From NCBI RefSeq assembly GCF_949628265.1, contig NC_088789.1:26157883-26221882 (forward strand): a stretch of DNA of 64,000 nucleotides, read 5' to 3'. The translations under genes were made by a program, and so were the position numbers. Of the stretch, positions 1 through 64,000 are shown in pieces. The stretch's first letter is position 1. Each line of letters starts with the position of its first letter. This stretch comes from Cloeon dipterum (lineage: Eukaryota; Arthropoda; Insecta; Ephemeroptera; Baetidae). The notes below the pieces were generated by a model that saw nothing but the letters and a program-made list of their open reading frames with translations, had not been told where the DNA came from and ran no database searches.

Positions 1-732
1 TTTTTAATTTTTTCTACTCAAGAAAAGTCTAAAAGAATAATTTCCGCTGGTACATATGCAACACCAATGCGTAAATGTTGTGCAGGTTGCATAAATATAT
101 GGTTTCATCATTTGGAGGTGCTAATTTAGCACCAAAATTGTGAATGACCACTTGAGCCAGCAAATTAATTTTTAAATAGCATGAATAAGCAATTAAGATT
201 TTTATTACACAATATGGCTTCACCCAAAGACGAAAATCAAGAAAATAAAATAGGCAAAAATAGAATCAAACTAGCTCTTAGCTTTTTCTGCCCCTTCAGC
301 AATCGTTCAGCAAGTTAACTCCACAAAGTATGCAGCATTCGAGAAGATAAATAAAATTTATATTTTTCTTTTCTAAATGGGATGCTTACAATTTTTGTCA
401 CTCTTTGAAAATAATTCAAAAAATTAAAGGAATGAATTCATGGCCTAGGGGGAAATTATTGTGAGAGGGAACTTTCACAGTGCGGGGTTTTCCTTTGTTA
501 CTCGTTTTCTCTTTCCGTTTGCACTCAAATCAGAAAAGTAGGATTTTTATGAAAAGTGCCTCTTAGAAAAAATAAAATCGCTCTAAAATCTATATTGAAT
601 TAATTATATTTTCCAAACATGCAAATATAATACAGAAAAGTAGTTTAAAAAGTATAAAAACAGAATAAGAATAATTTTAAGAATACTAATCAACGCTCAG
701 TTTAAAAATTTTCGTCTTTTGTCTTAAAATAG
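1..732. other. AT-rich flank, no gene supported
   Basis: AT-rich sequence downstream of the exonuclease gene. Only short open frames without recognisable motifs are seen. Its right end is probably the 3' UTR of the minus-strand exonuclease gene. Confidence 0.5.
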
Positions 733-2696
733 CTACATTTGATCTAAAAATTCTTCATGAAGTCCCACTTTGTACTGCATCAATTTCATACAGGTACGGG
801 CGTCTTCTGCGCTGTCATGTCCATCTCCTGTGAACAAAAAATGGATAATTTTTAATAAAAAAATTCAGAGGTTGTTTTATTTAGTCATTCGTACCGTCTT
901 GGATGCTCTGATCGAGGAACCTTCTCGCCAACCACCACAGAGAATTTCTTTTGAAGGAATTTGAGTGTGGGAAAACGATGACTGTGTCGACAAGCTTGTC
1001 GTGGCTGAGCTGTAAATTAAATTCAAAAGATTAGATTAGATTTGAGGATGATTCGTGCTCATTTGATGGTCCCACAAAGATTGCAGGATCAGGAATAAAT
1101 TCTTGATTATTAAAGGCCGACTTTGACGAAAATTTTGAGCACTTGAATCGATTCTTGAGGGTCGAATTAGGTAAATTTGATATTTTTTCAACGAAAAGTC
1201 CAGCGTGACGCGCGTAGCACACGTGGAACTTTTTTGCCGCCAAATAATATGATCCTTTTTGCGCGAACTACGCAAGCGTAAGAGAAAAAAATATCAAATT
1301 TACTTAATCCGACCCTCAAGAATCGATTCGTGTGCTCAAAATTTTCGTCAAAGTCGGTCTTTAAGGGCTCCAAAACCTAAAAGATCGCGCGGCTAATTTC
1401 CCAGTTGGGTAAGACCTTGGTGTTTGAAGCCACCAACAAATGGCGCCACCTTATACTTTCGATTATAAGTTACTTCCGCTGCGATTTCAGACTCAATCAT
1501 GCCACTCTGCATTCTTCACTTAATATGGTTTCATTTGATGTTCTGAAAACCAAAATCGGTTGAGCCAATCACCGTGTAGAATCCTGAAAAGTATTTTTTT
1601 TAATAAAATCATTTCAGACATTTCTACGGTGAATGGCCGGATAGATTTTCGTTTTCAGCACGTATAAAGAAATCTTTCTAGAAGCAGGATGCACAGCAGC
1701 AGAATTAAGTCTTAAATCGCAGCGGAAGTGCCTTAAAATTAAATTTATGACGAAAGTACACGGTGGCGCCATCTGTTGGCGGCTTCAAACGTTAAGGTCT
1801 TACCCAACTGGTGAATTAGTTAGGAGCCCTTAATAATTAACATTTCTTACCTTTAGCGACTTTAAATCGTTGCCGATGCTGTGCCCAATCAAAATTGTGT
1901 CTTCTTTTATGAGCTCCAGCAAATCACTGTGAACCTCTCGCAAAGACTTGCTAGGTCCCTGTTCCATAATTTCCTCGTCGATTCCACTATGTTTGGTCAC
2001 GTAATCGATGATCATGTCGTGCGGCTTGACGAGCGTCTCGTATTCGATGGAGTAGTCTTCTCGCACGACGGTTACCCGACAGCACTCGTACCCATTGACA
2101 GTTACGCACATCTCACAGTCTAGCGCGTACACTGCTTTATTCGTACCACTACTATCCGTAGTGGACACGAATTCACTCTTGTTGAAAAATTCTGGATTTT
2201 CAGAGACGTGAAAGTTGTGCGATGTGCACCAATCAAGCTCATCATAAGGCGGAGCCGGGTTCTCCACCCCGTGGCAGCAGGAGTAAAAATAGTCGTCATA
2301 TTCTCTGGAGTAATAGAGTCTGCCTGAGTGAAATTTACACAGGTTTTTTTCTTCAAGGGGCTTTGGGTTGCCATCACTGTCCATTTCCACTTTGTATTTG
2401 CGCCCGCAGCGTTCGCATTTGCGGTCCTCCGCCTTGTTTGCAGCTCTTTCTTCATTTTTACGTCTGTCAAAACCGTTGGAGTGCTCGTCTACTTCCTCAT
2501 GGCTTCGGATGTAGCTCTGGAGCTTGTCGTAAAGCGATTCTGAAACAAATTTGATAGTTTTTAATGTAAAAAAGATCAAAAAATTAAATAAAATATTAAA
2601 GAATAGCAAAAAGCAAGGAGATTGTTAAATAATAAGCCTCCAAAAATCAAGATTCTTACCCCTTGGCAGCGGGTTGGTCTCATCAATAGGAGCCAT
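733..2696 (-). CDS. REXO1-like RNA exonuclease (DEDDh family), four exons
   Basis: Exons on the minus strand are 2660-2696, 1851-2539, 895-1009 and 733-827. All junctions are GT-AG, and the joined frame is 311 residues with no stop. The start is the ATG at 2696 (MAPIDETNPLPR), which joins in phase to the long exon. Residues 54 to about 125 form a Cys/His-rich region (CERCGRKY, CKFHSGR, YSCCHG, WCTSHNFHV) like the one preceding the nuclease in REXO1/GOR proteins. The exonuclease domain begins with YALDCEMC near residue 150 (DCE is DEDD motif I). It continues with IGHSIGNDLKSL near 229 and ends with GHDSAEDARTCMKLM near 283, which carries the last catalytic His and Asp. Family members trim 3' ends of structured RNAs. 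At 311 residues it is much shorter than vertebrate REXO1 and resembles only the C-terminal part. The large second intron is filled with foldback repeats. Confidence 0.88.
1110..1363. repeat. Foldback MITE-like element A in exonuclease intron
   Basis: Inverted repeat arms of about 80 bp lie at 1110-1190 and 1283-1363. The left arm contains GACTTTGACGAAAATTTTGA and the right arm its reverse complement. The spacer is about 90 bp. No coding capacity is seen. It lies wholly inside an intron and would fold into a hairpin in the pre-mRNA. Confidence 0.75.
1363..1832. repeat. Foldback MITE-like element B in exonuclease intron
   Basis: This second, different inverted-repeat element abuts element A. 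Its ends read AAGGGCTCC and GGAGCCCTT. The inner arms contain CCAGTTGGGTAAGACC (near 1400) and its complement (near 1795), and the GGCGCCA-containing stretches also pair. The arms are about 140 bp with mismatches, so it is older than a perfect hairpin. Confidence 0.7.
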
Positions 2697-3495
2697 TTTA
2701 ATTCTCGAGGACGTCTCAGCTAGAATAACTAGCCACTTGGAGCGACAGAACAAAAGTGACGAAAGTTTGGATTTTACCGTCGAATTTATACAATTTTGGA
2801 TGATGTTTCGTAATTGTTTTTGTTTATATTACGTAATGCAAAGCATGTAAATATTTATTTAGAGAGCTGGCAAATCTGATTGGTCGCCGCGATGCTTTGC
2901 TACAAAACACGACTTGACGCATGCGTGGTTTGTTACGTCAGCTCAAAAACCATTTTCGGGAAGGGTTCCTTTCCTTGGACATGTTGCACAATATATTATT
3001 CACCTTACTTACGTAATTTTACCTGGCAAACTGTTGCTACATTATTGTTTTTTTTTTAAATACCATGTTGCTCAATACAGTATAATGAAATTTTTGAGCA
3101 ACCATTATCACTTATTGTGCAAAAGATTTTCCTTGAAAAGATCAATCGATGGTTGTGTCATTATCAGTTTAAAAAAAACTCTAACACCTTTTATTGAGGT
3201 TGTTTTGCACACAGAACATCAAGAGTTATCCACTTATCCAGGTACTAGCCGCAAAAATATGAATCATTAAATTTATGCAATGTATCTAGTGTTACGGTTG
3301 CAAGTCAGTTCTTAAGTTGATATTTTGGATCTAAAGTTGCTTTTTCTAGATAAAATTACAGTCGAGAAATTAAACGACAATTTTGCGACGAGGATGAAGC
3401 CTGGTTTAATTTATTGCAATTTATTAAAATTACAGACATTTAAATCTTGAATTTTAAAAACTCTATTAAGCTAAGTAAATAATATTCTCTATTTT
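2697..3495. other. Intergenic region between exonuclease gene and H array
   Basis: No gene is supported. About 3385-3412 carries GACGAGGATGAAGCCTGG, the same sequence found at the tips of the large palindrome at 5062-5837. This is probably a fragment of a related element. Confidence 0.5.
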
Positions 3496-3955
3496 GTGAT
3501 TTTGAGAAAGTCCAATTTTTATAGTTATATCTAATTCCTTGTACGTTTAAAACAGCTTCAGAAAATTTACTGTATATATTATTTAGTAATAAAGAAAACA
3601 CCTTCAATTAATTGCACGGCGTAGTTCATCTTAAATTTTTGCCTAGAGCAATCCTTCGCAAAACGTTTCTAACTTTGCTAATATCTGCTCGTCGCAGTGC
3701 AGCTGTCAGCGCAGGAATTCACCTTGCATTTTTTGATTGCACTCAGTGTGTTTACATCCGCTTATGGTGAGATCCGAGGTTAACTTGCACTGCCATCAAA
3801 GTTGTTAAGTCGTGCGAACGTAAAACGCGCTCGCCATAACGCGCTCACCAATCGCGTTTAAGAGAAAGGGTGTCAAAACAAAAATTCAACCATTGCGGGT
3901 CAATACTTTCCTGAGGACAAGATTTTATAGCTTAGCAATTTATTTCGCATCTTCC
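3496..3955 (+). promoter_or_regulatory. H1 upstream module shared by H genes
   Basis: This stretch of about 460 bp is repeated with changes upstream of H2 (7120), H3 (9720), H5 (22905) and H6 (25650). It begins GTGATTTTGAGAAAGTCCAA and includes CACTCAGTGTGTTTAC, ACGCGCTCGC units and AAGAGAAAGGGTGTC. Such conservation in non-coding DNA may be regulatory, or may simply reflect recent duplication. Confidence 0.55.
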
Positions 3956-4009
3956 GAAATTCCCCAGCAACTAGTCCAGAAAGAAAGCGGACTCTGGGGG
4001 GTATAAAAG
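3956..4009 (+). promoter_or_regulatory. H1 core promoter: kappaB-like decamer and TATA box
   Basis: GAAATTCCCC at 3956-3965 (reverse GGGGAATTTC) lies 46 bp upstream of TATAAAAG at 4002-4009. The transcribed leader that follows (ATCACACTTCTCCCAACGAA type) is nearly identical in all six H genes. Nuclear factor binding is inferred from the motif only. Confidence 0.6.
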
Positions 4010-4065
4010 GGGCTAAACGCAGAGCAGGAAGCACACTTCTCCCAACGAAGTCTCCCAAGTACGAC

Positions 4066-4991
4066 ATGAAGACCGCTATTTTCGCTTTTGCACTCTTTTT
4101 CGTGGTTCTGGCACACGCTCTGCCAGTTAAGGATGAGCAGCTCAACGACCAGCGGAGTGAGCTGACTGAGACTGAACACGTTTTACGACGAGGTAATGTG
4201 TGCTCCGAAATTTTATCTCGTTCATTTTATTATCATTCTTTGAGGTTCAAACTTTAAATAGCCAAATGGATCAGTTTAAAAACTTGAAAATCATATGATA
4301 ATATTAAACTTTCAGTTTAGAATTGCTGGGTTTTTGAAAATTTAGAATTGAAATATTAGTTTAGAAAGTTAAAAAATCTTGACCAATATTTCCTTGAGGA
4401 TAGTCGGTATTTGATTAAAAGTTTCATATTTATTTTTTGTTTCATTAAATTGATATTTATATGATGTTTTTTTATATTTTTAAGAGTTTTTTCCTGTACT
4501 GTAATATTAGTGAGTTACATCAAAATTCAAGTATTCATTCAAATCATAAAATTGGTAGTGCGAAGCACATTTTAGAAAGAGAATATTGTCTTGCATTGTT
4601 TCGACATCATTAATCAGTCCGGCTAAGATCACATATTAATTTTGGGCAGAATACTTTAGGTCAATTGAAGCAAAAAATACAAACATAATAATTCCTCTTC
4701 GATAAATTATTTCCAACAATAAAATTCGTACTCGTTCATCGGTTCTAATTTAATTGAAACAATATTTTCACAGATGCGACAGAAGGGAATTTAATGTTAA
4801 AAATTTCACGGACAGAGAGGGCTGCTGATCCCAACCGTGGTCACCATGGACACCATGGCCATCATGGCCATCACGGACACCATGGCCATCATGGTCACCA
4901 TGGACACCATGGCCATCATGGACACCACGGACACCATGGCCATCATGGACACCACGGACACCATGGTCACCACGGACACCATCATGGATGA
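4066..4991 (+). CDS. H1: secreted His/Gly-rich propeptide, two exons
   Basis: Exons 4066-4192 and 4774-4991 (GT-AG) encode 114 residues. Residues 1 to about 20 are a signal peptide (MKTAIFAFALFFVVLAHALP). An acidic propeptide follows (DEQLNDQ, ELTETE) up to the intron near residue 43. Exon 2 carries SRTER, an R-x-x-R convertase site, then AADP and a run of about fifteen Gly-His-His triplets to the stop. The start is the first ATG after the TATA box, and the same start is conserved in all six paralogues. No known family could be named. The His run suggests Zn/Cu binding or pH-dependent activity, and the pro-region layout resembles insect antimicrobial precursors. H4 is its closest copy. A large palindrome sits at its poly(A) site. 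Confidence 0.8.
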
Positions 4992-5061
4992 AAATTATCC
5001 TTATAGTATTATCCTTCAAGTTCCTCCTGTATAATAGTTTGTTTTGTAAGCAATCAATAAA

Positions 5062-5837
5062 ATGTTGAATATAATTAAAACCAGGCTTCATCCTCGTTGT
5101 CAAATTAAAGAGAAATTCGTCTTCTTTATTTCTCGACCAGTTTCGACGTCACCAAGTACGTCCTAATCATGAGTTACAATTACAATCAAATAACAAACAA
5201 TACAATAATGTCACATCTAAAATCATATAAATTCCATACAATTTTTAAAAAAACACCCACCTATTCATGAGGCACTTGAGGCAAGCTCCAAAGACCAAAT
5301 GTAACAAATTCTAAGCCACCCCTTTGTTAAATAACACGCACATCTCACAGGTGGTAGGGAACCTTTTTGTTCCGTGAGCTAAATTTTCCCCTTTCAGCGC
5401 GTAAATTTTCTTTTTGGAGGCGGTTGCAATGGAATGCTCAGAAAACGTTATTAGTAACCCAAGCCACCTGCTTTGTGATGTGTGGAAAAATATTTTACGC
5501 GCTGAAAGGGGAAAATTTAGCTCACGGAACAAAAAGGTTCCCTACCACCTGTGAGATGTGCGTGTTATTTAACAAAGGGGTGGCTTAGAATTTGTTACAT
5601 TTGGTCTTTGGAGCTTGCCTCAAGTGCCTCATGAATAGGTGGGTGTTTTTTTAAAAATTGTATGGAATTTATATGATTTTAGATGTGACATTATTGTATT
5701 GTTTGTTATTTGATTGTAATTGTAACTCATGATTAGGACGTACTTGGTGACGTCGAAACTGGTCGAGAAATAAAGAAGACGAATTTCTCTTTAATTTGAC
5801 AACGAGGATGAAGCCTGGTTTTAATTATATTCAACAT
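5062..5837. repeat. Large near-perfect palindrome (foldback element)
   Basis: Arms of about 349 bp (5062-5410 and 5489-5837) are reverse complements with no mismatch noticed by eye, around a spacer of about 78 bp. It has no transposase-like frame; the two 73-residue open frames are mirror copies of each other. It lies at the poly(A) signal of H1: the 15-mer AATCAATAAAATGTT occurs just left of it (5055-5069) and again near 5871. H4 lacks it at the same place, so it is a recent insertion or rearrangement. Confidence 0.85.
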
Positions 5838-6229
5838 GAAAACAACCTCGAGTGGTCGCACTTTTCAAAAAATCAATAAAATGTTTATAATGAAAACATT
5901 ACCATATTTCATTTCAAAAAGGCTGAAAATAGAATGTCATCAAAAATATTGAATTGATGTAATTTGCACACTAATGTACTAAAATTAAGCTGCCTTGTGT
6001 AGCAGAATAAGCACCAGCCGTTGATTCTCCGGAATTGGCTGGACTTCTGTAGTTTTCAAAATAAATATATTTCTTTAAAAAAGAATCTTTGATTTAAAAA
6101 GCTTCTTATCTCTATGAATACATAATGATCTATAGCTTCTAGCTTTTATTTTCATAAAATTTTATAAAAAAAATACCCTAATTTAGAAAAGTGTACAAAA
6201 TCAGGAAAAATACCTTTAAGGAATATATG
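5838..6229. other. H1 3' flank
   Basis: Contains the second AATCAATAAAATG poly(A) signal. The rest is sequence homologous to the H4 3' flank (from about 21800), plus about 150 bp (5940-6080) not seen there. No gene is supported. Confidence 0.5.
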
Positions 6230-7090
6230 ATTCAAACGTCTAAATAATTGACTTAAAGATAGTATTTGGAGGGAAACTGCGTCATATTTGCTTTTTTATA
6301 ACTCAATCTGTAACATTCCCAAGGCTCTCTGTTCGTTGAAACTGACCTAACTTTTATTTTTCTTTCTCTCTCGTTGCTTGGAATGATAACGAACGCGACG
6401 AGCTCTATAATATTTTGCCGTTTATAAAAAACTCACCAGTTTAATAATGCAAATTAGGTAATTTTTATTCCTCTCTGATCGCAGAATTCTTTTCATTCCT
6501 GTTATGAGACTCTCGAGTGTTGTGCGAAAAAGATTTCTTAATTTTGAAATATTTCGAAAGAATATTAATCAAATTGTAATTATTATGAAGCACGATTTAA
6601 TGGAACTCATTTCATCAATTCACTCGAATTGGCAAATAAAGATAATCTCTAGAATGTTGTGGCGGTGCCTTCTCTCCACTACTGTCCTAGTAACTATAGT
6701 TTATGTGCATTTTAACCTGTATCATCAGGTAGCAGTGCAAAAGGTGTGCGATAAGCAGTGCACCCTTACTGCACCCCCAATGCATCTTTAGCCTCGTACG
6801 ACAGCATTCGCAACACAATATTCTCTCTCCGGCTCACAATCAGATGAGAATTCGTGCGAGAATATTCTTGAAACTTGCTTTGATCTCGAATTAATAATAC
6901 CCGCACTACTTACGGGTTGAGAATTATCAAATTGCATAATTAATAATTGTACGTGTTCAAAATTGATATTTTCATTTTCACATTATTTATTGTTTGTGAT
7001 TTAAGTTATTCGTGACATTTCACAGTCTTAACTTTACTACGTCCAACCACGAGACCTAAATAAAAGACGATTATTACACTACTAAAAGAC
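6230..7090. repeat. Dispersed module R1, copy after H1
   Basis: About 860 bp is repeated after H4 (22000-22865). Shorter copies are at 8520-8985 and about 25570-25640. It contains a TATA-like TTTATAAAAA and a short open frame (MRLSSVVRK) and ends in ACCTAAATAAAAGACG. The frame is broken in some copies, so it is not a likely gene. A solo LTR or other non-autonomous element is possible. Confidence 0.5.
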
Positions 7091-7567
7091 GTATTTCTAT
7101 CAGGGCTCCACGGACCCACAATGTGATTTTGAGAAAGTCCAAAAAATGTAATTCAAAAATTGATAGTTACCTGATTTCCTGTGCATTTAAGACAGTTTCT
7201 CAAAATTATCTCATATTATTATGAGATAAAGAAAACACATTTCATTTATTGTTTATGTAGCTGATCGTAAATTTTTGCTTAGAGTTATCCTTCGCAAACA
7301 GGTGCTAATTTTGCCAATATCTCAGCTGTCAGCGCGGGGATTCATCTTGCATTTGATTGCACTCAGTGTGTTTACGTCCGCTTGTGAGATCCGAGAATTA
7401 TTTGCTCTGCTATCGAAGTGAGCGGAGAGTAGTCGGGCAGTGCGCATGCAAAACGTACTCGCAAACGCGTATAAGAGAAAGGGTGTCGCAGCAAAATTCA
7501 ACCATTGCGCGTCAATATTTTCCTGCGGTCAAAACTATATAGCATTGCAATTTTTTTGGCACATTCC

Positions 7568-7661
7568 GAAATTCCTCAGCGAATAGTCCAGAAGTAAAGC
7601 GGATTATTCTTGTTGATTCTTGCCATGTCATATACATGAAGGATTCTGGGGGGTATAAAAA
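7568..7661 (+). promoter_or_regulatory. H2 promoter with weakened kappaB-like site
   Basis: TATAAAAA lies at 7654-7661. The element corresponding to the H1 decamer reads GAAATTCCTC (7568-7577). It is displaced to 86 bp upstream by about 38 extra bases containing CATATACATGAAGG. H5 shows the same arrangement, so H2 and H5 share a distinct promoter type. Confidence 0.5.
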
Positions 7662-7717
7662 GGGCTAAACGCAAAGTAGGAATCACACTTCTCCCAACGA
7701 AGTCTCCCAAGTACAAC

Positions 7718-8289
7718 ATGAAGACCGCTATTTTGGCTTTTGTCCTCTTTTTCGTGGCTCTGGCACACGCTCTGCCAGTCCAGGATGAGCAGCTCGACGA
7801 CCAGCTGACTGAGCTGACCGAGACTGAATACGTTTTACAGCAAGGTAATATGTGCTCCGAAATTTAATCTCGGTCATTGTGTCATCATTATTTGAGGTTG
7901 AAACTCACAATAACCGGGCCTACTAATCATAAAATTGTTTTAGGAAAATATCTTTGTCTTGATTCGTTAGGACATCATTAAACAATCGGCAGCATTATTT
8001 TGGGCCAAATATTTCAAGTCAATCAGAGCAAAGAATACAAAAATAATAATTCCTCTTCCATAAATTATTTCCACCAACAGAATTCTTACTCATTCATCAG
8101 TTCTAATCTAATTAAAACAATGTTTTCACAGCTGCAGATGGAATTTTGGTGCGGCAAGTGAGGGCTGCTGACCCCCAATACAGAGGTCATTATGGTAATT
8201 ATGGTCACCACCACCACGGACACCATGGTCACTTCGGACACCATCATGGACACCATCATGGACACCACTACGGCCATTACCACGGATAA
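7718..8289 (+). CDS. H2: secreted His/Gly-rich propeptide, two exons
   Basis: Exons 7718-7844 and 8132-8289 encode 94 residues. A signal peptide (MKTAILAFVLFFVALAHALP) and acidic pro-region (QDEQLDDQ, ELTETEYVLQQ) are followed in exon 2 by LVRQVR (R-x-x-R), AADP and QYRGHYGNYGHH. The mature part is a mixed His/Gly/Tyr region less regular than in H1. The intron of 287 bp is the shortest in the array. Frame and splice phase are intact. Confidence 0.78.
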
Positions 8290-8519
8290 AAATTGTTCTT
8301 AGTTGTATCCTTGAAGTTCCTCGTGTAGAATATTTTGTATTGTAAGGAGTACATATGTTTATCAATAAAATTTTTAAGATGAAAATATCATATTTCATTT
8401 AAAAAGGGCTGAAAATAGAACATCGGTTTTTATTTAAAAATATTATTTTCTCTATTGTCGTTTCATAAAATTTTATCTAAAAATACCCAAAGAAAAATAC
8501 AAAAAATTAGGGCATATTG

Positions 8520-8985
8520 CTTTAAGGAATGGTTCAAACGTCTAAATAATTGACTTAAAGATAGTATTTGGAGGGAAACTGCGTCATATTTGCTTTTTTT
8601 ATAACTCAATCTGTAACATTCTCAAGGCTCTCTGTTCGTTGAAACTGACCTAACTTTTTTTTTCTTTCTCTCTCGTTGCTTGGAATGATAACGAACGCGA
8701 GCTCTATATTTTGCCGTTTATGAAAAACTCACCAGTTTAATAATGCTAATTAAGTAATATTTGTTCCTCTCTGATCGCAGAATTCTTTTCATTCCTGTTT
8801 TGAGACTAGAGTGTTGTACGAAAAAGATTTCTTAATTTTGAAATATTTCGAGAGAATATTAATCAAATTGTAATGTTAATTATTATGAAGCACGATTTAA
8901 TGGAACTCATTTAATCAATTCACTCGAATTGTCAATTAAAGATATTCTCTAGAATGTTGTGGCGGTGCCTTCTCACCACTAGGGG
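8520..8985. repeat. Dispersed module R1, truncated copy after H2
   Basis: Same sequence as 6230-6690. It ends abruptly at 8985 where a foldback-element fragment starts, so the 3' half of the module is missing. Confidence 0.55.
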
Positions 8986-9060
8986 AGGTTGAGACGAGCC
9001 AAACGGTATGCAATTTTTGCAATTCTGATGGCTCAAACCCGAGATTTGGTGATGCGTTTT
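8986..9060. repeat. One arm of a foldback MITE
   Basis: GGTTGAGACGAGCCAAACGG and the following TTTTTGCAATTCTGA match the right arm of the inverted repeat at 54497-54762. Only one arm is present here. Confidence 0.55.
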
Positions 9061-9680
9061 ATTTAATAAAAGAGGTTAGTTGCGACACAATTTATCAGAG
9101 TGCTTCTTGAATAATGCACGAGAACTTATTTCGATTTGTTGCATTTTTTTTGATAATTTATAGTCAACAGATGCCGCAACCTCAAATTACAATCGCTATT
9201 TTAATTTAAGGGACGAAAAAAGACGCGTTCCAGAGTCTCGTATTTTGTTCCAAGTTAAAAATCGACAGATTTCTTTCTTATATTGTTTTTTTAATTTATT
9301 AAATACCGCGGTCGTATTATGTAGTTAAATCAGTTGGCATTAGCTCGAAAAAAGTTCTGTGTCGTGGAAATCGGTTTATCAGCTTCGCTTTCTATTTTAA
9401 TTTTGAAATTTGATCGATTGATTTGCTGGCTCTCGTGCACGCTGGCAGAGAAATGTGCCATTTCTCCGTTTCTGTTGCATGTATCAAGTCGAATCATTTT
9501 TTGAAATGAGCGGCATTCAGTCTCAAATTTAATGTCTGGAGTCGTTAAACCGGTTAGTTTTAGGTAAGGTCAGTAAACAAATAAAACCTCCTCCTGTAAA
9601 ATCATGAAAAGTGCAGGTTTACTTTTTGCCCGCTGACGCAGAATGCATATTTACTTTTTTTCCGTACGCGTAACGACTTA
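9061..9680. other. Unassigned sequence between H2 and H3
   Basis: About 620 bp without homology to the other spacers and without a supported gene. It is probably inserted DNA, since modules R1 and the H3 upstream module flank it. Confidence 0.4.
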
Positions 9681-10050
9681 TACTACTAAAAGACGCATTT
9701 CTGTCACGGCTCCACGGACCCACAATGTGATTTTGAGAAAGTCCAAAATGTAGTTCAAAATAGATAGTTACCTGATTCCCTGTGCGTTTAAGACAGTTTC
9801 TCAAAATTATCTCATATTATTATGTAATGAAGAAAACACATTTAATTTATTGCACGATGTAGTTGATCGTAAATTTTTGCTTAGAGTTATCCTTCGCAAA
9901 CAGGTGCCAATTTTGCCAATATCTGCTCGTCGCATCGCAGCTGTCACCTTGCATTTGATTGTACTGTGTGTTTACGTCCGCTTCTGAGATCCGATAATTA
10001 TTTGCTCTGCCATCGAAGTGAGCGGAGAGTAGTCGGGCCGTGCGCACGCA

Positions 10051-10086
10051 AAACGCGCTCGCAAACGCGCTCGCAAACGCGCTCGC
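10051..10086 (+). repeat. Tandem 12-bp CpG-rich repeat in H3 promoter
   Basis: Three perfect copies of AAACGCGCTCGC are followed by a partial copy. H6 has two copies at 25978-26001, H1 one plus a degenerate one (about 3820-3850). It lies about 160-190 bp upstream of the TATA box. Confidence 0.85.
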
Positions 10087-10194
10087 CAAACGCGTATAAG
10101 AGAAAGGATGTCGCAACGAAACTCCACCATTGCGCGTCAATATTTTCCTGCGGCCAAGACTATATAGCTTTTGCAATTTTTTTTTGCATCTTCC

Positions 10195-10250
10195 AAAATT
10201 CCCCAGCGACTAGACCAGTATATGAAAGCGGATTCTGGGGGGTATAAAAG
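10195..10250 (+). promoter_or_regulatory. H3 core promoter: kappaB-like decamer and TATA box
   Basis: AAAATTCCCC at 10195-10204 (reverse GGGGAATTTT) lies 48 bp upstream of TATAAAAG at 10243-10250. The same pair and spacing are found at H4 and H6. Confidence 0.6.
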
Positions 10251-10306
10251 GGGCTAAACGCAGATCAGGAATCACACTTCTCCCGACGAAGTCTCCCAAG
10301 TACAAC

Positions 10307-13300
10307 ATGAAGACCGCTATCTTGGCTCTTGTCCTCTTTACGGTGGCTCTGGCCCACGCTCTGCCAGTCCAGGATGAGCAGCTCGACGAGCAGCTGACTG
10401 ACTACGTTTTACAGCAAGGTAATATGTGCTCCGAAATTTAATCTCGGTCATTGTGTCATCATTATTTGAGGTTGAAACTCACAATAACCGGGCCTACTTG
10501 ATCATTTTAAAATATCGAACATCACTCGGGGGACATTAATCTTTCGGTTTTTAAAAAATTATATTTAAAATCTAATGGCCAAATGCCATTAATCAAAATT
10601 TTAGTTGAAAAGTAAGGAATGCCAGCTTATTTATTTAAATTCTAACCTTAAATAAGCAAAAGGTACGCAACTGAATTCTCATCCAGGATTTAAATCAAAT
10701 CAAGTTCAAGGGTTCGCTGCGGCCATCCGATTCGTAAATCTAATTGACACGAAATTCAAATTTCCGGGTGAAACAAAGAAAATGAGACTAGCGACACTTC
10801 AAGAAAATGAAAAATATACTGCTGCCAGTTTATTACAAAAGACTAAATATTGTATGGTGATGTGTCATCTTTTGTCTTGGCAAGTATTAAAAAAAAAGGA
10901 AGAGGTTAGTAGGGGTTTAACAATCGTGGTGTGAAATTTTGCGCTATCAAAAACATTATTTCGTACTCATCACTGTAAGAAAGGTCGAGTTCCAATCACA
11001 AAACAATTGTAGTCGAAGTTCTCCTGTTGCTCACAATGTATAGTGGTCGCAGTGGCTGCACGGCGAGGACCGGGTAGATGGTCTTGGGTGGACTCAGGGT
11101 GTCGAGGGTCCAAACCCGCCGCCCGTACGACGCCCGGGAAGGCTTCGCAGGCCGTCGATTCAAACAGTACAGAACGGCCCCGCAGGGCACCTGAGGTTAC
11201 AAGAAATTTGTCAGAAAGCGGCCAAAAATAAATCAAGTGCCCAGAAGTCACTTGGGAAAATAGGAAGCCCAAAGATTAAAACTGTAACTTACGTAGTAGT
11301 ACAGCTTAACAGTTAAATCGGATCCGACTCAGAATAGAAGTCGCAAGTTGGCTGAATGCACACCATCTACACGATGTGTGCTTCGCCAGTCAAGGGGTTT
11401 GGGCTTCTGACAAATTTACTTGCAGGCGAATACATATGCACTCGCCCCCACTTAGTGCCTGCTCAGGGTATAGGTTCGTCTATTTTAAATATAGGCGAAG
11501 GTGCACTCTTACAGCGAAAATTCACAATACATTGGTTCGCGCGAAACTTATACAATTCAAATTTTGATAGCGCTTGTGTGTAGGGGACATAGTGGAAGGA
11601 ATAGAGTAATAAAAAAATTAAAATAAATTATTCTCTTTTCGAATAATTACGTGTCTGATTTAATCTTAAGCCAATGAACTAAACAACGTTATACCTCCCC
11701 CCGTGCCTAAATTTTCCTTGGGAAACAGAACTGTTTTCCCATGGAAAATCAATTCACAGAAGGATGTTTTTTCAAATCCTTTGCATCAAAGTCACCAATA
11801 ACATTCCCATTCTCACCAATCAAAGTGAACATGTGTTGAGATTTTTGATTTACGATTTCGAATGGACCGACAAATGTGGGCAACAATTTAGCTGACATTC
11901 CCTCTCCTTTTTTAGAAAGCACAAAATTCCTTTTCATGACAAGATCTCCAACTTAAAAATTGCATGGCCGGCGTCTCAAATTGTAATGGTGCGCATTTTT
12001 CCTGTTTGCTGCTTGCATATATTCTTGAACTATTTTATATATTTTGTTCAATTTGGGAAAACGCTTGGCATATTTCTCAACAGGGTCTGCTACATTTTTG
12101 TCATTACTATTATCACGCGGTGCGTCAAAATTGTATAAATTCGGTTGTCTTCCAAATGCTAAGAAAAAAGGCGAATATTTTGTCGTTTCATGTACACTAG
12201 AGTTAATGGCAAAAGCTATTTCTTGCAAGTATTTATCCCAGTCTTTCTGATTGTCGGACACAAAACTTCGCATTATTGTCTCAAATACTCGGTTAACTCG
12301 CTCAGCAGGATTAGCTTGTGGGTGATATCGCGGTGTGTACTGCAAGGAAATGTTAAATTTCTTGGCTAACTCTTTAAAATCTTTACTCTGGTAAATCTTT
12401 GCGTTATCTTGGATCATTAACTCTGGCACGCCGTAGAGTAAGAATGATTTTTCCAACGCGGCGCAAACGCTTTTTGCCGTCGCGTCTCGCAATGGTGTTA
12501 AAATAACCATTTTGGAGAAAAAATCTTGCTGTGTGAGGACGTATTTATGCCCATTCGAACTCCGCGGCAACTCCCCCACTATATCTGAAGAAAAAACCTG
12601 CCAGGGTTTCTCGACCTGATGAGAACTCATATATCCCGCCTGTGCGGACTGACTGGCTTTCTGCTCCAAACAAGTGTGGCAGTTTGTCACGAACTTCGCA
12701 ATGTCACCACGCATTTTGGGCCAATAAAAATTTTCAGCAATTTTGTGAAACGTCTTAGTGAAGCCAAAATGACCTGCTTCAGGGCGTGCATGAAATCGGT
12801 TTAGTATTTCGGCTCTTTGTTCTTTGGGAATGACTTGTTTATAACACGACTCTTCCCAAGGGTTCCATGATTTTACTATTTTGAACAATTTACCATTCAC
12901 TACTTTAAATAATGGGAATTTTTGGGGATTGGTTTGCACTTTTTGCAACAAGTGCAAATACCAATTATCCTTTACGCGCGCGTCGGATGCAATGAGGCAC
13001 ATTTTTACTGGCGCGGAAAATGAACGTGAAAGCAAATCTGGCACCACATTTAATTTTCCCGGTTTGTGGTAAACATCAAAATTGTATTTCTGCAATTTAT
13101 AGACCCAGTTAGCTAATCTCCCTTTAGGATTTTTGAGGTCCTTAAGGAATTTCAGCGGCCTGTTGTCTGTAAAGAGCAAAAATTTATTATACGCCAGATA
13201 ACCCTCCAACCGCTCGATCGCCCAAACTATCGCTAGCGCTTCTTTGTGTATTGTTGGATACTTCTGCTCGGCTTCAGTCAAAACACGACTAACATAAAAC

Positions 13301-16300
13301 ACTGGGTGTTCGCCATCCTCAAACAATTGAGTAAGAACGCCGCTAATGCCCACATCGGACGCATCAGTTGACAGAATAAATTGTCTCGTAAAATCTGGTA
13401 AACGCACAAACGGATCTTTAATCAGTGCCTGTCTAATTGATGTAAATGCGGCCTCTTGCTCGCATTTCCATTCAAAAGCATTTTTCTTTCGCGTAAGTCT
13501 TGTCAAAGGTTCAACAACGGTACTAAAATTATCGATCAAACGCCTATAATAGGAAATGGCACCAAGCAACATTTTAACCTCTTTAATATTTGCCGGCCTT
13601 TTAAGTTGCAAAATCGATTGAATTTTGTCCGGATCTGGATGTAACCCGTTTTCATCCAATAAATAACCTAACATCTTCATTGAACTACGTAGGAATTTAC
13701 TTTTTCCCCAATTTGGAGTCATATTCGCTTCTCTAATCAAGCGGAAGAATTCTCGAAGCACCTCAAAATGTAACTCAAGCGTCGGCGTACCGAGAAACAC
13801 ATCGTCTATATATACCTTAAGATACTTTTTGATCCAAGAGTTCCCAATAATCTTGTCAAACACCCTCATGAAAGCTGGACCACTGTTGATAGCCCCAAAT
13901 GGCACTACTTTAAACTGAAATTGGCCCTTCTGAGGAATGAAAAAGGCTGTTTTAGGTTTACTTTCATTATCAAGTGGTATTTGCCAATAGCTTTTCCGGA
14001 AATCAACCGAGCTAATGTATTTAAACTCGCCCAAGTGATCAAGAATTGTGGCCAAAATCGGTACTGCATACGCGTCAGGTGTTGTAACTTTATTCAGCTC
14101 CCGTAAATCTAATACAAATCTTGGTTCTGTTCCTTTCGCTTCATTCCGCACAAAAAATCCTGGAGCGTTCCAAGGGCTTTTAGCTTCCTCAATCACGTCC
14201 ATTTCAAGCAACTCATCAACGGTTTTGTGCATTACCACGAGCTCTGGTGGAGCAATATAATATTGCTTGCATTTCACCGGTTTTGCGTCTCCCGTGTCGA
14301 TGTGATGTTCGAATTGAACGCGTCCTAACTTAGTTGGAAAACTATCTCGCATTTCGGCAATAAATGTTTCTAATTCAGCTTTGTCGTGCTCACCTAACTT
14401 GTTACCATCCGCTAATACTGCTGCTGCTTTTGGCTGGTTACCTTTTTCACCCGCGCACGAAATATGCCAAGTGCCTTTCTTCACGTCAGGAATAAATCCG
14501 GTTTTTAGCCAAAAATCTAAGCCTAGAATTAAGGATTGTTCAATTTTAGGGACCACCAACGCCGAAATCAAAAAAGATTTATTGTCCAAAATGATGGGTA
14601 AATCTACGCTCCCTATCACTTCATTATACGAATTGTCGGCTAATTCAACTCGCCTAACACTCGTCTTGTCTATATGTAATCCTAACTGGTCGATGACCGG
14701 CATGCCCGGACCTCCGACAATGCACACAGATGCACCACAATCCAACAATGCAGTCAGTTGTTTATTTACTACACATACGTCTAAAAATAATCTGTCATCG
14801 TCCAAAAGTGACTGAAACTTTCGTTCATTCTCACTCGCGCGCAGTGAATTTTGTCGCAATTTATTCTTTATTGCCGCAATTTTCACGCGTATTGTCTCTG
14901 TCCGAAATCGATCTACATGGCACTTCCATTCCCGTCTTGTTTGACAGCGGGCCGCGGCGACGAAGTGCTCGTATCGGTCGGGCCCCTTGGCACGTTTTTT
15001 GCCATTTGACTGCATCTCTCATTCGTACACTTTGACTTAACCACACCTGACTTCCCACAAGAGTAACAAAATTTATTTGCTACGTTAGAAGGACAATAAA
15101 CAAATCTATGTCCCGGTTTACGGCAATTCCAGCACACTCTGTCTGCACTCTCTGCAGTCGCATTTCGCACAAACAATGGATTTGGTTTTGCTAAACCCGG
15201 CACATAGTTCAATTTCTTGTCTTTCCCTTCAGTTTGTCGCGCCGCGCCTTCACTCGCAGAAGCCGCCTGCTGCTGCTTCTTTTCGCTCGCAATCGCGCAC
15301 GCTTTCTTCTCGTTTGTCTTTTTCTCGTTCGCTCGCTTTTTCTCCTCGTATCTATACACTAATTTTGGCTCGACGGGATTTTCTGGAGTTTGCGGCTCCT
15401 TGTATGTCTGAATTCTACACTGGACCTTCTCCAGTTTCAGTCCCTCCCTGACTAAATCGTGCAATGAATGAATATCCTCGAGTGGCAATTTATCCAATGA
15501 AACTGGATTCAAACGCGCAATAATGAACTCGAGCTTCTCCGCGTCACTCGGCGGTTTCGCTAGCAGTGAAAAACTCTGCTTCATCTCAGCCACATAAATA
15601 TTCAAACGTTCATCTACTCCCTGCGTTCGCAATCTAAGTTGATGCCACAATCGCTCGTCATAATTCGGAGGTTTAAAATTCTGCAAGAAATCCGGTACAA
15701 AATCAGCCCACGAACTCCAACACTCGCGGTTCGCCATGAACCAAGTTCTCGCTTGTCCCACGAACAAGTTGTGCGCGGCCAACCAAATCTCGCGATCAGT
15801 CAAATTACTCTCGCTCTTCTTCAACTCGAATTCGCGCAGAAACTCGGCGAAACTTAACTCAGATTTAGAATCTCCGTCAAATTTCAATTTCCAGTCCCGG
15901 ACCGAAATAACTTTCCCTCGTTTCCGCGATTCTGTCAACGACTCCGTGATAGGCCACACCTTGGCCTGTCCATCGCTTGCCAAAATCGGAATTGGTTGTT
16001 TCGACTCTTCATCTACAATCATCGGCATGTACAAAAGTGACCCTGCGGTTAATTTTGCCCTGCCTTGAGGCGTCGAGTGCGCCGCAACCGCGTTCTCTTC
16101 ACGCGCGTTGTTTGCATTGCCCTCGCTCTCTTCATCATCATCCGAGTCCCCGGCTCCCAAAATCTGAATCGACAAATTTAGTTGCTGTTCTTGGCGGTCG
16201 ACAGGTCCAGCTGTCACTCCCGACCCACCCTGTTGCTTTTGCTCATCCACGTTACCTTTGCACACGCGCGCGTAAGCTCTCTCTAAATGCTGCCTCAAAA

Positions 16301-18796
16301 ACTGGATATTTTGAGTTGTTTTAACCGCATCTTCAGGGGGAAATAGTCTGCAAAGTCGGTCGCGAAAAAATGCAATATGCGTTTTCACCTTCCGCATCTC
16401 CGTTTGATTTTGCCCTGAAGCAGCTGATCTCGCCCACGTTTTCACATTCTCTACACTAGTCGTCAGCCTCGCAAGCTCGTCGGTAATCTCGGCTACATCT
16501 GTAACTTTGATTTCCTCGATTTCACCCGCAAGAACTGCAGCGCGCGCGGTTTTCAATTCGTCTCTCAAAGTTTTCAGAGTTTTGTCTCCGATCTCAATAC
16601 CACGGAACTCACATTCTAGCTTAACATAATCATCTGTCAAACGGTCAAACTCAATGTTCAGCCGTTCCATCTTGAACTCAAACTAAATCTTTAAATCAAC
16701 AATCAAAATTAAATGAATGCACACACAAAATCTAAAAATCAATTCAAACTCTGCCTTAGAATTAAATTGAATAAACGACAACGAAATCGAAAATTACGAT
16801 CTAGAGAGGAATTTACAATGGAAGTTCGCCCCTAATCTCGCATTCCACGACTCAACAAAATTCAACAAATTTCTCAACGCACTCGCAATTAATGTAATGC
16901 TACTAACGCAAGAAATTTACACAAAACTGCAACAGGATCGCAACGCAACAATTTGTAGTCAGCCAAAAATTTCAATAATGGGAATTGAAATGTCCAAGAA
17001 AATGCACTTTATAAATAGAAGAATTCAAATTACTTTAGGGAACCGAATGTCGCATTTGACAAATTCAAGGGATGCCATCTAATGGCCAAATGCCATTAAT
17101 CAAAATTTTAGTTGAAAAGTAAGGAATGCCAGCTTATTTATTTAAATTCTAACCTTAAATAAGCAAAAGGTACGCAACTGAATTCTCATCCAGGATTTAA
17201 ATCAAATCAAGTTCAAGGGTTCGCTGCGGCCATCCGATTCGTAAATCTAATTGACACGAAATTCAAATTTCCGGGTGAAACAAAGAAAATGAGACTAGCG
17301 ACACTTCAAGAAAATGAAAAATATACTGCTGCCAGTTTATTACAAAAGACTAAATATTGTATGGTGATGTGTCATCTTTTGTCTTGGCAAGTATTAAAAA
17401 AAAAGGAAGAGGTTAGTAGGGGTTTAACAATCGTGGTGTGAAATTTTGCGCTATCAAAAACATTATTTCGTACTCATCACTGTAAGAAAGGTCGAGTTCC
17501 AATCACAAAACAATTGTAGTCGAAGTTCTCCTGTTGCTCACAATGTATAGTGGTCGCAGTGGCTGCACGGCGAGGACCGGGTAGATGGTCTTGGGTGGAC
17601 TCAGGGTGTCGAGGGTCCAAACCCGCCGCCCGTACGACGCCCGGGAAGGCTTCGCAGGCCGTCGATTCAAACAGTACAGAACGGCCCCGCAGGGCACCTG
17701 AGGTTACAAGAAATTTGTCAGAAAGCGGCCAAAAATAAATCAAGTGCCCAGAAGTCACTTGGGAAAATAGGAAGCCCAAAGATTAAAACTGTAACTTACG
17801 TAGTAGTACAGCTTAACAGTTAAATCGGATCCGACTCAGAATAGAAGTCGCAAGTTGGCTGAATGCACACCATCTACACGATGTGTGCTTCGCCAGTCAA
17901 GGGGTTTGGGCTTCTGACAAATTTACTTGCAGGCGAATACATATGCACTCGCCCCCACTTAGTGCCTGCTCAGGGTATAGGTTCGTCTATTTTAAATATA
18001 GGCGAAGGTGCACTCTTACAGCGAAAATTCACAATACATTGGTTCGCGCGAAACTTATACAATTCAAATTTTGATAGCGCTTGTGTGTAGGGGACATAGT
18101 GGAAGGAATAGAGTAATAAAAAAATTAAAATAAATTATTCTCTTTTCGAATAATTACGTGTCTGATTTAATCTTAAGCCAATGAACTAAACAACGTTATA
18201 AAAATATTGTTTAGAAAATTAAAAATAAATCTCTACCAAGATTTCCTTGAAAACAGTGGGTTTGTTCATTAAGTTCATTTTTTTCCATTTAATCAATTTA
18301 CATGTTGATTTATTTTTAAATTAGTCAAGGTCGAGATTTTTTGTTTTGCTGTTTTATAAGTGAGTCACATCAAAATTACAAGCTAGTGAAGCATTCATTC
18401 AAATCATAAAATTTTTTTAGGAAAATATCTTTGTCTTGATTCGTTAGGACATCATTAAACAATCGGCAGCATTATTTTGGGCCAAATATTTCAAGTCAAT
18501 CAGAGCAATGAATACAAAAATAATAATTCCTCTTCCATCAATTATTTCCACCAGCAGAATTCTTACTCATTTATCAGTTCTAATCTAATTAAAACAATGT
18601 TTTCACAGCTGCGGATGGAATTTTGGTGCGGCAAGTGAGGGCTGCTGATCCCCAGTATGGCTTTGGCGGATACAGACCTCATTATGGTCACCATGGCCAC
18701 CACGGACACCATGGTCACCACGGACACCATCATGGACACCATGGACACCATCATGGACACCACCATGGCCATCACCACGGACACCATTACGGATAA
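10307..18796 (+). CDS. H3: secreted His/Gly-rich propeptide, intron hosts a retrotransposon
   Basis: Exons 10307-10418 and 18609-18796 encode 99 residues. Signal peptide MKTAILALVLFTVALAHALP; pro-region QDEQLDEQLTDYVLQQ; exon 2 has LVRQVR, AADP, QYGFGGYRPHYG and a His/Gly-rich tail. The coding frame and splice sites are intact, but the intron is 8190 bp because a gypsy element occupies 10572-18200. Without it the intron would be about 560 bp, as in H5 and H6. H6 encodes an almost identical protein. Whether the gene is still expressed cannot be told from sequence. Confidence 0.72.
10572..11693 (-). repeat. Gypsy element LTR (downstream end of element)
   Basis: 1122 bp, starting TATAACGTT and ending CATTAG in element orientation. 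Identical by eye to 17079-18200, including every short open frame in it. It is preceded by the purine tract. Confidence 0.92.
11749..15015 (-). CDS. Gypsy element pol region (fossil entry)
   Basis: Domains in order: aspartic protease (LLDCGASVCIVGG), reverse transcriptase with YIDDVFLG, RNase H (LSTDASDVGISGVL), integrase zinc domain (HARPEAGHFG, CHTC) and DDE catalytic core (IQDNAKIY). It overlaps the end of gag by about 100 bp in another frame, an arrangement for which this superfamily commonly uses programmed frameshifting. The region looks near-whole with about one apparent break. Confidence 0.9.
14913..16670 (-). CDS. Gypsy element gag (fossil entry)
   Basis: 585-residue open frame with a capsid-like middle (WFMANRECWSSW, RLRTQGVDERLNIYVAEMKQ) and a C-terminal zinc knuckle CWNCRKPGHRFVYC, after a Lys/Glu-rich linker. 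It forms the 5' frame of the element and overlaps pol at its end. Confidence 0.9.
   Translation of the reverse strand: MERLNIEFDRLTDDYVKLECEFRGIEIGDKTLKTLRDELKTARAAVLAGEIEEIKVTDVAEITDELARLTTSVENVKTWARSAASGQNQTEMRKVKTHIAFFRDRLCRLFPPEDAVKTTQNIQFLRQHLERAYARVCKGNVDEQKQQGGSGVTAGPVDRQEQQLNLSIQILGAGDSDDDEESEGNANNAREENAVAAHSTPQGRAKLTAGSLLYMPMIVDEESKQPIPILASDGQAKVWPITESLTESRKRGKVISVRDWKLKFDGDSKSELSFAEFLREFELKKSESNLTDREIWLAAHNLFVGQARTWFMANRECWSSWADFVPDFLQNFKPPNYDERLWHQLRLRTQGVDERLNIYVAEMKQSFSLLAKPPSDAEKLEFIIARLNPVSLDKLPLEDIHSLHDLVREGLKLEKVQCRIQTYKEPQTPENPVEPKLVYRYEEKKRANEKKTNEKKACAIASEKKQQQAASASEGAARQTEGKDKKLNYVPGLAKPNPLFVRNATAESADRVCWNCRKPGHRFVYCPSNVANKFCYSCGKSGVVKSKCTNERCSQMAKNVPRGPTDTSTSSPRPAVKQDGNGSAM
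17079..18200 (-). repeat. Gypsy element LTR (upstream end of element)
   Basis: 1122 bp, the same length and sequence by eye as 10572-11693. The primer-binding site follows inside the element. Confidence 0.92.
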
Positions 18797-20640
18797 AAAT
18801 TGTTCTTAGTTTTAGCCTTTAAGTTCCTCTTGTAGAATATTTTGTATTGTAAATATTTCTATCAATAAAATTTGTTAAATGAAAATATATATCACATTTC
18901 ATTTCAAAAGGGCTGAAAATAGAACATCAGTTTTCATTCAAAAAGATTATTTTCTCTATTGTCGTTTCATAAAATGTTATCTAAAAATACCCAAAGAAAA
19001 ATGCACAAAATCAGGACAAATGCTTTTAGGAATGATTCAAACGTCTTGATTATTGACTTAAAGATGGTATTTAATTATTTTAATTTGATTTCATTAATAG
19101 CAGGTCTACATTGGCATCGTAATTGCTCTGGATAGCCAAGATTGCTGGTTTTGTTCTACGATTTTCGCATGATTCTCATGCTATATATTTAAATTAAACA
19201 ACATGCAAGAGCCATTCAGGGTAACAGTTCTCTCCTAATTAAATCTAAACTACGAAGACGTCACGGTTTCCTGGCCACTCGATTTGTCTCTAGTTCTTAT
19301 TTATTAACGCAAATTCCGATTACAAAAATTAAATCTCTGCTAACGATAAATAAAATATAATTATTTACATCCGTATTTTTGAAGTCCTTTAGTTTCAACG
19401 TCCATTCGAATTAAAATATTTTGAAATTTCGTAATAAATATATACCTTAAGAGCTTACACTACTGCGAGACGCTTGAGTCTCGTGTCTCGTGAGAGACTA
19501 AATAAAAATACTGCTGTGCAAGTCGCGAGTTAATTTCTATCAGAGCGAAAACGTGAGCTGGCGGGCCTTTCCTTTAGATTTATTAATCACTATTTTGGGT
19601 CACAAGATTCAGTCTGCGAGGATCCCGATCGAACCGGTTATTCGAGTTTACGCTAAAGCGCCGCGGGCGAGCGGAATCCAAACATTGCAAGCCTGCTCTT
19701 TTTGTTTTGCTCAATTTTTTGCGATACAAACGCAATGCTCCTTTAAAGGCGCCCGTGTTGCGCTCAGTGACATAAACAAGCCGTTGTGATCAATGATTCT
19801 AGTCAATCAAAATTTTCACTTGGTCCGCTCACGTGCTCTCATGAATTGTTGGTGTAATGTTTTATAGGACAGGACAGTCCACATAGCAACAGAAAATTTT
19901 TACTTTGCTCTGCTTGCCCCAAAATCTCCTTGATTTTTTTTCTAGCATTGCTTTGCATTTTTGACCTTCTAATAAACCACCGCAAGTTCTGAACTTTTAA
20001 TTTAGATGCAAATGATTTAAATATTGTATACGAATTAAAATTTTTAATGTGCATGTGTTATCAAAGCCACAATGATTACGAAGCATGAGTAGATGATAAT
20101 CTTTCTACATCCTCTGGAGCTATCGATTAGAAATTTATTAAAAATTTTAGAATAAATTTATATTAATTGAGTTAAATAAATTAAAATTAACAGTTTTATT
20201 TAAAACAAATATATCTAATTGATATATTAAAATAAAGATGTAAATTAAATATGCTTTATTTTTTTAATGTATTTTATGTTGTATATATATTGCTCAAATT
20301 TGTTAGAAGTACTAATTTGCACATTAAATTAATATAGTAAAGTAAGTCTTAAAAGTTTTTTGTTTTATGATTATGTCCGTTTCTTTTTAAATAAAAAAAT
20401 CAATTTGAAATTTGAAATCTTGTTATCTAATTATCTGATTGCAGCGATACGTTGAAAATAATAAGAGTTTAAAGATAATTTTTCTGAAGCCAGTTTTCTA
20501 TCCATCTTAATCATCTCTTCTTCTTTTTAAGCGTCGTCCGTTTTTCTTTCATTCCAGAAACTGGTTTTGACCGCTAAAAATGCCTGATTTCAAAGGCAGT
20601 TAGGAAAAACCCAAGAAAGCGGATGCAAGGAGAATTTTGC
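18797..20640. repeat. Module R3 downstream of H3
   Basis: About 1.8 kb homologous to the sequence after H6 (27055-28890); its first 800 bp is also found after H5 (24370-25200). It includes GCGAGACGCTTGAGTCTCGT, a CpG-rich stretch around 19610-19680 and long AT-rich DNA. A short frame repeated in two copies (HKIQSARIPIEPV) has no recognisable motif. The right end (20598-20643) matches the upstream part of a G-type promoter. Confidence 0.6.
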
Positions 20641-20721
20641 CGACGAAACTCCACCATTGCGCGTCAATATTTTCCTGCGGCCAAGACTATATAGCTTTTG
20701 CAATTTTTTTTTGCATCTTCC

Positions 20722-20777
20722 AAAATTCCCCAGCGACCAGACCAGTATATGAAAGCGGATTCTGGGGGGTATAAAAG
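20722..20777 (+). promoter_or_regulatory. H4 core promoter: kappaB-like decamer and TATA box
   Basis: AAAATTCCCC at 20722-20731 lies 48 bp upstream of TATAAAAG at 20770-20777. The distal H module is missing: homology to other H promoters starts only at about 20644, after a stretch of G-type promoter. Confidence 0.6.
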
Positions 20778-20833
20778 GGGCTAAACGCAGATCAGGAATC
20801 ACACTTCTCCCAACGAAGTCTCCCAAGTACAAC

Positions 20834-21739
20834 ATGAAGACCGCTATTTTGGCTTTTGCACTCTTTTTCGTGGTTCTGGCACACGCTCTGCCGGTCCAGG
20901 ATGAGCAGAGCGACGACCAGCGGATTGAGCTGACTGAGACTGAACACGTTTTACGGCGAGGTAATGTGTGCTCCAAAATTTTATCTCGTTCATTTTATCA
21001 TCATTCTTTGAGGCTAAAACTTTAAATAGCCAAATGGATCAGTTTAAAAACTTAAACATCACTTGGGATGACTTTAAACTTCAGTTTAGAATTTGCTAGA
21101 TTTTTGGAAATTTGGATTTGAAATATTAGTGTAGAAAATTAAAAAAATCTTGACCAATATTTCCTTGAGGATAGTCGGTATTTGATTAAAAGTTTCATAT
21201 TTATTTTTTGTTTCATTAAATTGATATTTATATGATGTTTTTTATATTTTTAAGAGTTTTTTTTCCTGTACTGTAATATCAGTGAGTTACATAAAAATTG
21301 AAGTATTCATTCAAATCATAAAATTGGTAGTGCGAAGCACATTTTAGAAAGAGAATTTTGTCTTGCATTGTTTCGACATCATTAAACAGTCCGGCTAAGA
21401 TCACATAATGATTTTGGGCAGAATACTTTAGGTCAATTGGAGCAAAAAATACAAACATAATAATTCGATAAATTATTTCCACCAATAAAATTCTTACTCG
21501 TTCATCAGTTCTAATTTAATTGAAACAATATTTTCACAGATGCGTCAGAAGGGAATTCAATGTTAAAAATTGCACGGTCAGAGAGGGCTGCTGATCCCAA
21601 CCGTGGTCACCATGGACACCATGGCCACCACGGACACCATGGCCACCACGGACACCATGGCCATCATGGTCACCATGGACACCACGGCCATCATGGACAC
21701 CACGGACACCATGGTCACCACGGACACCATCATGGATGA
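20834..21739 (+). CDS. H4: secreted His/Gly-rich propeptide, two exons
   Basis: Exons 20834-20960 and 21540-21739 encode 108 residues. Signal peptide MKTAILAFALFFVVLAHALP, pro-region QDEQSDDQRIELTETEHVLRR, then in exon 2 ARSER (R-x-x-R), AADPNRG and about a dozen Gly-His-His triplets. It is the sister of H1 in protein, intron and 3' flank but lacks the palindrome. The triplet number differs from H1, as expected for a repeat that expands and contracts. Confidence 0.8.
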
Positions 21740-21999
21740 AAATTATCCTTATGGTATTATCCTTCAAGTTCCTCCTCTATAATAGTTTGTTTTGTAAGCA
21801 AAGCGTTTATCAATAAAATGTTTATAATGAAAACATTACCATATTTCATTTCAAAAAGGCTGAAAATAGAATGTCATCTTTGATTTAAAAAGCTTCTTAT
21901 CTTTATGAATGCATAATGATCTATATATAGCTTCCAGCTTTTATAAAAAAAATACCCTAATCTAGAAAAGTGTACAAAATCAGGAAAAATACCTTTAAG

Positions 22000-22865
22000 G
22001 AATATGATTCAAACGTCTAAATAATTGACTTAAAGATAGTATTTGGAGGGAAACTGCGTCATATTTGCTTTTTTATAACTCAATCAGTAACATTCCCAAA
22101 GGCTCTCTGTTTGTTGAAACTGACCTAACTTTTATTTTTCTTTCTCTCTCGTTGCTTGGAATGATAACGAACGCGACGAGCTCTATAATATTTTGCCGTT
22201 TATAAAAAACTCACCAGTTTAATAATGCAAATTAGGTAATTCTGTTCCTCTCTGATCGCAGAATTCTTTTCATTCCTGTTATGAGACTCTCAAGTGTTGT
22301 ACGAAAAGGATTTCTTAATTTTGAAATATTTCGAGAGAATATTAATCAAATTGTAATGTTAATTATTATTAAGCACGATTTAATGGAACTCATTTCATCA
22401 ATTCACTCGAATTTGCAATTAAAGATATTCTCTATAATGTTGTGGCGGTGCCTTCTCTCCACTACTGTCCTAGTAACTATAGTTTGCATTTTAACCTGTA
22501 TCATCAGGTAGCAGTGTAAAAGGTGTGCGATAAGCAGTGCACCCTTCCTGCACCCCCAATGCATCTTTAGCCTCGTGCGACAGCAGTCGCAACACAATAT
22601 TCTATCTCCGGCACACAATCAGATGAGAATTCGTGCGAGAATATTCTTGAAACTTGCTTTGATCTCGAATTAATAATATCCGCACTACTTACGGGGTAAG
22701 AATTTATCAAATTGTATAATAATAATAATTGTACATGTTCAAATTTGATATTTTCATTTTCACATTTTTTATTGTTTGTGATTTGAGTTATTTGTGATAT
22801 TTCTCAGTCTTAACTTTACTACGTCCAACTACGAGACCTAAATAAAAGACGATTATTACACTTAC
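22000..22865. repeat. Dispersed module R1, copy after H4
   Basis: Homologous over its length to 6230-7090. It supports an H1-H2 / H4-H5 block duplication. No gene is supported. Confidence 0.6.
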
Positions 22866-23355
22866 CACTAAAAGACGCATTTCTGTCACGGCTCCACGGA
22901 CCCACAATGTGATTTTGAGAAAGTCCAAAAAATGTAGTTCAAAAATTGATAGTTTCCTGATTTCCTGTGCGTTTAAGACAGTTTCTCAAAATGATCTCAT
23001 ATCATTATGTAATAAAGAAAACACATTTCATTTATTGCACGATGTAGTTGATCGTAAATTTTTGCTTAGAGTTATCCTTCGCAAACAGGTGCCAATTTTG
23101 CCAATATCTGCTCGTCGCATCGCAGCTGTCACCTCGCATTTGATTGCACTCAGTGTGTTTACGTCCGCTTCTGAGAACCGAGAATTATTTGCTCTGCTAT
23201 CGAAGTGAGCGGAGAGTAGTCGGGCAGTGCGCACGCAAAACGTACTCGCAAATGCGTATAAGAGAAAGGGTGTCGCAGCAAAATTCAACCATTGCGCGTC
23301 AATATTTTCCTGCGGGCAAAACTATACAGCTTTGCAATTTTTTTTTGCAAATTCC

Positions 23356-23449
23356 GAAATTCTTCAGCGAATAGTCCAGAAGTAAAGCGGATTATTCTTG
23401 TTTATTCTTGCCATGTCATATACATGAAGGATTCTGGGGGGTATAAAAA
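23356..23449 (+). promoter_or_regulatory. H5 promoter with degenerate kappaB-like site
   Basis: TATAAAAA lies at 23442-23449. The counterpart of the decamer reads GAAATTCTTC at 23356-23365, two bases from the H1 form, and lies 86 bp upstream as in H2. Confidence 0.45.
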
Positions 23450-23505
23450 GGGCTAAACGGAAAGTAGGAATCACACTTCTTCGAACGAAGTCTCCCAAGT
23501 ACGAC

Positions 23506-24369
23506 ATGAAGACCGCTATTTTGGCTTTTTTACTCTTTTTCGTGGCTCTGGCCCACGCTCTGCCAGTTCAGGATGAGCAGCTCGACGAGCAGCTGACTGA
23601 CTACGTTTTACAGCAAGGTAATATATGTGCTCCGAAATTTTATCTCGGTCATTGTGTCATCATTATTTGAGGATGAAACTCACAATAACCGGGCCTACTT
23701 GATCATTTTAAAATATCGAATATCACTCGGGTGACATTAATCTTTCAGTTTAGAGTTTCCGGTTTAGGAAAATTTTGATTTAAAATAATCTTTAGAAAAT
23801 TAAAAAAAATCTCTACCAAGATTTCCTTAAAAACCGTTAGTTTGTCCATGAAGTTCAATATTTTTTTCATTCAATCAATTTACATGGCGATTTATTTTTA
23901 AATTAGTCAAGGTCAAGATTTTTTGTTTCGCTGTTTTTAAGTGAGTCATATCAAAATTACAAGGAAGTGAAGCATTCATTCAAATCATAAAATTGATAGC
24001 GCAAAACACGTTTTAGGAAAAGATCTTTGTCTTGCATCGTTAGGACATCATTAAACAGTCGGCAGCATTTTGTGGGCAGATTATTTTAAGTCAAGTCAGA
24101 GCAATGAATACAAAAATAATAATTCCTCTTCAATAAATTATTTCCACCAACCGAATCGGTTCTAATTCAATTAAAACAATGTTTTCACAGCTGCGGATGG
24201 AATTTTGGTGCGGGAAGTGAGGGCTGCTGACTCCCAATTTGGCTTTGGCGGCTACAGACCTCATCATGGTCACCATGGCTACCACGGCCACCACGGATAC
24301 CCTGGACACCATGGATACCATCAAGGCCACTATGGTCACCATGGCCATTACCACGGACACTACTACTGA
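23506..24369 (+). CDS. H5: secreted His/Gly/Tyr-rich propeptide, two exons
   Basis: Exons 23506-23617 and 24191-24369 encode 96 residues. Signal peptide MKTAILAFLLFFVALAHALP, pro-region QDEQLDEQLTDYVLQQ, then LVREVR (R-x-x-R), AADS and a tail of YHGHHGYPGHHG type that is richer in Tyr than in the other copies. It is the only H gene with Asp-Ser rather than Asp-Pro after the first Ala-Ala. The tail is the most diverged of the array, though the frame is intact. Confidence 0.78.
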
Positions 24370-25204
24370 TAAAAATTGTTCTTAGTTGTATCCTTTAAGT
24401 TCCTCGTGTAGAATATTTTGTATTGTAAATGTCTATCAATAAAATTTTTTAAATGAAAATATATATCACATTTCATTTCAAAAGGGCTGAAAATAGAACA
24501 TCGGATTTCATTCAAAAAAAATCTTTTCTCTATAGTCGTTTCATAAAATTTTATCTAAAAATGCCCAAAGAAAAATGTACAAAATCAGGGCAAATGCTTT
24601 TAGGAATGATTCAAACGTCTTAATTATTGACTTAAAGATGGTATTTAATTAATTTTAATTTGATTTCATTAATAGCTGGTCTACATTGGCATTGGCATCA
24701 TAATTGCGCAGGATAGCCAAGATTGCTGGTTTTTTCGTATGATTCTCATACTATTATTTATATTAAACAACGTGCAAGAGCTATATTCAGGGCAACAGTT
24801 CTCTCGTAATTAAATCTACCAGCTTTTGCTATGATGGCGTCACGGTTTCCTGGCCACTCGCTTTGTCTAGTTCTTATTTATTAACGCGAAATCCGATTAC
24901 CAAAACTAAATCTGTGCTAACCATATATATAATAATAAAATTATTTACATCCGTATTTTTGAAGTCCTTTAGTTTCAACGTCCATTCGAATTAAAATATT
25001 CCGAAATTTCGTAATAAATATATATCTTAAGAGCTTACACTACTGCGAGACGCTTGAGTCTCGTGTCTCGTGAGAGCCAAAATAAAAATACTGGTGTGCA
25101 AGTCGCGAGTTAATTTCTATCAGCGCGAAAACGTGAGCTGGCGGAATTTTCCTTTAGATTTTTATTAATTACTATTTTGGGTCACAAGATTCAGTCTTGC
25201 TCTA

Positions 25205-25565
25205 ATATATAAATTTAGTATAGTGTAAGTTTGAATAAAAGTATATAGTACAAAACATGACACTTAATTTTTACTTCGTGATCCCTGATTTCTTTCTTGC
25301 TGCCGGACACAATCATATCTATTTATATGGATAAATTTAGCCGTGAAGACTCACATCAAGTACTGAATGTGTTTGTTACACACGCTTCGTTTGAAAAATT
25401 GTTTTCTTCTCTTATTCATGCGCCAGCTTAACTGGTTTTCAACTCAAAATTGCCAGATTCCATTGGTGCGTTAGGAAAACCCAAGACACAGTCAAAAGGG
25501 GAGTTTGATGGCGAAGCGTCAGTATATAAAAGAAGTTCGTTAGCATCGCAGGCTCAAAGTTCAAA
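25205..25565 (+). promoter_or_regulatory. Orphan G4-type promoter inside the H array
   Basis: This matches 36245-36595, the promoter of G4, over about 350 bp. It includes AACTCAAAATTGCCAGATTCC, the GGAAAACCC box, GGCGAAGCGTCAGTATATAAAAG (TATA at 25525-25532) and the leader GCATCGCAGGCTCAAAGTT. It then breaks off where the coding exon should start. No G-type signal peptide follows; module R1 remnants and the H6 upstream module come next. Confidence 0.75.
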
Positions 25566-26109
25566 CTGTAATGCTAATTATTATGATGCATGATTTTATG
25601 GAGATCATTTTACCAATTCACAAATAAAGATATTCCCTATAACGTGATTTTGAGAAAGTCCAAATGTAGTTCAAAAATTGATATTTACCTAAATCCCTGT
25701 GTGTTTAAGACAGTTTCTTAATATTATATTATTATGTAATAAAGAAAACACATTTCATTTATTGCACGACGTAGTTGATCGTAAATTTTTGCTTCTTAGA
25801 GTTATCCTTCGCAAATAGGTGCTAATTTTGCTAATATCTGCTCGTCATAATACAGCTGTCAGCGCAGGGATTCACCTTGCATTTGATTGTACTGTGTGTT
25901 TACGTCCGCTTGTGAGATCCGAGAATTATTTGCTCTGCCATCGAAGTGAGCGGAGAGTAGTCGGGCCGTGCGCACGCAAAACGCGCTCGCAAACGCGCTC
26001 GCCAAACGCGTATAAGAGAAAGGGTGTCGCAACGAAACTCCACCATTGCGCGTCAATATTTTCCTGCGGCCAAGACTATATAGCTTTTGCAATTTTTTTT
26101 GCATCTTCC

Positions 26110-26165
26110 AAAATTCCCCAGCGACTAGACCAGTATATGAAAGCGGATTCTGGGGGGTATAAAAG
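26110..26165 (+). promoter_or_regulatory. H6 core promoter: kappaB-like decamer and TATA box
   Basis: AAAATTCCCC at 26110-26119 lies 48 bp upstream of TATAAAAG at 26158-26165. Two AAACGCGCTCGC units lie further upstream (25978-26001). Confidence 0.6.
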
Positions 26166-26221
26166 GGGCTAAACGCAGATCAGGAATCACACTTCTCCCG
26201 ACGAAGGCTGCCAAGTACAAC

Positions 26222-27054
26222 ATGAAGACCGCTATCTTGGCTCTTGTCCTCTTTACGGTGGCTCTGGCCCACGCTCTGCCAGTCCAGGATGAGCAGCTCG
26301 ACGAGCAGCTGACTGACTACGTTTTACAGCAAGGTAATATATGTGCTCCGAAATTTAATCTCGGTCATTGTGTCATCATTATTTGAGGTTGAAACTCACA
26401 ATAACCGGGCCTACTTGATCATTTTAAAATATCGAACATCACTCGGGTGACATTAATCTTTCGGCTTTTGAAAATTTTTATTTAAAATATTGTTTAGAAA
26501 ATTAAAAAAAAAATCTCTTCCAAGATTTCCTTGAAAACAGTCGGTTTGTTCATTGAGCTCAATTTTTTTTACATTTAATCAATTTATTTTTGAATTAGTC
26601 AAGGTCAAGATTTTTTTGTTTTGCTGTTTTATAAGTGAGTCACATCAAAATTACAAGCTAGTGAAGCATTCATTCAAATCATAAAATTGTTTTAGGAAAA
26701 TATCTTCGTTAGGACATCATTAAACAATCGGCAGCATTATTTTGGGCCAAATATTTCAAGTCAATCAGAGCAATGCATACAAAAATAATATTATTTCCTC
26801 TTCAATAAATTATTTCCACCAACCGAATCGGTTCTAAACTAATTTTCGAATTTTCTGTTTTCACAGCTGCGGATGGAATTTTGGTGCGGGAAGTGAGGGC
26901 TGCTGATCCCCAGTATGGCTTTGGCGGCTACAGACCGCATTATGGTCACCATGGCCACCACGGACACCATGGTCACCACGGACACCATCATGGACACCAT
27001 GGACACCATCATGGACACCACCATGGCCATCACCACGGACACCATTACGGATAA
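26222..27054 (+). CDS. H6: secreted His/Gly-rich propeptide, two exons
   Basis: Exons 26222-26333 and 26867-27054 encode 99 residues. Signal peptide and pro-region are the same as H3 (MKTAILALVLFTVALAHALP); exon 2 has LVREVR, AADP, QYGFGGYRPHYG and a GHHGHHGHHH-type tail ending HYG. It is the closest relative of H3 and shows what the H3 intron looked like before the retrotransposon. It is the last complete H gene. Confidence 0.8.
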
Positions 27055-28890
27055 AAATTGTTCTTAGTTTTATCCTTTAAGTTCCTCGTGTAGAATGTTT
27101 TGTATTGTAAATAATATGTCTATCAATAAAATTTTTTAAATGAAAATATATATCACATTTCATTTCAAAAGGGCTGAAAATAAAACACCGGTTTTCATTC
27201 AAAAAGATTCGTTTCTCTATTGTCGTTTCATAAAATTTTATCTAAAAATACCCAAAGAAAAATGCACAAAATCAGGACAAATGCTTTTAGGAATGATTCA
27301 AACGTCTTAATTATTATCTTAAAGATAGCATTTAATTAATTTTAATTAACAGCCGGTCTACATTGGCATCGTAATTGCTCAGGATAGCCAAGATTGCTGG
27401 TTTTGTTCTATGATTTTCGCATGATTCTCATGCTATATATTTAAATTAAACAACATGCATGAGCCATATTCAGGGCAACAGTTCTCGCCTAATTAAATCT
27501 TTACCAGCTTTTGCTATGATGGCGTCATGGTTTCCTGGCCACTCGATTTGCCTAGTTCTTATTTATTAAAGCGAATTCCGATTACAAAAATTACATCTCT
27601 GCTAACGATAAATAAAATATAATTATTTCTATCCGTGTTCTTGAAGTTCTTTAGTTTCAACGTCCATTCGAATTAAAATATTCCGAAATTTCGTAATAAA
27701 TATACACCTTAAGAGCTTACACTACTGCGAGACGCTTGAGTCTCGTGTCTCGTGAGAGCCTAAATAAAAACACTGCTGTGCAAGTCGCGAGTTAATTTCT
27801 ATCAGAGCGAAAACGTGAGCTGGCGGGCCTTTCCTTTAGATTTAATTAATCACTATTTTGGGTCACAAGATTCAGTCTGCGAGGATCCCGATCGAACCGG
27901 TTATTCGAGTTTACGCTAAAGCGCCGCGGGCGAGCGGAATCCAAACATTGCAAGACTGCTCTTTTTGTTTTGCTCAATTTTTTGCGATACAAACGCAATG
28001 CTCCTTTAAAGGCGCCCGTGTTGCGCTCAGTGACATAAACAAGCCGTTGTGATCAATGATTCTAGTCAATCAAAATTTTCACTAACTTGCTCCGCTCACG
28101 TGCTCTCATGAATTGTTGGTGTAATGTTTTATAGGACAGGACAGTCCGCATAGCAACAGAAAATTTTTACTTTGCTCTGCTTGCCCCAAAATCTCCTTGA
28201 TTTTTTTTCTAGCATTGCTTTGCATTTTTGACCTTCTAATAAACCACCGCAAGTTCTGAACTTTTAATTTAATTGCAAATGATTTAAATATTGTATACGA
28301 ATTAAAATTTTTAATGTGCATGTGTTATCAAAGCCACAATGAGTACGAAGCATGAGTAGATGATAATCTTTCTACATCCTCTGGAGCTATCGATTAGAAA
28401 TTTATTAAAAAATTTAGAATAAATTTATATTAATTGAGTTAAATAAATTAAAATTAACAATTTTATTTAAAACAAATATATCTAATTGATATATTAAAAT
28501 AAAGATGTAAATTAAGTATGCTTTATTTTTTTAATGTATTTTATGTTGTATATATATTGCTCAAATTTGTTAGAAGTACTAATTTGCACATTAAATTAAT
28601 ATAGTAAAATAAGTCTTAAAAGTTTTTTGTTTTATGATTATGTCCGTTTCTTTTTAAATAAAAAAATCAATTTGAAATCTTGTTATCTAATTATCTGATT
28701 GCAGCGATACGTTGAAAATAATAAGAGTTTAAAGATAATTTTTCTGAAGCCAATTTTCTATCCATCTTGATCATCTCTTCTTTTTAAGCGTCGTCCGTTT
28801 TTCTTTCATTCCAGAAACTGGTTTTGACCGCTAAAAATGCCTGATTTCAAAGGCAGTTAGGAAAAACCCAAGAAAGCGGACGCAAGGAGA
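27055..28890. repeat. Module R3 downstream of H6
   Basis: Homologous to 18797-20640 over about 1.8 kb with few differences. It runs into a degenerate G-type promoter near 28857. No gene is supported. Confidence 0.6.
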
Positions 28891-29620
28891 ATTTTGCCCA
28901 AGCTTCCATATACAGTGCAAAAGAGCGTGCGAGGGCACAGAGTTCAGATAATATGCGAAGCCAAACTGCGAATAATTACTGGGTATTCTCTCTTCACTTT
29001 TGCTGACGCATTCTGTGTTGTGCGTGTGTAGCCTCCCTTTTTTGGAACAAGTGTCAAAAATGGATTCGCAGATAGAATTAAAAATATCAAATTAATATTT
29101 TAATTTCTTAGTGCATGAAATTCAATTATTTCAACTGATTATGTACATGGCATTTTGCTGTGCATGAATATAAATTTGCTTAAATGCCGTATGTTGCATT
29201 TATTTTCAGCTGTGTATGCTCTTTTATCTGTTATAGTATTGAAGAATACAAGGCTAAATATAATCAAATTATTTTTAATTAAAATATAAACCAAAAGTAT
29301 TTTAAAAAGCTGTTCTTTGCTTTAATAATTTCATTGCAGGGATTTTGCTTTGAATTCCGTTTTATTACCAGGTGACAACGACGAGTGTAACTTAAATTTC
29401 CTTTGGTCATTCTGTCATCAGGAGTTTGTAAAGCCAGATAATATTATCATTTTTAGTCACGCGCGCTGGCATCACTTTTATCAACCTGCTTCATCGGCCT
29501 TCAAGAGGTATTCTGGCTACCTGACTGAGCCAGAGGAGGCGCCCGCACTAAACATGTTTAGTTTTGGAGGTGGATTCTTTCTTCGCCTTATAAACACAGT
29601 GTGGACGACTTAATCAGCAG
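28857..29620 (+). pseudogene. G0: decayed G-family peptide gene
   Basis: A weak G-type promoter (TTAGGAAAAACCCAAGAAAG; CATATACAG in place of the TATA box) precedes ATGCGAAGCC at 28955. The following bases GCATTCTGTGTTGTGCG and GCCTCCC resemble the signal-peptide exon of G1, but a TGA stop interrupts it after 17 codons. Near 29386 an acceptor-like TTACCAG is followed by GACAACGACGAG. Near 29421 GGAGTTTGTAAAGCCAGA resembles the G-family GGAGTGCGCCAAGCCAGG (GVRQAR) but ends at a stop. The alignment is by eye and patchy. Confidence 0.45.
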
Positions 29621-29801
29621 CATGTCACTCTAAAAGACATTCATGTTCATTATTGATATGAAAAACATATAGTTTATGTTGCTAATATGAAAAAAAATCT
29701 AGAACCAAAGAAATAATTTGCTCTCTATATATAGCTAATTACTTATTTAAGACAAACTTTTTCATTTATCATAACGAAAAACCTGAGTAATGAAATTTAA
29801 A

Positions 29802-30225
29802 GAGGAATGACACTGCAAAAGCCTGGAAAATGCTTGTTGCCAATACATAAAATCGTCCCTTAGGATTCAGTTAAAGCCTAAATTGACCTAAGAAACACTG
29901 TAATTTTTTTGAGAAAATTGGCTGGAAAGTTACCGTGCTTTTCAAATGGTAATGGCTGTCTCCTTACTTGAAATCCGATTTAATTTCAAAACCAAGAGTT
30001 TCCCAAATAAGTGGCATACACCGTTGGACAGATCTCGACGAGAGGAATCGGAATATGCCAAGAAAATATGTTCGAGCACTGTAAATTTTGGAGAAAATTG
30101 GCAAAATTTGAATTTTTACTGTAGGAGGGTCCTTTTTTATTAATGCAAATTGTTGAACAAATTGTTTATGGCATCCAACAATTCAAATAATTTTCAATTG
30201 TTGCCCACTATCATTTCACTTTTAA
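29802..30225. repeat. Dispersed repeat R4, copy upstream of G1
   Basis: About 420 bp nearly identical to 39730-40147 in the G5 intron (shared CAAAAGCCTGGAAAATGC, GTTTCCCAAATAAGTGGCAT). The short open frame in it is shared but shows no motif. It is probably a non-autonomous mobile repeat. Confidence 0.65.
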
Positions 30226-30559
30226 AAATTAAATCATTACTCTTATACGCTAGGTTTATGGTTTTTGATCTTATTCAACAATTAGGAAATTTTAAACATG
30301 TAATATGTAATAATAAAGGTGCTGGAGACTTTCAAAACCATGCTGTTCTGGTTGACAATCGTCATTATAACGAGTCGCACTCTGTGTGGTCCCTTTGATC
30401 TGCTCTTTATATGTTTTCTCAGAACATATTTCGCGTCTCAGTATAAATTTACATTTAAATCAAGCCTGCTTCCTATTTTTTGCGAGGATTCTTTTCTTAA
30501 TTTCCTTGTTGTTCTTAAAATAGCAGCGCCTTGACATTACCGAATTCCATGGAATGCCT

Positions 30560-30625
30560 GGAAAGCCCCACGAACCAGACGCAGGGAGTCCCTTTGCCCA
30601 AGCGACACAAGCGGCAGTATAAAAG
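30560..30625 (+). promoter_or_regulatory. G1 promoter: kappaB consensus match and TATA box
   Basis: GGAAAGCCCC at 30560-30569 is GGGGCTTTCC on the minus strand, a full match to GGGRNYYYCC. TATAAAAG lies at 30618-30625, 58 bp downstream. CAGACGCAGGGAGTCC between them is shared with G2 and G3. Confidence 0.65.
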
Positions 30626-30661
30626 CGACAGGTCAGCACCGTGGACCAGTATAGTCCAAAG

Positions 30662-31435
30662 ATGCGTTTCTCAGTTAGCACTGCTTTCGCGCTTGCATTC
30701 GTCGTGCTGGCCGGCACTCTCTGCGCCGTGTCCTGCCTCCCAGCTCCAGAACAAATCCAAGATGGACCAAACCCGCTTCTGGAAGAGACTGCATTTGGTA
30801 AGGATAAAAAGCTAGAATATTATTAATTAATTTAAGACTCCTTTAATACATGTAATTTTAATCAGTAACCTCTAAAAATTTGATTCCAAAAGGAATTATT
30901 TATGGCATAAAATATTATGTAAGCCAAATTCGCTATTTTGTTTCACGCAAAGAAAAAAATCTAATAAAATTCTGTAAGGGAGAAAAACGGCACAGGGCTC
31001 AATTAAGCCTGTCCAATTTTATTTTTTTCTTTGCGTTTTTCGCTCGTCTCCCTCGAACCTTTTTGTGCCAAACATATTTTTTATTATTTTTATTCTCATT
31101 TCTTCTCGAAGAATAAATTACTAATACATCGCTTTTTAAATTATAACTGTGTTTAGGGAGAAAAATGAAGATTTTTTTTCAAGCAAGAGACCAACAGACT
31201 TGTTACAGAGATTTAATTCCTTCCTTTTTTAGGAGACAATGCAATGCCTGCCGAAGAAGTTCCATCTGCAGGAGTGCGCCAAGCCAGAGCACCTACTTTC
31301 TTCCCGTCGGTGAACGTCTACCCTAGCTATCCCTCCTACTATCCCTATGGCTATTACGGCGGCAACCGCATCGTAATCCACAAGAGAATCGGCTACGGCT
31401 ATGGTGGCTATGGCTATCCGCATTATTACTATTAA
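30662..31435 (+). CDS. G1: secreted Tyr/Gly-rich propeptide, two exons
   Basis: Exons 30662-30797 and 31233-31435 encode 112 residues. Residues 1-25 are a signal peptide (MRFSVSTAFALAFVVLAGTL). The pro-region LPAPEQIQDGPNPLLEETAF continues into exon 2 as GDNAMPAEEVPSAG. Then come VRQAR (R-x-x-R) and the predicted mature peptide APTFFPSVNVYP, ending in Tyr/Gly repeats (YGYYGG, GYGYGGYG, HYYY). Two basic stretches (NRIVIHKR) make the mature part cationic while the pro-region is acidic. An ACAATAAA poly(A) signal follows near 31540. No named family could be matched; similar composition is seen in YGG-type antimicrobial peptides and in cuticle proteins. Confidence 0.8.
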
Positions 31436-31559
31436 CTGCGTGCATTGTCTACCGAAACGGACCGACAACATCACCATCATCATCATGAGCTGCCAATTTT
31501 CTAGAATCTGTACCAACATGTGAATATTTATTTGGAGTGTACAATAAACTTTCTATATA

Positions 31560-32620
31560 TATATTATAAATGAAAATTATTTCTTTCGTGTTTTAATCCC
31601 TTTTCGTTTGGTTGAAACATTAATTAGAAAAATTTTAAGTGCAATTCAAAATCACTTCATGACTTTATTTACAGGCGTGTTTTATTCAATTTTTAGTCAC
31701 TTATTTATTCAAGTTGAATAGTTGATATTGCAATTAAATAAATATCCTATACATAAATTGGACTTGTATCGTCAGATTTATAAATTTAAGAAAAAAACAC
31801 ACAAAATACATCGCCAAAGTGTCTGTTCTATATTTAAGAAGGTCACCTGGTGATGACAAATGAGCAAGTTTCTTCGAAAAAATGAACTAACGGAATTAAT
31901 TGCTCTACTCTGCGCGGACTCCGAGTGCCTGTATATTTTCAAAGGAAAATTCATCGCGTTCTTCCATTCTAAACCACTCTGGTGATCTTGATCACTATAG
32001 GTTCAATTTATCGACTCTTGGACAGTTTGAAAATGAAAATTGTCATAATTACTGGAAGAACAAATCAATTAAATAAAAATCAATATGATGAAATAAATGA
32101 TTGTATTTATTTTTACCTCTCAAGGATAGAGTAACATTTAAATTCAACTGCACGTAGATTTAAATAATCCTTTGTCCAGTGTCATTAAATGAGCATTAGT
32201 AAAGAGCAGTAGCATAAACATTTCAATTTTTCAACATTGACGACCCCTGACTTTCATTAACCAAACCACAAACCACTTAGAATTGATTTTTGATAGGTAT
32301 TCTGGCACTTGTAAAACACACTTCAGTTAAGTTCCGAGAGCAATGAAGATAGAACATTGAAAAATTTCTCTAAACCAAATCAATTTTTATTTTAATGCTT
32401 TACGAAATCGATGTACTTACGCACTATGCAAACATTAGAAAATTAAAAATGTATTTTGAAATTGCTGATTTTACAAAAATGATGTCACGTTATATTTAAA
32501 AAATCGGCAACTCTTTAACAGGATCTCTATGGGATTCCCTTCCATTATCAAATCCGCATTTTTTAATCCATTTTCTTCTTTTCCTTCGGGTGCAAACTGG
32601 TTTTTGTTACTCGAATTCGG
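31560..32620. other. Intergenic region G1-G2
   Basis: AT-rich sequence with no supported gene, RNA or recognisable repeat. Confidence 0.5.
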
Positions 32621-32626
32621 TATTTA

Positions 32627-32681
32627 GGAAAATCCCGAGAACAGACGCAGAGAGTCCTTTGCCCCAGCAACCATATAAAAG
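32627..32681 (+). promoter_or_regulatory. G2 promoter: kappaB consensus match and TATA box
   Basis: GGAAAATCCC at 32627-32636 is GGGATTTTCC on the minus strand, a full GGGRNYYYCC match. It lies 47 bp upstream of TATAAAAG at 32674-32681. Confidence 0.68.
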
Positions 32682-32720
32682 CCACTGGTCAGCACACTTG
32701 TTATGTCAGTACAGTCCAAG

Positions 32721-33486
32721 ATGCGCTTCTCTGTTGTTTCTGGATTTACGCTCGCACTCATCCTGCTGGTTGGCGCTTTCTGCGCCGTGTCCAGCTTACC
32801 AGCTCCGGAAAAAGTCCAAGATGGACCTAATCAGCTTTTAGACGAGTCTGCTTTTGGTGAGAATCTTCAGTTTTTAATCTATTTTCGCAAACAGACCCCT
32901 AGCCCCTTTTTTGTAAAATTATTTTTCCATTTAATTTCCCATCTTTAACGAAGTTAATTTAGATTAGGAGACAATAGTTTAAATATCAGGGGACCTTTCT
33001 TTGCAAAATGTTACTCACCTCTAATTTAAAATTAAGTTGTAGCAGCTTTTCGTCAGTCAAAATCAAATCGATTGTTTATTAAAATCGAGGATCACTTCTC
33101 CTTTAATCAAACTATCAAGTCTCATTGTAAATTTAAAGAATAACTGAAAATTGTTATAAAAATGGCTACATTTTGTTTGGTAAAACGTTGCCAGTTCAAA
33201 ATTTAAGTCTTATCAATCATATTTTAAATATTTGCTGCCTGGAAAACCCAAATAGCACTAGTTTTCATGATCTATAATTATCTTTTTAGGCGACGACACC
33301 GAGCCTGCTGAAAATGTCGCGCCGTCAGGAGTGCGCCAAGCCAGGGCTCCGACCTTCTTCCCAACAGTGCGTGTCTACCCCAGCTACCCCAGCTACTACC
33401 CCTATGGCTACTACGGCGGCAACCGCATCATTATCCACAAGAGATACGGCTACGGCTATGGTGGCTATCCGCATTATTATTATTAA
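32721..33486 (+). CDS. G2: secreted Tyr/Gly-rich propeptide, two exons
   Basis: Exons 32721-32856 and 33290-33486 encode 110 residues. Signal peptide MRFSVVSGFTLALILLVGAF; pro-region LPAPEKVQDGPNQLLDESAF then GDDTEPAENVAPSG; cleavage site VRQAR; mature APTFFPTVRVYPSYPS with GYYGG and GYGYGGYPHYYY at the end. An in-frame ATG 18 bp upstream (32703) would add MSVQSK. The later ATG was chosen because all paralogues start there and it gives a standard signal peptide. G1 is its closest relative. Confidence 0.8.
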
Positions 33487-34640
33487 CTGTGGACTGTCAT
33501 AGGATTCGCAGTTTTAACTCCAAAGTAATGTGCGGACAAATTGTTACCAGTGTCATTGTCATTGCATTCTATTGGGTTTTCGAGAGAATTTGTTGTCTAT
33601 GTTTATTTATTTGGACTTCAATAAAAAATTTAAGTGTTTTAAATATTGAAATTATCAGTTTGTTTTCTTTACCTTCAAAGTTTAAGCTCCAATGAGGCCT
33701 GTTAATTAATTAAATCAATTTAAAAACAACCTTTCACTGATAGAAAGTGGTAAAAATAATTTAACTTGACTCTGAAATATAAAAATAATTTTTATAAATT
33801 CCTACTTACTATCATATCTAAAAAATATGATTTGACTCAACAAAATAAAACATTTCTGAATTTGAATCTTAATCCGCTGCTGCGTTCGCTGGTCTCGACG
33901 TCATCACCTCAAAAATGAACATAAAGCTTAAAGTGGGTCAAGATTAGGGGAGTCCCTTTTATCCTACTTCTTAAAAAGGCCTCTTGATCACCTTCAGTTC
34001 GCAACGCCCTGAGGACACCTGCCACTACTCCCGAATCCACAATAACACCATCCGCACAACATCATCCGCCACGACCTCTTCGTAATGACTGATTGCTCTC
34101 CAAAAGCTCTAAAAACAAGAGTTATATTTTTATTGCATTTAATAAAATTACCTGCTGTAGGAAATACTGAATGAATTTCTTCATGCTATAAACAACACCT
34201 ACAAAATTGTTTTCCTGCAGAATGAAAAAATGCAAAACTAGCCACCACGAATCTGATCTCTACATGTTAATAAATCATACTACATATAAAAAAATCGATT
34301 TTTATATTTTACGTCTGCCTAATAAATGAGCAATAATTAAGCATGCTTCGTGTGTTGAAAATCGAAGTGCAAAAATACATATATTGCAACGAAAAATTAA
34401 TCGTAGGTTGCGTAAACTACGCACATTTGAGCCGCTCCTCCTTCTAATTCCAGTTTTTTAATTTCCTCTTTTAGAATTTGGTCGCATAAACCTAGAGCAC
34501 AGATTAAATTGGTATTTATGGATTTTTAACCGAAGGTCGCTCGTTTATTGCCGTACGTATTCGCGTGATTTTTTAATCTGTTTCTTCTCTCCAATGCAAA
34601 ACTGGTTCTCATCTTGAAATTGCCAGATTCCTCTGACCTT
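33487..34640. other. Intergenic region G2-G3
   Basis: Contains the G2 3' UTR (AATAAA near 33620). The rest is AT-rich. A slightly GC-richer patch at 33890-34100 shows no open frame or motif I can name. Confidence 0.45.
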
Positions 34641-34642
34641 TC

Positions 34643-34700
34643 GGAAAATCCCGAGAAGAAGAGATGCAGGGAGTCCTCTGCCCCGGCGACCATATAAAAG
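34643..34700 (+). promoter_or_regulatory. G3 promoter: kappaB consensus match and TATA box
   Basis: GGAAAATCCC at 34643-34652 (reverse GGGATTTTCC) lies 50 bp upstream of TATAAAAG at 34693-34700. The same decamer sits at G2. Confidence 0.68.
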
Positions 34701-34736
34701 CGACCGGTAAGCACCGCGGATCAGTACCTCTCCAAG

Positions 34737-36104
34737 ATGCGTTCCTCGGTCGTCTCTGGATTTTCGCTTGCCCTCTTCCTGCTGGTCGGCACTTTTTGCG
34801 CCGTGTCCAGCCTTCCGGCTCCAGAACAAATCCAAGATGGGCCGAATCCACTTTTGGACGAGAGTTTGTTCGGTGAGGATTGAATTTTTCATTCCTTTTG
34901 CTTTTTGGTCAACCTAGAAAATGTTGTCAACCTTTTGTCATCTTTTTTTCAATTTAGGTGTAGGAATTTAAAATCTTCCTTAGGAAATTTTCTAAGATTT
35001 TAAAGCTTTTGTTAATTTTAATTCTGGTGAGAAACTAAAATAAATAAAATATATGTGATTTTTTATGATATGTCAGAGCTGATGGGGTGCTGGATTTTTT
35101 TTTGTATCTTCTGTATGATGGAATTAATAGTAAAATTGTTAAGGTTTTTTTTCATTCGAAGAAAACCTTTCTGTTAATTAAATAATTGAATTTGTCCACT
35201 TCGCTAAAAAGTTTGAACTTTTTTTCGGATATTTTTCCGGATCCAAAGGCTTAAGTAAAATTACTTCAAAGTGATTGAAATTTTAGGTCTGCTATGGATT
35301 TGCTGTTTAATTGTTTTAAGAAATTCATAATTTTACACTTTTTTAAAGGCATCTTAGCAAAAAAATGGCATTGTAAAAAATGTGAACATCAACATGTTTC
35401 AGATGCACATCTGTTGTTAGAGCAACCTGCTCAGAAATTTTAGAAATTAATTAATTTTACTATTTGATAGTTTCCATATTTCATTAATTGTTTTTAACGT
35501 CACTTGCAACCAGGATTAGCCAATTTTGCAATGCGTAAAAATTAACAAAAACAGCTTAAAACCCCTACCAGTTTTCGGTTTTCCCGCATTATTCCGACTT
35601 TAACCCCGAAAAGGTCACATTTCGCGTTAAAAAATAACAAATTTTGAAAAATTCTGATCGATGGTGTTTAAATTTTCGGTCTTTTGGTGAAACCAGTGGC
35701 TTTTATACTGATTTTGTTGAAATCCCTTTTTTGTCATCCATCATGAGAATTTTTTAACTTCAATTAAAATGCACGTGTTTCGGAAAATGCGCAAAATTGC
35801 AAAAAAAAAACATTTTTTTCCAGAAAAATGCGGGTTTTGTGATCCCTGCCTGGAACATCCCTTATAAGTTCGTTTAATATTTCCAGGTGGCATGCCTGCT
35901 GAGGATGAACCGTCTGCAGGAGTGCGGCAAGCAAGGGCTCCGACGTTCTTCGGTCCATCGATCCGCGTCTACTCTGGTGGCTATGGCCATGGCTACCCTA
36001 TCTATCGGCCATACGGATATTACGGCGGCGGCAGCCGCATCATAATCACCAAGAGGCTGGGTGGCTATGGTTACGGTGGCTACGGCGGCCACTACTATTA
36101 CTAA
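34737..36104 (+). CDS. G3: secreted Tyr/Gly-rich propeptide, two exons
   Basis: Exons 34737-34872 and 35887-36104 encode 117 residues. Signal peptide MRSSVVSGFSLALFLLVGTF; pro-region LPAPEQIQDGPNPLLDESLF then GGMPAEDEPSAG; VRQAR site; mature APTFFGPSIRVYSGGYGHGY, with SRIIITKR and a GGYGYGGYGGHYYY end. It is richer in Gly than G1 and G2 and has an intron of about 1 kb. Exon 1 is 136 bp, the same as in G1, G2, G4 and G5. Confidence 0.8.
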
Positions 36105-36244
36105 TTAATCAACCATTGAAATCGACCGTCAAGCTCATCGTCAGGTGTAGATGTTACTATCATTTTCAACAAACAATCAAGATAAAAAGCCATACTGCCC
36201 TTAACAAACCTGTCTGCTATTTATATTCACTTGCTTTATTTTAT

Positions 36245-36563
36245 AAATCGTGTATAGAGCAAGTTTGAATAAAAGTATATAGTACAAACCATGACACTTT
36301 ATTTTTACTTCGTGATCCCTCATTTCTTTCTTGCTGCTGGATATAAATGCTTTATATGGATAAATTTAACCGTAAAGACTCACATCAAGTACTGAATGTT
36401 TGTGTTTGCTGCGCACGCTTCGTTTGAAAAATTGTTTTCTTCTCTTATTCGTGCGCCAGCTTAACTGGTTTCCAACTCAAAATTGCCAGATTCCATTTGT
36501 GCATTAGGAAAACCCAAGACGCAGACAAATGGGGAGTTTAATGGCGAAGCGTCAGTATAAAAG
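36245..36563 (+). promoter_or_regulatory. G4 promoter region
   Basis: GGAAAACCC at 36507-36515 (reverse GGGTTTTCC, one base shorter than a standard kappaB decamer) lies 49 bp upstream of TATAAAAG at 36556-36563. The whole block is duplicated as an orphan at 25205-25565. Confidence 0.55.
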
Positions 36564-36597
36564 AGGTTCGTTAGCATCGCAGGCTCAAAGTTGAAAG

Positions 36598-38174
36598 ATG
36601 CGTTGCTTGCTAGGTGCACAGTATCCGCTGGCAATCCTTCTGCTGGCCAACGCCTTTAGCGCCGTGAGCTGCATTCCGCTTCCAGATCAAGTTCAAGACA
36701 ACCCAGTCCATTCGCCGGACGAGACTAATTTGAGTGAGTGTTTTAAGCTATTTTACGCATTTTAATTTCTTAATAATCTCCTGTTTCCTAAACCAAAAGT
36801 AGACAGTTTCATCAAAATAGCAAGAAACGTTTTTCGTCTTATCAGCTCAATGATTGAATATCATCTTTTTCTTAAAAAATTGGGCAGAACAGCCCGTTGG
36901 CTCGCATTGTTAAGGCACTCTCAGGAGTGTCAAAGCAATGAGAGGTATTTGAGCAGTTCGGAGATCTAATACTGGCTACCCAATGTCAAGAAATGGCAAA
37001 AAAGTGGTTAGTTTAGTGACTCAAATTGCTCAAATTGCTCAACGGGCTGGGAGGCGCACCGGCGCCGACTCGCTACTTGCTGGTTTGCACCTTTCCAGCA
37101 TGCGTGATTTGGCTTCACGGGACAAATGTCTAGCGTTTCAATGCAGTCCTCGGTGCGGAGGCAAGTGGCCCTTCAGTGGGCTGGGTCCCTGTGCGGCCTG
37201 GTGCGCCCATGTTATCCGTTCGCGGTGTTATTCGCACTCGGAATTCAGCATTCGTGCTAGTGCAGTGCGCGCCCTTCCCGGTCCTCCGGTCCTCGGACAG
37301 GGATAAAAAGAGCAAAAAAAAAACAGATTTTAAGGCATTTAAAAATTACGTGGCCGAAGCTCAGGTGTAGGATGGCGTGAGCGATTTTATTTTCTGTACA
37401 ATTCATTCACTATATTCCCACCCATTCTTTAGTTTTAGTAACTTTTTTAGGATAATGCCATACATAATTAAATCTTTAAGCTGACCCGCATTTTATATGA
37501 ATTATTTACAGATTTTCCTAATAATCAAAGTAAACGTACATAAACAAAGCCAATGATCTGCTAGGGGAAAGCCACTCTGCGTATTTTTCAAATCAGCTTA
37601 GCCTACTATAATAATTATTAGATGAAGATTATTTTGCTATCAGAGAAATAATCAAGATTTTTTCGCATAAATCCAGATGAACAAAATTTCTAGATTAATC
37701 ATGGAAACAGCTTTTAAAATGGGGAAAACATTTTTGTTTTTATTTCTTGTATTTGATAATTCTTGTTTACTATTATAATTTGTAAAAATTTCTGTCTTTC
37801 GAAAGAGAGAAGATAAAATTTTGATTTAATTTTAAGGAGACGAAGTTATACCCGACATAGATGTGCCGTCCGGTGTTCGCCAAGCCAGGGCTCCGCTGTT
37901 CTTTCCATTGCCCGTTCGTGGCTACTCGAGCTTCTATCGGCCTCATGGATATTATGGCAACAACCGCTATGTGAGCTACCGGAGGCCAAACAGTGGTTCC
38001 ATCCTGAGCATTTTCGGACTGCGCCTCTTCCCAGGTTCTGGATCGTCATCATCGAACCCGGACCCTCACCCTCATGTTACTGGCCCTCCCCACCCTCATG
38101 TAACTGGCCCTCCCCACATTCCACATATTCCACATCAACCCCCACCCCATCCACATGTGCAACACCGTGTGTAA
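36598..38174 (+). CDS. G4: secreted propeptide with Pro/His-rich tail, two exons
   Basis: Exons 36598-36733 and 37837-38174 encode 157 residues. Signal peptide MRCLLGAQYPLAILLLANAF; pro-region IPLPDQVQDNPVHSPDETNL, then RDEVIPDIDVPSG; VRQAR cleavage site; mature APLFFPLPVRGYSSFYRPHG with a middle hydrophobic/basic stretch (SILSIFGLRLFPGSG) and a C-terminal region of HPHVTGPPHPH and IPHIPHQPPPHPH type. The tail is absent from G1-G3. The FGLRLF stretch could be amphipathic. The intron contains a SINE. G5 is a tandem duplicate. Confidence 0.8.
36891..37322 (+). mobile_element. tRNA-like SINE in G4 intron
   Basis: About 430 bp of GC-rich DNA present in the G4 intron and absent from the otherwise homologous G5 intron. 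It starts GCCCGTTGGCTCGCATTG and TTAAGGCACT, resembling a pol III A box. GTTCGGAGATC could be a B-box remnant. It ends in an A-rich tail (GGGATAAAAAGAGC then A10). The flanks AACAG/ACAG suggest a short target duplication. Two more copies lie at 50512-50830 and 56510-56828 on the other strand. Confidence 0.65.
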
Positions 38175-38802
38175 TTATAGGGTTAAGTCTTTTAACATAA
38201 TTTGACTAAACATGATTTCGCAAACTTAAAATTTTAATCTTTTAAGCAGTTAAACTCATCAAAATCATTTACTAATTAGAATATATATACTTTGTACGTT
38301 TTTGTTAAATTAAAAATGATTCACGAGAAAATACGCAGCTGTCAATGGCTTATTATTTTTTTCTTAGATGAACCCTTTTCAGATATAATAAAGAGATATC
38401 ATTCGCTCCAATCAGCTGCAATGGCACAGAAAGCTAGATATCAACAGTTATTTCAATGTACTTACTGTTGAATTATCATGCAATTATAAGGAACGCTACT
38501 GATTATATGTACTTCAGTGGGTATACGTACAGCACAATTCTGAATAATTATTTTTTCTTTCAACTGAAATATTTCCTGGCTGCCATTTTGGTCCTCCTGG
38601 TACAAAATTCCTGAACACGACCCGAAAAAATGAAAAAAGGATTGAGTTTTGGCAATATTTCATGGTTTGTCAGTCCAGATTTCATTATTGTGAAAATAAA
38701 ATAAAACTGATTTTTCTAGACCTAATAAAAAGAAAATAACGATAAATTCAGAGGGAACTTCAGGGAGGTCATTGATTTTATTTTTCAAATTTTGGTTTTA
38801 CT
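38175..38802. other. G4 3' flank
   Basis: Homologous to the G5 3' flank (about 40700-41130), including CAGAAAGCTAGATATCAACA. It marks the right side of the G4/G5 duplicated block. No gene is supported. Confidence 0.55.
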
Positions 38803-38836
38803 GTGAGCTGACGTGATTACAATAAAAAATGCTACA
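38803..38836 (+). other. Orphan G6-type 3' end upstream of G5
   Basis: GAGCTGACGTGATTACAATA and the following AAAAATGCTAC match the G6 poly(A) region (about 42400-42432) almost base for base, with no G6-like coding sequence next to it. This may be a recombination junction. Confidence 0.55.
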
Positions 38837-38942
38837 GTGTTTGTTTGTTTGTTGCGCACGCTTCTCGTTTTTAAACCTATTTGCTTCTCTTATTATTCGT
38901 GCGTAAGCTTAAGTGGTTTCCAACTAAAAATTGGGTGCGTTA

Positions 38943-39009
38943 GGAAAAACCCAAGACGCAGACAAAAGGGGTGCTTATTGGCGAAGCAAGCGTCCGATAA
39001 GTATAAAAG
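38943..39009 (+). promoter_or_regulatory. G5 promoter: kappaB-like box and TATA box
   Basis: GGAAAAACCC at 38943-38952 (reverse GGGTTTTTCC; differs from GGGRNYYYCC at the fourth base) lies 59 bp upstream of TATAAAAG at 39002-39009. Confidence 0.55.
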
Positions 39010-39043
39010 AAGTTCGTCTGTGCTGCAGGCTCAAAGTCGAAAG

Positions 39044-40570
39044 ATGCTTTGCATGCTGGGTGCACAGTATCCGTTGGCAATCCTTCTGCTGGCCAACGCC
39101 TTTAGCGCCGTGAGCTGCATTCCGCTTCCAGAACAAGTTCAAGACAACCCAGTCCAGTTGCCAGACGAGACTAATTTGAGTGAGTGTTTTAGGCTATTTT
39201 ACGCATTTTAATTTCTTAATCTCCTGTTTCCTGAACCTGAAAAGGAAAAATAGGCAGTTTCATCAAACAAGCCAGCACCGTGTTTCGTTTTATCTCAGCT
39301 CAATGATTGAATATCATCTTTTCTTTAAAAAAAAATTGGGTGGAACAGATTTTGAAGCATTTAAAATTATTCTTTATTTTCATCAAATGGGGGAAGCAAT
39401 TGATAAATCGATTTTTGAGGTGTTAATGTTTTTGAAGGATAATGCCAATGCCACATTTAATTACAATTTAACGTTTGCCTGCATTTCAAATGAATTATTT
39501 TCTGATTTTCCTAATAATAAAAGTAACATACATAAAAGGTCAATGATCTGCTATGGAAAAGCCACTCTATTTAATTTTTAAATCAGCTTCATAAATCATT
39601 ATTAGCAGACGATTATTTTACTATCAGGGAAAAAAATCTTGATTTTTTCGCATAAGTCCAGATAAGCAAAATTTCCAGGGTAACCATGGAAACAGCTTTT
39701 AAAATTGGAGAACACATTGTGAACGATAAGAGGAATGATACTGCAAAAGCCTGGAAAATGCTTGTTGCCAATACATAAAATCGTCCTTTAGGATTCAGTT
39801 AAAGCCTAAATTGACCTAAGAAACACTGGAAAGTTACCATGCTTTTCAAATGGTAATGGCTGTCTCCTTGCTTGAAATCCGATTTAATTTCAAAACCAAG
39901 AGTTTCCCCAATAAGTGGCATACACCGTTGAACAGATCTCGACGAGAGGAATCGGAATATGCCAAGAAAACATGTTCAAGCACTGTAAATTTTGGAGAAA
40001 ATTGGCAAAATTTGAATTTTTACAGTAGGAAGGTCCTTTTTTATAATTGCAAATTGTTGAACAAATTGTTTATCGATCAATTGTTTATGGCATCCAACAA
40101 TTCAAATAATTTTCTATTATTGCCATCATTATCATTCCACTTAAATAACTGATGTTTATTCTCACAACTAATCAAATTTTCATTGTTGCCCGCTGAAAGA
40201 TGAAATTTCGATTTTCTTTCCAGGAGACAAAGCTACACCTGATGTTCATGTGTCGTCCTTTGTTCGCCAAGCCAGGGCTCCGCTGTTCTTTCCAACGTTT
40301 TTTCGAGGCTACCCGAGTTTCCAGCAGCCTTATGGATATCATGGCAACAACCGCTATGCGAGCTACGGTAGGCCAAACAGTGGTTCCATCCTGAACCTTT
40401 TCGGACTGCGCCTCTTCCCAGGTTCTGGATCGTCTTCGTCATCATCGATCCCGAACCCTCCTCACCATCATATTGACACTGGGCCTCCCCATATGCATCA
40501 AGAGCCCCACATTCCACACATTCCACATATTCCCAATCCACCCCCACCCCATCCACAACATCATCATTAA
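39044..40570 (+). CDS. G5: secreted propeptide with Pro/His-rich tail, two exons
   Basis: Exons 39044-39179 and 40224-40570 encode 160 residues. Signal peptide MLCMLGAQYPLAILLLANAF; pro-region IPLPEQVQDNPVQLPDETNL then RDKATPDVHVSSF; VRQAR site; mature APLFFPTFFRGYPSFQQPYG, then SILNLFGLRLFPGSGSS and a His/Pro tail (HHHIDTGPPHMHQEPH, HPQHHH). It lies about 2.4 kb after G4 in a tandem duplication. The residue before VRQAR is Phe rather than Gly, unlike the other four. Its intron contains repeat R4 instead of the SINE. Confidence 0.8.
39730..40147. repeat. Dispersed repeat R4, copy in G5 intron
   Basis: Near-identical to 29802-30225. It is missing from the homologous G4 intron, so it was inserted after the G4/G5 duplication or lost from G4. 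Confidence 0.65.
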
Positions 40571-41584
40571 GTTTCTGCACAAAATGATCAAAGATTTTCA
40601 CTGTATTCGACTTAGTTTCGTTAGAAAATTTATTTATCTTTAGCAGTGTTACTCATTAGAATAATTTATATTAATTTGAATATATTTTGTACGTTTTTTA
40701 TTAAATCAAATGATTCACGAAAAATACCTTTTTTCTCATACAAACCCTTTTCAGATATAATAAAAAGAGATCGCATTCGCTTTAATCACATGAAATGACA
40801 CAGAAAGCTAGATATCAACAGTTATTCCAATATAAAATCAACTTACTGTTTAATGATCTGAATGATCATGCAATTATAAGGAAGATCGCAAGCTAATAAC
40901 TATACTTTAGTGGATATGAACAGCACAATTCTGAACAAATATTTTTCTCTTTTAATGGAAATATTCCTACAAAATTGAGAAAATAGTTGAGTTTTGGCAA
41001 TATTTGATATTTTTTATTGTTTGTCAGTCCAAATTTCATTAGTGTTAAAAAATTATTAATTTGCACTATTTTGCTAGACCTAATAATAACTAGAAAATAT
41101 TGATAAACTCAGAGGGAACTGCAGGGAAGTCATTTATTTCTTCCAGATGATTTATTAATGTTCCACTAACATTTGTATTATATTTTAATTGTATTGAAAA
41201 ATAACCAAAAAGCCAACAAATTGAGAAGACAGGCTTAATTCCAATTAAACCTAATAAGATAATGGCAAGTCACTGAGACATTTAAGAGGTCGATTTCTCT
41301 GTTTGATTTGCAGTGGCACTCTTACACACCGCTAAATTCGCCTGCGCCAAAAAAAGAAAGCCCGATCATCAGCGAAGATTAGAAAACGGTAAATGAGCAA
41401 AAGTGAGCGCTGTTTGTGTGTGTGTATATATGTGCGTTGATTTGAGGGCAGCTAGACATATCATCTCTTATTCTTATCCCGCGGCAGGCGGGAGATCAAC
41501 GCTCGCAAAAAGTTCGTCTATATAATCACCGCGAGATCGCAATAAGCGATTCCGAGACGCGAAACCTGCTGACGCAGGATGCGA
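40571..41584. other. Intergenic region G5-G6
   Basis: The first half is the duplicated G5 3' flank. A short GT/TA microsatellite lies at about 41411-41436. Towards G6 the sequence turns GC-richer. No additional gene is supported. Confidence 0.5.
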
Positions 41585-41651
41585 GGAAAGCCGCCGGCCG
41601 AACCGGTTCCACGTGCGGCTCATCCAAACCAGCGCACTTCGCGTATAAAAG
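41585..41651 (+). promoter_or_regulatory. G6 promoter
   Basis: TATAAAAG lies at 41644-41651. GGAAAGCCGC at 41585-41594, 59 bp upstream, is one base off the G1 kappaB site (GGAAAGCCCC at 58 bp). TTCCACGTGCGG further on holds a CACGTG E-box. The surrounding DNA is GC-richer than at other promoters. Confidence 0.5.
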
Positions 41652-41699
41652 GTGCAGGCCGACAGCGGGCCACTGCATTCGCTCCTTGAGACTGCGAAC

Positions 41700-42323
41700 A
41701 TGAAGGTTGCCCTTTTCACCTGTGCCGTGCTGCTCCTGGTGGCTGCTGCCACTGCCTTCCCCTATGCCGTGATTGGTGAGTAAATTAAATCCTGCTTCAA
41801 TTCACAAAAGAAATTTGCCAGAAAAGAGAAAATTCGGTCGTAACTCAACCTTTAAAACAGAATCTGTGATTTTAAATTAGATAGAAACTGATAAAAAAAC
41901 ATTTATTTTGAAAGTTTTGATTTTGATACACCTTTTCTCTCGATCGTGCACTAAAAAATATTATTTCTTTGGACTCCAGAGTACGAGGTTCCTGAGGAAA
42001 ACGTCAGAGTGGTCAGGTCTCCGCAGTACGGCCGCCCTGGCTACGGACACGGAGGAGGAGGAGGATACCGCCCCCAGCACGGATACAGACCACAAGGCGG
42101 CGGATACTACCCTGGAGGCGGTTTCGGAGGCGGCGGATTCAGCGGCAGTGCCTCCAGTGCTAACGCCGCCAGCCAGAGTTTCGGCGGTGGTGGATTCGGC
42201 GGCAGTGCCTCCAGTGCCAACGCTGCCAGCCAGTCTTTCGGGTAAGAAATCTGAGATGGATTAAAATCTAAAACATCATTTTTATCGTGAATTCTCTCTT
42301 TCTGTCACAGATTTGGCGGCTAA
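41700..42323 (+). CDS. G6: secreted Gly/Ser-rich propeptide, three exons
   Basis: Exons 41700-41775, 41980-42241 and 42311-42323 encode 116 residues. Signal peptide MKVALFTCAVLLLVAAATAF; short acidic pro-region EYEVPEENV; RVVR (R-x-x-R) followed by SPQYGRPGYGHGG. The mature part has GGGG runs and two copies of GSASSANAASQSFG, then ends GFGG. The last exon is only 13 bp. The design matches H and G genes (short pro-region, R-x-x-R, X-Pro), but the sequence is not clearly homologous to them. Gly-rich antimicrobial, cuticle and silk proteins are all conceivable. Confidence 0.75.
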
Positions 42324-42988
42324 AGCAGTGAGACTGATGTTCGAAAAAGAGAACGTGTAAAAGAAAAAGTACAAAAAACGTGAAAAAGATAATAGTTTGT
42401 AAGCTGACGTGATTACAATAAAAAATACTACATAAGAATAATCAATCGATTTTTACTTAACTCCAAATCTGAATATAATTTTAAATACATCAAAGTTATT
42501 TTTAGACATCAAATTTAGAGATTATTTTTCATCGTAAAGCTTGAAGTGTTTATAATTGAAGCGCACCCCAAAGTTAAGAATAATAACCTTGGGCAGTTGC
42601 CAAGCCAACATAAATCAGCATTCCTTGTATTTGCGCTCAAAGGAGTCATTAAAAAAATGAGCACTCTTGCGCTGAGAAAGCCGACATGGACGAGTATTTA
42701 AACATACGCCTGGAAACACACTTCTCTTTTTTAACAGACAGACGGAGAAGAGAAGAGATAAAATACGCCTGAAATTTCGACTTGTTTAAAAACCTGTTTC
42801 GTGAAGAGCAGAAATTTTATACAGCGTAAGGATATCCACCTTGCGGTAATTTTTTTGTAAACTTACATTGGGCTTAACTGCTTGTAACATTTTACTGATG
42901 TGAGGATCATAAATTATAGTTTTACTCACTGCAAAACGTGTTCTATACAAGTCACACAAACACGCAGATATTAACAAAAATAAAAATA
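42324..42988. other. Intergenic region between G6 and the carrier gene
   Basis: Holds the G6 3' end (AATAAAAAATAC near 42417). The rest shows no gene or repeat I can support. Confidence 0.5.
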
Positions 42989-45027
42989 TCACTTTGAGTC
43001 CGTTTGAAAGAGAAGTTCGAAGAGCTTCTGAAACTCGTCGTAGAGGACGAGGACCAGGCTACTGCTGATGCCTCTGACGATGTTTGTAAACGCTCCTTTG
43101 AAAAAGGCGCAAATTCCTTCTTGGCGGATAATGCTGCCGACGCAGTGTAGACTGTTCGAGTACAACTTCTCGTCTTTCCTGCAGCCAGACTGCATCATCA
43201 TTCTTCGCCGCACAGTGTCACACGGATAAGCGAGCAGACCAGCCAAGGTCGTGGTAACCTAAAGGTTGAGGAGGTTAGCATCCTTTACAATTAGATACAC
43301 CACTACACCACCGGTTAAAATTTAAATGTCGGCAGATGCAGATTACTTTATTAAAAAATTTTAACTTTAATAATTTTTAGAAAATTCTCATTTGAATTGT
43401 TTGATGGATTTTAATTGTACAAATAAAGTGAGTAAAACCCAAAAATATTGCTAAGGGTTTAAATTTATACAACCCGCCAATTTTCTTATTTATTAAAAAG
43501 GTCTGTTTAGTTGGAAAAAAATGATCTTGGCGTCAATTTCAATTTTAGATTTGATGGAACCTAAATAAGTAAAAATATAGTAAGGATCTTTATACCTGAG
43601 CAACAATCCATTTTGTCACGAAATTTAAGTTGTCACTGCCGATCACTTCTTTCGCAATGTCATAAAATCCGAAATACGCGCCTCGATAAATGACAATGCC
43701 GATCAGAGACATCCAGAATCCTCGGTAGAGCCCGAAAAACCCGTCTGACTTGACGATTTTTTTGAAGCAGTCGAACAGACCGGTGAACTCGCGTTCGTCG
43801 TCGACTTTTCCGACGTCGGCGGCCAGTCGAGTCCTCGCGAAATCGAGAGGATAGACAACGCAAAGGGAGGTTGCCCCTGCTGCACTCCCTGAAGCAACGC
43901 TGCCGGCGAAATAAGTCCAGAAGTCTTTGCTCTTATCCACGCCTCGCAAAAAGAGCTGTGGAATAGAAGATCTAACTCATGAGATGACTAGAAATTAATT
44001 TAATTGTTATTTTTTGTAAATCAGTATCTTTGATTTAGACTATAACCAAAAGAGAGAGTGCGAAGGTGGAGCTGAATTTTTACTCTTTAATTGTTGATGC
44101 ATGGCTTGAAATATTTTTTAATTCATACTCCTCATATTTATTTTGTAATCAAATTAATGCACGAATGCTTTTTATTTCCATTATCTGGAATTGATGATGT
44201 TAAAATTATTAAAAAAAAATTGGAAAGGTATTTGAATAGAAATAACCACAGTCAAATTTACAACAGTTGCAATTTAAAATTTTACAAATCAAAACTCTAA
44301 ACTGCCGAATTAAATTTAACGTGAAATTCCTAAAAAAACATAAAAATATCATTTTCCACACAAATTAGATTTCTGTTTAATTTTGCAGCTGGAATAAAAT
44401 AAGCACCTTTAAAAAATACTATACAAATTTAATCTTAGAGATAATTTTTCATAATACTAAGGAATTTAAATAAATATTAGTTTGCTCTTGGAAATTAAAG
44501 CCTCCAAAAACACAAGCATAATTTAATTGGAAATGAATATTTCCATCAGAATCGTTTCCTCATTTGATTTTGTACTGGAGTCACAACAGCACAATTAATT
44601 AACATCTTGAAATTCTGCGCAGTTGACTGAATTATAAAAAAGAGAACCTATGTAATCGCAGCCATCACTCTTCTCCGTTAAGCAACGCTCAACAAGGAAA
44701 AACTGCCGCGAAAATAGCGCTCGATTTCACCTCTTTGTATCTGTCCTTGAAGGCGAGGTTGATGGCCTGCGTGGGGAAGTACCGGACCACGTTGGCCAGG
44801 TTGCCCCTCCAGAAGCTGAGCAGGCCCTGCTCCTTGAGTACGCTGCGGACGCAGTCGACGATGCCGTCGTAACGCTTGTCGCTGTTTCGCATCTGCACCG
44901 AGCCGTCCTGCAGCTGCAGCAGCAACTTGACCCTTTCGATGGGGGCGGCCGCCGTCTTGGACACGGTGCCGGCCAGCCCGCCAAGCAGGAAGTCCTTCAG
45001 GAACAGAAGCACGCTGACCATCGCCAT
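42989..45027 (-). CDS. Mitochondrial ADP/ATP carrier (SLC25 family), three coding exons
   Basis: Exons 44731-45027, 43596-43955 and 42989-43258 join in phase 0 to 308 residues. Three mitochondrial-carrier repeats are seen, with motifs [14 protein letters not shown] and [17 protein letters not shown] is the signature of ADP/ATP translocases. It exchanges cytosolic ADP for matrix ATP across the inner mitochondrial membrane. Other family marks are [24 protein letters not shown] in two parts (split by my reading limit) and GLYRGFW. The start MAMVSV follows an acceptor at 45037, so a 5' non-coding exon probably lies further upstream. The first coding exon is strikingly GC-rich against its AT-rich surroundings. 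Substitutions from the usual insect sequence ([17 protein letters not shown]) suggest a diverged paralogue. Confidence 0.9.
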
Positions 45028-45036
45028 TTTCAAGAT

Positions 45037-46528
45037 CTGCGTGTAATCATAAATCAATTAATATCATTGATGTCTTAAAGAGTTTATGGGCATTAAAAAT
45101 TTATTTACGACTCACGAACAGTTTGTTTTGCTGAGGAAGATGTCCAAATTAATCTCAACCGTAAAATAAAATTAAAAACTGGTGATAAACATATGACAGA
45201 GCAATGAAATGAAAACAATTATCTCGTGGAAGTTTTAGTACTGAACGCAGCAGCTGTTTTGGCCCCTCAAGCCTCATCAGCAGTGCTTCACATAAAAAAA
45301 AACAAGTTTAGCACTGCAGGAAATTACTGAGGAATTTGCCTCGCCATCAGCTCTAAAAAAACGAATAACATCAAAATGAAAAAAAGACCAAAAATTAATT
45401 TTGCGGATGCCGTCACTCGCCCTGTCATTTATCTCTGTTCGAGATGTACAAAAAAATGAATTACATGTGACTGAGCAACGTGTTGATAATTATGTAGCCA
45501 ATAAAATTTTCTAATATGGTAGTTAGATAGCAGCGCAGTCACGTGTTCGTATATTTTTGGGTGTTACATCTGCGGGAGCTGCTTTCTCGCAGCGTGGCCA
45601 AGCAAATTCAACGATTCCAAGACAATATATGGTGTTGATGAATTTTAATTACTTGTACTACTAAAATTTGATATTTAAATTTTCAAAGATTTTTAGGTCA
45701 CCTGCAAATAATTAAACTTGATGCTAGTTGACTGATTACTAAACATATATACTCACTCAAAAATTGCAATGTACCGCAGCTGGGTTTGGAATCCTTTTCT
45801 TATAAGCACATGTGGCCGTGAGGGCTACTTTCGCATCTTCCTCTTCGTGTTGCGCGAATTCATCTGACGAACAACGTTCAGATGTGCCGCATTTTATTAT
45901 TTCAATTATGCTACAGAGAGATGCTCCCTCCACATCCACAGCAGAAGACGAAAGATAACAACACGCACACTTTTCCTTATTGGGTTGATGCACCAGAGTG
46001 AGATAATTTATTGTTTGTAACGTCTGTAGCAGCCAGAAGCGATTTTTGTTGAGTGTACCATGATGTGATCACCCATCATTCTGACCTTTGGCGATCAAAG
46101 ATCAACTCGCGTTTAGATTACCATCCAGGATTTAACCCTAATTAATTGTTTTTGTAGGTAAAGTTGGTTGTTCCCGAATTTAAATCCTCATCTAGCAAAA
46201 ATTTCTTCGCTCATTAATTCGTGATAAATATCATCGTAAGAGATACCAGGCTGGGGTTCTTCAACAAGAAAAAATGTTGGGTTAGTGCTGTGTTGGTAGA
46301 TTTATTTTAAGGATGACTTAGAATAATCAAATTCTTAACACTAAAGAAATATGAAAATTATATTATGTCTTTTGGAACATCTTCAAAGTGCTTTAAATTT
46401 TGAAATATTTAATACTAAAATATAACTTATAAAATTTATAAATTGTTTAAGAAGTGCACTCTAATATTGCAATTTTCCCAGCGTACATTTAATTTGGTTG
46501 TCATTTCATGATTTCAAAAATATTACAA
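45037..46528. other. Intergenic region between carrier and scramblase 1
   Basis: Mostly AT-rich. 45880-46260 is a repeat also found at 48890-49265 (CGTTCAGATGTGCCGCAT, TTTCCTTATTGGGTTGATG), which belongs to the duplicated scramblase unit. A Cys-rich open frame on the minus strand (45757-45993) lies across it and is not preserved in the second copy. Confidence 0.5.
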
Positions 46529-48516
46529 CTAAATCATTCCCAAACCGCTAGAATGATTATTATTCGCCTTACTCTCATAGAACATGAAGTCCTGAAAAAA
46601 TCATTGTTTGTTTAATTTAGAACGCAAAATGAGATGCCGCACAGCTTACAATCAAGAAGCAGGCGCCGAGCAACACTGCCTTCGTCTTCACATCCAGGCC
46701 AATGGGGAAAGAAATGCCGAAAATATCAGCGTCAGTGAACGCTTCCCTGACAAATCCGGACCACTGCTTCGAGATCATGCCCATTTCACTTTTTCCGTCG
46801 GCAGACAGGACCTGATTAGGTAAGGGTTACCATCCGATAATAAGAATAAAGCGTGGCGAATAATTTAAATGCGCACCTTGAAATTGACGTCCCCGCCACA
46901 ACTGCACGTGCAACAGGGTCCTTCGATTTTCAGGACCACTTCACCAGCAGCATCTTTAATGCTGAAGTGTGGTTTCCAGATGCTCCAGTTCTGCTCCACA
47001 GTTCCGATCAATGTCCCTGGAGGCGCAGTTACTTCCATGGTCTAAAATTTGAATTTGAAAATAACAGAGAGGGCAATGCGATAAATTTTAATAGGTTGAA
47101 TTGCCATTGGCATTTAAATGATAGTTATAGGTATAAATTTAAAAACCTGCAAGCAGCAAGGGAAACAACAGCTCTGGCAAGCATACGGGCGGTGCAAGTG
47201 AATGACCATGTTTCCGACGTTGTCGTAGATTTTCATGTTAAAGGGCCGGAAGGAGCCGCAGCAGTTCCTCACACAGCAATTGCTACTTTCTTTGGCACTG
47301 TAGATATTCTGGCCCATGCTGTTCTTCACCAAATATTTATTGGCCGTTTCAAAACCAGTCAAAACTGTTCAGAATAGCAATTTGATAAAAAAAAATAATA
47401 CTAATCTAGATAAAATTGTAACCCATACCTTCCAGTAGTTCTACTTTCTGGTGCACCAAGAGCTGATCGATCATGCTCAAGTATTCCAACCCCAGAGGGC
47501 AGTTTGATTGGCCTTGGGGGGCTTGCATCCAGTTCTCTGCTCCATCTGAAACACCATGTAATATCGTTTTTAAAATATATTTAAAGTAAAATTTAATCCA
47601 ATCTTACTTATAATCAAGCTGTATTTCATAGGAATTCAATTTTTTATATCTACCTTTATTGGCAGTCGGCTGCTGGATGATCACTTGGTCCATCGGTGCG
47701 GCGAATCCCACTGAGGGCAAAATTATATTATGCTAAAGTAGAAGTTCGCTGCAGTGCTTCAATGAAAAAAATGGAGCCTTTTTTGTCTAGATGTAGTCGG
47801 TGTGGCTTTCTGAGATACAGTATTTTATTTGATCAGGATGACCCGGTACAGATTAGAAGATTTTACGACTTTTTGTATAATAAACACTACGATAAGATAG
47901 CAAATAATATAAAATGTGGTGAGGTACAAGTTTTTCCTCAAATCACACAATTAAATTTGCTTTTTCCTTGCAATTTATCTGCGTGGCTAATAAAAAATAC
48001 TTATATTTGTGTAAAAGCTCGTCGCTTAAACTCACAAAGTAAACTTTTCTATATCCTGTTTTGACGACTCCTTAAATAATCAGTTGTTATATTTTTGAAG
48101 CCCTGCGGTGCCAAATGCGTGCCTTTTCAAATAAAAAATAATAAATAGAAAAAAATAGATTTGGCTTATAGAATTTTACCATTATTTCACTCTTGGAAGA
48201 AGAGAATTATTTTAATTTATCATCAGAGTCAGAACGAATAAAATCCGTGAAAAACTTATAACAATCGAATAACAATGAAATGAATAAACTTAAAATTTAT
48301 AGTACGAAAACGTTTGTAATACAGCCAAATTATAATCTTAACACACTGAACTGGCTAATGATTTTTCCCTATGTTTCCAAAATATATTTTCTTTCTTTTA
48401 TTGGACGAGGAGGTGATTCTTGGCTGGTATAGTTAATCTGCTGATACGGAATAAACAAATATTAAATCTTATAATTTGTGCTCACCTGCTGGTGGATGCG
48501 CTTTTTCATTAGACAT
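46529..48516 (-). CDS. Phospholipid scramblase 1, seven exons
   Basis: Exons on the minus strand: 48486-48516, 47654-47710, 47429-47545, 47147-47364, 46877-47041, 46650-46811, 46529-46591. All junctions are GT-AG and the frame is open for 270 residues. The N-terminus is short and Pro-containing ([11 protein letters not shown]). Then come [27 protein letters not shown], a Cys cluster [11 protein letters not shown] (palmitoylation-type), [17 protein letters not shown], the Ca-binding-like [10 protein letters not shown], and the C-terminal membrane segment [17 protein letters not shown]. Family members move phospholipids between membrane leaflets or act in signalling. It is the only copy here with the extra exon [19 protein letters not shown] joined in one complete gene. 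Confidence 0.85.
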
Positions 48517-48889
48517 TGGTGCTTTCTCAAAACTTTACGAACGCTCAGTGGTATTAGTTACTGACTCCTTATAGCAACTGAATCACAATATATAGGAAAA
48601 ATATGGATATGTTTGCAGACTTCCGCTGGAATTGACTGGCCGGAAATACATTGTTTTTATTCCACACATGCGTGGATTAAATGGGAAAACCTTTGTTGGT
48701 CAGCATTTTTGTTGCCTCTAAAAAAGCAGATTTTAATAAATAATTTTTGTCAATATTTGACAGGAACCAGAGCTTTAAGGCCAACTGACAGCATCAACAG
48801 CTAAAAAGGAAGGCGAAACTACTAACAACTATCAAAATTTAATCATTCCTTCACTAATGAATTTTAGAGCATAAAAGGTTTTATATGTG

Positions 48890-49265
48890 CAACGTTCAGA
48901 TGTGCCGCATTGATATTTAAATTATGCTACAGAGAGCTGCTCCCTCAACATTCTCAGCAGAGGAAGAAAAATAACAACTCGCACTTTTCCTTATTGGGTT
49001 GATGTATTAGAGCGAGATAATTTCTTCTTTGTAACGTCTAAGCAGGCAGCAGCGGTCTTTGTTGTGTGCATCAAGCATTATCTGACCATTCGCGGTCAAC
49101 TCGGATTTCGAATACAGGCCAGGATTTAATTTCAAATAATTGTTTTCTAGTTTAAGTTGGTTTTCCCCGAATTTATATCATTGCATCCATTTATAATAAA
49201 TGTGTGATGTGTGACACATAAAATCATCTTAGAAGTCACCGCAGGCTGGGGATTTTAAAGAAGAA
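48890..49265. repeat. Second copy of the scramblase 3' flanking segment
   Basis: Homologous to 45880-46260. Next to it lie scramblase first exons but no other scramblase exons, so the middle of this unit has been lost. Confidence 0.6.
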
Positions 49266-49367
49266 TTATAAGTATTTTTCACTTAGATGAAAATAAACAA
49301 GTTAATACAATCACACCTCTGATCGAGTTATTAGGCTGTTTTCGTAGGAATTCATTTTATTATCTAC

Positions 49368-49760
49368 CTTTATTAATTGTTGTCGGCTGCTGGATGGTCA
49401 CTTGGTCCATCGGTGAGGCGTATCCCACTGAAGGCAAAAGTACATGTAAAAGTAGAGGATTGGTGTTGAGCTTCAATAAAAATTTTAATTAATAATTTGC
49501 ATAATCACACTAGCACCCTATTTTCAAAAGTAAATGAAGCTGTGGTACAACTCCTTAAAATCAATTATATTTTTTAAGCCCTGCGGTGTGTTTCTTTATG
49601 TCACATGCTTGTCTGTCATTTCAAAAATATAAAATAAATTGTAAATACGAATCCTTGGCGGGTATATGTTACCCTGCTGATACGAAATAAACAAACTTTT
49701 AAATTAATCTAATGATTTGTGCTCACCCGCTGGTGGATGCGCTGTTTCACAATAAGGCAT
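49368..49760 (-). pseudogene. Scramblase 2 remnant: two 5' exons only
   Basis: Exon 49727-49760 encodes MPYCETAHPPAG (donor GTGAGC) and exon 49368-49427 encodes VGYASPMDQVTIQQPTTINK (acceptor CAG, donor GTAGAT). Both frames are open and in the same phase as the first two exons of scramblase 1. Exons for the Cys cluster, Ca site and membrane segment are missing before the 3' flank begins. It is either a truncated copy or an alternative pair of first exons for scramblase 1, which lies downstream on the same strand. Confidence 0.65.
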
Positions 49761-50156
49761 TGGTGGTTTTTCTATACTTTCAAACGGCATCTCTTTCTGC
49801 TAGTTACTGACTTCCTTAGCAACTGAAGCTTGGCTTATATGTAGGAATTATCGATTTTCTCGCAGACTTCCACTGGAACTGACTGGACAGAAAACGATTG
49901 GTCTGATTGAACACATCGTTCTGTTTTTGAAGTGGATAGCGTTAATGGGAAAATTTGTGTTGTTCGGCATTTTAATTGCCTCAAAAAAAAAAAGGAAAGC
50001 ATAATAGTAGCGATTTAACAACACAATCATAGCTTAAAAATACAGCACAAAAAATGTTTCCAATAATTTAAAGATCTAAGTTGTGGAAGAATAATATATT
50101 ATTTAAACCCTAAAATATTTACACCATCACAGAAATTACGGAGATTGCGGACTTGC

Positions 50157-50196
50157 CTGCAGGTGGATGAGGTCTTTAGCTTGATGGGTATTTCAT
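50157..50196 (-). pseudogene. Relic of a scramblase first exon
   Basis: ATGAAATACCCATCAAGCTA then AAGACCTCATCCACCTGCAG aligns with the scramblase 3 first exon (MSYPP...HPPAG) but has an in-frame TAA after six codons and a GC donor (GCAAGT). No other exons are attached. Confidence 0.55.
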
Positions 50197-50511
50197 TATT
50201 TTCAAAAGGTAATTATTATCGTGCCACAGCAACTGATGCCCGAGAACCGAATGGTGTGCAGTGATTTCCTTGCCGAGACAGGACTGATCATGAGAATGAT
50301 TCGTCGCGTTGCCTGCAACTTCAGGATTGTGATTTCTAGAGACGTAGATAAGGGTGAAAAGTGTATCAATCTGCTTTATCCTAATTTGAATGCAACAAAT
50401 TTAATAATGCATTATTAGTATTGTTTTACTAATTGCGCCACATCATGAGGATTTTTGTCTCATTTTTATTTATTTTACGATTTTTTTAACCTCTGCCCAG
50501 CTCATCCCGTG

Positions 50512-50830
50512 GGCTATGAGCTCACCGGATCCATAAATAACACCGCTGAGCGAATTACATGAGGCCCGAGTGGCCGCAGAGGAGCTTGGGCCCATCCTTT
50601 GGTCTCCTCACACCGAGGTTTTTTTTATTAAAACGCCAGACATTTGTCCCGAAATAAGCCGCCGGAAAGGTGCGAAAACCAGCAAGGGGTGAACTGGCGC
50701 TGGTGCTTCTCCCAGCCCGATATGATCTATCTGAGCGTTTCGAGTCATGTTGACCAACCACCTTTTGCCATCTCTGACATAGGACAGCCAGTATTAGGTC
50801 CCCGAAATGCTCAAATACCTCCCATTGCTT
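50512..50830 (-). mobile_element. SINE copy downstream of scramblase 3
   Basis: Reverse complement matches the SINE in the G4 intron: CGGGCTGGGAG, CCTTGCTGGTTTTCGCACC, GGGACAAATGTCTGGCGTTT, CTCTGCGGCC and GCGGTGTTATT. It is shared with 56510-56828 as part of the scramblase 3/4 block duplication. Confidence 0.65.
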
Positions 50831-51534
50831 CTTGATATTGCAGTAGTGGTGAGGGCGAATATTTCCATGAAAAGTATTGATTATGTTTTGAACTATATAT
50901 TTTATTGAATAACATTTCGTATCGACTCATTGGACAAAATATGAACAGATTTGACGGTATTCCATAATCTGCGCGACAGCGACATTGTATATGTATAGCT
51001 CCCATGTTATAAAATTCGCAACATGCAATATAATCATAATTTTACACTAATATATTGTAAATTGTAATATCACGATGAATTGTGATCTTTTTAAGACACA
51101 TATTTTTGTCAGTATTTGACAGGAATAGAGAGCTTGAACCAGAGCTTTAAGGCCATCTGACAGAGTGTTCATCTCTTGTCAGCATAAACTGCTGCAAACG
51201 ATAGCGTAAACATCTAACAAATAAGATTTAATCATGCTCATGAACGAATTTTAGAGCATAAAAGGTGTTAACAAAAATAGACAAGAGAAAAATCGATTTT
51301 TATGTGTTGTTCAGTGAATAATATCAAACTTTTCATAGGAATTAGAAATATTCAAAACGTTAGACTTAGTTAGTATTTTTAGTGCAATTGTAATCTGTAA
51401 ATCAGTGATTAATATTTTGCTTCCTAAAGAAATTTCAAAAAAATTGCCACTAGGAAGCAGTTTAAAAATTTTATAATTATCTGTGTACTTCACTCGGGTA
51501 AAAATTGACACTTAAAGCATTCCCACTCCGTCGC

Positions 51535-51990
51535 CCTAATTTGCAGTGGCGGATACAATTATTGTCCACCCCCCAGTTATATTTATTTAGCCACCACTTT
51601 GTTGCGCTCAATATGCGAGCAAAGAAGTGGATCATTCTATATTGTATAATAGAGCCGCCGAGTCTGCGAGACACGAGTTTCCCTAATAAATAACCTGAGT
51701 GCAATGAATGAGTTGTGTAATTAATGCCAAGATTGCCCCAAGTAAGTCATCTTAACATTAATTACCTAACGTAATTCTCCCTTGTACTCGCCCTTCTGAC
51801 AAGACTACGCTGACAGCCCATTTGGTAAGAAGGGTTAGCCAGTGTCCGGCTTCAGGGCGACGCACAGCGGCCAGTTGAAGCTAGAATTTGCAAATAGCGG
51901 GGGCAACCGCGGGCTTTCCGGCGCCGACGGCCGTTGTGACACGGTTTGTTCCCAAATTAGTTAGTTCCATGTATCCCGAAACAGTCATGT
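51535..51990. mobile_element. Insertion in the last exon region of scramblase 3
   Basis: Scramblase 4 has an unbroken last exon (58224-58283). In scramblase 3 the matching tail (TTAAAGCATTCCCACTCCG, 51513-51534) is separated from the exon by about 460 bp of unrelated sequence. No clear terminal repeats or coding frame were found, so the class is unknown. Confidence 0.6.
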
Positions 51991-54116
51991 AACACTTTTT
52001 TCCCCTTCTTCTCGAAGTACATCGCATCCTGAAAGAAATGATATCGGACTTTAGATTACGGAGTGCAAAATTTAATTGGTTAATTATTACAATCAAGAAG
52101 CAGGCGCCGAGCATCACTGCCTTCATCTTCACATCCAGATCCATGGGGAAAGAAATGCCGAAAATATCAGCGTCAGTGAAAGCTTCCCTGACGATTCCTG
52201 ACCACTGCTTCGAGATCTTGCCCACTTCCCTTATTCCGTCGGCAGACAGGACCTAATGTGAAGTAGAAGGTTAGAAATAAAAATTTGAAGAGAGGAAACT
52301 TCATTTGGTGGAATTTTTTTAAAGATCTTACTTAATAGCCACCTCGTTTAGTAAAAAATTTACGTTATTCACAGCAACTTAACATTGGAAAACATTTAGA
52401 AACGATACCATCAACTATATTTAGAATAATGACAATATTCTATAAGAGATAATAAAACGACCCTCTTTTTTGTGCTTCCAACGTAGTGGCGTAATTTAAA
52501 CATACCTTAAACTCGACATCGCCGCAAAAGCTGTAAGTGCAGAAGGGGCCCTTGATCTTAAGTACAACATTGCCAGCTGCATCCTTAATGCTGAAATGAG
52601 GAGTCCAGATGCTCCAGTCCTGTTCCACAGTTCCGACCAAGGTTCCAGGAGGTGCGGTCACTTCCATGGTCTAAATAGAAAGGCATTTTAAAATATTAAA
52701 AAAGGATATGACTGCATTATCAACTGAATAATAAAACAAATTTCGATGGTCATATAGCTGATAATCAGCTTTTTCAGTTTGCATGAATCTTAATTTTCCC
52801 TTTTGATTTGAAAATTGGCTAGCATTTCCAATGCTGCTATGAGATTAAGTTCAACTTAAAATCATCCTAGCGGTAATAAGAACACCATTATTTGGAAATT
52901 TTCGTTCCATCCTGTAATTAAAAATTGTATTTCTCAGTCATAGTTTTAAGAAATTAAATTATACCTCCCTCATGCTTAACCATTTATTAAAATTTTTAAA
53001 TGAAAATTCTTTTGAGGTGGTAATTTAGACTTCTTTCACAATCATGAAAGTAATAAATTAATAAATTGCATTTTTAATAAGGAAAATGGTTTTAAATAAA
53101 ATCCGAACCTGTAACCAGCATGGGCACCAACAGCTCTGGCAAGCGAACGGACGGTGGAGATGAATGACCATATTTCCAAAGTTATCATGGATTTTCATGT
53201 CGAAGGGCCTGTTGGGGCCGCAGCAGTTCCTCACGAGGCATCCGCTGCTCTCTTTGGCGCTGTAGATCTTCTGACCCATGCTGTTCTTGACCGAGTACTG
53301 GTTAGCCGTTTCAAAGGCAGTCATAGCTGCACGAAATGTACTATTTTTAGCATACAAAAACACTCCATTATTGAATACAGAAAAACTTTATATATCATAG
53401 ACAACCATCTAAATTCCTAGTGGAGTTAAAATTACAATGGTGGTAAAGATCACTTGATATATGCTTTAAAAATTTAAGGGTTCTTTTGCCAGGACCTTTC
53501 AGATCGATTAAAATATTTGCAGTTCATTTTAGTGTGTGTTTTTTATGACTTTTTATTTTTTTTAAAAAAAATCGTACCTTCAAGTAGCTCTACTTTCTGG
53601 TGAACGAGGAGCTGGTCAATCATGGTCAGATATTCCAATCCAGGAGGGCAGTATGCTGGGCCTTGGGGGGCTTGCATCCAGTTTTCACCATCTGAAACAT
53701 GATCCAGTTTTCTTTTTTTATGCCATTTGCCGATATCGTGAGTAGAAAACTTACACAAATACAAAGATCAGTCGTCAATTTAAGCTAAGTTTTTATGATG
53801 CAAGCAACCGGGCTTTTCAATAATTTTAAAATGATATTCAAGACATTTTCCCTGATGAAACTATTTTTTCATGCATCCTTTCTAGACAATGTAATTTAAA
53901 AAAAAATAGTTTTCCGGTTATGACAGATATTACTGGTACATACTCTATTACGGTTCATTTCAAAGGATTTCAATATTTAAGTGTGAATCGGTCTCATATA
54001 TATATAATAAAAATGAGATATAGAGATAAAAGTCACGCTGCAGTCATATTAAGGAAATTTTAACACTTACCCGCTGGTGGATGCGGCGACTGGTTGGGTA
54101 ACGGAGGGTATGACAT
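51957..54116 (-). CDS. Phospholipid scramblase 3 with replaced C-terminal tail, six exons
   Basis: Exons: 54071-54116, 53578-53691, 53109-53326, 52506-52670, 52091-52252, 51957-52028; 258 residues, all GT-AG. N-terminus [16 protein letters not shown] is Pro-rich. Then [18 protein letters not shown], the Cys cluster [46 protein letters not shown] and the membrane segment [18 protein letters not shown]. After KKGKK the frame runs into the inserted sequence and ends [12 protein letters not shown] rather than the family-like ending seen in scramblase 4 (ESDGVGML). It is likely functional, since the extra-membrane tail is short in this family. Confidence 0.83.
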
Positions 54117-54496
54117 GATAAGTACTTGTCTAGTTCACTTGCGTGTGACGTGGGCTGCAGTTATTGGTGTATGTCCCTCGTTATTCGACCCTTTAAGGAG
54201 AATAAAAATTTTAAGGTTGAGTACAGTCAACGTCACAGCCTTATAGTCAGGGCTGTGATTTTTTTTTAAGATACGGCTATATTTAGAAGGTTTTTCAGAT
54301 AAATTTGGACTGTTTTAGCCGATTTTTTTCAATTAAGACGGTTCAAGACGATTTTGTTTATTCGTTATTTCCACTGCAAATACTATATTACCATATTAAA
54401 AATTCAATGGAAAATAACCATTTCTAATTTTTACTAGCCTTTTTCCACGGTGAGCCTGAGCGACGGCGAGAAAGGTGAGAAAATGGGATCGTAGCT

Positions 54497-54762
54497 CCAA
54501 ATCTCGAATTCTAACATTCAGAATTTCAAAAACTACCCACCGTTGGACTCGTCTCAACCTGCCCTGACGAGCCGAAAGGGTGCTTACCCTATACCCCTAA
54601 GATGCTACATTTTTTTACTTTTTTCGCGGGGGTTGAAGTAAAGCAACTTAAGGGTGGAGGGTATAGGCACCCCTAAACCTTTCAGCTGGTCAGGGCAGGT
54701 TGAGACGAGTCCAACGGTGGGTGATTTTTGCAATTCTGAATGTTAGAACTCGAGATTTGGAG
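54497..54762. repeat. Foldback MITE-like element
   Basis: Arms of about 105 bp: left CTCCAAATCTCGAATTCTAA and right GTTAGAACTCGAGATTTGGAG, with AGGTTGAGACGAGTCCAACG paired inside. A single arm of the same family is at 8986-9060. Confidence 0.7.
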
Positions 54763-56148
54763 TTTCAAAAGTACGATTTTTGAAAAATTCCTATTTTCTC
54801 GCTTTTTTTCTGCGCGCGGCCGCTATTATTTAGAAAGGTTTGAGGCAAAAAATTTAAGCACGCCTCTGGAAAGCTCATTTAGTTTGCAAGAAAATCATAT
54901 GCATAACATGTGGGGGTTGCAGATCCCCATATTTATTCGCAAAAAACACTAAATTACGTGATGAAAAAATGTAACTGATGATGACGAAAATTACGTATAT
55001 GTCGCTTTCACAGAGCATACATACGCGTACAAAGAAAAAACAAATAGCGCGTGAGGGCGGTTTGTACTATTATTTAAAACAAGCGACCACGCCTGTTTTT
55101 TCTAACATTATTCTAACACAAAATACGACGTCACTCACCGGACCCAGCGTTCCACACTTCTATTTTTCCCCTTTGACACGCACATTTCGCAGCCAACTTG
55201 TTGGAGTAAATTTCACCAAAACAAAGCTTTGCTGGTGCGGCCTGCGGCGTGCGAACCGCGCTTGTTGGGCTTCTCAGCTCTTGTTAAAAATGTCATAATC
55301 CAATTATTGTTGCACCATCAGAGTTACAAATTAGCCGGAATTTTAAGCCTCTTAGAATTCGTGTGCTTTTAAAACAGCCCATTCCTCTTAAACATTTTTA
55401 GCTGTGGTTAAATTGAAGGCCCTGCGACTCAATTAGAACAATGTTTTTTATCATAATAGCCAAGATATGAATTTCTAAACGCTTAAAGAGACTTAAACCA
55501 GGTATTTTTTTTATTTTACTTTTCTAAGAATGGACCGGAATTGTATCGATTATTAAAATGACATACCGCCAGATATAAAATCAACGGGATGGCTGAGTGC
55601 ACTGTAAAGAATTTTTTATATATTAATTTCTGGATGAATTGCTGAAAATTTTTAAGTAAACTTCCAGGTTTTTTCTTTTTAGATTTTTATTAGTAATTAA
55701 AAGTTTAAAATTTACTTTTTTTAACATTATATTTTAATATTAAATAGCTTTTGAAGTTAGAATTTTGTTATTTTTTATTTATTTAGTATAATTAATTAAG
55801 AACAATTTAAATTTTTATATTTAATTTTTAAATAGACATAATATTGTATAACATATTTTGAACAGCAAGTACAGTGAAAGTAAAAATACATTTTTAAATT
55901 TTGTTTTAACAAATCAATATAAATAAGGGACTCATTTATATGCGGATGTTGAACACAATGTTAGTTTAAAGCTGGACTGTGATTGTTATATCGTGATTTA
56001 AATAATTATGTAAAAAGTCAAAATTTGATTCATATATGCAAAAAATTCCTGCCTCTTAAATCTGTAAAGTGCTGTTAAAATGAAAAAAATTAAAACATGT
56101 TTCGTGGAATAAAAAACAAAGATATTTCCCTCTAATTTAAGATTAGAT
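54763..56148. other. Gene-poor AT-rich stretch
   Basis: No supported gene. 55600-56140 is extremely AT-rich. A short open frame at 54978-55298 has no recognisable motif. Confidence 0.45.
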
Positions 56149-56290
56149 TTGGAGATGTCTGTCAAATTTCAGAGGCACTTCGCGTTGACTGGCTGTCCTG
56201 ACGGTGCGGTTGGAACCGAAGCCGCGAGAGGTCTCGAGTCTTCGGAGCCGGCGGCTGCGGAGGCCCTAATACATTATTATTGTTTTTGGT

Positions 56291-56509
56291 GTCGTGCGCT
56301 TGGTCGGCTCAAGCGGGGTTGGCAAGAGCGCCTTGACCGTGCAGTTTGTCTCGGGCTGCTTCATAGAGAAGTACGACCCGACCATCGAGGACTTCTACCG
56401 CAAGGAGATCGAGGTGGACAGCTCGCCGTGCGTGCTCGAGATCCTGGACACGGCGGGCACCGAGCAGTTCGCCAGCATGCGCGACCTCTACATCAAGAAC
56501 GGCCAAGGG
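56291..56509 (+). pseudogene. Rap2 small-GTPase fragment
   Basis: Encodes about 72 residues almost identical to the N-terminal part of Rap2: P-loop [14 protein letters not shown], switch [14 protein letters not shown] (Phe after Asp, as in Rap2 and not Rap1), [20 protein letters not shown] (switch II) and [10 protein letters not shown]. It stops exactly at GQG, where a SINE begins. The first residues (MREFKVVVLG type) are not preserved; the frame upstream reads VVRLVG. The G4 and G5 nucleotide-binding motifs are missing. The fragment is GC-rich in AT-rich DNA. It is either a copied first exon or a truncated gene. It has not picked up stops, so it is recent. Confidence 0.75.
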
Positions 56510-56828
56510 ATCCAAATAAATATAATATCGCTGAGCGCGGATTACACGAGGCCCGAGTGGCCACCTGCAGAGGAGCTTATTGGGCCCAATGTGGCCATCT
56601 TTTTGTCTCCTCGCGTAGAGGTCTTTTATTGAAACGCCAGACATTATTTGTTCCTAAAGCTGCTGGAAAGGTGCGAAACCAGCAAGTGGCGAATTGGCGC
56701 TGGTGCGTCTCTCCCAGCCCGCGATGAGCTATCTCTCAGCATTTCGAGTCACTTAACTAACTACCTTTTCCAATCTCTGAAATAGGGCAGCCAGTATTCA
56801 GGTCCCCGGAATGCTCAAATTTGCTTTG
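56510..56828 (-). mobile_element. SINE copy next to the Rap2 fragment
   Basis: Homologous to 50512-50830 and to the SINE in the G4 intron. The frame running out of the Rap2 fragment into it ([15 protein letters not shown]) is antisense SINE, not protein-coding. Confidence 0.65.
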
Positions 56829-57540
56829 ACACTCCTGAAAATGCCTTAACAATACATACGAGCCAACAGTAAAAACAATGCAAAAGAGTGCAAACTCACA
56901 AATAAACTTGGTCCCACCCAAATAAAAAATTTGTTATTTGGATATATTTGGATCTGGGAGGCGTGCGATAGCAAAAACACACTGATTTCAATATATTTCT
57001 GGTTCTCGCTCACCTTTCCTGCGCAGATGCGCGATTGCAACTCCACGTAACTGGGCTCCACCCTTGCAAACATTGTTTAGCCTGAAAAAAGCAGCTGCTT
57101 ACCAGGACTGGTGCTTTCCTATTTAATTTAATAATTATAAATCTGATAATAAACATAAAACTTGATTTTTGAGCTATTGATGAACGCGTGACAGCTCTGT
57201 TTCGTAATCCATAAAACCTCAGACGGGGATATAAAAATATTATTGTAATGTTTTTAATAATCGTGACTTGGCAATATTCTAAAGATTTTAGCAAATTAAT
57301 TATATCATTCTGAAATTTTTTATCGTATTCTAATGTAATTTATATTAATAGTATCATATTATAAATGCATAAAATACTTACGGAGTTGGCAATCCAGAAA
57401 ATTTGGGAAAACGTTGAAAATCATACATGGTTAACCCGGTTGATTCTGCAAAGTGTTTATAAAGAATACCTAACAAAACTTGTTTTGTTTAATTGGACTA
57501 ATAATTTCTACAGGAAAAACAGCTTTATTTTCATTTTTTT
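56829..57540. other. Insertion in the scramblase 4 flank
   Basis: About 710 bp interrupts the otherwise continuous homology between 50825 onwards and 57540 onwards. On the minus strand, 57014-57073 is ATG-initiated (MFARVEPSYVELQSRICAGK) and followed by a GTGAGC donor, so it could be a stray first exon. No partner exon was found. Confidence 0.4.
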
Positions 57541-58223
57541 CTTGATATTGCAATGGTGGTGAGGGCGATTATTTCCATGAAAGGTAATATAAGATTATGT
57601 TTTGAACTATATATTTTATTGAATAATATTTCGTATCGACTCATTGGACAAAATATGAACAGATTTGATGGTATTCCATAATCTGTGCGCCAGCGACATT
57701 ATATGTATAGCTCCCATGTTATAACATTCGCAACATGCAATATAATCATAATTTTACACTTAATATATTGTAATATTACGACGAAATTGTGTTCTTTTTA
57801 AGACACATATTGTTGTCAATATTTGACAGGAATAGAACTAGAACCAGAGCTTTAAGGCCAACTGACAGAGTGTGCATCTCTTGTCAGCATAAACTGCTGA
57901 AAACGACGATAGCCTAAACATATAACTAATAAAATGTAATCATTCTCTGAACGAATTTTAGAGTATAAAGAGTTTGAACAAAAATAAACAAGTGGAAAAT
58001 CAATTTTTATGTGTTGTTCAGTAATTCATATCAAACTTTCCATAGGAATTAAAAATATTCAAAACGTTAGGGTTAGTTAATTTTTTTTGTGCGACTGTGA
58101 TCTGTAAATTAGTGATTAATATTTATTTGCTTCATGAAGAAATTTAAAAAAAATTTGCCACTCTAGGAAGGAATTGAAAATGTTGTAAATATCTGTGTAC
58201 TTCACTCGGATAAAAATGGACAC
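57541..58223. repeat. Scramblase 4 3' flank, duplicate of 50825-51534
   Basis: Closely similar to the scramblase 3 flank (CGTATCGACTCATTGGACAA, GGAATAGA, AGAGCTTTAAGGCCA). No gene is supported. Confidence 0.65.
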
Positions 58224-59907
58224 TTAAAGCATTCCCACTCCGTCGCTCTCTTTGTTTCCCTTCTTCTCGAAGAACATCATATCCTGAAAGAAATGATGTC
58301 GGATTTTAGATTACGGAGTGCAAAATTCAATTAGTTAATTATTACAATCAAGAAGCAGGCGCCGAGCATCACTGCCTTCATCTTCACATCCAGATCCATG
58401 GGGAAAGAAATGCCAAAAACATCAGCGTCAGTGAACGCTTCCCTGGCAATTCCTGACCACTGCTTCGAGATCATGCCCACTTCCCTCTCTCCGTCGGCAG
58501 ACAGGATCTAATTGGAAGCAGACATGGCTTAAAATAAATTTTTGAAGAGATAAAACTTTAATTTTTTATTTTTGATGATATTTATTTAGCCAACTCGTTT
58601 AATAATTAAATATTAAGGAATGTTGGCCATAAAGGCTGCATTAATTAGAATGATGACAGTATTATTTTAGAGAAAAAACGTTCAAAATTCCTTTTTTTCT
58701 TTCAACGTAATGGCGTAATTTAATCATACCTTAAACTCGACATCGCCGCACAAGCTGTAAGTGCAGAAGGGGCCCTTGATCTTAAGTACAACATTGCCAG
58801 CTGCATCCTTAATGCTGAAATGAGGAGTCCAGATGCTCCAGTTCTGTTCCACAGTTCCGACCAAGGTTCCAGGAGGTGCGGTCACTTCCACGCTCTACAA
58901 GGAAAGACATTTTTAAAATTTTTAAAACAAAAAGAACAAGACCAGAGTATCAACTGAATAATAAAACAAATTTTGATAATCATATAGCTAATAATCAGGG
59001 TTTTCAGTTTGCATGAATCTTAATTTTCCCTATTGATTTGAAAATTGGCTAGCATTTCCAATGCTACTATGAGATTAAGTTCAACTTAAAATCATCCTAG
59101 TGGTAAGAACACCATTATTTGGAAATTTTTGTTCCACCCTGTAATTAAAAATTATATTTCTCAGTCATAATTTTAAGAAATTAAATTATATCTCTCTCAT
59201 GCTTAACCATTTAATACAATTTTTAAATAAGCATTCTTTTGAGTTGGTAATTTAGACTTTTTCAAAAGCATAACAGTAATAAATTGCATTTTTAAAAAAA
59301 AGAAAATGGTTTTAAATAAAATCCGAACCTGTAACCAGCATGGGCAACAACAGCTCTGGCAAGCGAACGGACGGTGAAGATGAATGACCATATTTCCAAA
59401 GTTATCATAGATTTTCATGTCGAAGGGCCTGTTGGGGCCGCAGCAGTTCCTCACGAGGCATCCGCTGCTCTCTTTGGCGCTGTAGACCTTCTGACCCATG
59501 CTGTTCTTGATCGAGTACTTGTTTGCCGTTTCAAAGCCGGTCATAGCTACACGAAATTTAGAATTATTTTGGATACATAAACTCTTCATTCTTGAATATA
59601 GAAAAACTTGATTTATCATTTATAGACATCCATATCAATTCCTAGCGGAGCCAAGATTACAATGGTGATAAAGGTCACTTGATATGCTTTACAAATTTGA
59701 GGGTCCTTTTGACGGGACTTGTGAGATAGATTATTAAGATATTTACATTTAATTTATAACTTTTTCTTCTTTTGAATCGTTTTAAAAGCGTACCTTCAAG
59801 CAGCTCTACTTTCTGGTGAACGAGGAGCTGGTCAATCATGGTCAGATATTCCAATCCCGGAGGGCAGTTTGGTGGGCCTTGGGGGGCTTGCATCCAGTTT
59901 TCACCAC
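58224..59907 (-). CDS. Phospholipid scramblase 4, first exon not found
   Basis: Exons: 59794-59907, 59329-59546, 58730-58894, 58346-58507, 58224-58283; splice sites and phases match scramblase 3 exon by exon. Sequence marks: [97 protein letters not shown] and an end ESDGVGML like vertebrate scramblases. Homology to scramblase 3 stops at about 60020, before the first exon (MSYPP...) would appear, so the gene may be 5'-truncated or use another first exon. The first in-frame Met is in WMQ. Confidence 0.75.
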
Positions 59908-60094
59908 CTGAAACATGATCCAGTTTTATATTTTTAGACCATTTGCCGATATCGCGAGCAGAAAACTTACTGAGTCGATAATACAAATACAAAGATCAGT
60001 CGTCAACTTATAACCTAGTTTTTATATGTACAGAGAGTCTCAAAGTATTATGAACGAAGAGTCAGGAACTTTAAGGGGTATAATATAGTCTTTT

Positions 60095-61080
60095 TTAGAA
60101 AACGGCAAGGCCGCCGGATTCGATGGCTTTGATGGCCATGTCGTGAGTGAACTGGCTTTCCGTGGTGTACGGACTGCTGCACTGTGCCAGCATTTTCGCC
60201 CACAATATGCTGTCCTTCCGTTCTATGGGCGCAAAGTCCTTCGGGCGATTCACCTTCCGCAGATAACGTTGGTTCACCCTGACAAACAAGAAGAGACGAT
60301 TGAAGGGTTCAAATTTGCTTATTTCATAGGAAATCTTGCAAAAGCTCTGTAATCCCTAAGATCTTTATCGTTGAAGATCAAGAATTGACCATGATTATTG
60401 TAACAGTCAATTGTTGTTTGGTGAAATTGATATATTGCTAGTGAATAGAAAATCGAACAAGCAAATCAACAATCTGGGTATATAAGATCAAATTTCAAAA
60501 ACAATCCAGAGATAAACATGTTTTTAAGATTAATTTTTAGGATTTTACGGATTTTAGAGTGACTTGTTCTCACATAGGCGAACGACAAGAAATAACTGGA
60601 GTTCTAAAAAGCTCAGGCATTTTAGCCTAATCATTATTAGCCAAATTTTTTATTCAGAGACCAAGGTAAATCCAACAATCGGATCGTTTTTTTTTCATTA
60701 AAAATTTGTCTGTGCATATAATCCTTTGTGATTCAGTAAAATGATTAAAATTCTAACCGTTAAATCAAACACAGACTGGAAAACGTCAAAATTATGATAA
60801 CGAGGAGATAAGCTACGAGAAACATGGAAAATTTAACCTTGTCACAAATAAAAAAGAAATTATTTCAGCTAAAATATTTTAGTGTTTTTTCTCCAATGAA
60901 GAAAGCAAATTTGTTTTCCTTTAGATGGACATGCTTGTACCTGGAGTAGCCGCCACGCAGTTCGAGCAATACCCTGGACCACATGCGTCTGATGACCATT
61001 CGCCTGGCTCTGGGGCGCATGTACTGGAAGGTGGTTTGGCCGCCGAGCAGCGGCTGCCTCTCGCTTTGGTACCCGTCCAT
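60095..61080 (-). CDS. Unrecognised small basic protein, two exons
   Basis: Exons 60941-61080 and 60095-60278 (GT-AG) join in phase to 107 residues starting MDGYQSERQPLLGGQTTFQY and ending IESGGLAVF. SERQPLL fits an acidic dileucine sorting signal [D/E]-x-x-x-L-L. A very basic segment follows (MRPRARRMVIRRMWSR), and exon 2 contains VNRPKDFAPIERKDSILWAK and CSSPYTTES. There is no signal peptide or clear membrane segment. The GC-rich first exon and clean splice sites make a real, conserved gene likely. I do not recognise the family. It lies about 0.2 kb upstream of scramblase 4 on the same strand. Confidence 0.7.
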
Positions 61081-64000
61081 CGTGGACGCCGGAGCGGTTC
61101 TCCGCGAGAGAAACTACACGGGTCTTGACTGCGTCCGCCGGCAATCAAGTCAATATTAGTCCATTGAAAAGATAATGGCAGCCAAGGTCCGAAGAATAGC
61201 GGCAGTCGGGCAAAAATGTTATCAGTGCTAATAAAGGAGCACATCCAGCCAGGTGAGCGTACAACCGTCGAGTGCGGGGAAAATAATAATAATGCTGCAG
61301 CCGATCGGGCGTCATTCTAATTAATATGGTGAAAGACGCCAGGATCGTGTGCACTTATGAGTGTGGGTTATTGTTTCACACGTGACACGCGGCCGCGGAA
61401 GGTAATGATGCAAGTTGTTACACTGCCTGCGGCGATAGATAACTCTTCATTTTCATTGCAAAGTGGACGCGTGCAAACCCGCTATTTGCATGTTGTGAAT
61501 AAACTTGTTTGTTGCGGATTAGTAACGACGTCATGCGCTCACGAGAAAGGTGAAGCCCGTTTGCAAAAGATGCATATTATTTAAATGGATTTTTAAGACG
61601 TAGTTGTTCGTCGAAAAACTTTATATATCTATTTCTTGTTGATTAAGATGTTTGATTTGGTGCTTGACCATATCTTATCCAAGAATTAATTATTATTATT
61701 ATTTCTCGAGTTGGAATAAACTTGCTGTCTGTATCTTGGAAAAGCTTTAATATTAATATTTGATCTGATATTATCGATTATTTGACAAATAGATAAGCGA
61801 CTGAATGTAGCAATCAATGCTTTACGCGTAAATATTTAATCAAAAGAAAAAGGCTTACGATGCATACGCAGTAGCTACCTCTGGAGAAAATTTTCTGGCA
61901 CCAGTTTAAAAAGGAAATGAAATGAAATTTACATACCCCTACCACGGAAAAGTGATTACAATTCAAGGTGCATGATCTGAGTGCCAACACACTCGACTGC
62001 TTCTCGTGTGCACACCCAGCATTGGATCTGCGTCGCAAGAAAATGCCACTATTCCGTTATAGAATTTGTGCCAATTCGTCCAAATATTAGATAACAATTA
62101 ATTTAGGTCAATTAGTTCAAACAAAAACAGTTCATAAATTGCACATTTTCAAAAGTCGAAAAAATAAATTGTAAAAAGCCACGCGAACGATCGGTAACTG
62201 AATGTGCCTTCAAAATAGGGATCAGGAAATGACATCCCTATTGGCCTGATTGCTTGACTCAATTTTCGATGTTGCGTTTCAGCGTAGCAAACAATGGAAA
62301 ATACAACAAGCAGTATACATCAATCAAAGTTAATGTTGACGTATCCAACTCGACTTATGCTGAATCCTAATAGCTATCTGAACGTTTTATGACGTCAGAA
62401 TATCATTACTGGTCAGAGTGGTCTTTGTTTATAGCACTCTATTTTTAATACCGCAACCAATTTTGGCTTTTCCACATTTTTCTCTTCTCTAATATTAATT
62501 TTCTAAGATTTTGAACAAGGAAAGGAACTGAAACGGACCTATGAAAAACTTCATCCCTTTTGCAGAAGATGTTAATTGTCAACTTGATTGTGCAGTCAGC
62601 AGTTTTGAGCCTGTCCTCACAACGCCGCAAGGTGTCTAGTAAGTATATCATAGGAAGGAAAAAAACAATACAAGAAAACAACTTGAGTGACACGCGGAGC
62701 CACAATGCGACCGTGAACCATGAATATATAATAAGCAGCTTCTCTGGCACCATTCATCAGTCGGAATCGTCATAAAGCCAATTAACCGACCAATCAAACA
62801 ATCCCTCCCTGCTAGACGGAATAGAAGGAATTACTGCTATGCCAGCCTATCAGCACGGTGGAATAGGTTATCACTTTTCAAACAAAAGTATTAGAAGTCT
62901 TCTAATTCTTTCATGAACCAAATACGTCAAACGAAACCAGCATTATTTGTTTTTCACACTTAATTTAAAGTAGTGTAAAAATACGTGACACAAAAAACCA
63001 ATTCCGACGCTTGTTTTCAATTCTCATGTTACAATAATTATTACTTACGTGACTCACTCGTTTGCAAAAATGTGCTTACTTTGGAGCATGGTCAGCTGGC
63101 AGGAAATACTTGTAACCGTGTTAATAAGTTTATTTTTTGTAACAATGATTTATGACATGTATGCTCTGTACTTTAATTTAAATGTTGGATGACTTTTGAA
63201 ACGGTATTCAACAAAGTCCTTTATAATCCCAGAATACGGATGATTTTACATTTTCAAGCATTATATTTTACCAGAACACCTTTCTAACAGTTATTTTGCC
63301 ATTAAAACACTGTTCCAATCTCGCACTGTCTAAGCCATTTAGAATTTATGGCAACGTCAGCTTCATTTTCTAATTTGCGTGTAACTGCAGTTACTGCTAA
63401 GTTAATTTTGGCGGTCTTCAGATGATTTTCAACAATTAATTATATATTTTGAATGCAATCATTAATAACAATTTATTTTAATTAATCAAAGAGTTATTAA
63501 ATATTTTCAGTTGTGAGTTCCTCCGTAGCAAGGAAATATATCATTGTCACTGAAATAGCTACTATATTTTCTCAGTAAAAGAAATGGGCAAAAATTTTCA
63601 TGGCCATGCAGGTTTGTTTTAATCTAAGAGAAATGGAGAAAGGACTTACTTGTGGATTTATGTCTGCGCAGAAGCATTATTTTTGTTTAAAGGAATTGTT
63701 TGAATAAAATTAATTAAAATTTGGCAAGTATTGCCAAATATGTTTATTTCTTGGAAACATTTAAAACTGTTCACAGCTGTGACAGTCATATATTAATTCA
63801 TCAAACCATACAAAATCAGAAAAAAACAGTTTTATTACTTGATAGTACTTTTATGGTTATATCTTCTATCTACATTTTACTGGCCAAAGTTTCGACGTTT
63901 TTTGGTTACGTTGGCTTAGACAAAAATATATGACCGCTCAAATTATTAAATTCAAAATATAACCAGGACAAGAATTTTGGTGATCATTTTTAATCATCAT
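61081..64000. other. No gene supported; likely upstream region then intergenic
   Basis: 61081-61600 is comparatively GC-rich, with CACACGTGACACGCGGCCGC (E-box near 61379), and may include the promoter of the 60095-61080 gene. The remainder is AT-rich, with short open frames only. One at 62560-62775 starts with a hydrophobic MLIVNLIVQSAVLSL stretch followed by a GTAAGT-like donor, but nothing else supports it. Confidence 0.45.

Follow-up and report, generated by a model that had tools for sequence, protein, structure and literature searches.

Twelve small genes follow each other on one strand of the stretch of DNA analysed here (64,000 nucleotides, hereafter the window), which belongs to contig C4 of the mayfly Cloeon dipterum. 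What do they encode: precursors of antimicrobial peptides (AMPs), or proteins that build or line a surface? We consider that they close off, on the downstream side, a tandem array of some two dozen secreted-precursor genes, and that their products are most likely immune effectors.

All twelve gene models (H1-H6 and G1-G6, Table 1) have an intact reading frame from ATG to stop, GT-AG introns with the first one in phase 1, a TATAAA at -42 to -64 from the ATG and an AATAAA at most 400 bases past the stop codon. Exon 1 is hydrophobic and signal-like in each of them, as judged by hydrophobicity without a signal predictor. An acidic pro-region (net charge -2 to -6), one R-x-x-R per precursor and a low-complexity mature part of 41-97 residues complete the proteins. 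A preliminary description had proposed twelve genes with signal peptide, acidic pro-region and R-x-x-R, and the intact models bear it out. Leaving histidine aside, the mature charge is 0 in all six H proteins and +2 to +6 in all six G proteins.

Table 1. Features of the window (positions counted from its first letter; "-" within a protein motif marks the predicted start of the released part)
Feature	Position	Exons	Strand	Description
Twelve-gene block H1-H6 and G1-G6	4066-42323		+	bounds exact
H1	4066..4991	exon 1 4066-4192, exon 2 4774-4991	+	signal, acidic pro-region, RTER then AADP-NRG, 15 HHG units
H2	7718..8289	exon 1 7718-7844, exon 2 8132-8289	+	RQVR then AADP-QYRGHYG
H3	10307..18796	exon 1 10307-10418, exon 2 18609-18796	+	RQVR then AADP-QYGFGGYRP
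H4	20834..21739	exon 1 20834-20960, exon 2 21540-21739	+	RSER then AADP-NRG, 13 HHG units
H5	23506..24369	exon 1 23506-23617, exon 2 24191-24369	+	REVR then AADS-QFGFGGYRP
H6	26222..27054	exon 1 26222-26333, exon 2 26867-27054	+	REVR then AADP-QYGFGGYRP
G1 (LOC135942869)	30662..31435	exon 1 30662-30797, exon 2 31233-31435	+	RQAR then AP-TFFP, Tyr/Gly-rich
G2 (LOC135943526)	32721..33486	exon 1 32721-32856, exon 2 33290-33486	+	RQAR then AP-TFFP, Tyr/Gly-rich
G3	34737..36104	exon 1 34737-34872, exon 2 35887-36104	+	RQAR then AP-TFFG, Tyr/Gly-rich
G4	36598..38174	exon 1 36598-36733, exon 2 37837-38174	+	RQAR then AP-LFFP, Pro/His-rich end
G5 (LOC135944188)	39044..40570	exon 1 39044-39179, exon 2 40224-40570	+	RQAR then AP-LFFP, Pro/His-rich end
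G6	41700..42323	41700-41775, 41980-42241, 42311-42323	+	RVVR then SP-QYGRPGYG, Gly-rich, two GSASSANAASQSFG repeats
kappaB-like site of H1	3956..3965		-	GGGGAATTTC, 110 bp 5' of ATG
kappaB-like site of G1	30560..30569		-	GGGGCTTTCC, 102 bp 5' of ATG
kappaB-like site of G2	32627..32636		-	GGGATTTTCC, 94 bp 5' of ATG
kappaB-like site of G3	34643..34652		-	GGGATTTTCC, 94 bp 5' of ATG

The mature parts of the H proteins hold 16-33 His and 10-17 Gly within 41-56 residues; those of H3 and H6 are identical. In the HHG codons of H1 and H4 position 3 varies while positions 1 and 2 are invariant, i.e. only synonymous changes occur and the repeats are under selection at the protein level. The 8.2 kb intron of H3 contains an LTR retroelement. 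G1, G2 and G5 match their RefSeq proteins exactly. G6, with an exon 1 of 76 bases and a second intron, is a family apart from G1-G5, and its paralogs lie 111-135 kb upstream of it.

The array continues upstream of the window with about twelve further genes (U genes), 31-101 kb away, nine of which carry R-x-x-R. Long GGGGP- and GNHGN-repeat genes (C4:26133-26157 kb) stand between these and the window; those with GGGGP, whose repeats are very long, look structural.

The cleavage site and the residues behind it

R-x-x-R followed by [AS][AP] is present in the twelve proteins and in 0 to 1.8% of 5000 post-signal shuffles per protein. Because the genes are related (H1-H6 paralogs, G1-G5 paralogs, G6 separate), this amounts to about three independent cases. 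In the twelve genes the site is the minimal R-x-x-R, with no Lys or Arg at P2. The residues AADP, AP or SP that had been described behind it, i.e. an XA/XP dipeptidyl-type site ahead of the mature part, are found in 11 genes; H5 reads AADS, its second pair being DS.

Among 40 array and related proteins examined, 22 have a Gln at most five residues after R-x-x-R. The gap measures 0 residues in two of these proteins, 2 in fifteen and 4 in five, and is never odd. Non-empty gaps are made of X-Ala/X-Pro pairs (SP, AA, AADP, SADP) in 18 cases out of 20, the exceptions being H5 and P0015 (RR). Such two-residue steps fit trimming by a dipeptidyl peptidase, which would need these pairs. No Gln stands behind the dipeptides in H1, H4, G1-G5, U8, U11 and U12; the relatives P0013, P0016 and P0023, which are without R-x-x-R, have AP-QF directly behind the signal.

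The site had also been described as conserved while the tails vary. This holds for G1-G3, where 13 of 23.5 synonymous but 0 of 66.5 nonsynonymous sites differ in VRQARAPTFF, against 40.8 of 261.7 nonsynonymous sites changed in the rest of the mature part: VRQARAPTFF is under selection at the protein level. G4 and G5 are uninformative in this respect, with 0 differences over the 30 bases of the site. The description fails for the H genes: the inner residues of their site vary (RTER, RQVR, RSER, REVR), and the tails of H1 and H4 keep their sequence. The VRQARAP codon pattern gave 17 matches in the Cloeon genome, five of them G1-G5. As the reversed pattern matches more often (23), the motif alone is uninformative outside the array.

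The precursor design of the twelve genes is real. A furin-type site with an XA/XP dipeptidyl site is the layout that passages of PMC9233930, PMC12419901 and PMC3415428 give for insect AMPs. Ant hymenoptaecin, Drosocin/Buletin and the attacins resemble the array in signal, convertase site and XA/XP dipeptides, but the mature parts are simple repeats in the array, unlike theirs. In PMC3415428 the units of ant hymenoptaecin come after RR-EAEP, all but the first beginning with Gln.

kappaB-like sites at the promoters

Of 21 array promoters, 10 have a kappaB-like site at most 110 bp upstream of the TATA box, versus 3 of 290 control TATA boxes (taken from 38 cuticle-gene and other loci, and not known to be promoters). 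The remaining TATA boxes of the array region give 1 of 216. These TATA-anchored controls replaced a set of 30 cuticle-gene promoters in which the ATG was doubtful at 5 loci and 0 had kappaB. One of the two patterns, GGGGAWTYYY, was picked after inspection of the H promoters; canonical GGGRNNYYCC alone gives 6/21 array promoters versus 2/290 control boxes. If the TATA pattern is made stricter, the controls give 1/32, too small a sample for a tight estimate.

Counted by paralog group, kappaB occurs in 4 of 9 groups, where dinucleotide shuffles would lead one to expect 0.67 (P 0.002). The upstream genes alone, examined once the canonical pattern was fixed, give 2 of 6 groups (P 0.003). A published Relish consensus occurs 2.95 times per array promoter and 1.29 times per window in 350 GC-matched controls, and no enrichment is seen for the Dif/Dorsal consensus (1.38 in array promoters versus 1.28 in controls). 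Within the window seven of the twelve genes have a strict site, which in H3, H4 and H6 is GGGGAATTTT at -112. It is missing from 11 of the 21 promoters: H2, H5, G4, G5, G6, U3, U4, U5, U7, U9 and U11.

Structural, collagen-like and AMP-precursor readings

In five of the twelve proteins (H1, H2, G1, G4 and G6) no AMP family of Pfam reached its cut-off; on H2, PF08194 (DIM) scored 10.9 bits where 20.8 are required. NCBIfam gave nothing above cut-off for four proteins, and a PDB search with the upstream gene U9 alone gave no match. Genome searches with Defensin_2 and Attacin_C were without match, their controls being equally silent, so they do not speak against classical AMPs in this genome. The listings of the literature searches contained nothing on mayfly AMPs.

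The proteins could instead have a structural or lining role in cuticle, gill, egg coat or an adhesive; they would then be made in epidermal or glandular tissue, with R-x-x-R serving assembly and not effector release. Their Gly/Tyr/His-rich composition agrees with this, as do the long repeat genes upstream of the window and the PF07172 (GRP) matches, below cut-off, to H2 and G6. Nevertheless, Chitin_bind_4 has no match in the five proteins scanned, and 0 of its 94 matches in the genome fall in the array. Moreover, kappaB near TATA is rare at the cuticle and other control loci, and X-Ala/X-Pro steps ahead of Gln suit peptides that are released and trimmed. We regard a structural role as unlikely.

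The H tails are formally Gly-X-Y, and might assemble like collagen or hold metal; H1 even exceeds the Pfam collagen cut-off (35.9 vs 27.2 bits). This seems highly improbable because the triplets are Gly-His-His and proline-free, running for 13-15 units in H1/H4 and irregular in H2, H3, H5 and H6, and because H2, the other H protein scanned, did not match. It is harder still to believe in neuropeptide- or hormone-like precursors cleaved at R-x-x-R, which share the signal-like exon 1, pro-region and convertase site, but here the precursors have a single site and no amidation signal was seen, the mature parts are long and of low complexity, and the genes have multiplied in tandem with divergent tails.

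The AMP-precursor reading of the array is strengthened, though not proven, by the precursor design, its match to the AMP layout, the kappaB enrichment, the two-residue gap steps and the purely synonymous change in VRQARAPTFF (G1-G3) and the HHG repeats (H1, H4). Counterweights are the minimal cleavage site, the 11 promoters lacking a strict kappaB site, the unenriched Dif/Dorsal consensus, the exceptions to the gap rule, the uncharged H mature parts and the structural-looking repeat genes nearby. In this scheme transcription would start from a TATA promoter, with a putative Relish-type kappaB site in many genes, and may be inducible. The signal peptide would be encoded by exon 1, together with the start of the acidic pro-region. 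Cleavage after R-x-x-R is predicted to be the work of a furin-type convertase, after which a dipeptidyl peptidase would take off AA and DP, AP or SP, releasing a low-complexity peptide of about 4-11 kDa. Gln would be the first residue of released H2, H3, H6 and G6, where pyroglutamate is possible. The average masses calculated for the trimmed peptides, leaving pyroglutamate aside, are 5783.8 Da for H1, 5426.5 for H3 and H6, 5481.0 for G1, 5380.9 for G2 and 7061.2 for G6; the untrimmed forms would exceed them by about 354 Da (H1, H3, H6), 168 Da (G1, G2) or 184 Da (G6). The H peptides, through their HHG repeats, could bind Zn or Cu and gain charge at low pH, and those of G1-G5 and G6 may act as Gly/Tyr-rich antibacterial or antifungal agents.

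Relatives of G6 and kinship among the groups

Outside the Cloeon genome G6 was matched through a SANAASQSF profile built from five rows, of which G6 is one. At E<=1e-3 it found 17 proteins among 7993 scored (3 Cloeon, 2 midge and 12 others). The midge proteins are P0023 (Chironomus riparius) and P0016 (Culicoides brevitarsis); further relatives are on jgi, lgn and ena contigs. Their source names carry no function. These Gly-rich secreted proteins share with G6 the SANAASQSF-type repeats and [AS]P-QF after the signal or R-x-x-R, but the two midge proteins differ from it by having no R-x-x-R. The preliminary description's idea of a family without kin is not upheld: midges and other sources have relatives of G6, and the array extends upstream. 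Passages of PMC11003161 and PMC10945403 describe small secreted Gly-rich proteins that are infection-induced, the six type D paralogs of Aedes adjoining each other; the two midge relatives hint at a possible kinship of G6 with them.

For H, a profile search that scored only the candidates with most shared words retained one protein, P0008, without the R-x-x-R design. One SANAASQSF relative from outside Cloeon connects H with G6. Kinship was assayed by Smith-Waterman alignment, as the number of 1000 shuffles reaching the score. It is 0 for H2, H3, H5 and H6 against P0011 and U11, and 1 for H1 against P0011. Against G6 it is 2 for H3 and H6 and 86 for H2. The H proteins give 0 to 30 against G4, H3 and H5 give 82 and 360 against G1, H5 gives 143 against U2, and H1 gives 782 against U2 and 612 against U7. 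From these counts the evidence for H-G6 kinship may be called fair, and that for kinship of G1-G5 with the remaining groups weak.

It is conceivable, though we put it forward tentatively, that one ancestral cassette, made up of a phase-1 intron, an acidic pro-region, R-x-x-R, X-Ala/X-Pro steps and Gln, has persisted and its released part been swapped wholesale (SANAASQSF, HHG, Tyr/Gly, Pro/His). The outcome would be some two dozen effectors arrayed under Relish control in an early-branching winged insect, some of them zinc-armed His-repeat peptides. If the signals for cleavage are retained and the peptide they release is not, the locus would be a natural test of how new defence peptides originate; the array also supplies defined peptide masses for haemolymph.

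By composition only, the H peptides are like holotricin 3, tenecin 3 and shepherin, which are Gly-rich, shepherin I being also His-rich. They differ in that His exceeds Gly in H and that H has an R-x-x-R pro-region. Shepherin I, according to PMC10698721, turns antifungal as Zn(II) fibrils.

Gene models and extent of the array

The preliminary description had proposed a cluster of twelve secreted-precursor genes, and this is confirmed, all twelve models being intact. Eleven have two exons and G6 three, with GT-AG introns; in 12/12 intron 1 is in phase 1, a TATAAA is present at -42 to -64 and an AATAAA lies 3' of the stop. They form three paralog families: H1-H6 (His-rich tails), G1-G5, and G6, which has its own exon 1. 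G1 is LOC135942869 of the mayfly Cloeon dipterum (all 112 residues identical), the species from which the window comes. G1, G2 and G5 (3/12) equal RefSeq proteins titled "uncharacterized", and P0004, taken from a different record, has a single residue changed relative to G3.

The window spans C4:26157883-26221882, and the 105 kb upstream of it on the same contig contain about 12 secreted Gly-rich genes of similar build at 26,056-26,127 kb (U1-U12, in stretches L031-L038, C4:26055000-26134999). They belong to the same array as the window genes, and R-x-x-R is present in 9 of the 12 upstream exons.

Second exons of the upstream genes and residues following R-x-x-R
Gene	Exon 2 (C4)	After R-x-x-R
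U1	26058795	no R-x-x-R within stretch examined
U2	26064436	SP
U3	26067797	SP
U4	26070389	SP
U5	26072323	SP
U6	26075357	no R-x-x-R within stretch examined
U7	26078300	SP
U8	26083264	SP
U9	26088453	Q
U10	26091232	no R-x-x-R within stretch examined
U11	26120907	SP
U12	26126228	SP

In U9 and U10 (C4:26088453-26091621) the C-terminal part (GITGSAGQSFSQNY...TGPNGQRIP) is distinct and less repetitive; P0015, a protein found in the searches, resembles it. Pfam gave no family above cut-off for this part, which is possibly a new domain. Two duplicated GGGGP-repeat genes and two GNHGN-repeat genes are found at C4:26133905, 26137070, 26146920 and 26151414 (L038-L041). The GGGGP repeats are very long and preceded by RRRAR-QA; both kinds of gene look like structural secreted proteins.

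When the genome (190.1 Mb in 10 contigs, 36,396,660 bases for C4) was searched with G and H queries at E<=1, no other match appeared among the best candidates scored, bar one weak hit on contig C1 (E 0.317). Paralogs of G6 lie at C4:26064-26088 kb. A profile built from G6 plus four upstream genes retrieved 17 proteins: three from Cloeon, one from Culicoides brevitarsis, one from Chironomus riparius and 12 others; the two midge proteins score modestly (E 7e-6 and 4e-4), and these are repetitive sequences. P0014, P0017, P0020 and P0022 share a signal-like start, R-V-[AV]-R-SPQF and SANAASQSF repeats. The P0011 sequence RVVRSADPQYGHRPGYGG aligns to RQVRAADPQYGFGGYRP of H3 with a score of 76 (shuffled mean 27). 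From this, H looks like a precursor of the G6 type in which the Gly-rich tail has turned into HHG repeats.

Processing site, spacing before Gln and selection

As had been claimed for all twelve genes, R-x-x-R is followed by a dipeptide, [AS][AP], in 12/12; this combination arises in 0 to 1.8% of shuffles of the same residues. Gln occurs within 5 residues after R-x-x-R in 22 of 40 proteins examined (12 window genes, 12 upstream exons and 16 profile-search proteins, P0005 left out), which are not 22 independent events, many rows being related and P0009 being another record of U7. The distance to Gln is 0 in two (U9, P0018), 2 in fifteen and 4 in five (H2, H3, H5, H6 and P0011); distances of 1, 3 and 5 were never seen among the 22. 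The non-empty gaps read SP, AA, AADP or SADP in 18/20 cases, the exceptions being H5 (AADS) and P0015 (RR). Dipeptides are present with no Gln in H1 and H4 (Asn), G1-G5 (Thr or Leu), U8, U11 and U12, and the relatives P0013, P0016 and P0023 lack R-x-x-R and show AP-QF behind the signal. Steps of a whole X-Ala/X-Pro pair ahead of a kept Gln are the pattern that stepwise dipeptidyl trimming would maintain.

The proposal that the site is conserved while the tails vary holds for G1-G3 but not for H2, H3, H5 and H6. In the former, summed over the three pairs, VRQARAPTFF shows 13 synonymous differences in 23.5 sites and no nonsynonymous change in 66.5, against 38.3/217.3 nonsynonymous in the pro-region and 40.8/261.7 in the remaining mature sequence. 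In the latter the site is no better kept than the pro-region (dN 0.061 vs 0.017). G4 and G5 are identical over the site stretch and therefore uninformative on selection; P0005, another Cloeon record, reads RQARTP, i.e. Pro is kept and Ala changed. H1 has 15 HHG units in its tail and H4 has 13; across these units codon position 3 varies and positions 1 and 2 never do, a pattern that favours selection acting on the protein over unconstrained growth of the repeat.

kappaB-like sites in the promoters

In the 260 bp preceding the ATG, the canonical kappaB pattern GGGRNNYYCC occurs in G1, G2, G3, U1, U2 and U6, and GGGGAWTYYY in H1, H3, H4 and H6; the first was set before the upstream genes were examined, the second chosen after the H promoters had been seen. 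A kappaB-like site lies within 110 bp upstream of the TATA box in 10/21 array promoters (U8, U10 and U12, with no convincing exon 1 and TATA box, are excluded, and exon 1 of U1 and U9 are guesses) versus 3/290 control TATA boxes from 38 cuticle-gene and other loci. The control value is 1/32 with a stricter TATA pattern, and 1/216 of the array region's other TATA boxes have such a site. GGGRNNYYCC alone gives 6/21 versus 2/290. By paralog group the count is 4/9, where dinucleotide shuffles predict 0.67 (P 0.002), and 2/6 for GGGRNNYYCC in the upstream groups (P 0.003). The Relish consensus, taken from PMC12419901, yields 2.95 sites per promoter versus 1.29 in 350 GC-matched control windows, both strands and overlapping sites included; the Dif/Dorsal consensus, in the spelling used by the text of the same paper, is not enriched (1.38 vs 1.28 sites).

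Known antimicrobial precursors and other elements of the window

The promoter, spacing and selection evidence strengthens the reading of these genes as antimicrobial peptide (AMP) precursors, which nevertheless stays unproven. Their layout, convertase plus dipeptidyl sites, is that of insect AMPs, ant hymenoptaecin included, as portrayed in extracts of the respective papers: a Drosophila study calls the furin site and the two-residue dipeptidyl site common in AMPs (PMC9233930), the XA/XP site is termed commonly found in AMPs (PMC12419901), and in hymenoptaecin RR-EAEP precedes the units, with Gln first in all but the first (PMC3415428). The precursor plan is already known, and the array and the tails are what is new here. 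Shepherin I, a Gly/His-rich plant peptide, is antifungal once in Zn(II) fibrils (PMC10698721), an analogy to the HHG tails rather than kinship; in mosquitoes, uncharacterised Gly-rich secreted proteins, candidate kin of G6, are infection-induced and some are clustered (PMC11003161 and PMC10945403). For antimicrobial peptides of Cloeon dipterum, Ephemera danica and mayflies, the open-licence literature gave only folk-medicine, medicinal or edible-insect and entomophagy works. The available sections of the Cloeon genome paper (PMC7250882) give "defence response" as one of the terms attached to clusters that are high during the aquatic phase, and name none of the array genes; the word "antimicrobial" is absent from the gill regeneration paper (PMC11597413).

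The H3 intron contains a putative Gypsy-like LTR retroelement (10570-17376, minus strand), classified by the appearance of its ORFs (585 and 1020 aa); a 300 nt piece occurs at both its ends in copies that are 100% identical, suggesting that it inserted recently. Two arms of 352 nt (5062-5413 and 5486-5837), 99% complementary and separated by 72 nt, form an inverted repeat that begins about at the expected H1 polyadenylation point; it is either a foldback element or the product of a local inverted duplication that happened recently. At 46554-59970 a segment is present in triplicate at about 6 kb spacing; its ORF at 59203-59619 (minus strand) resembles phospholipid scramblase.
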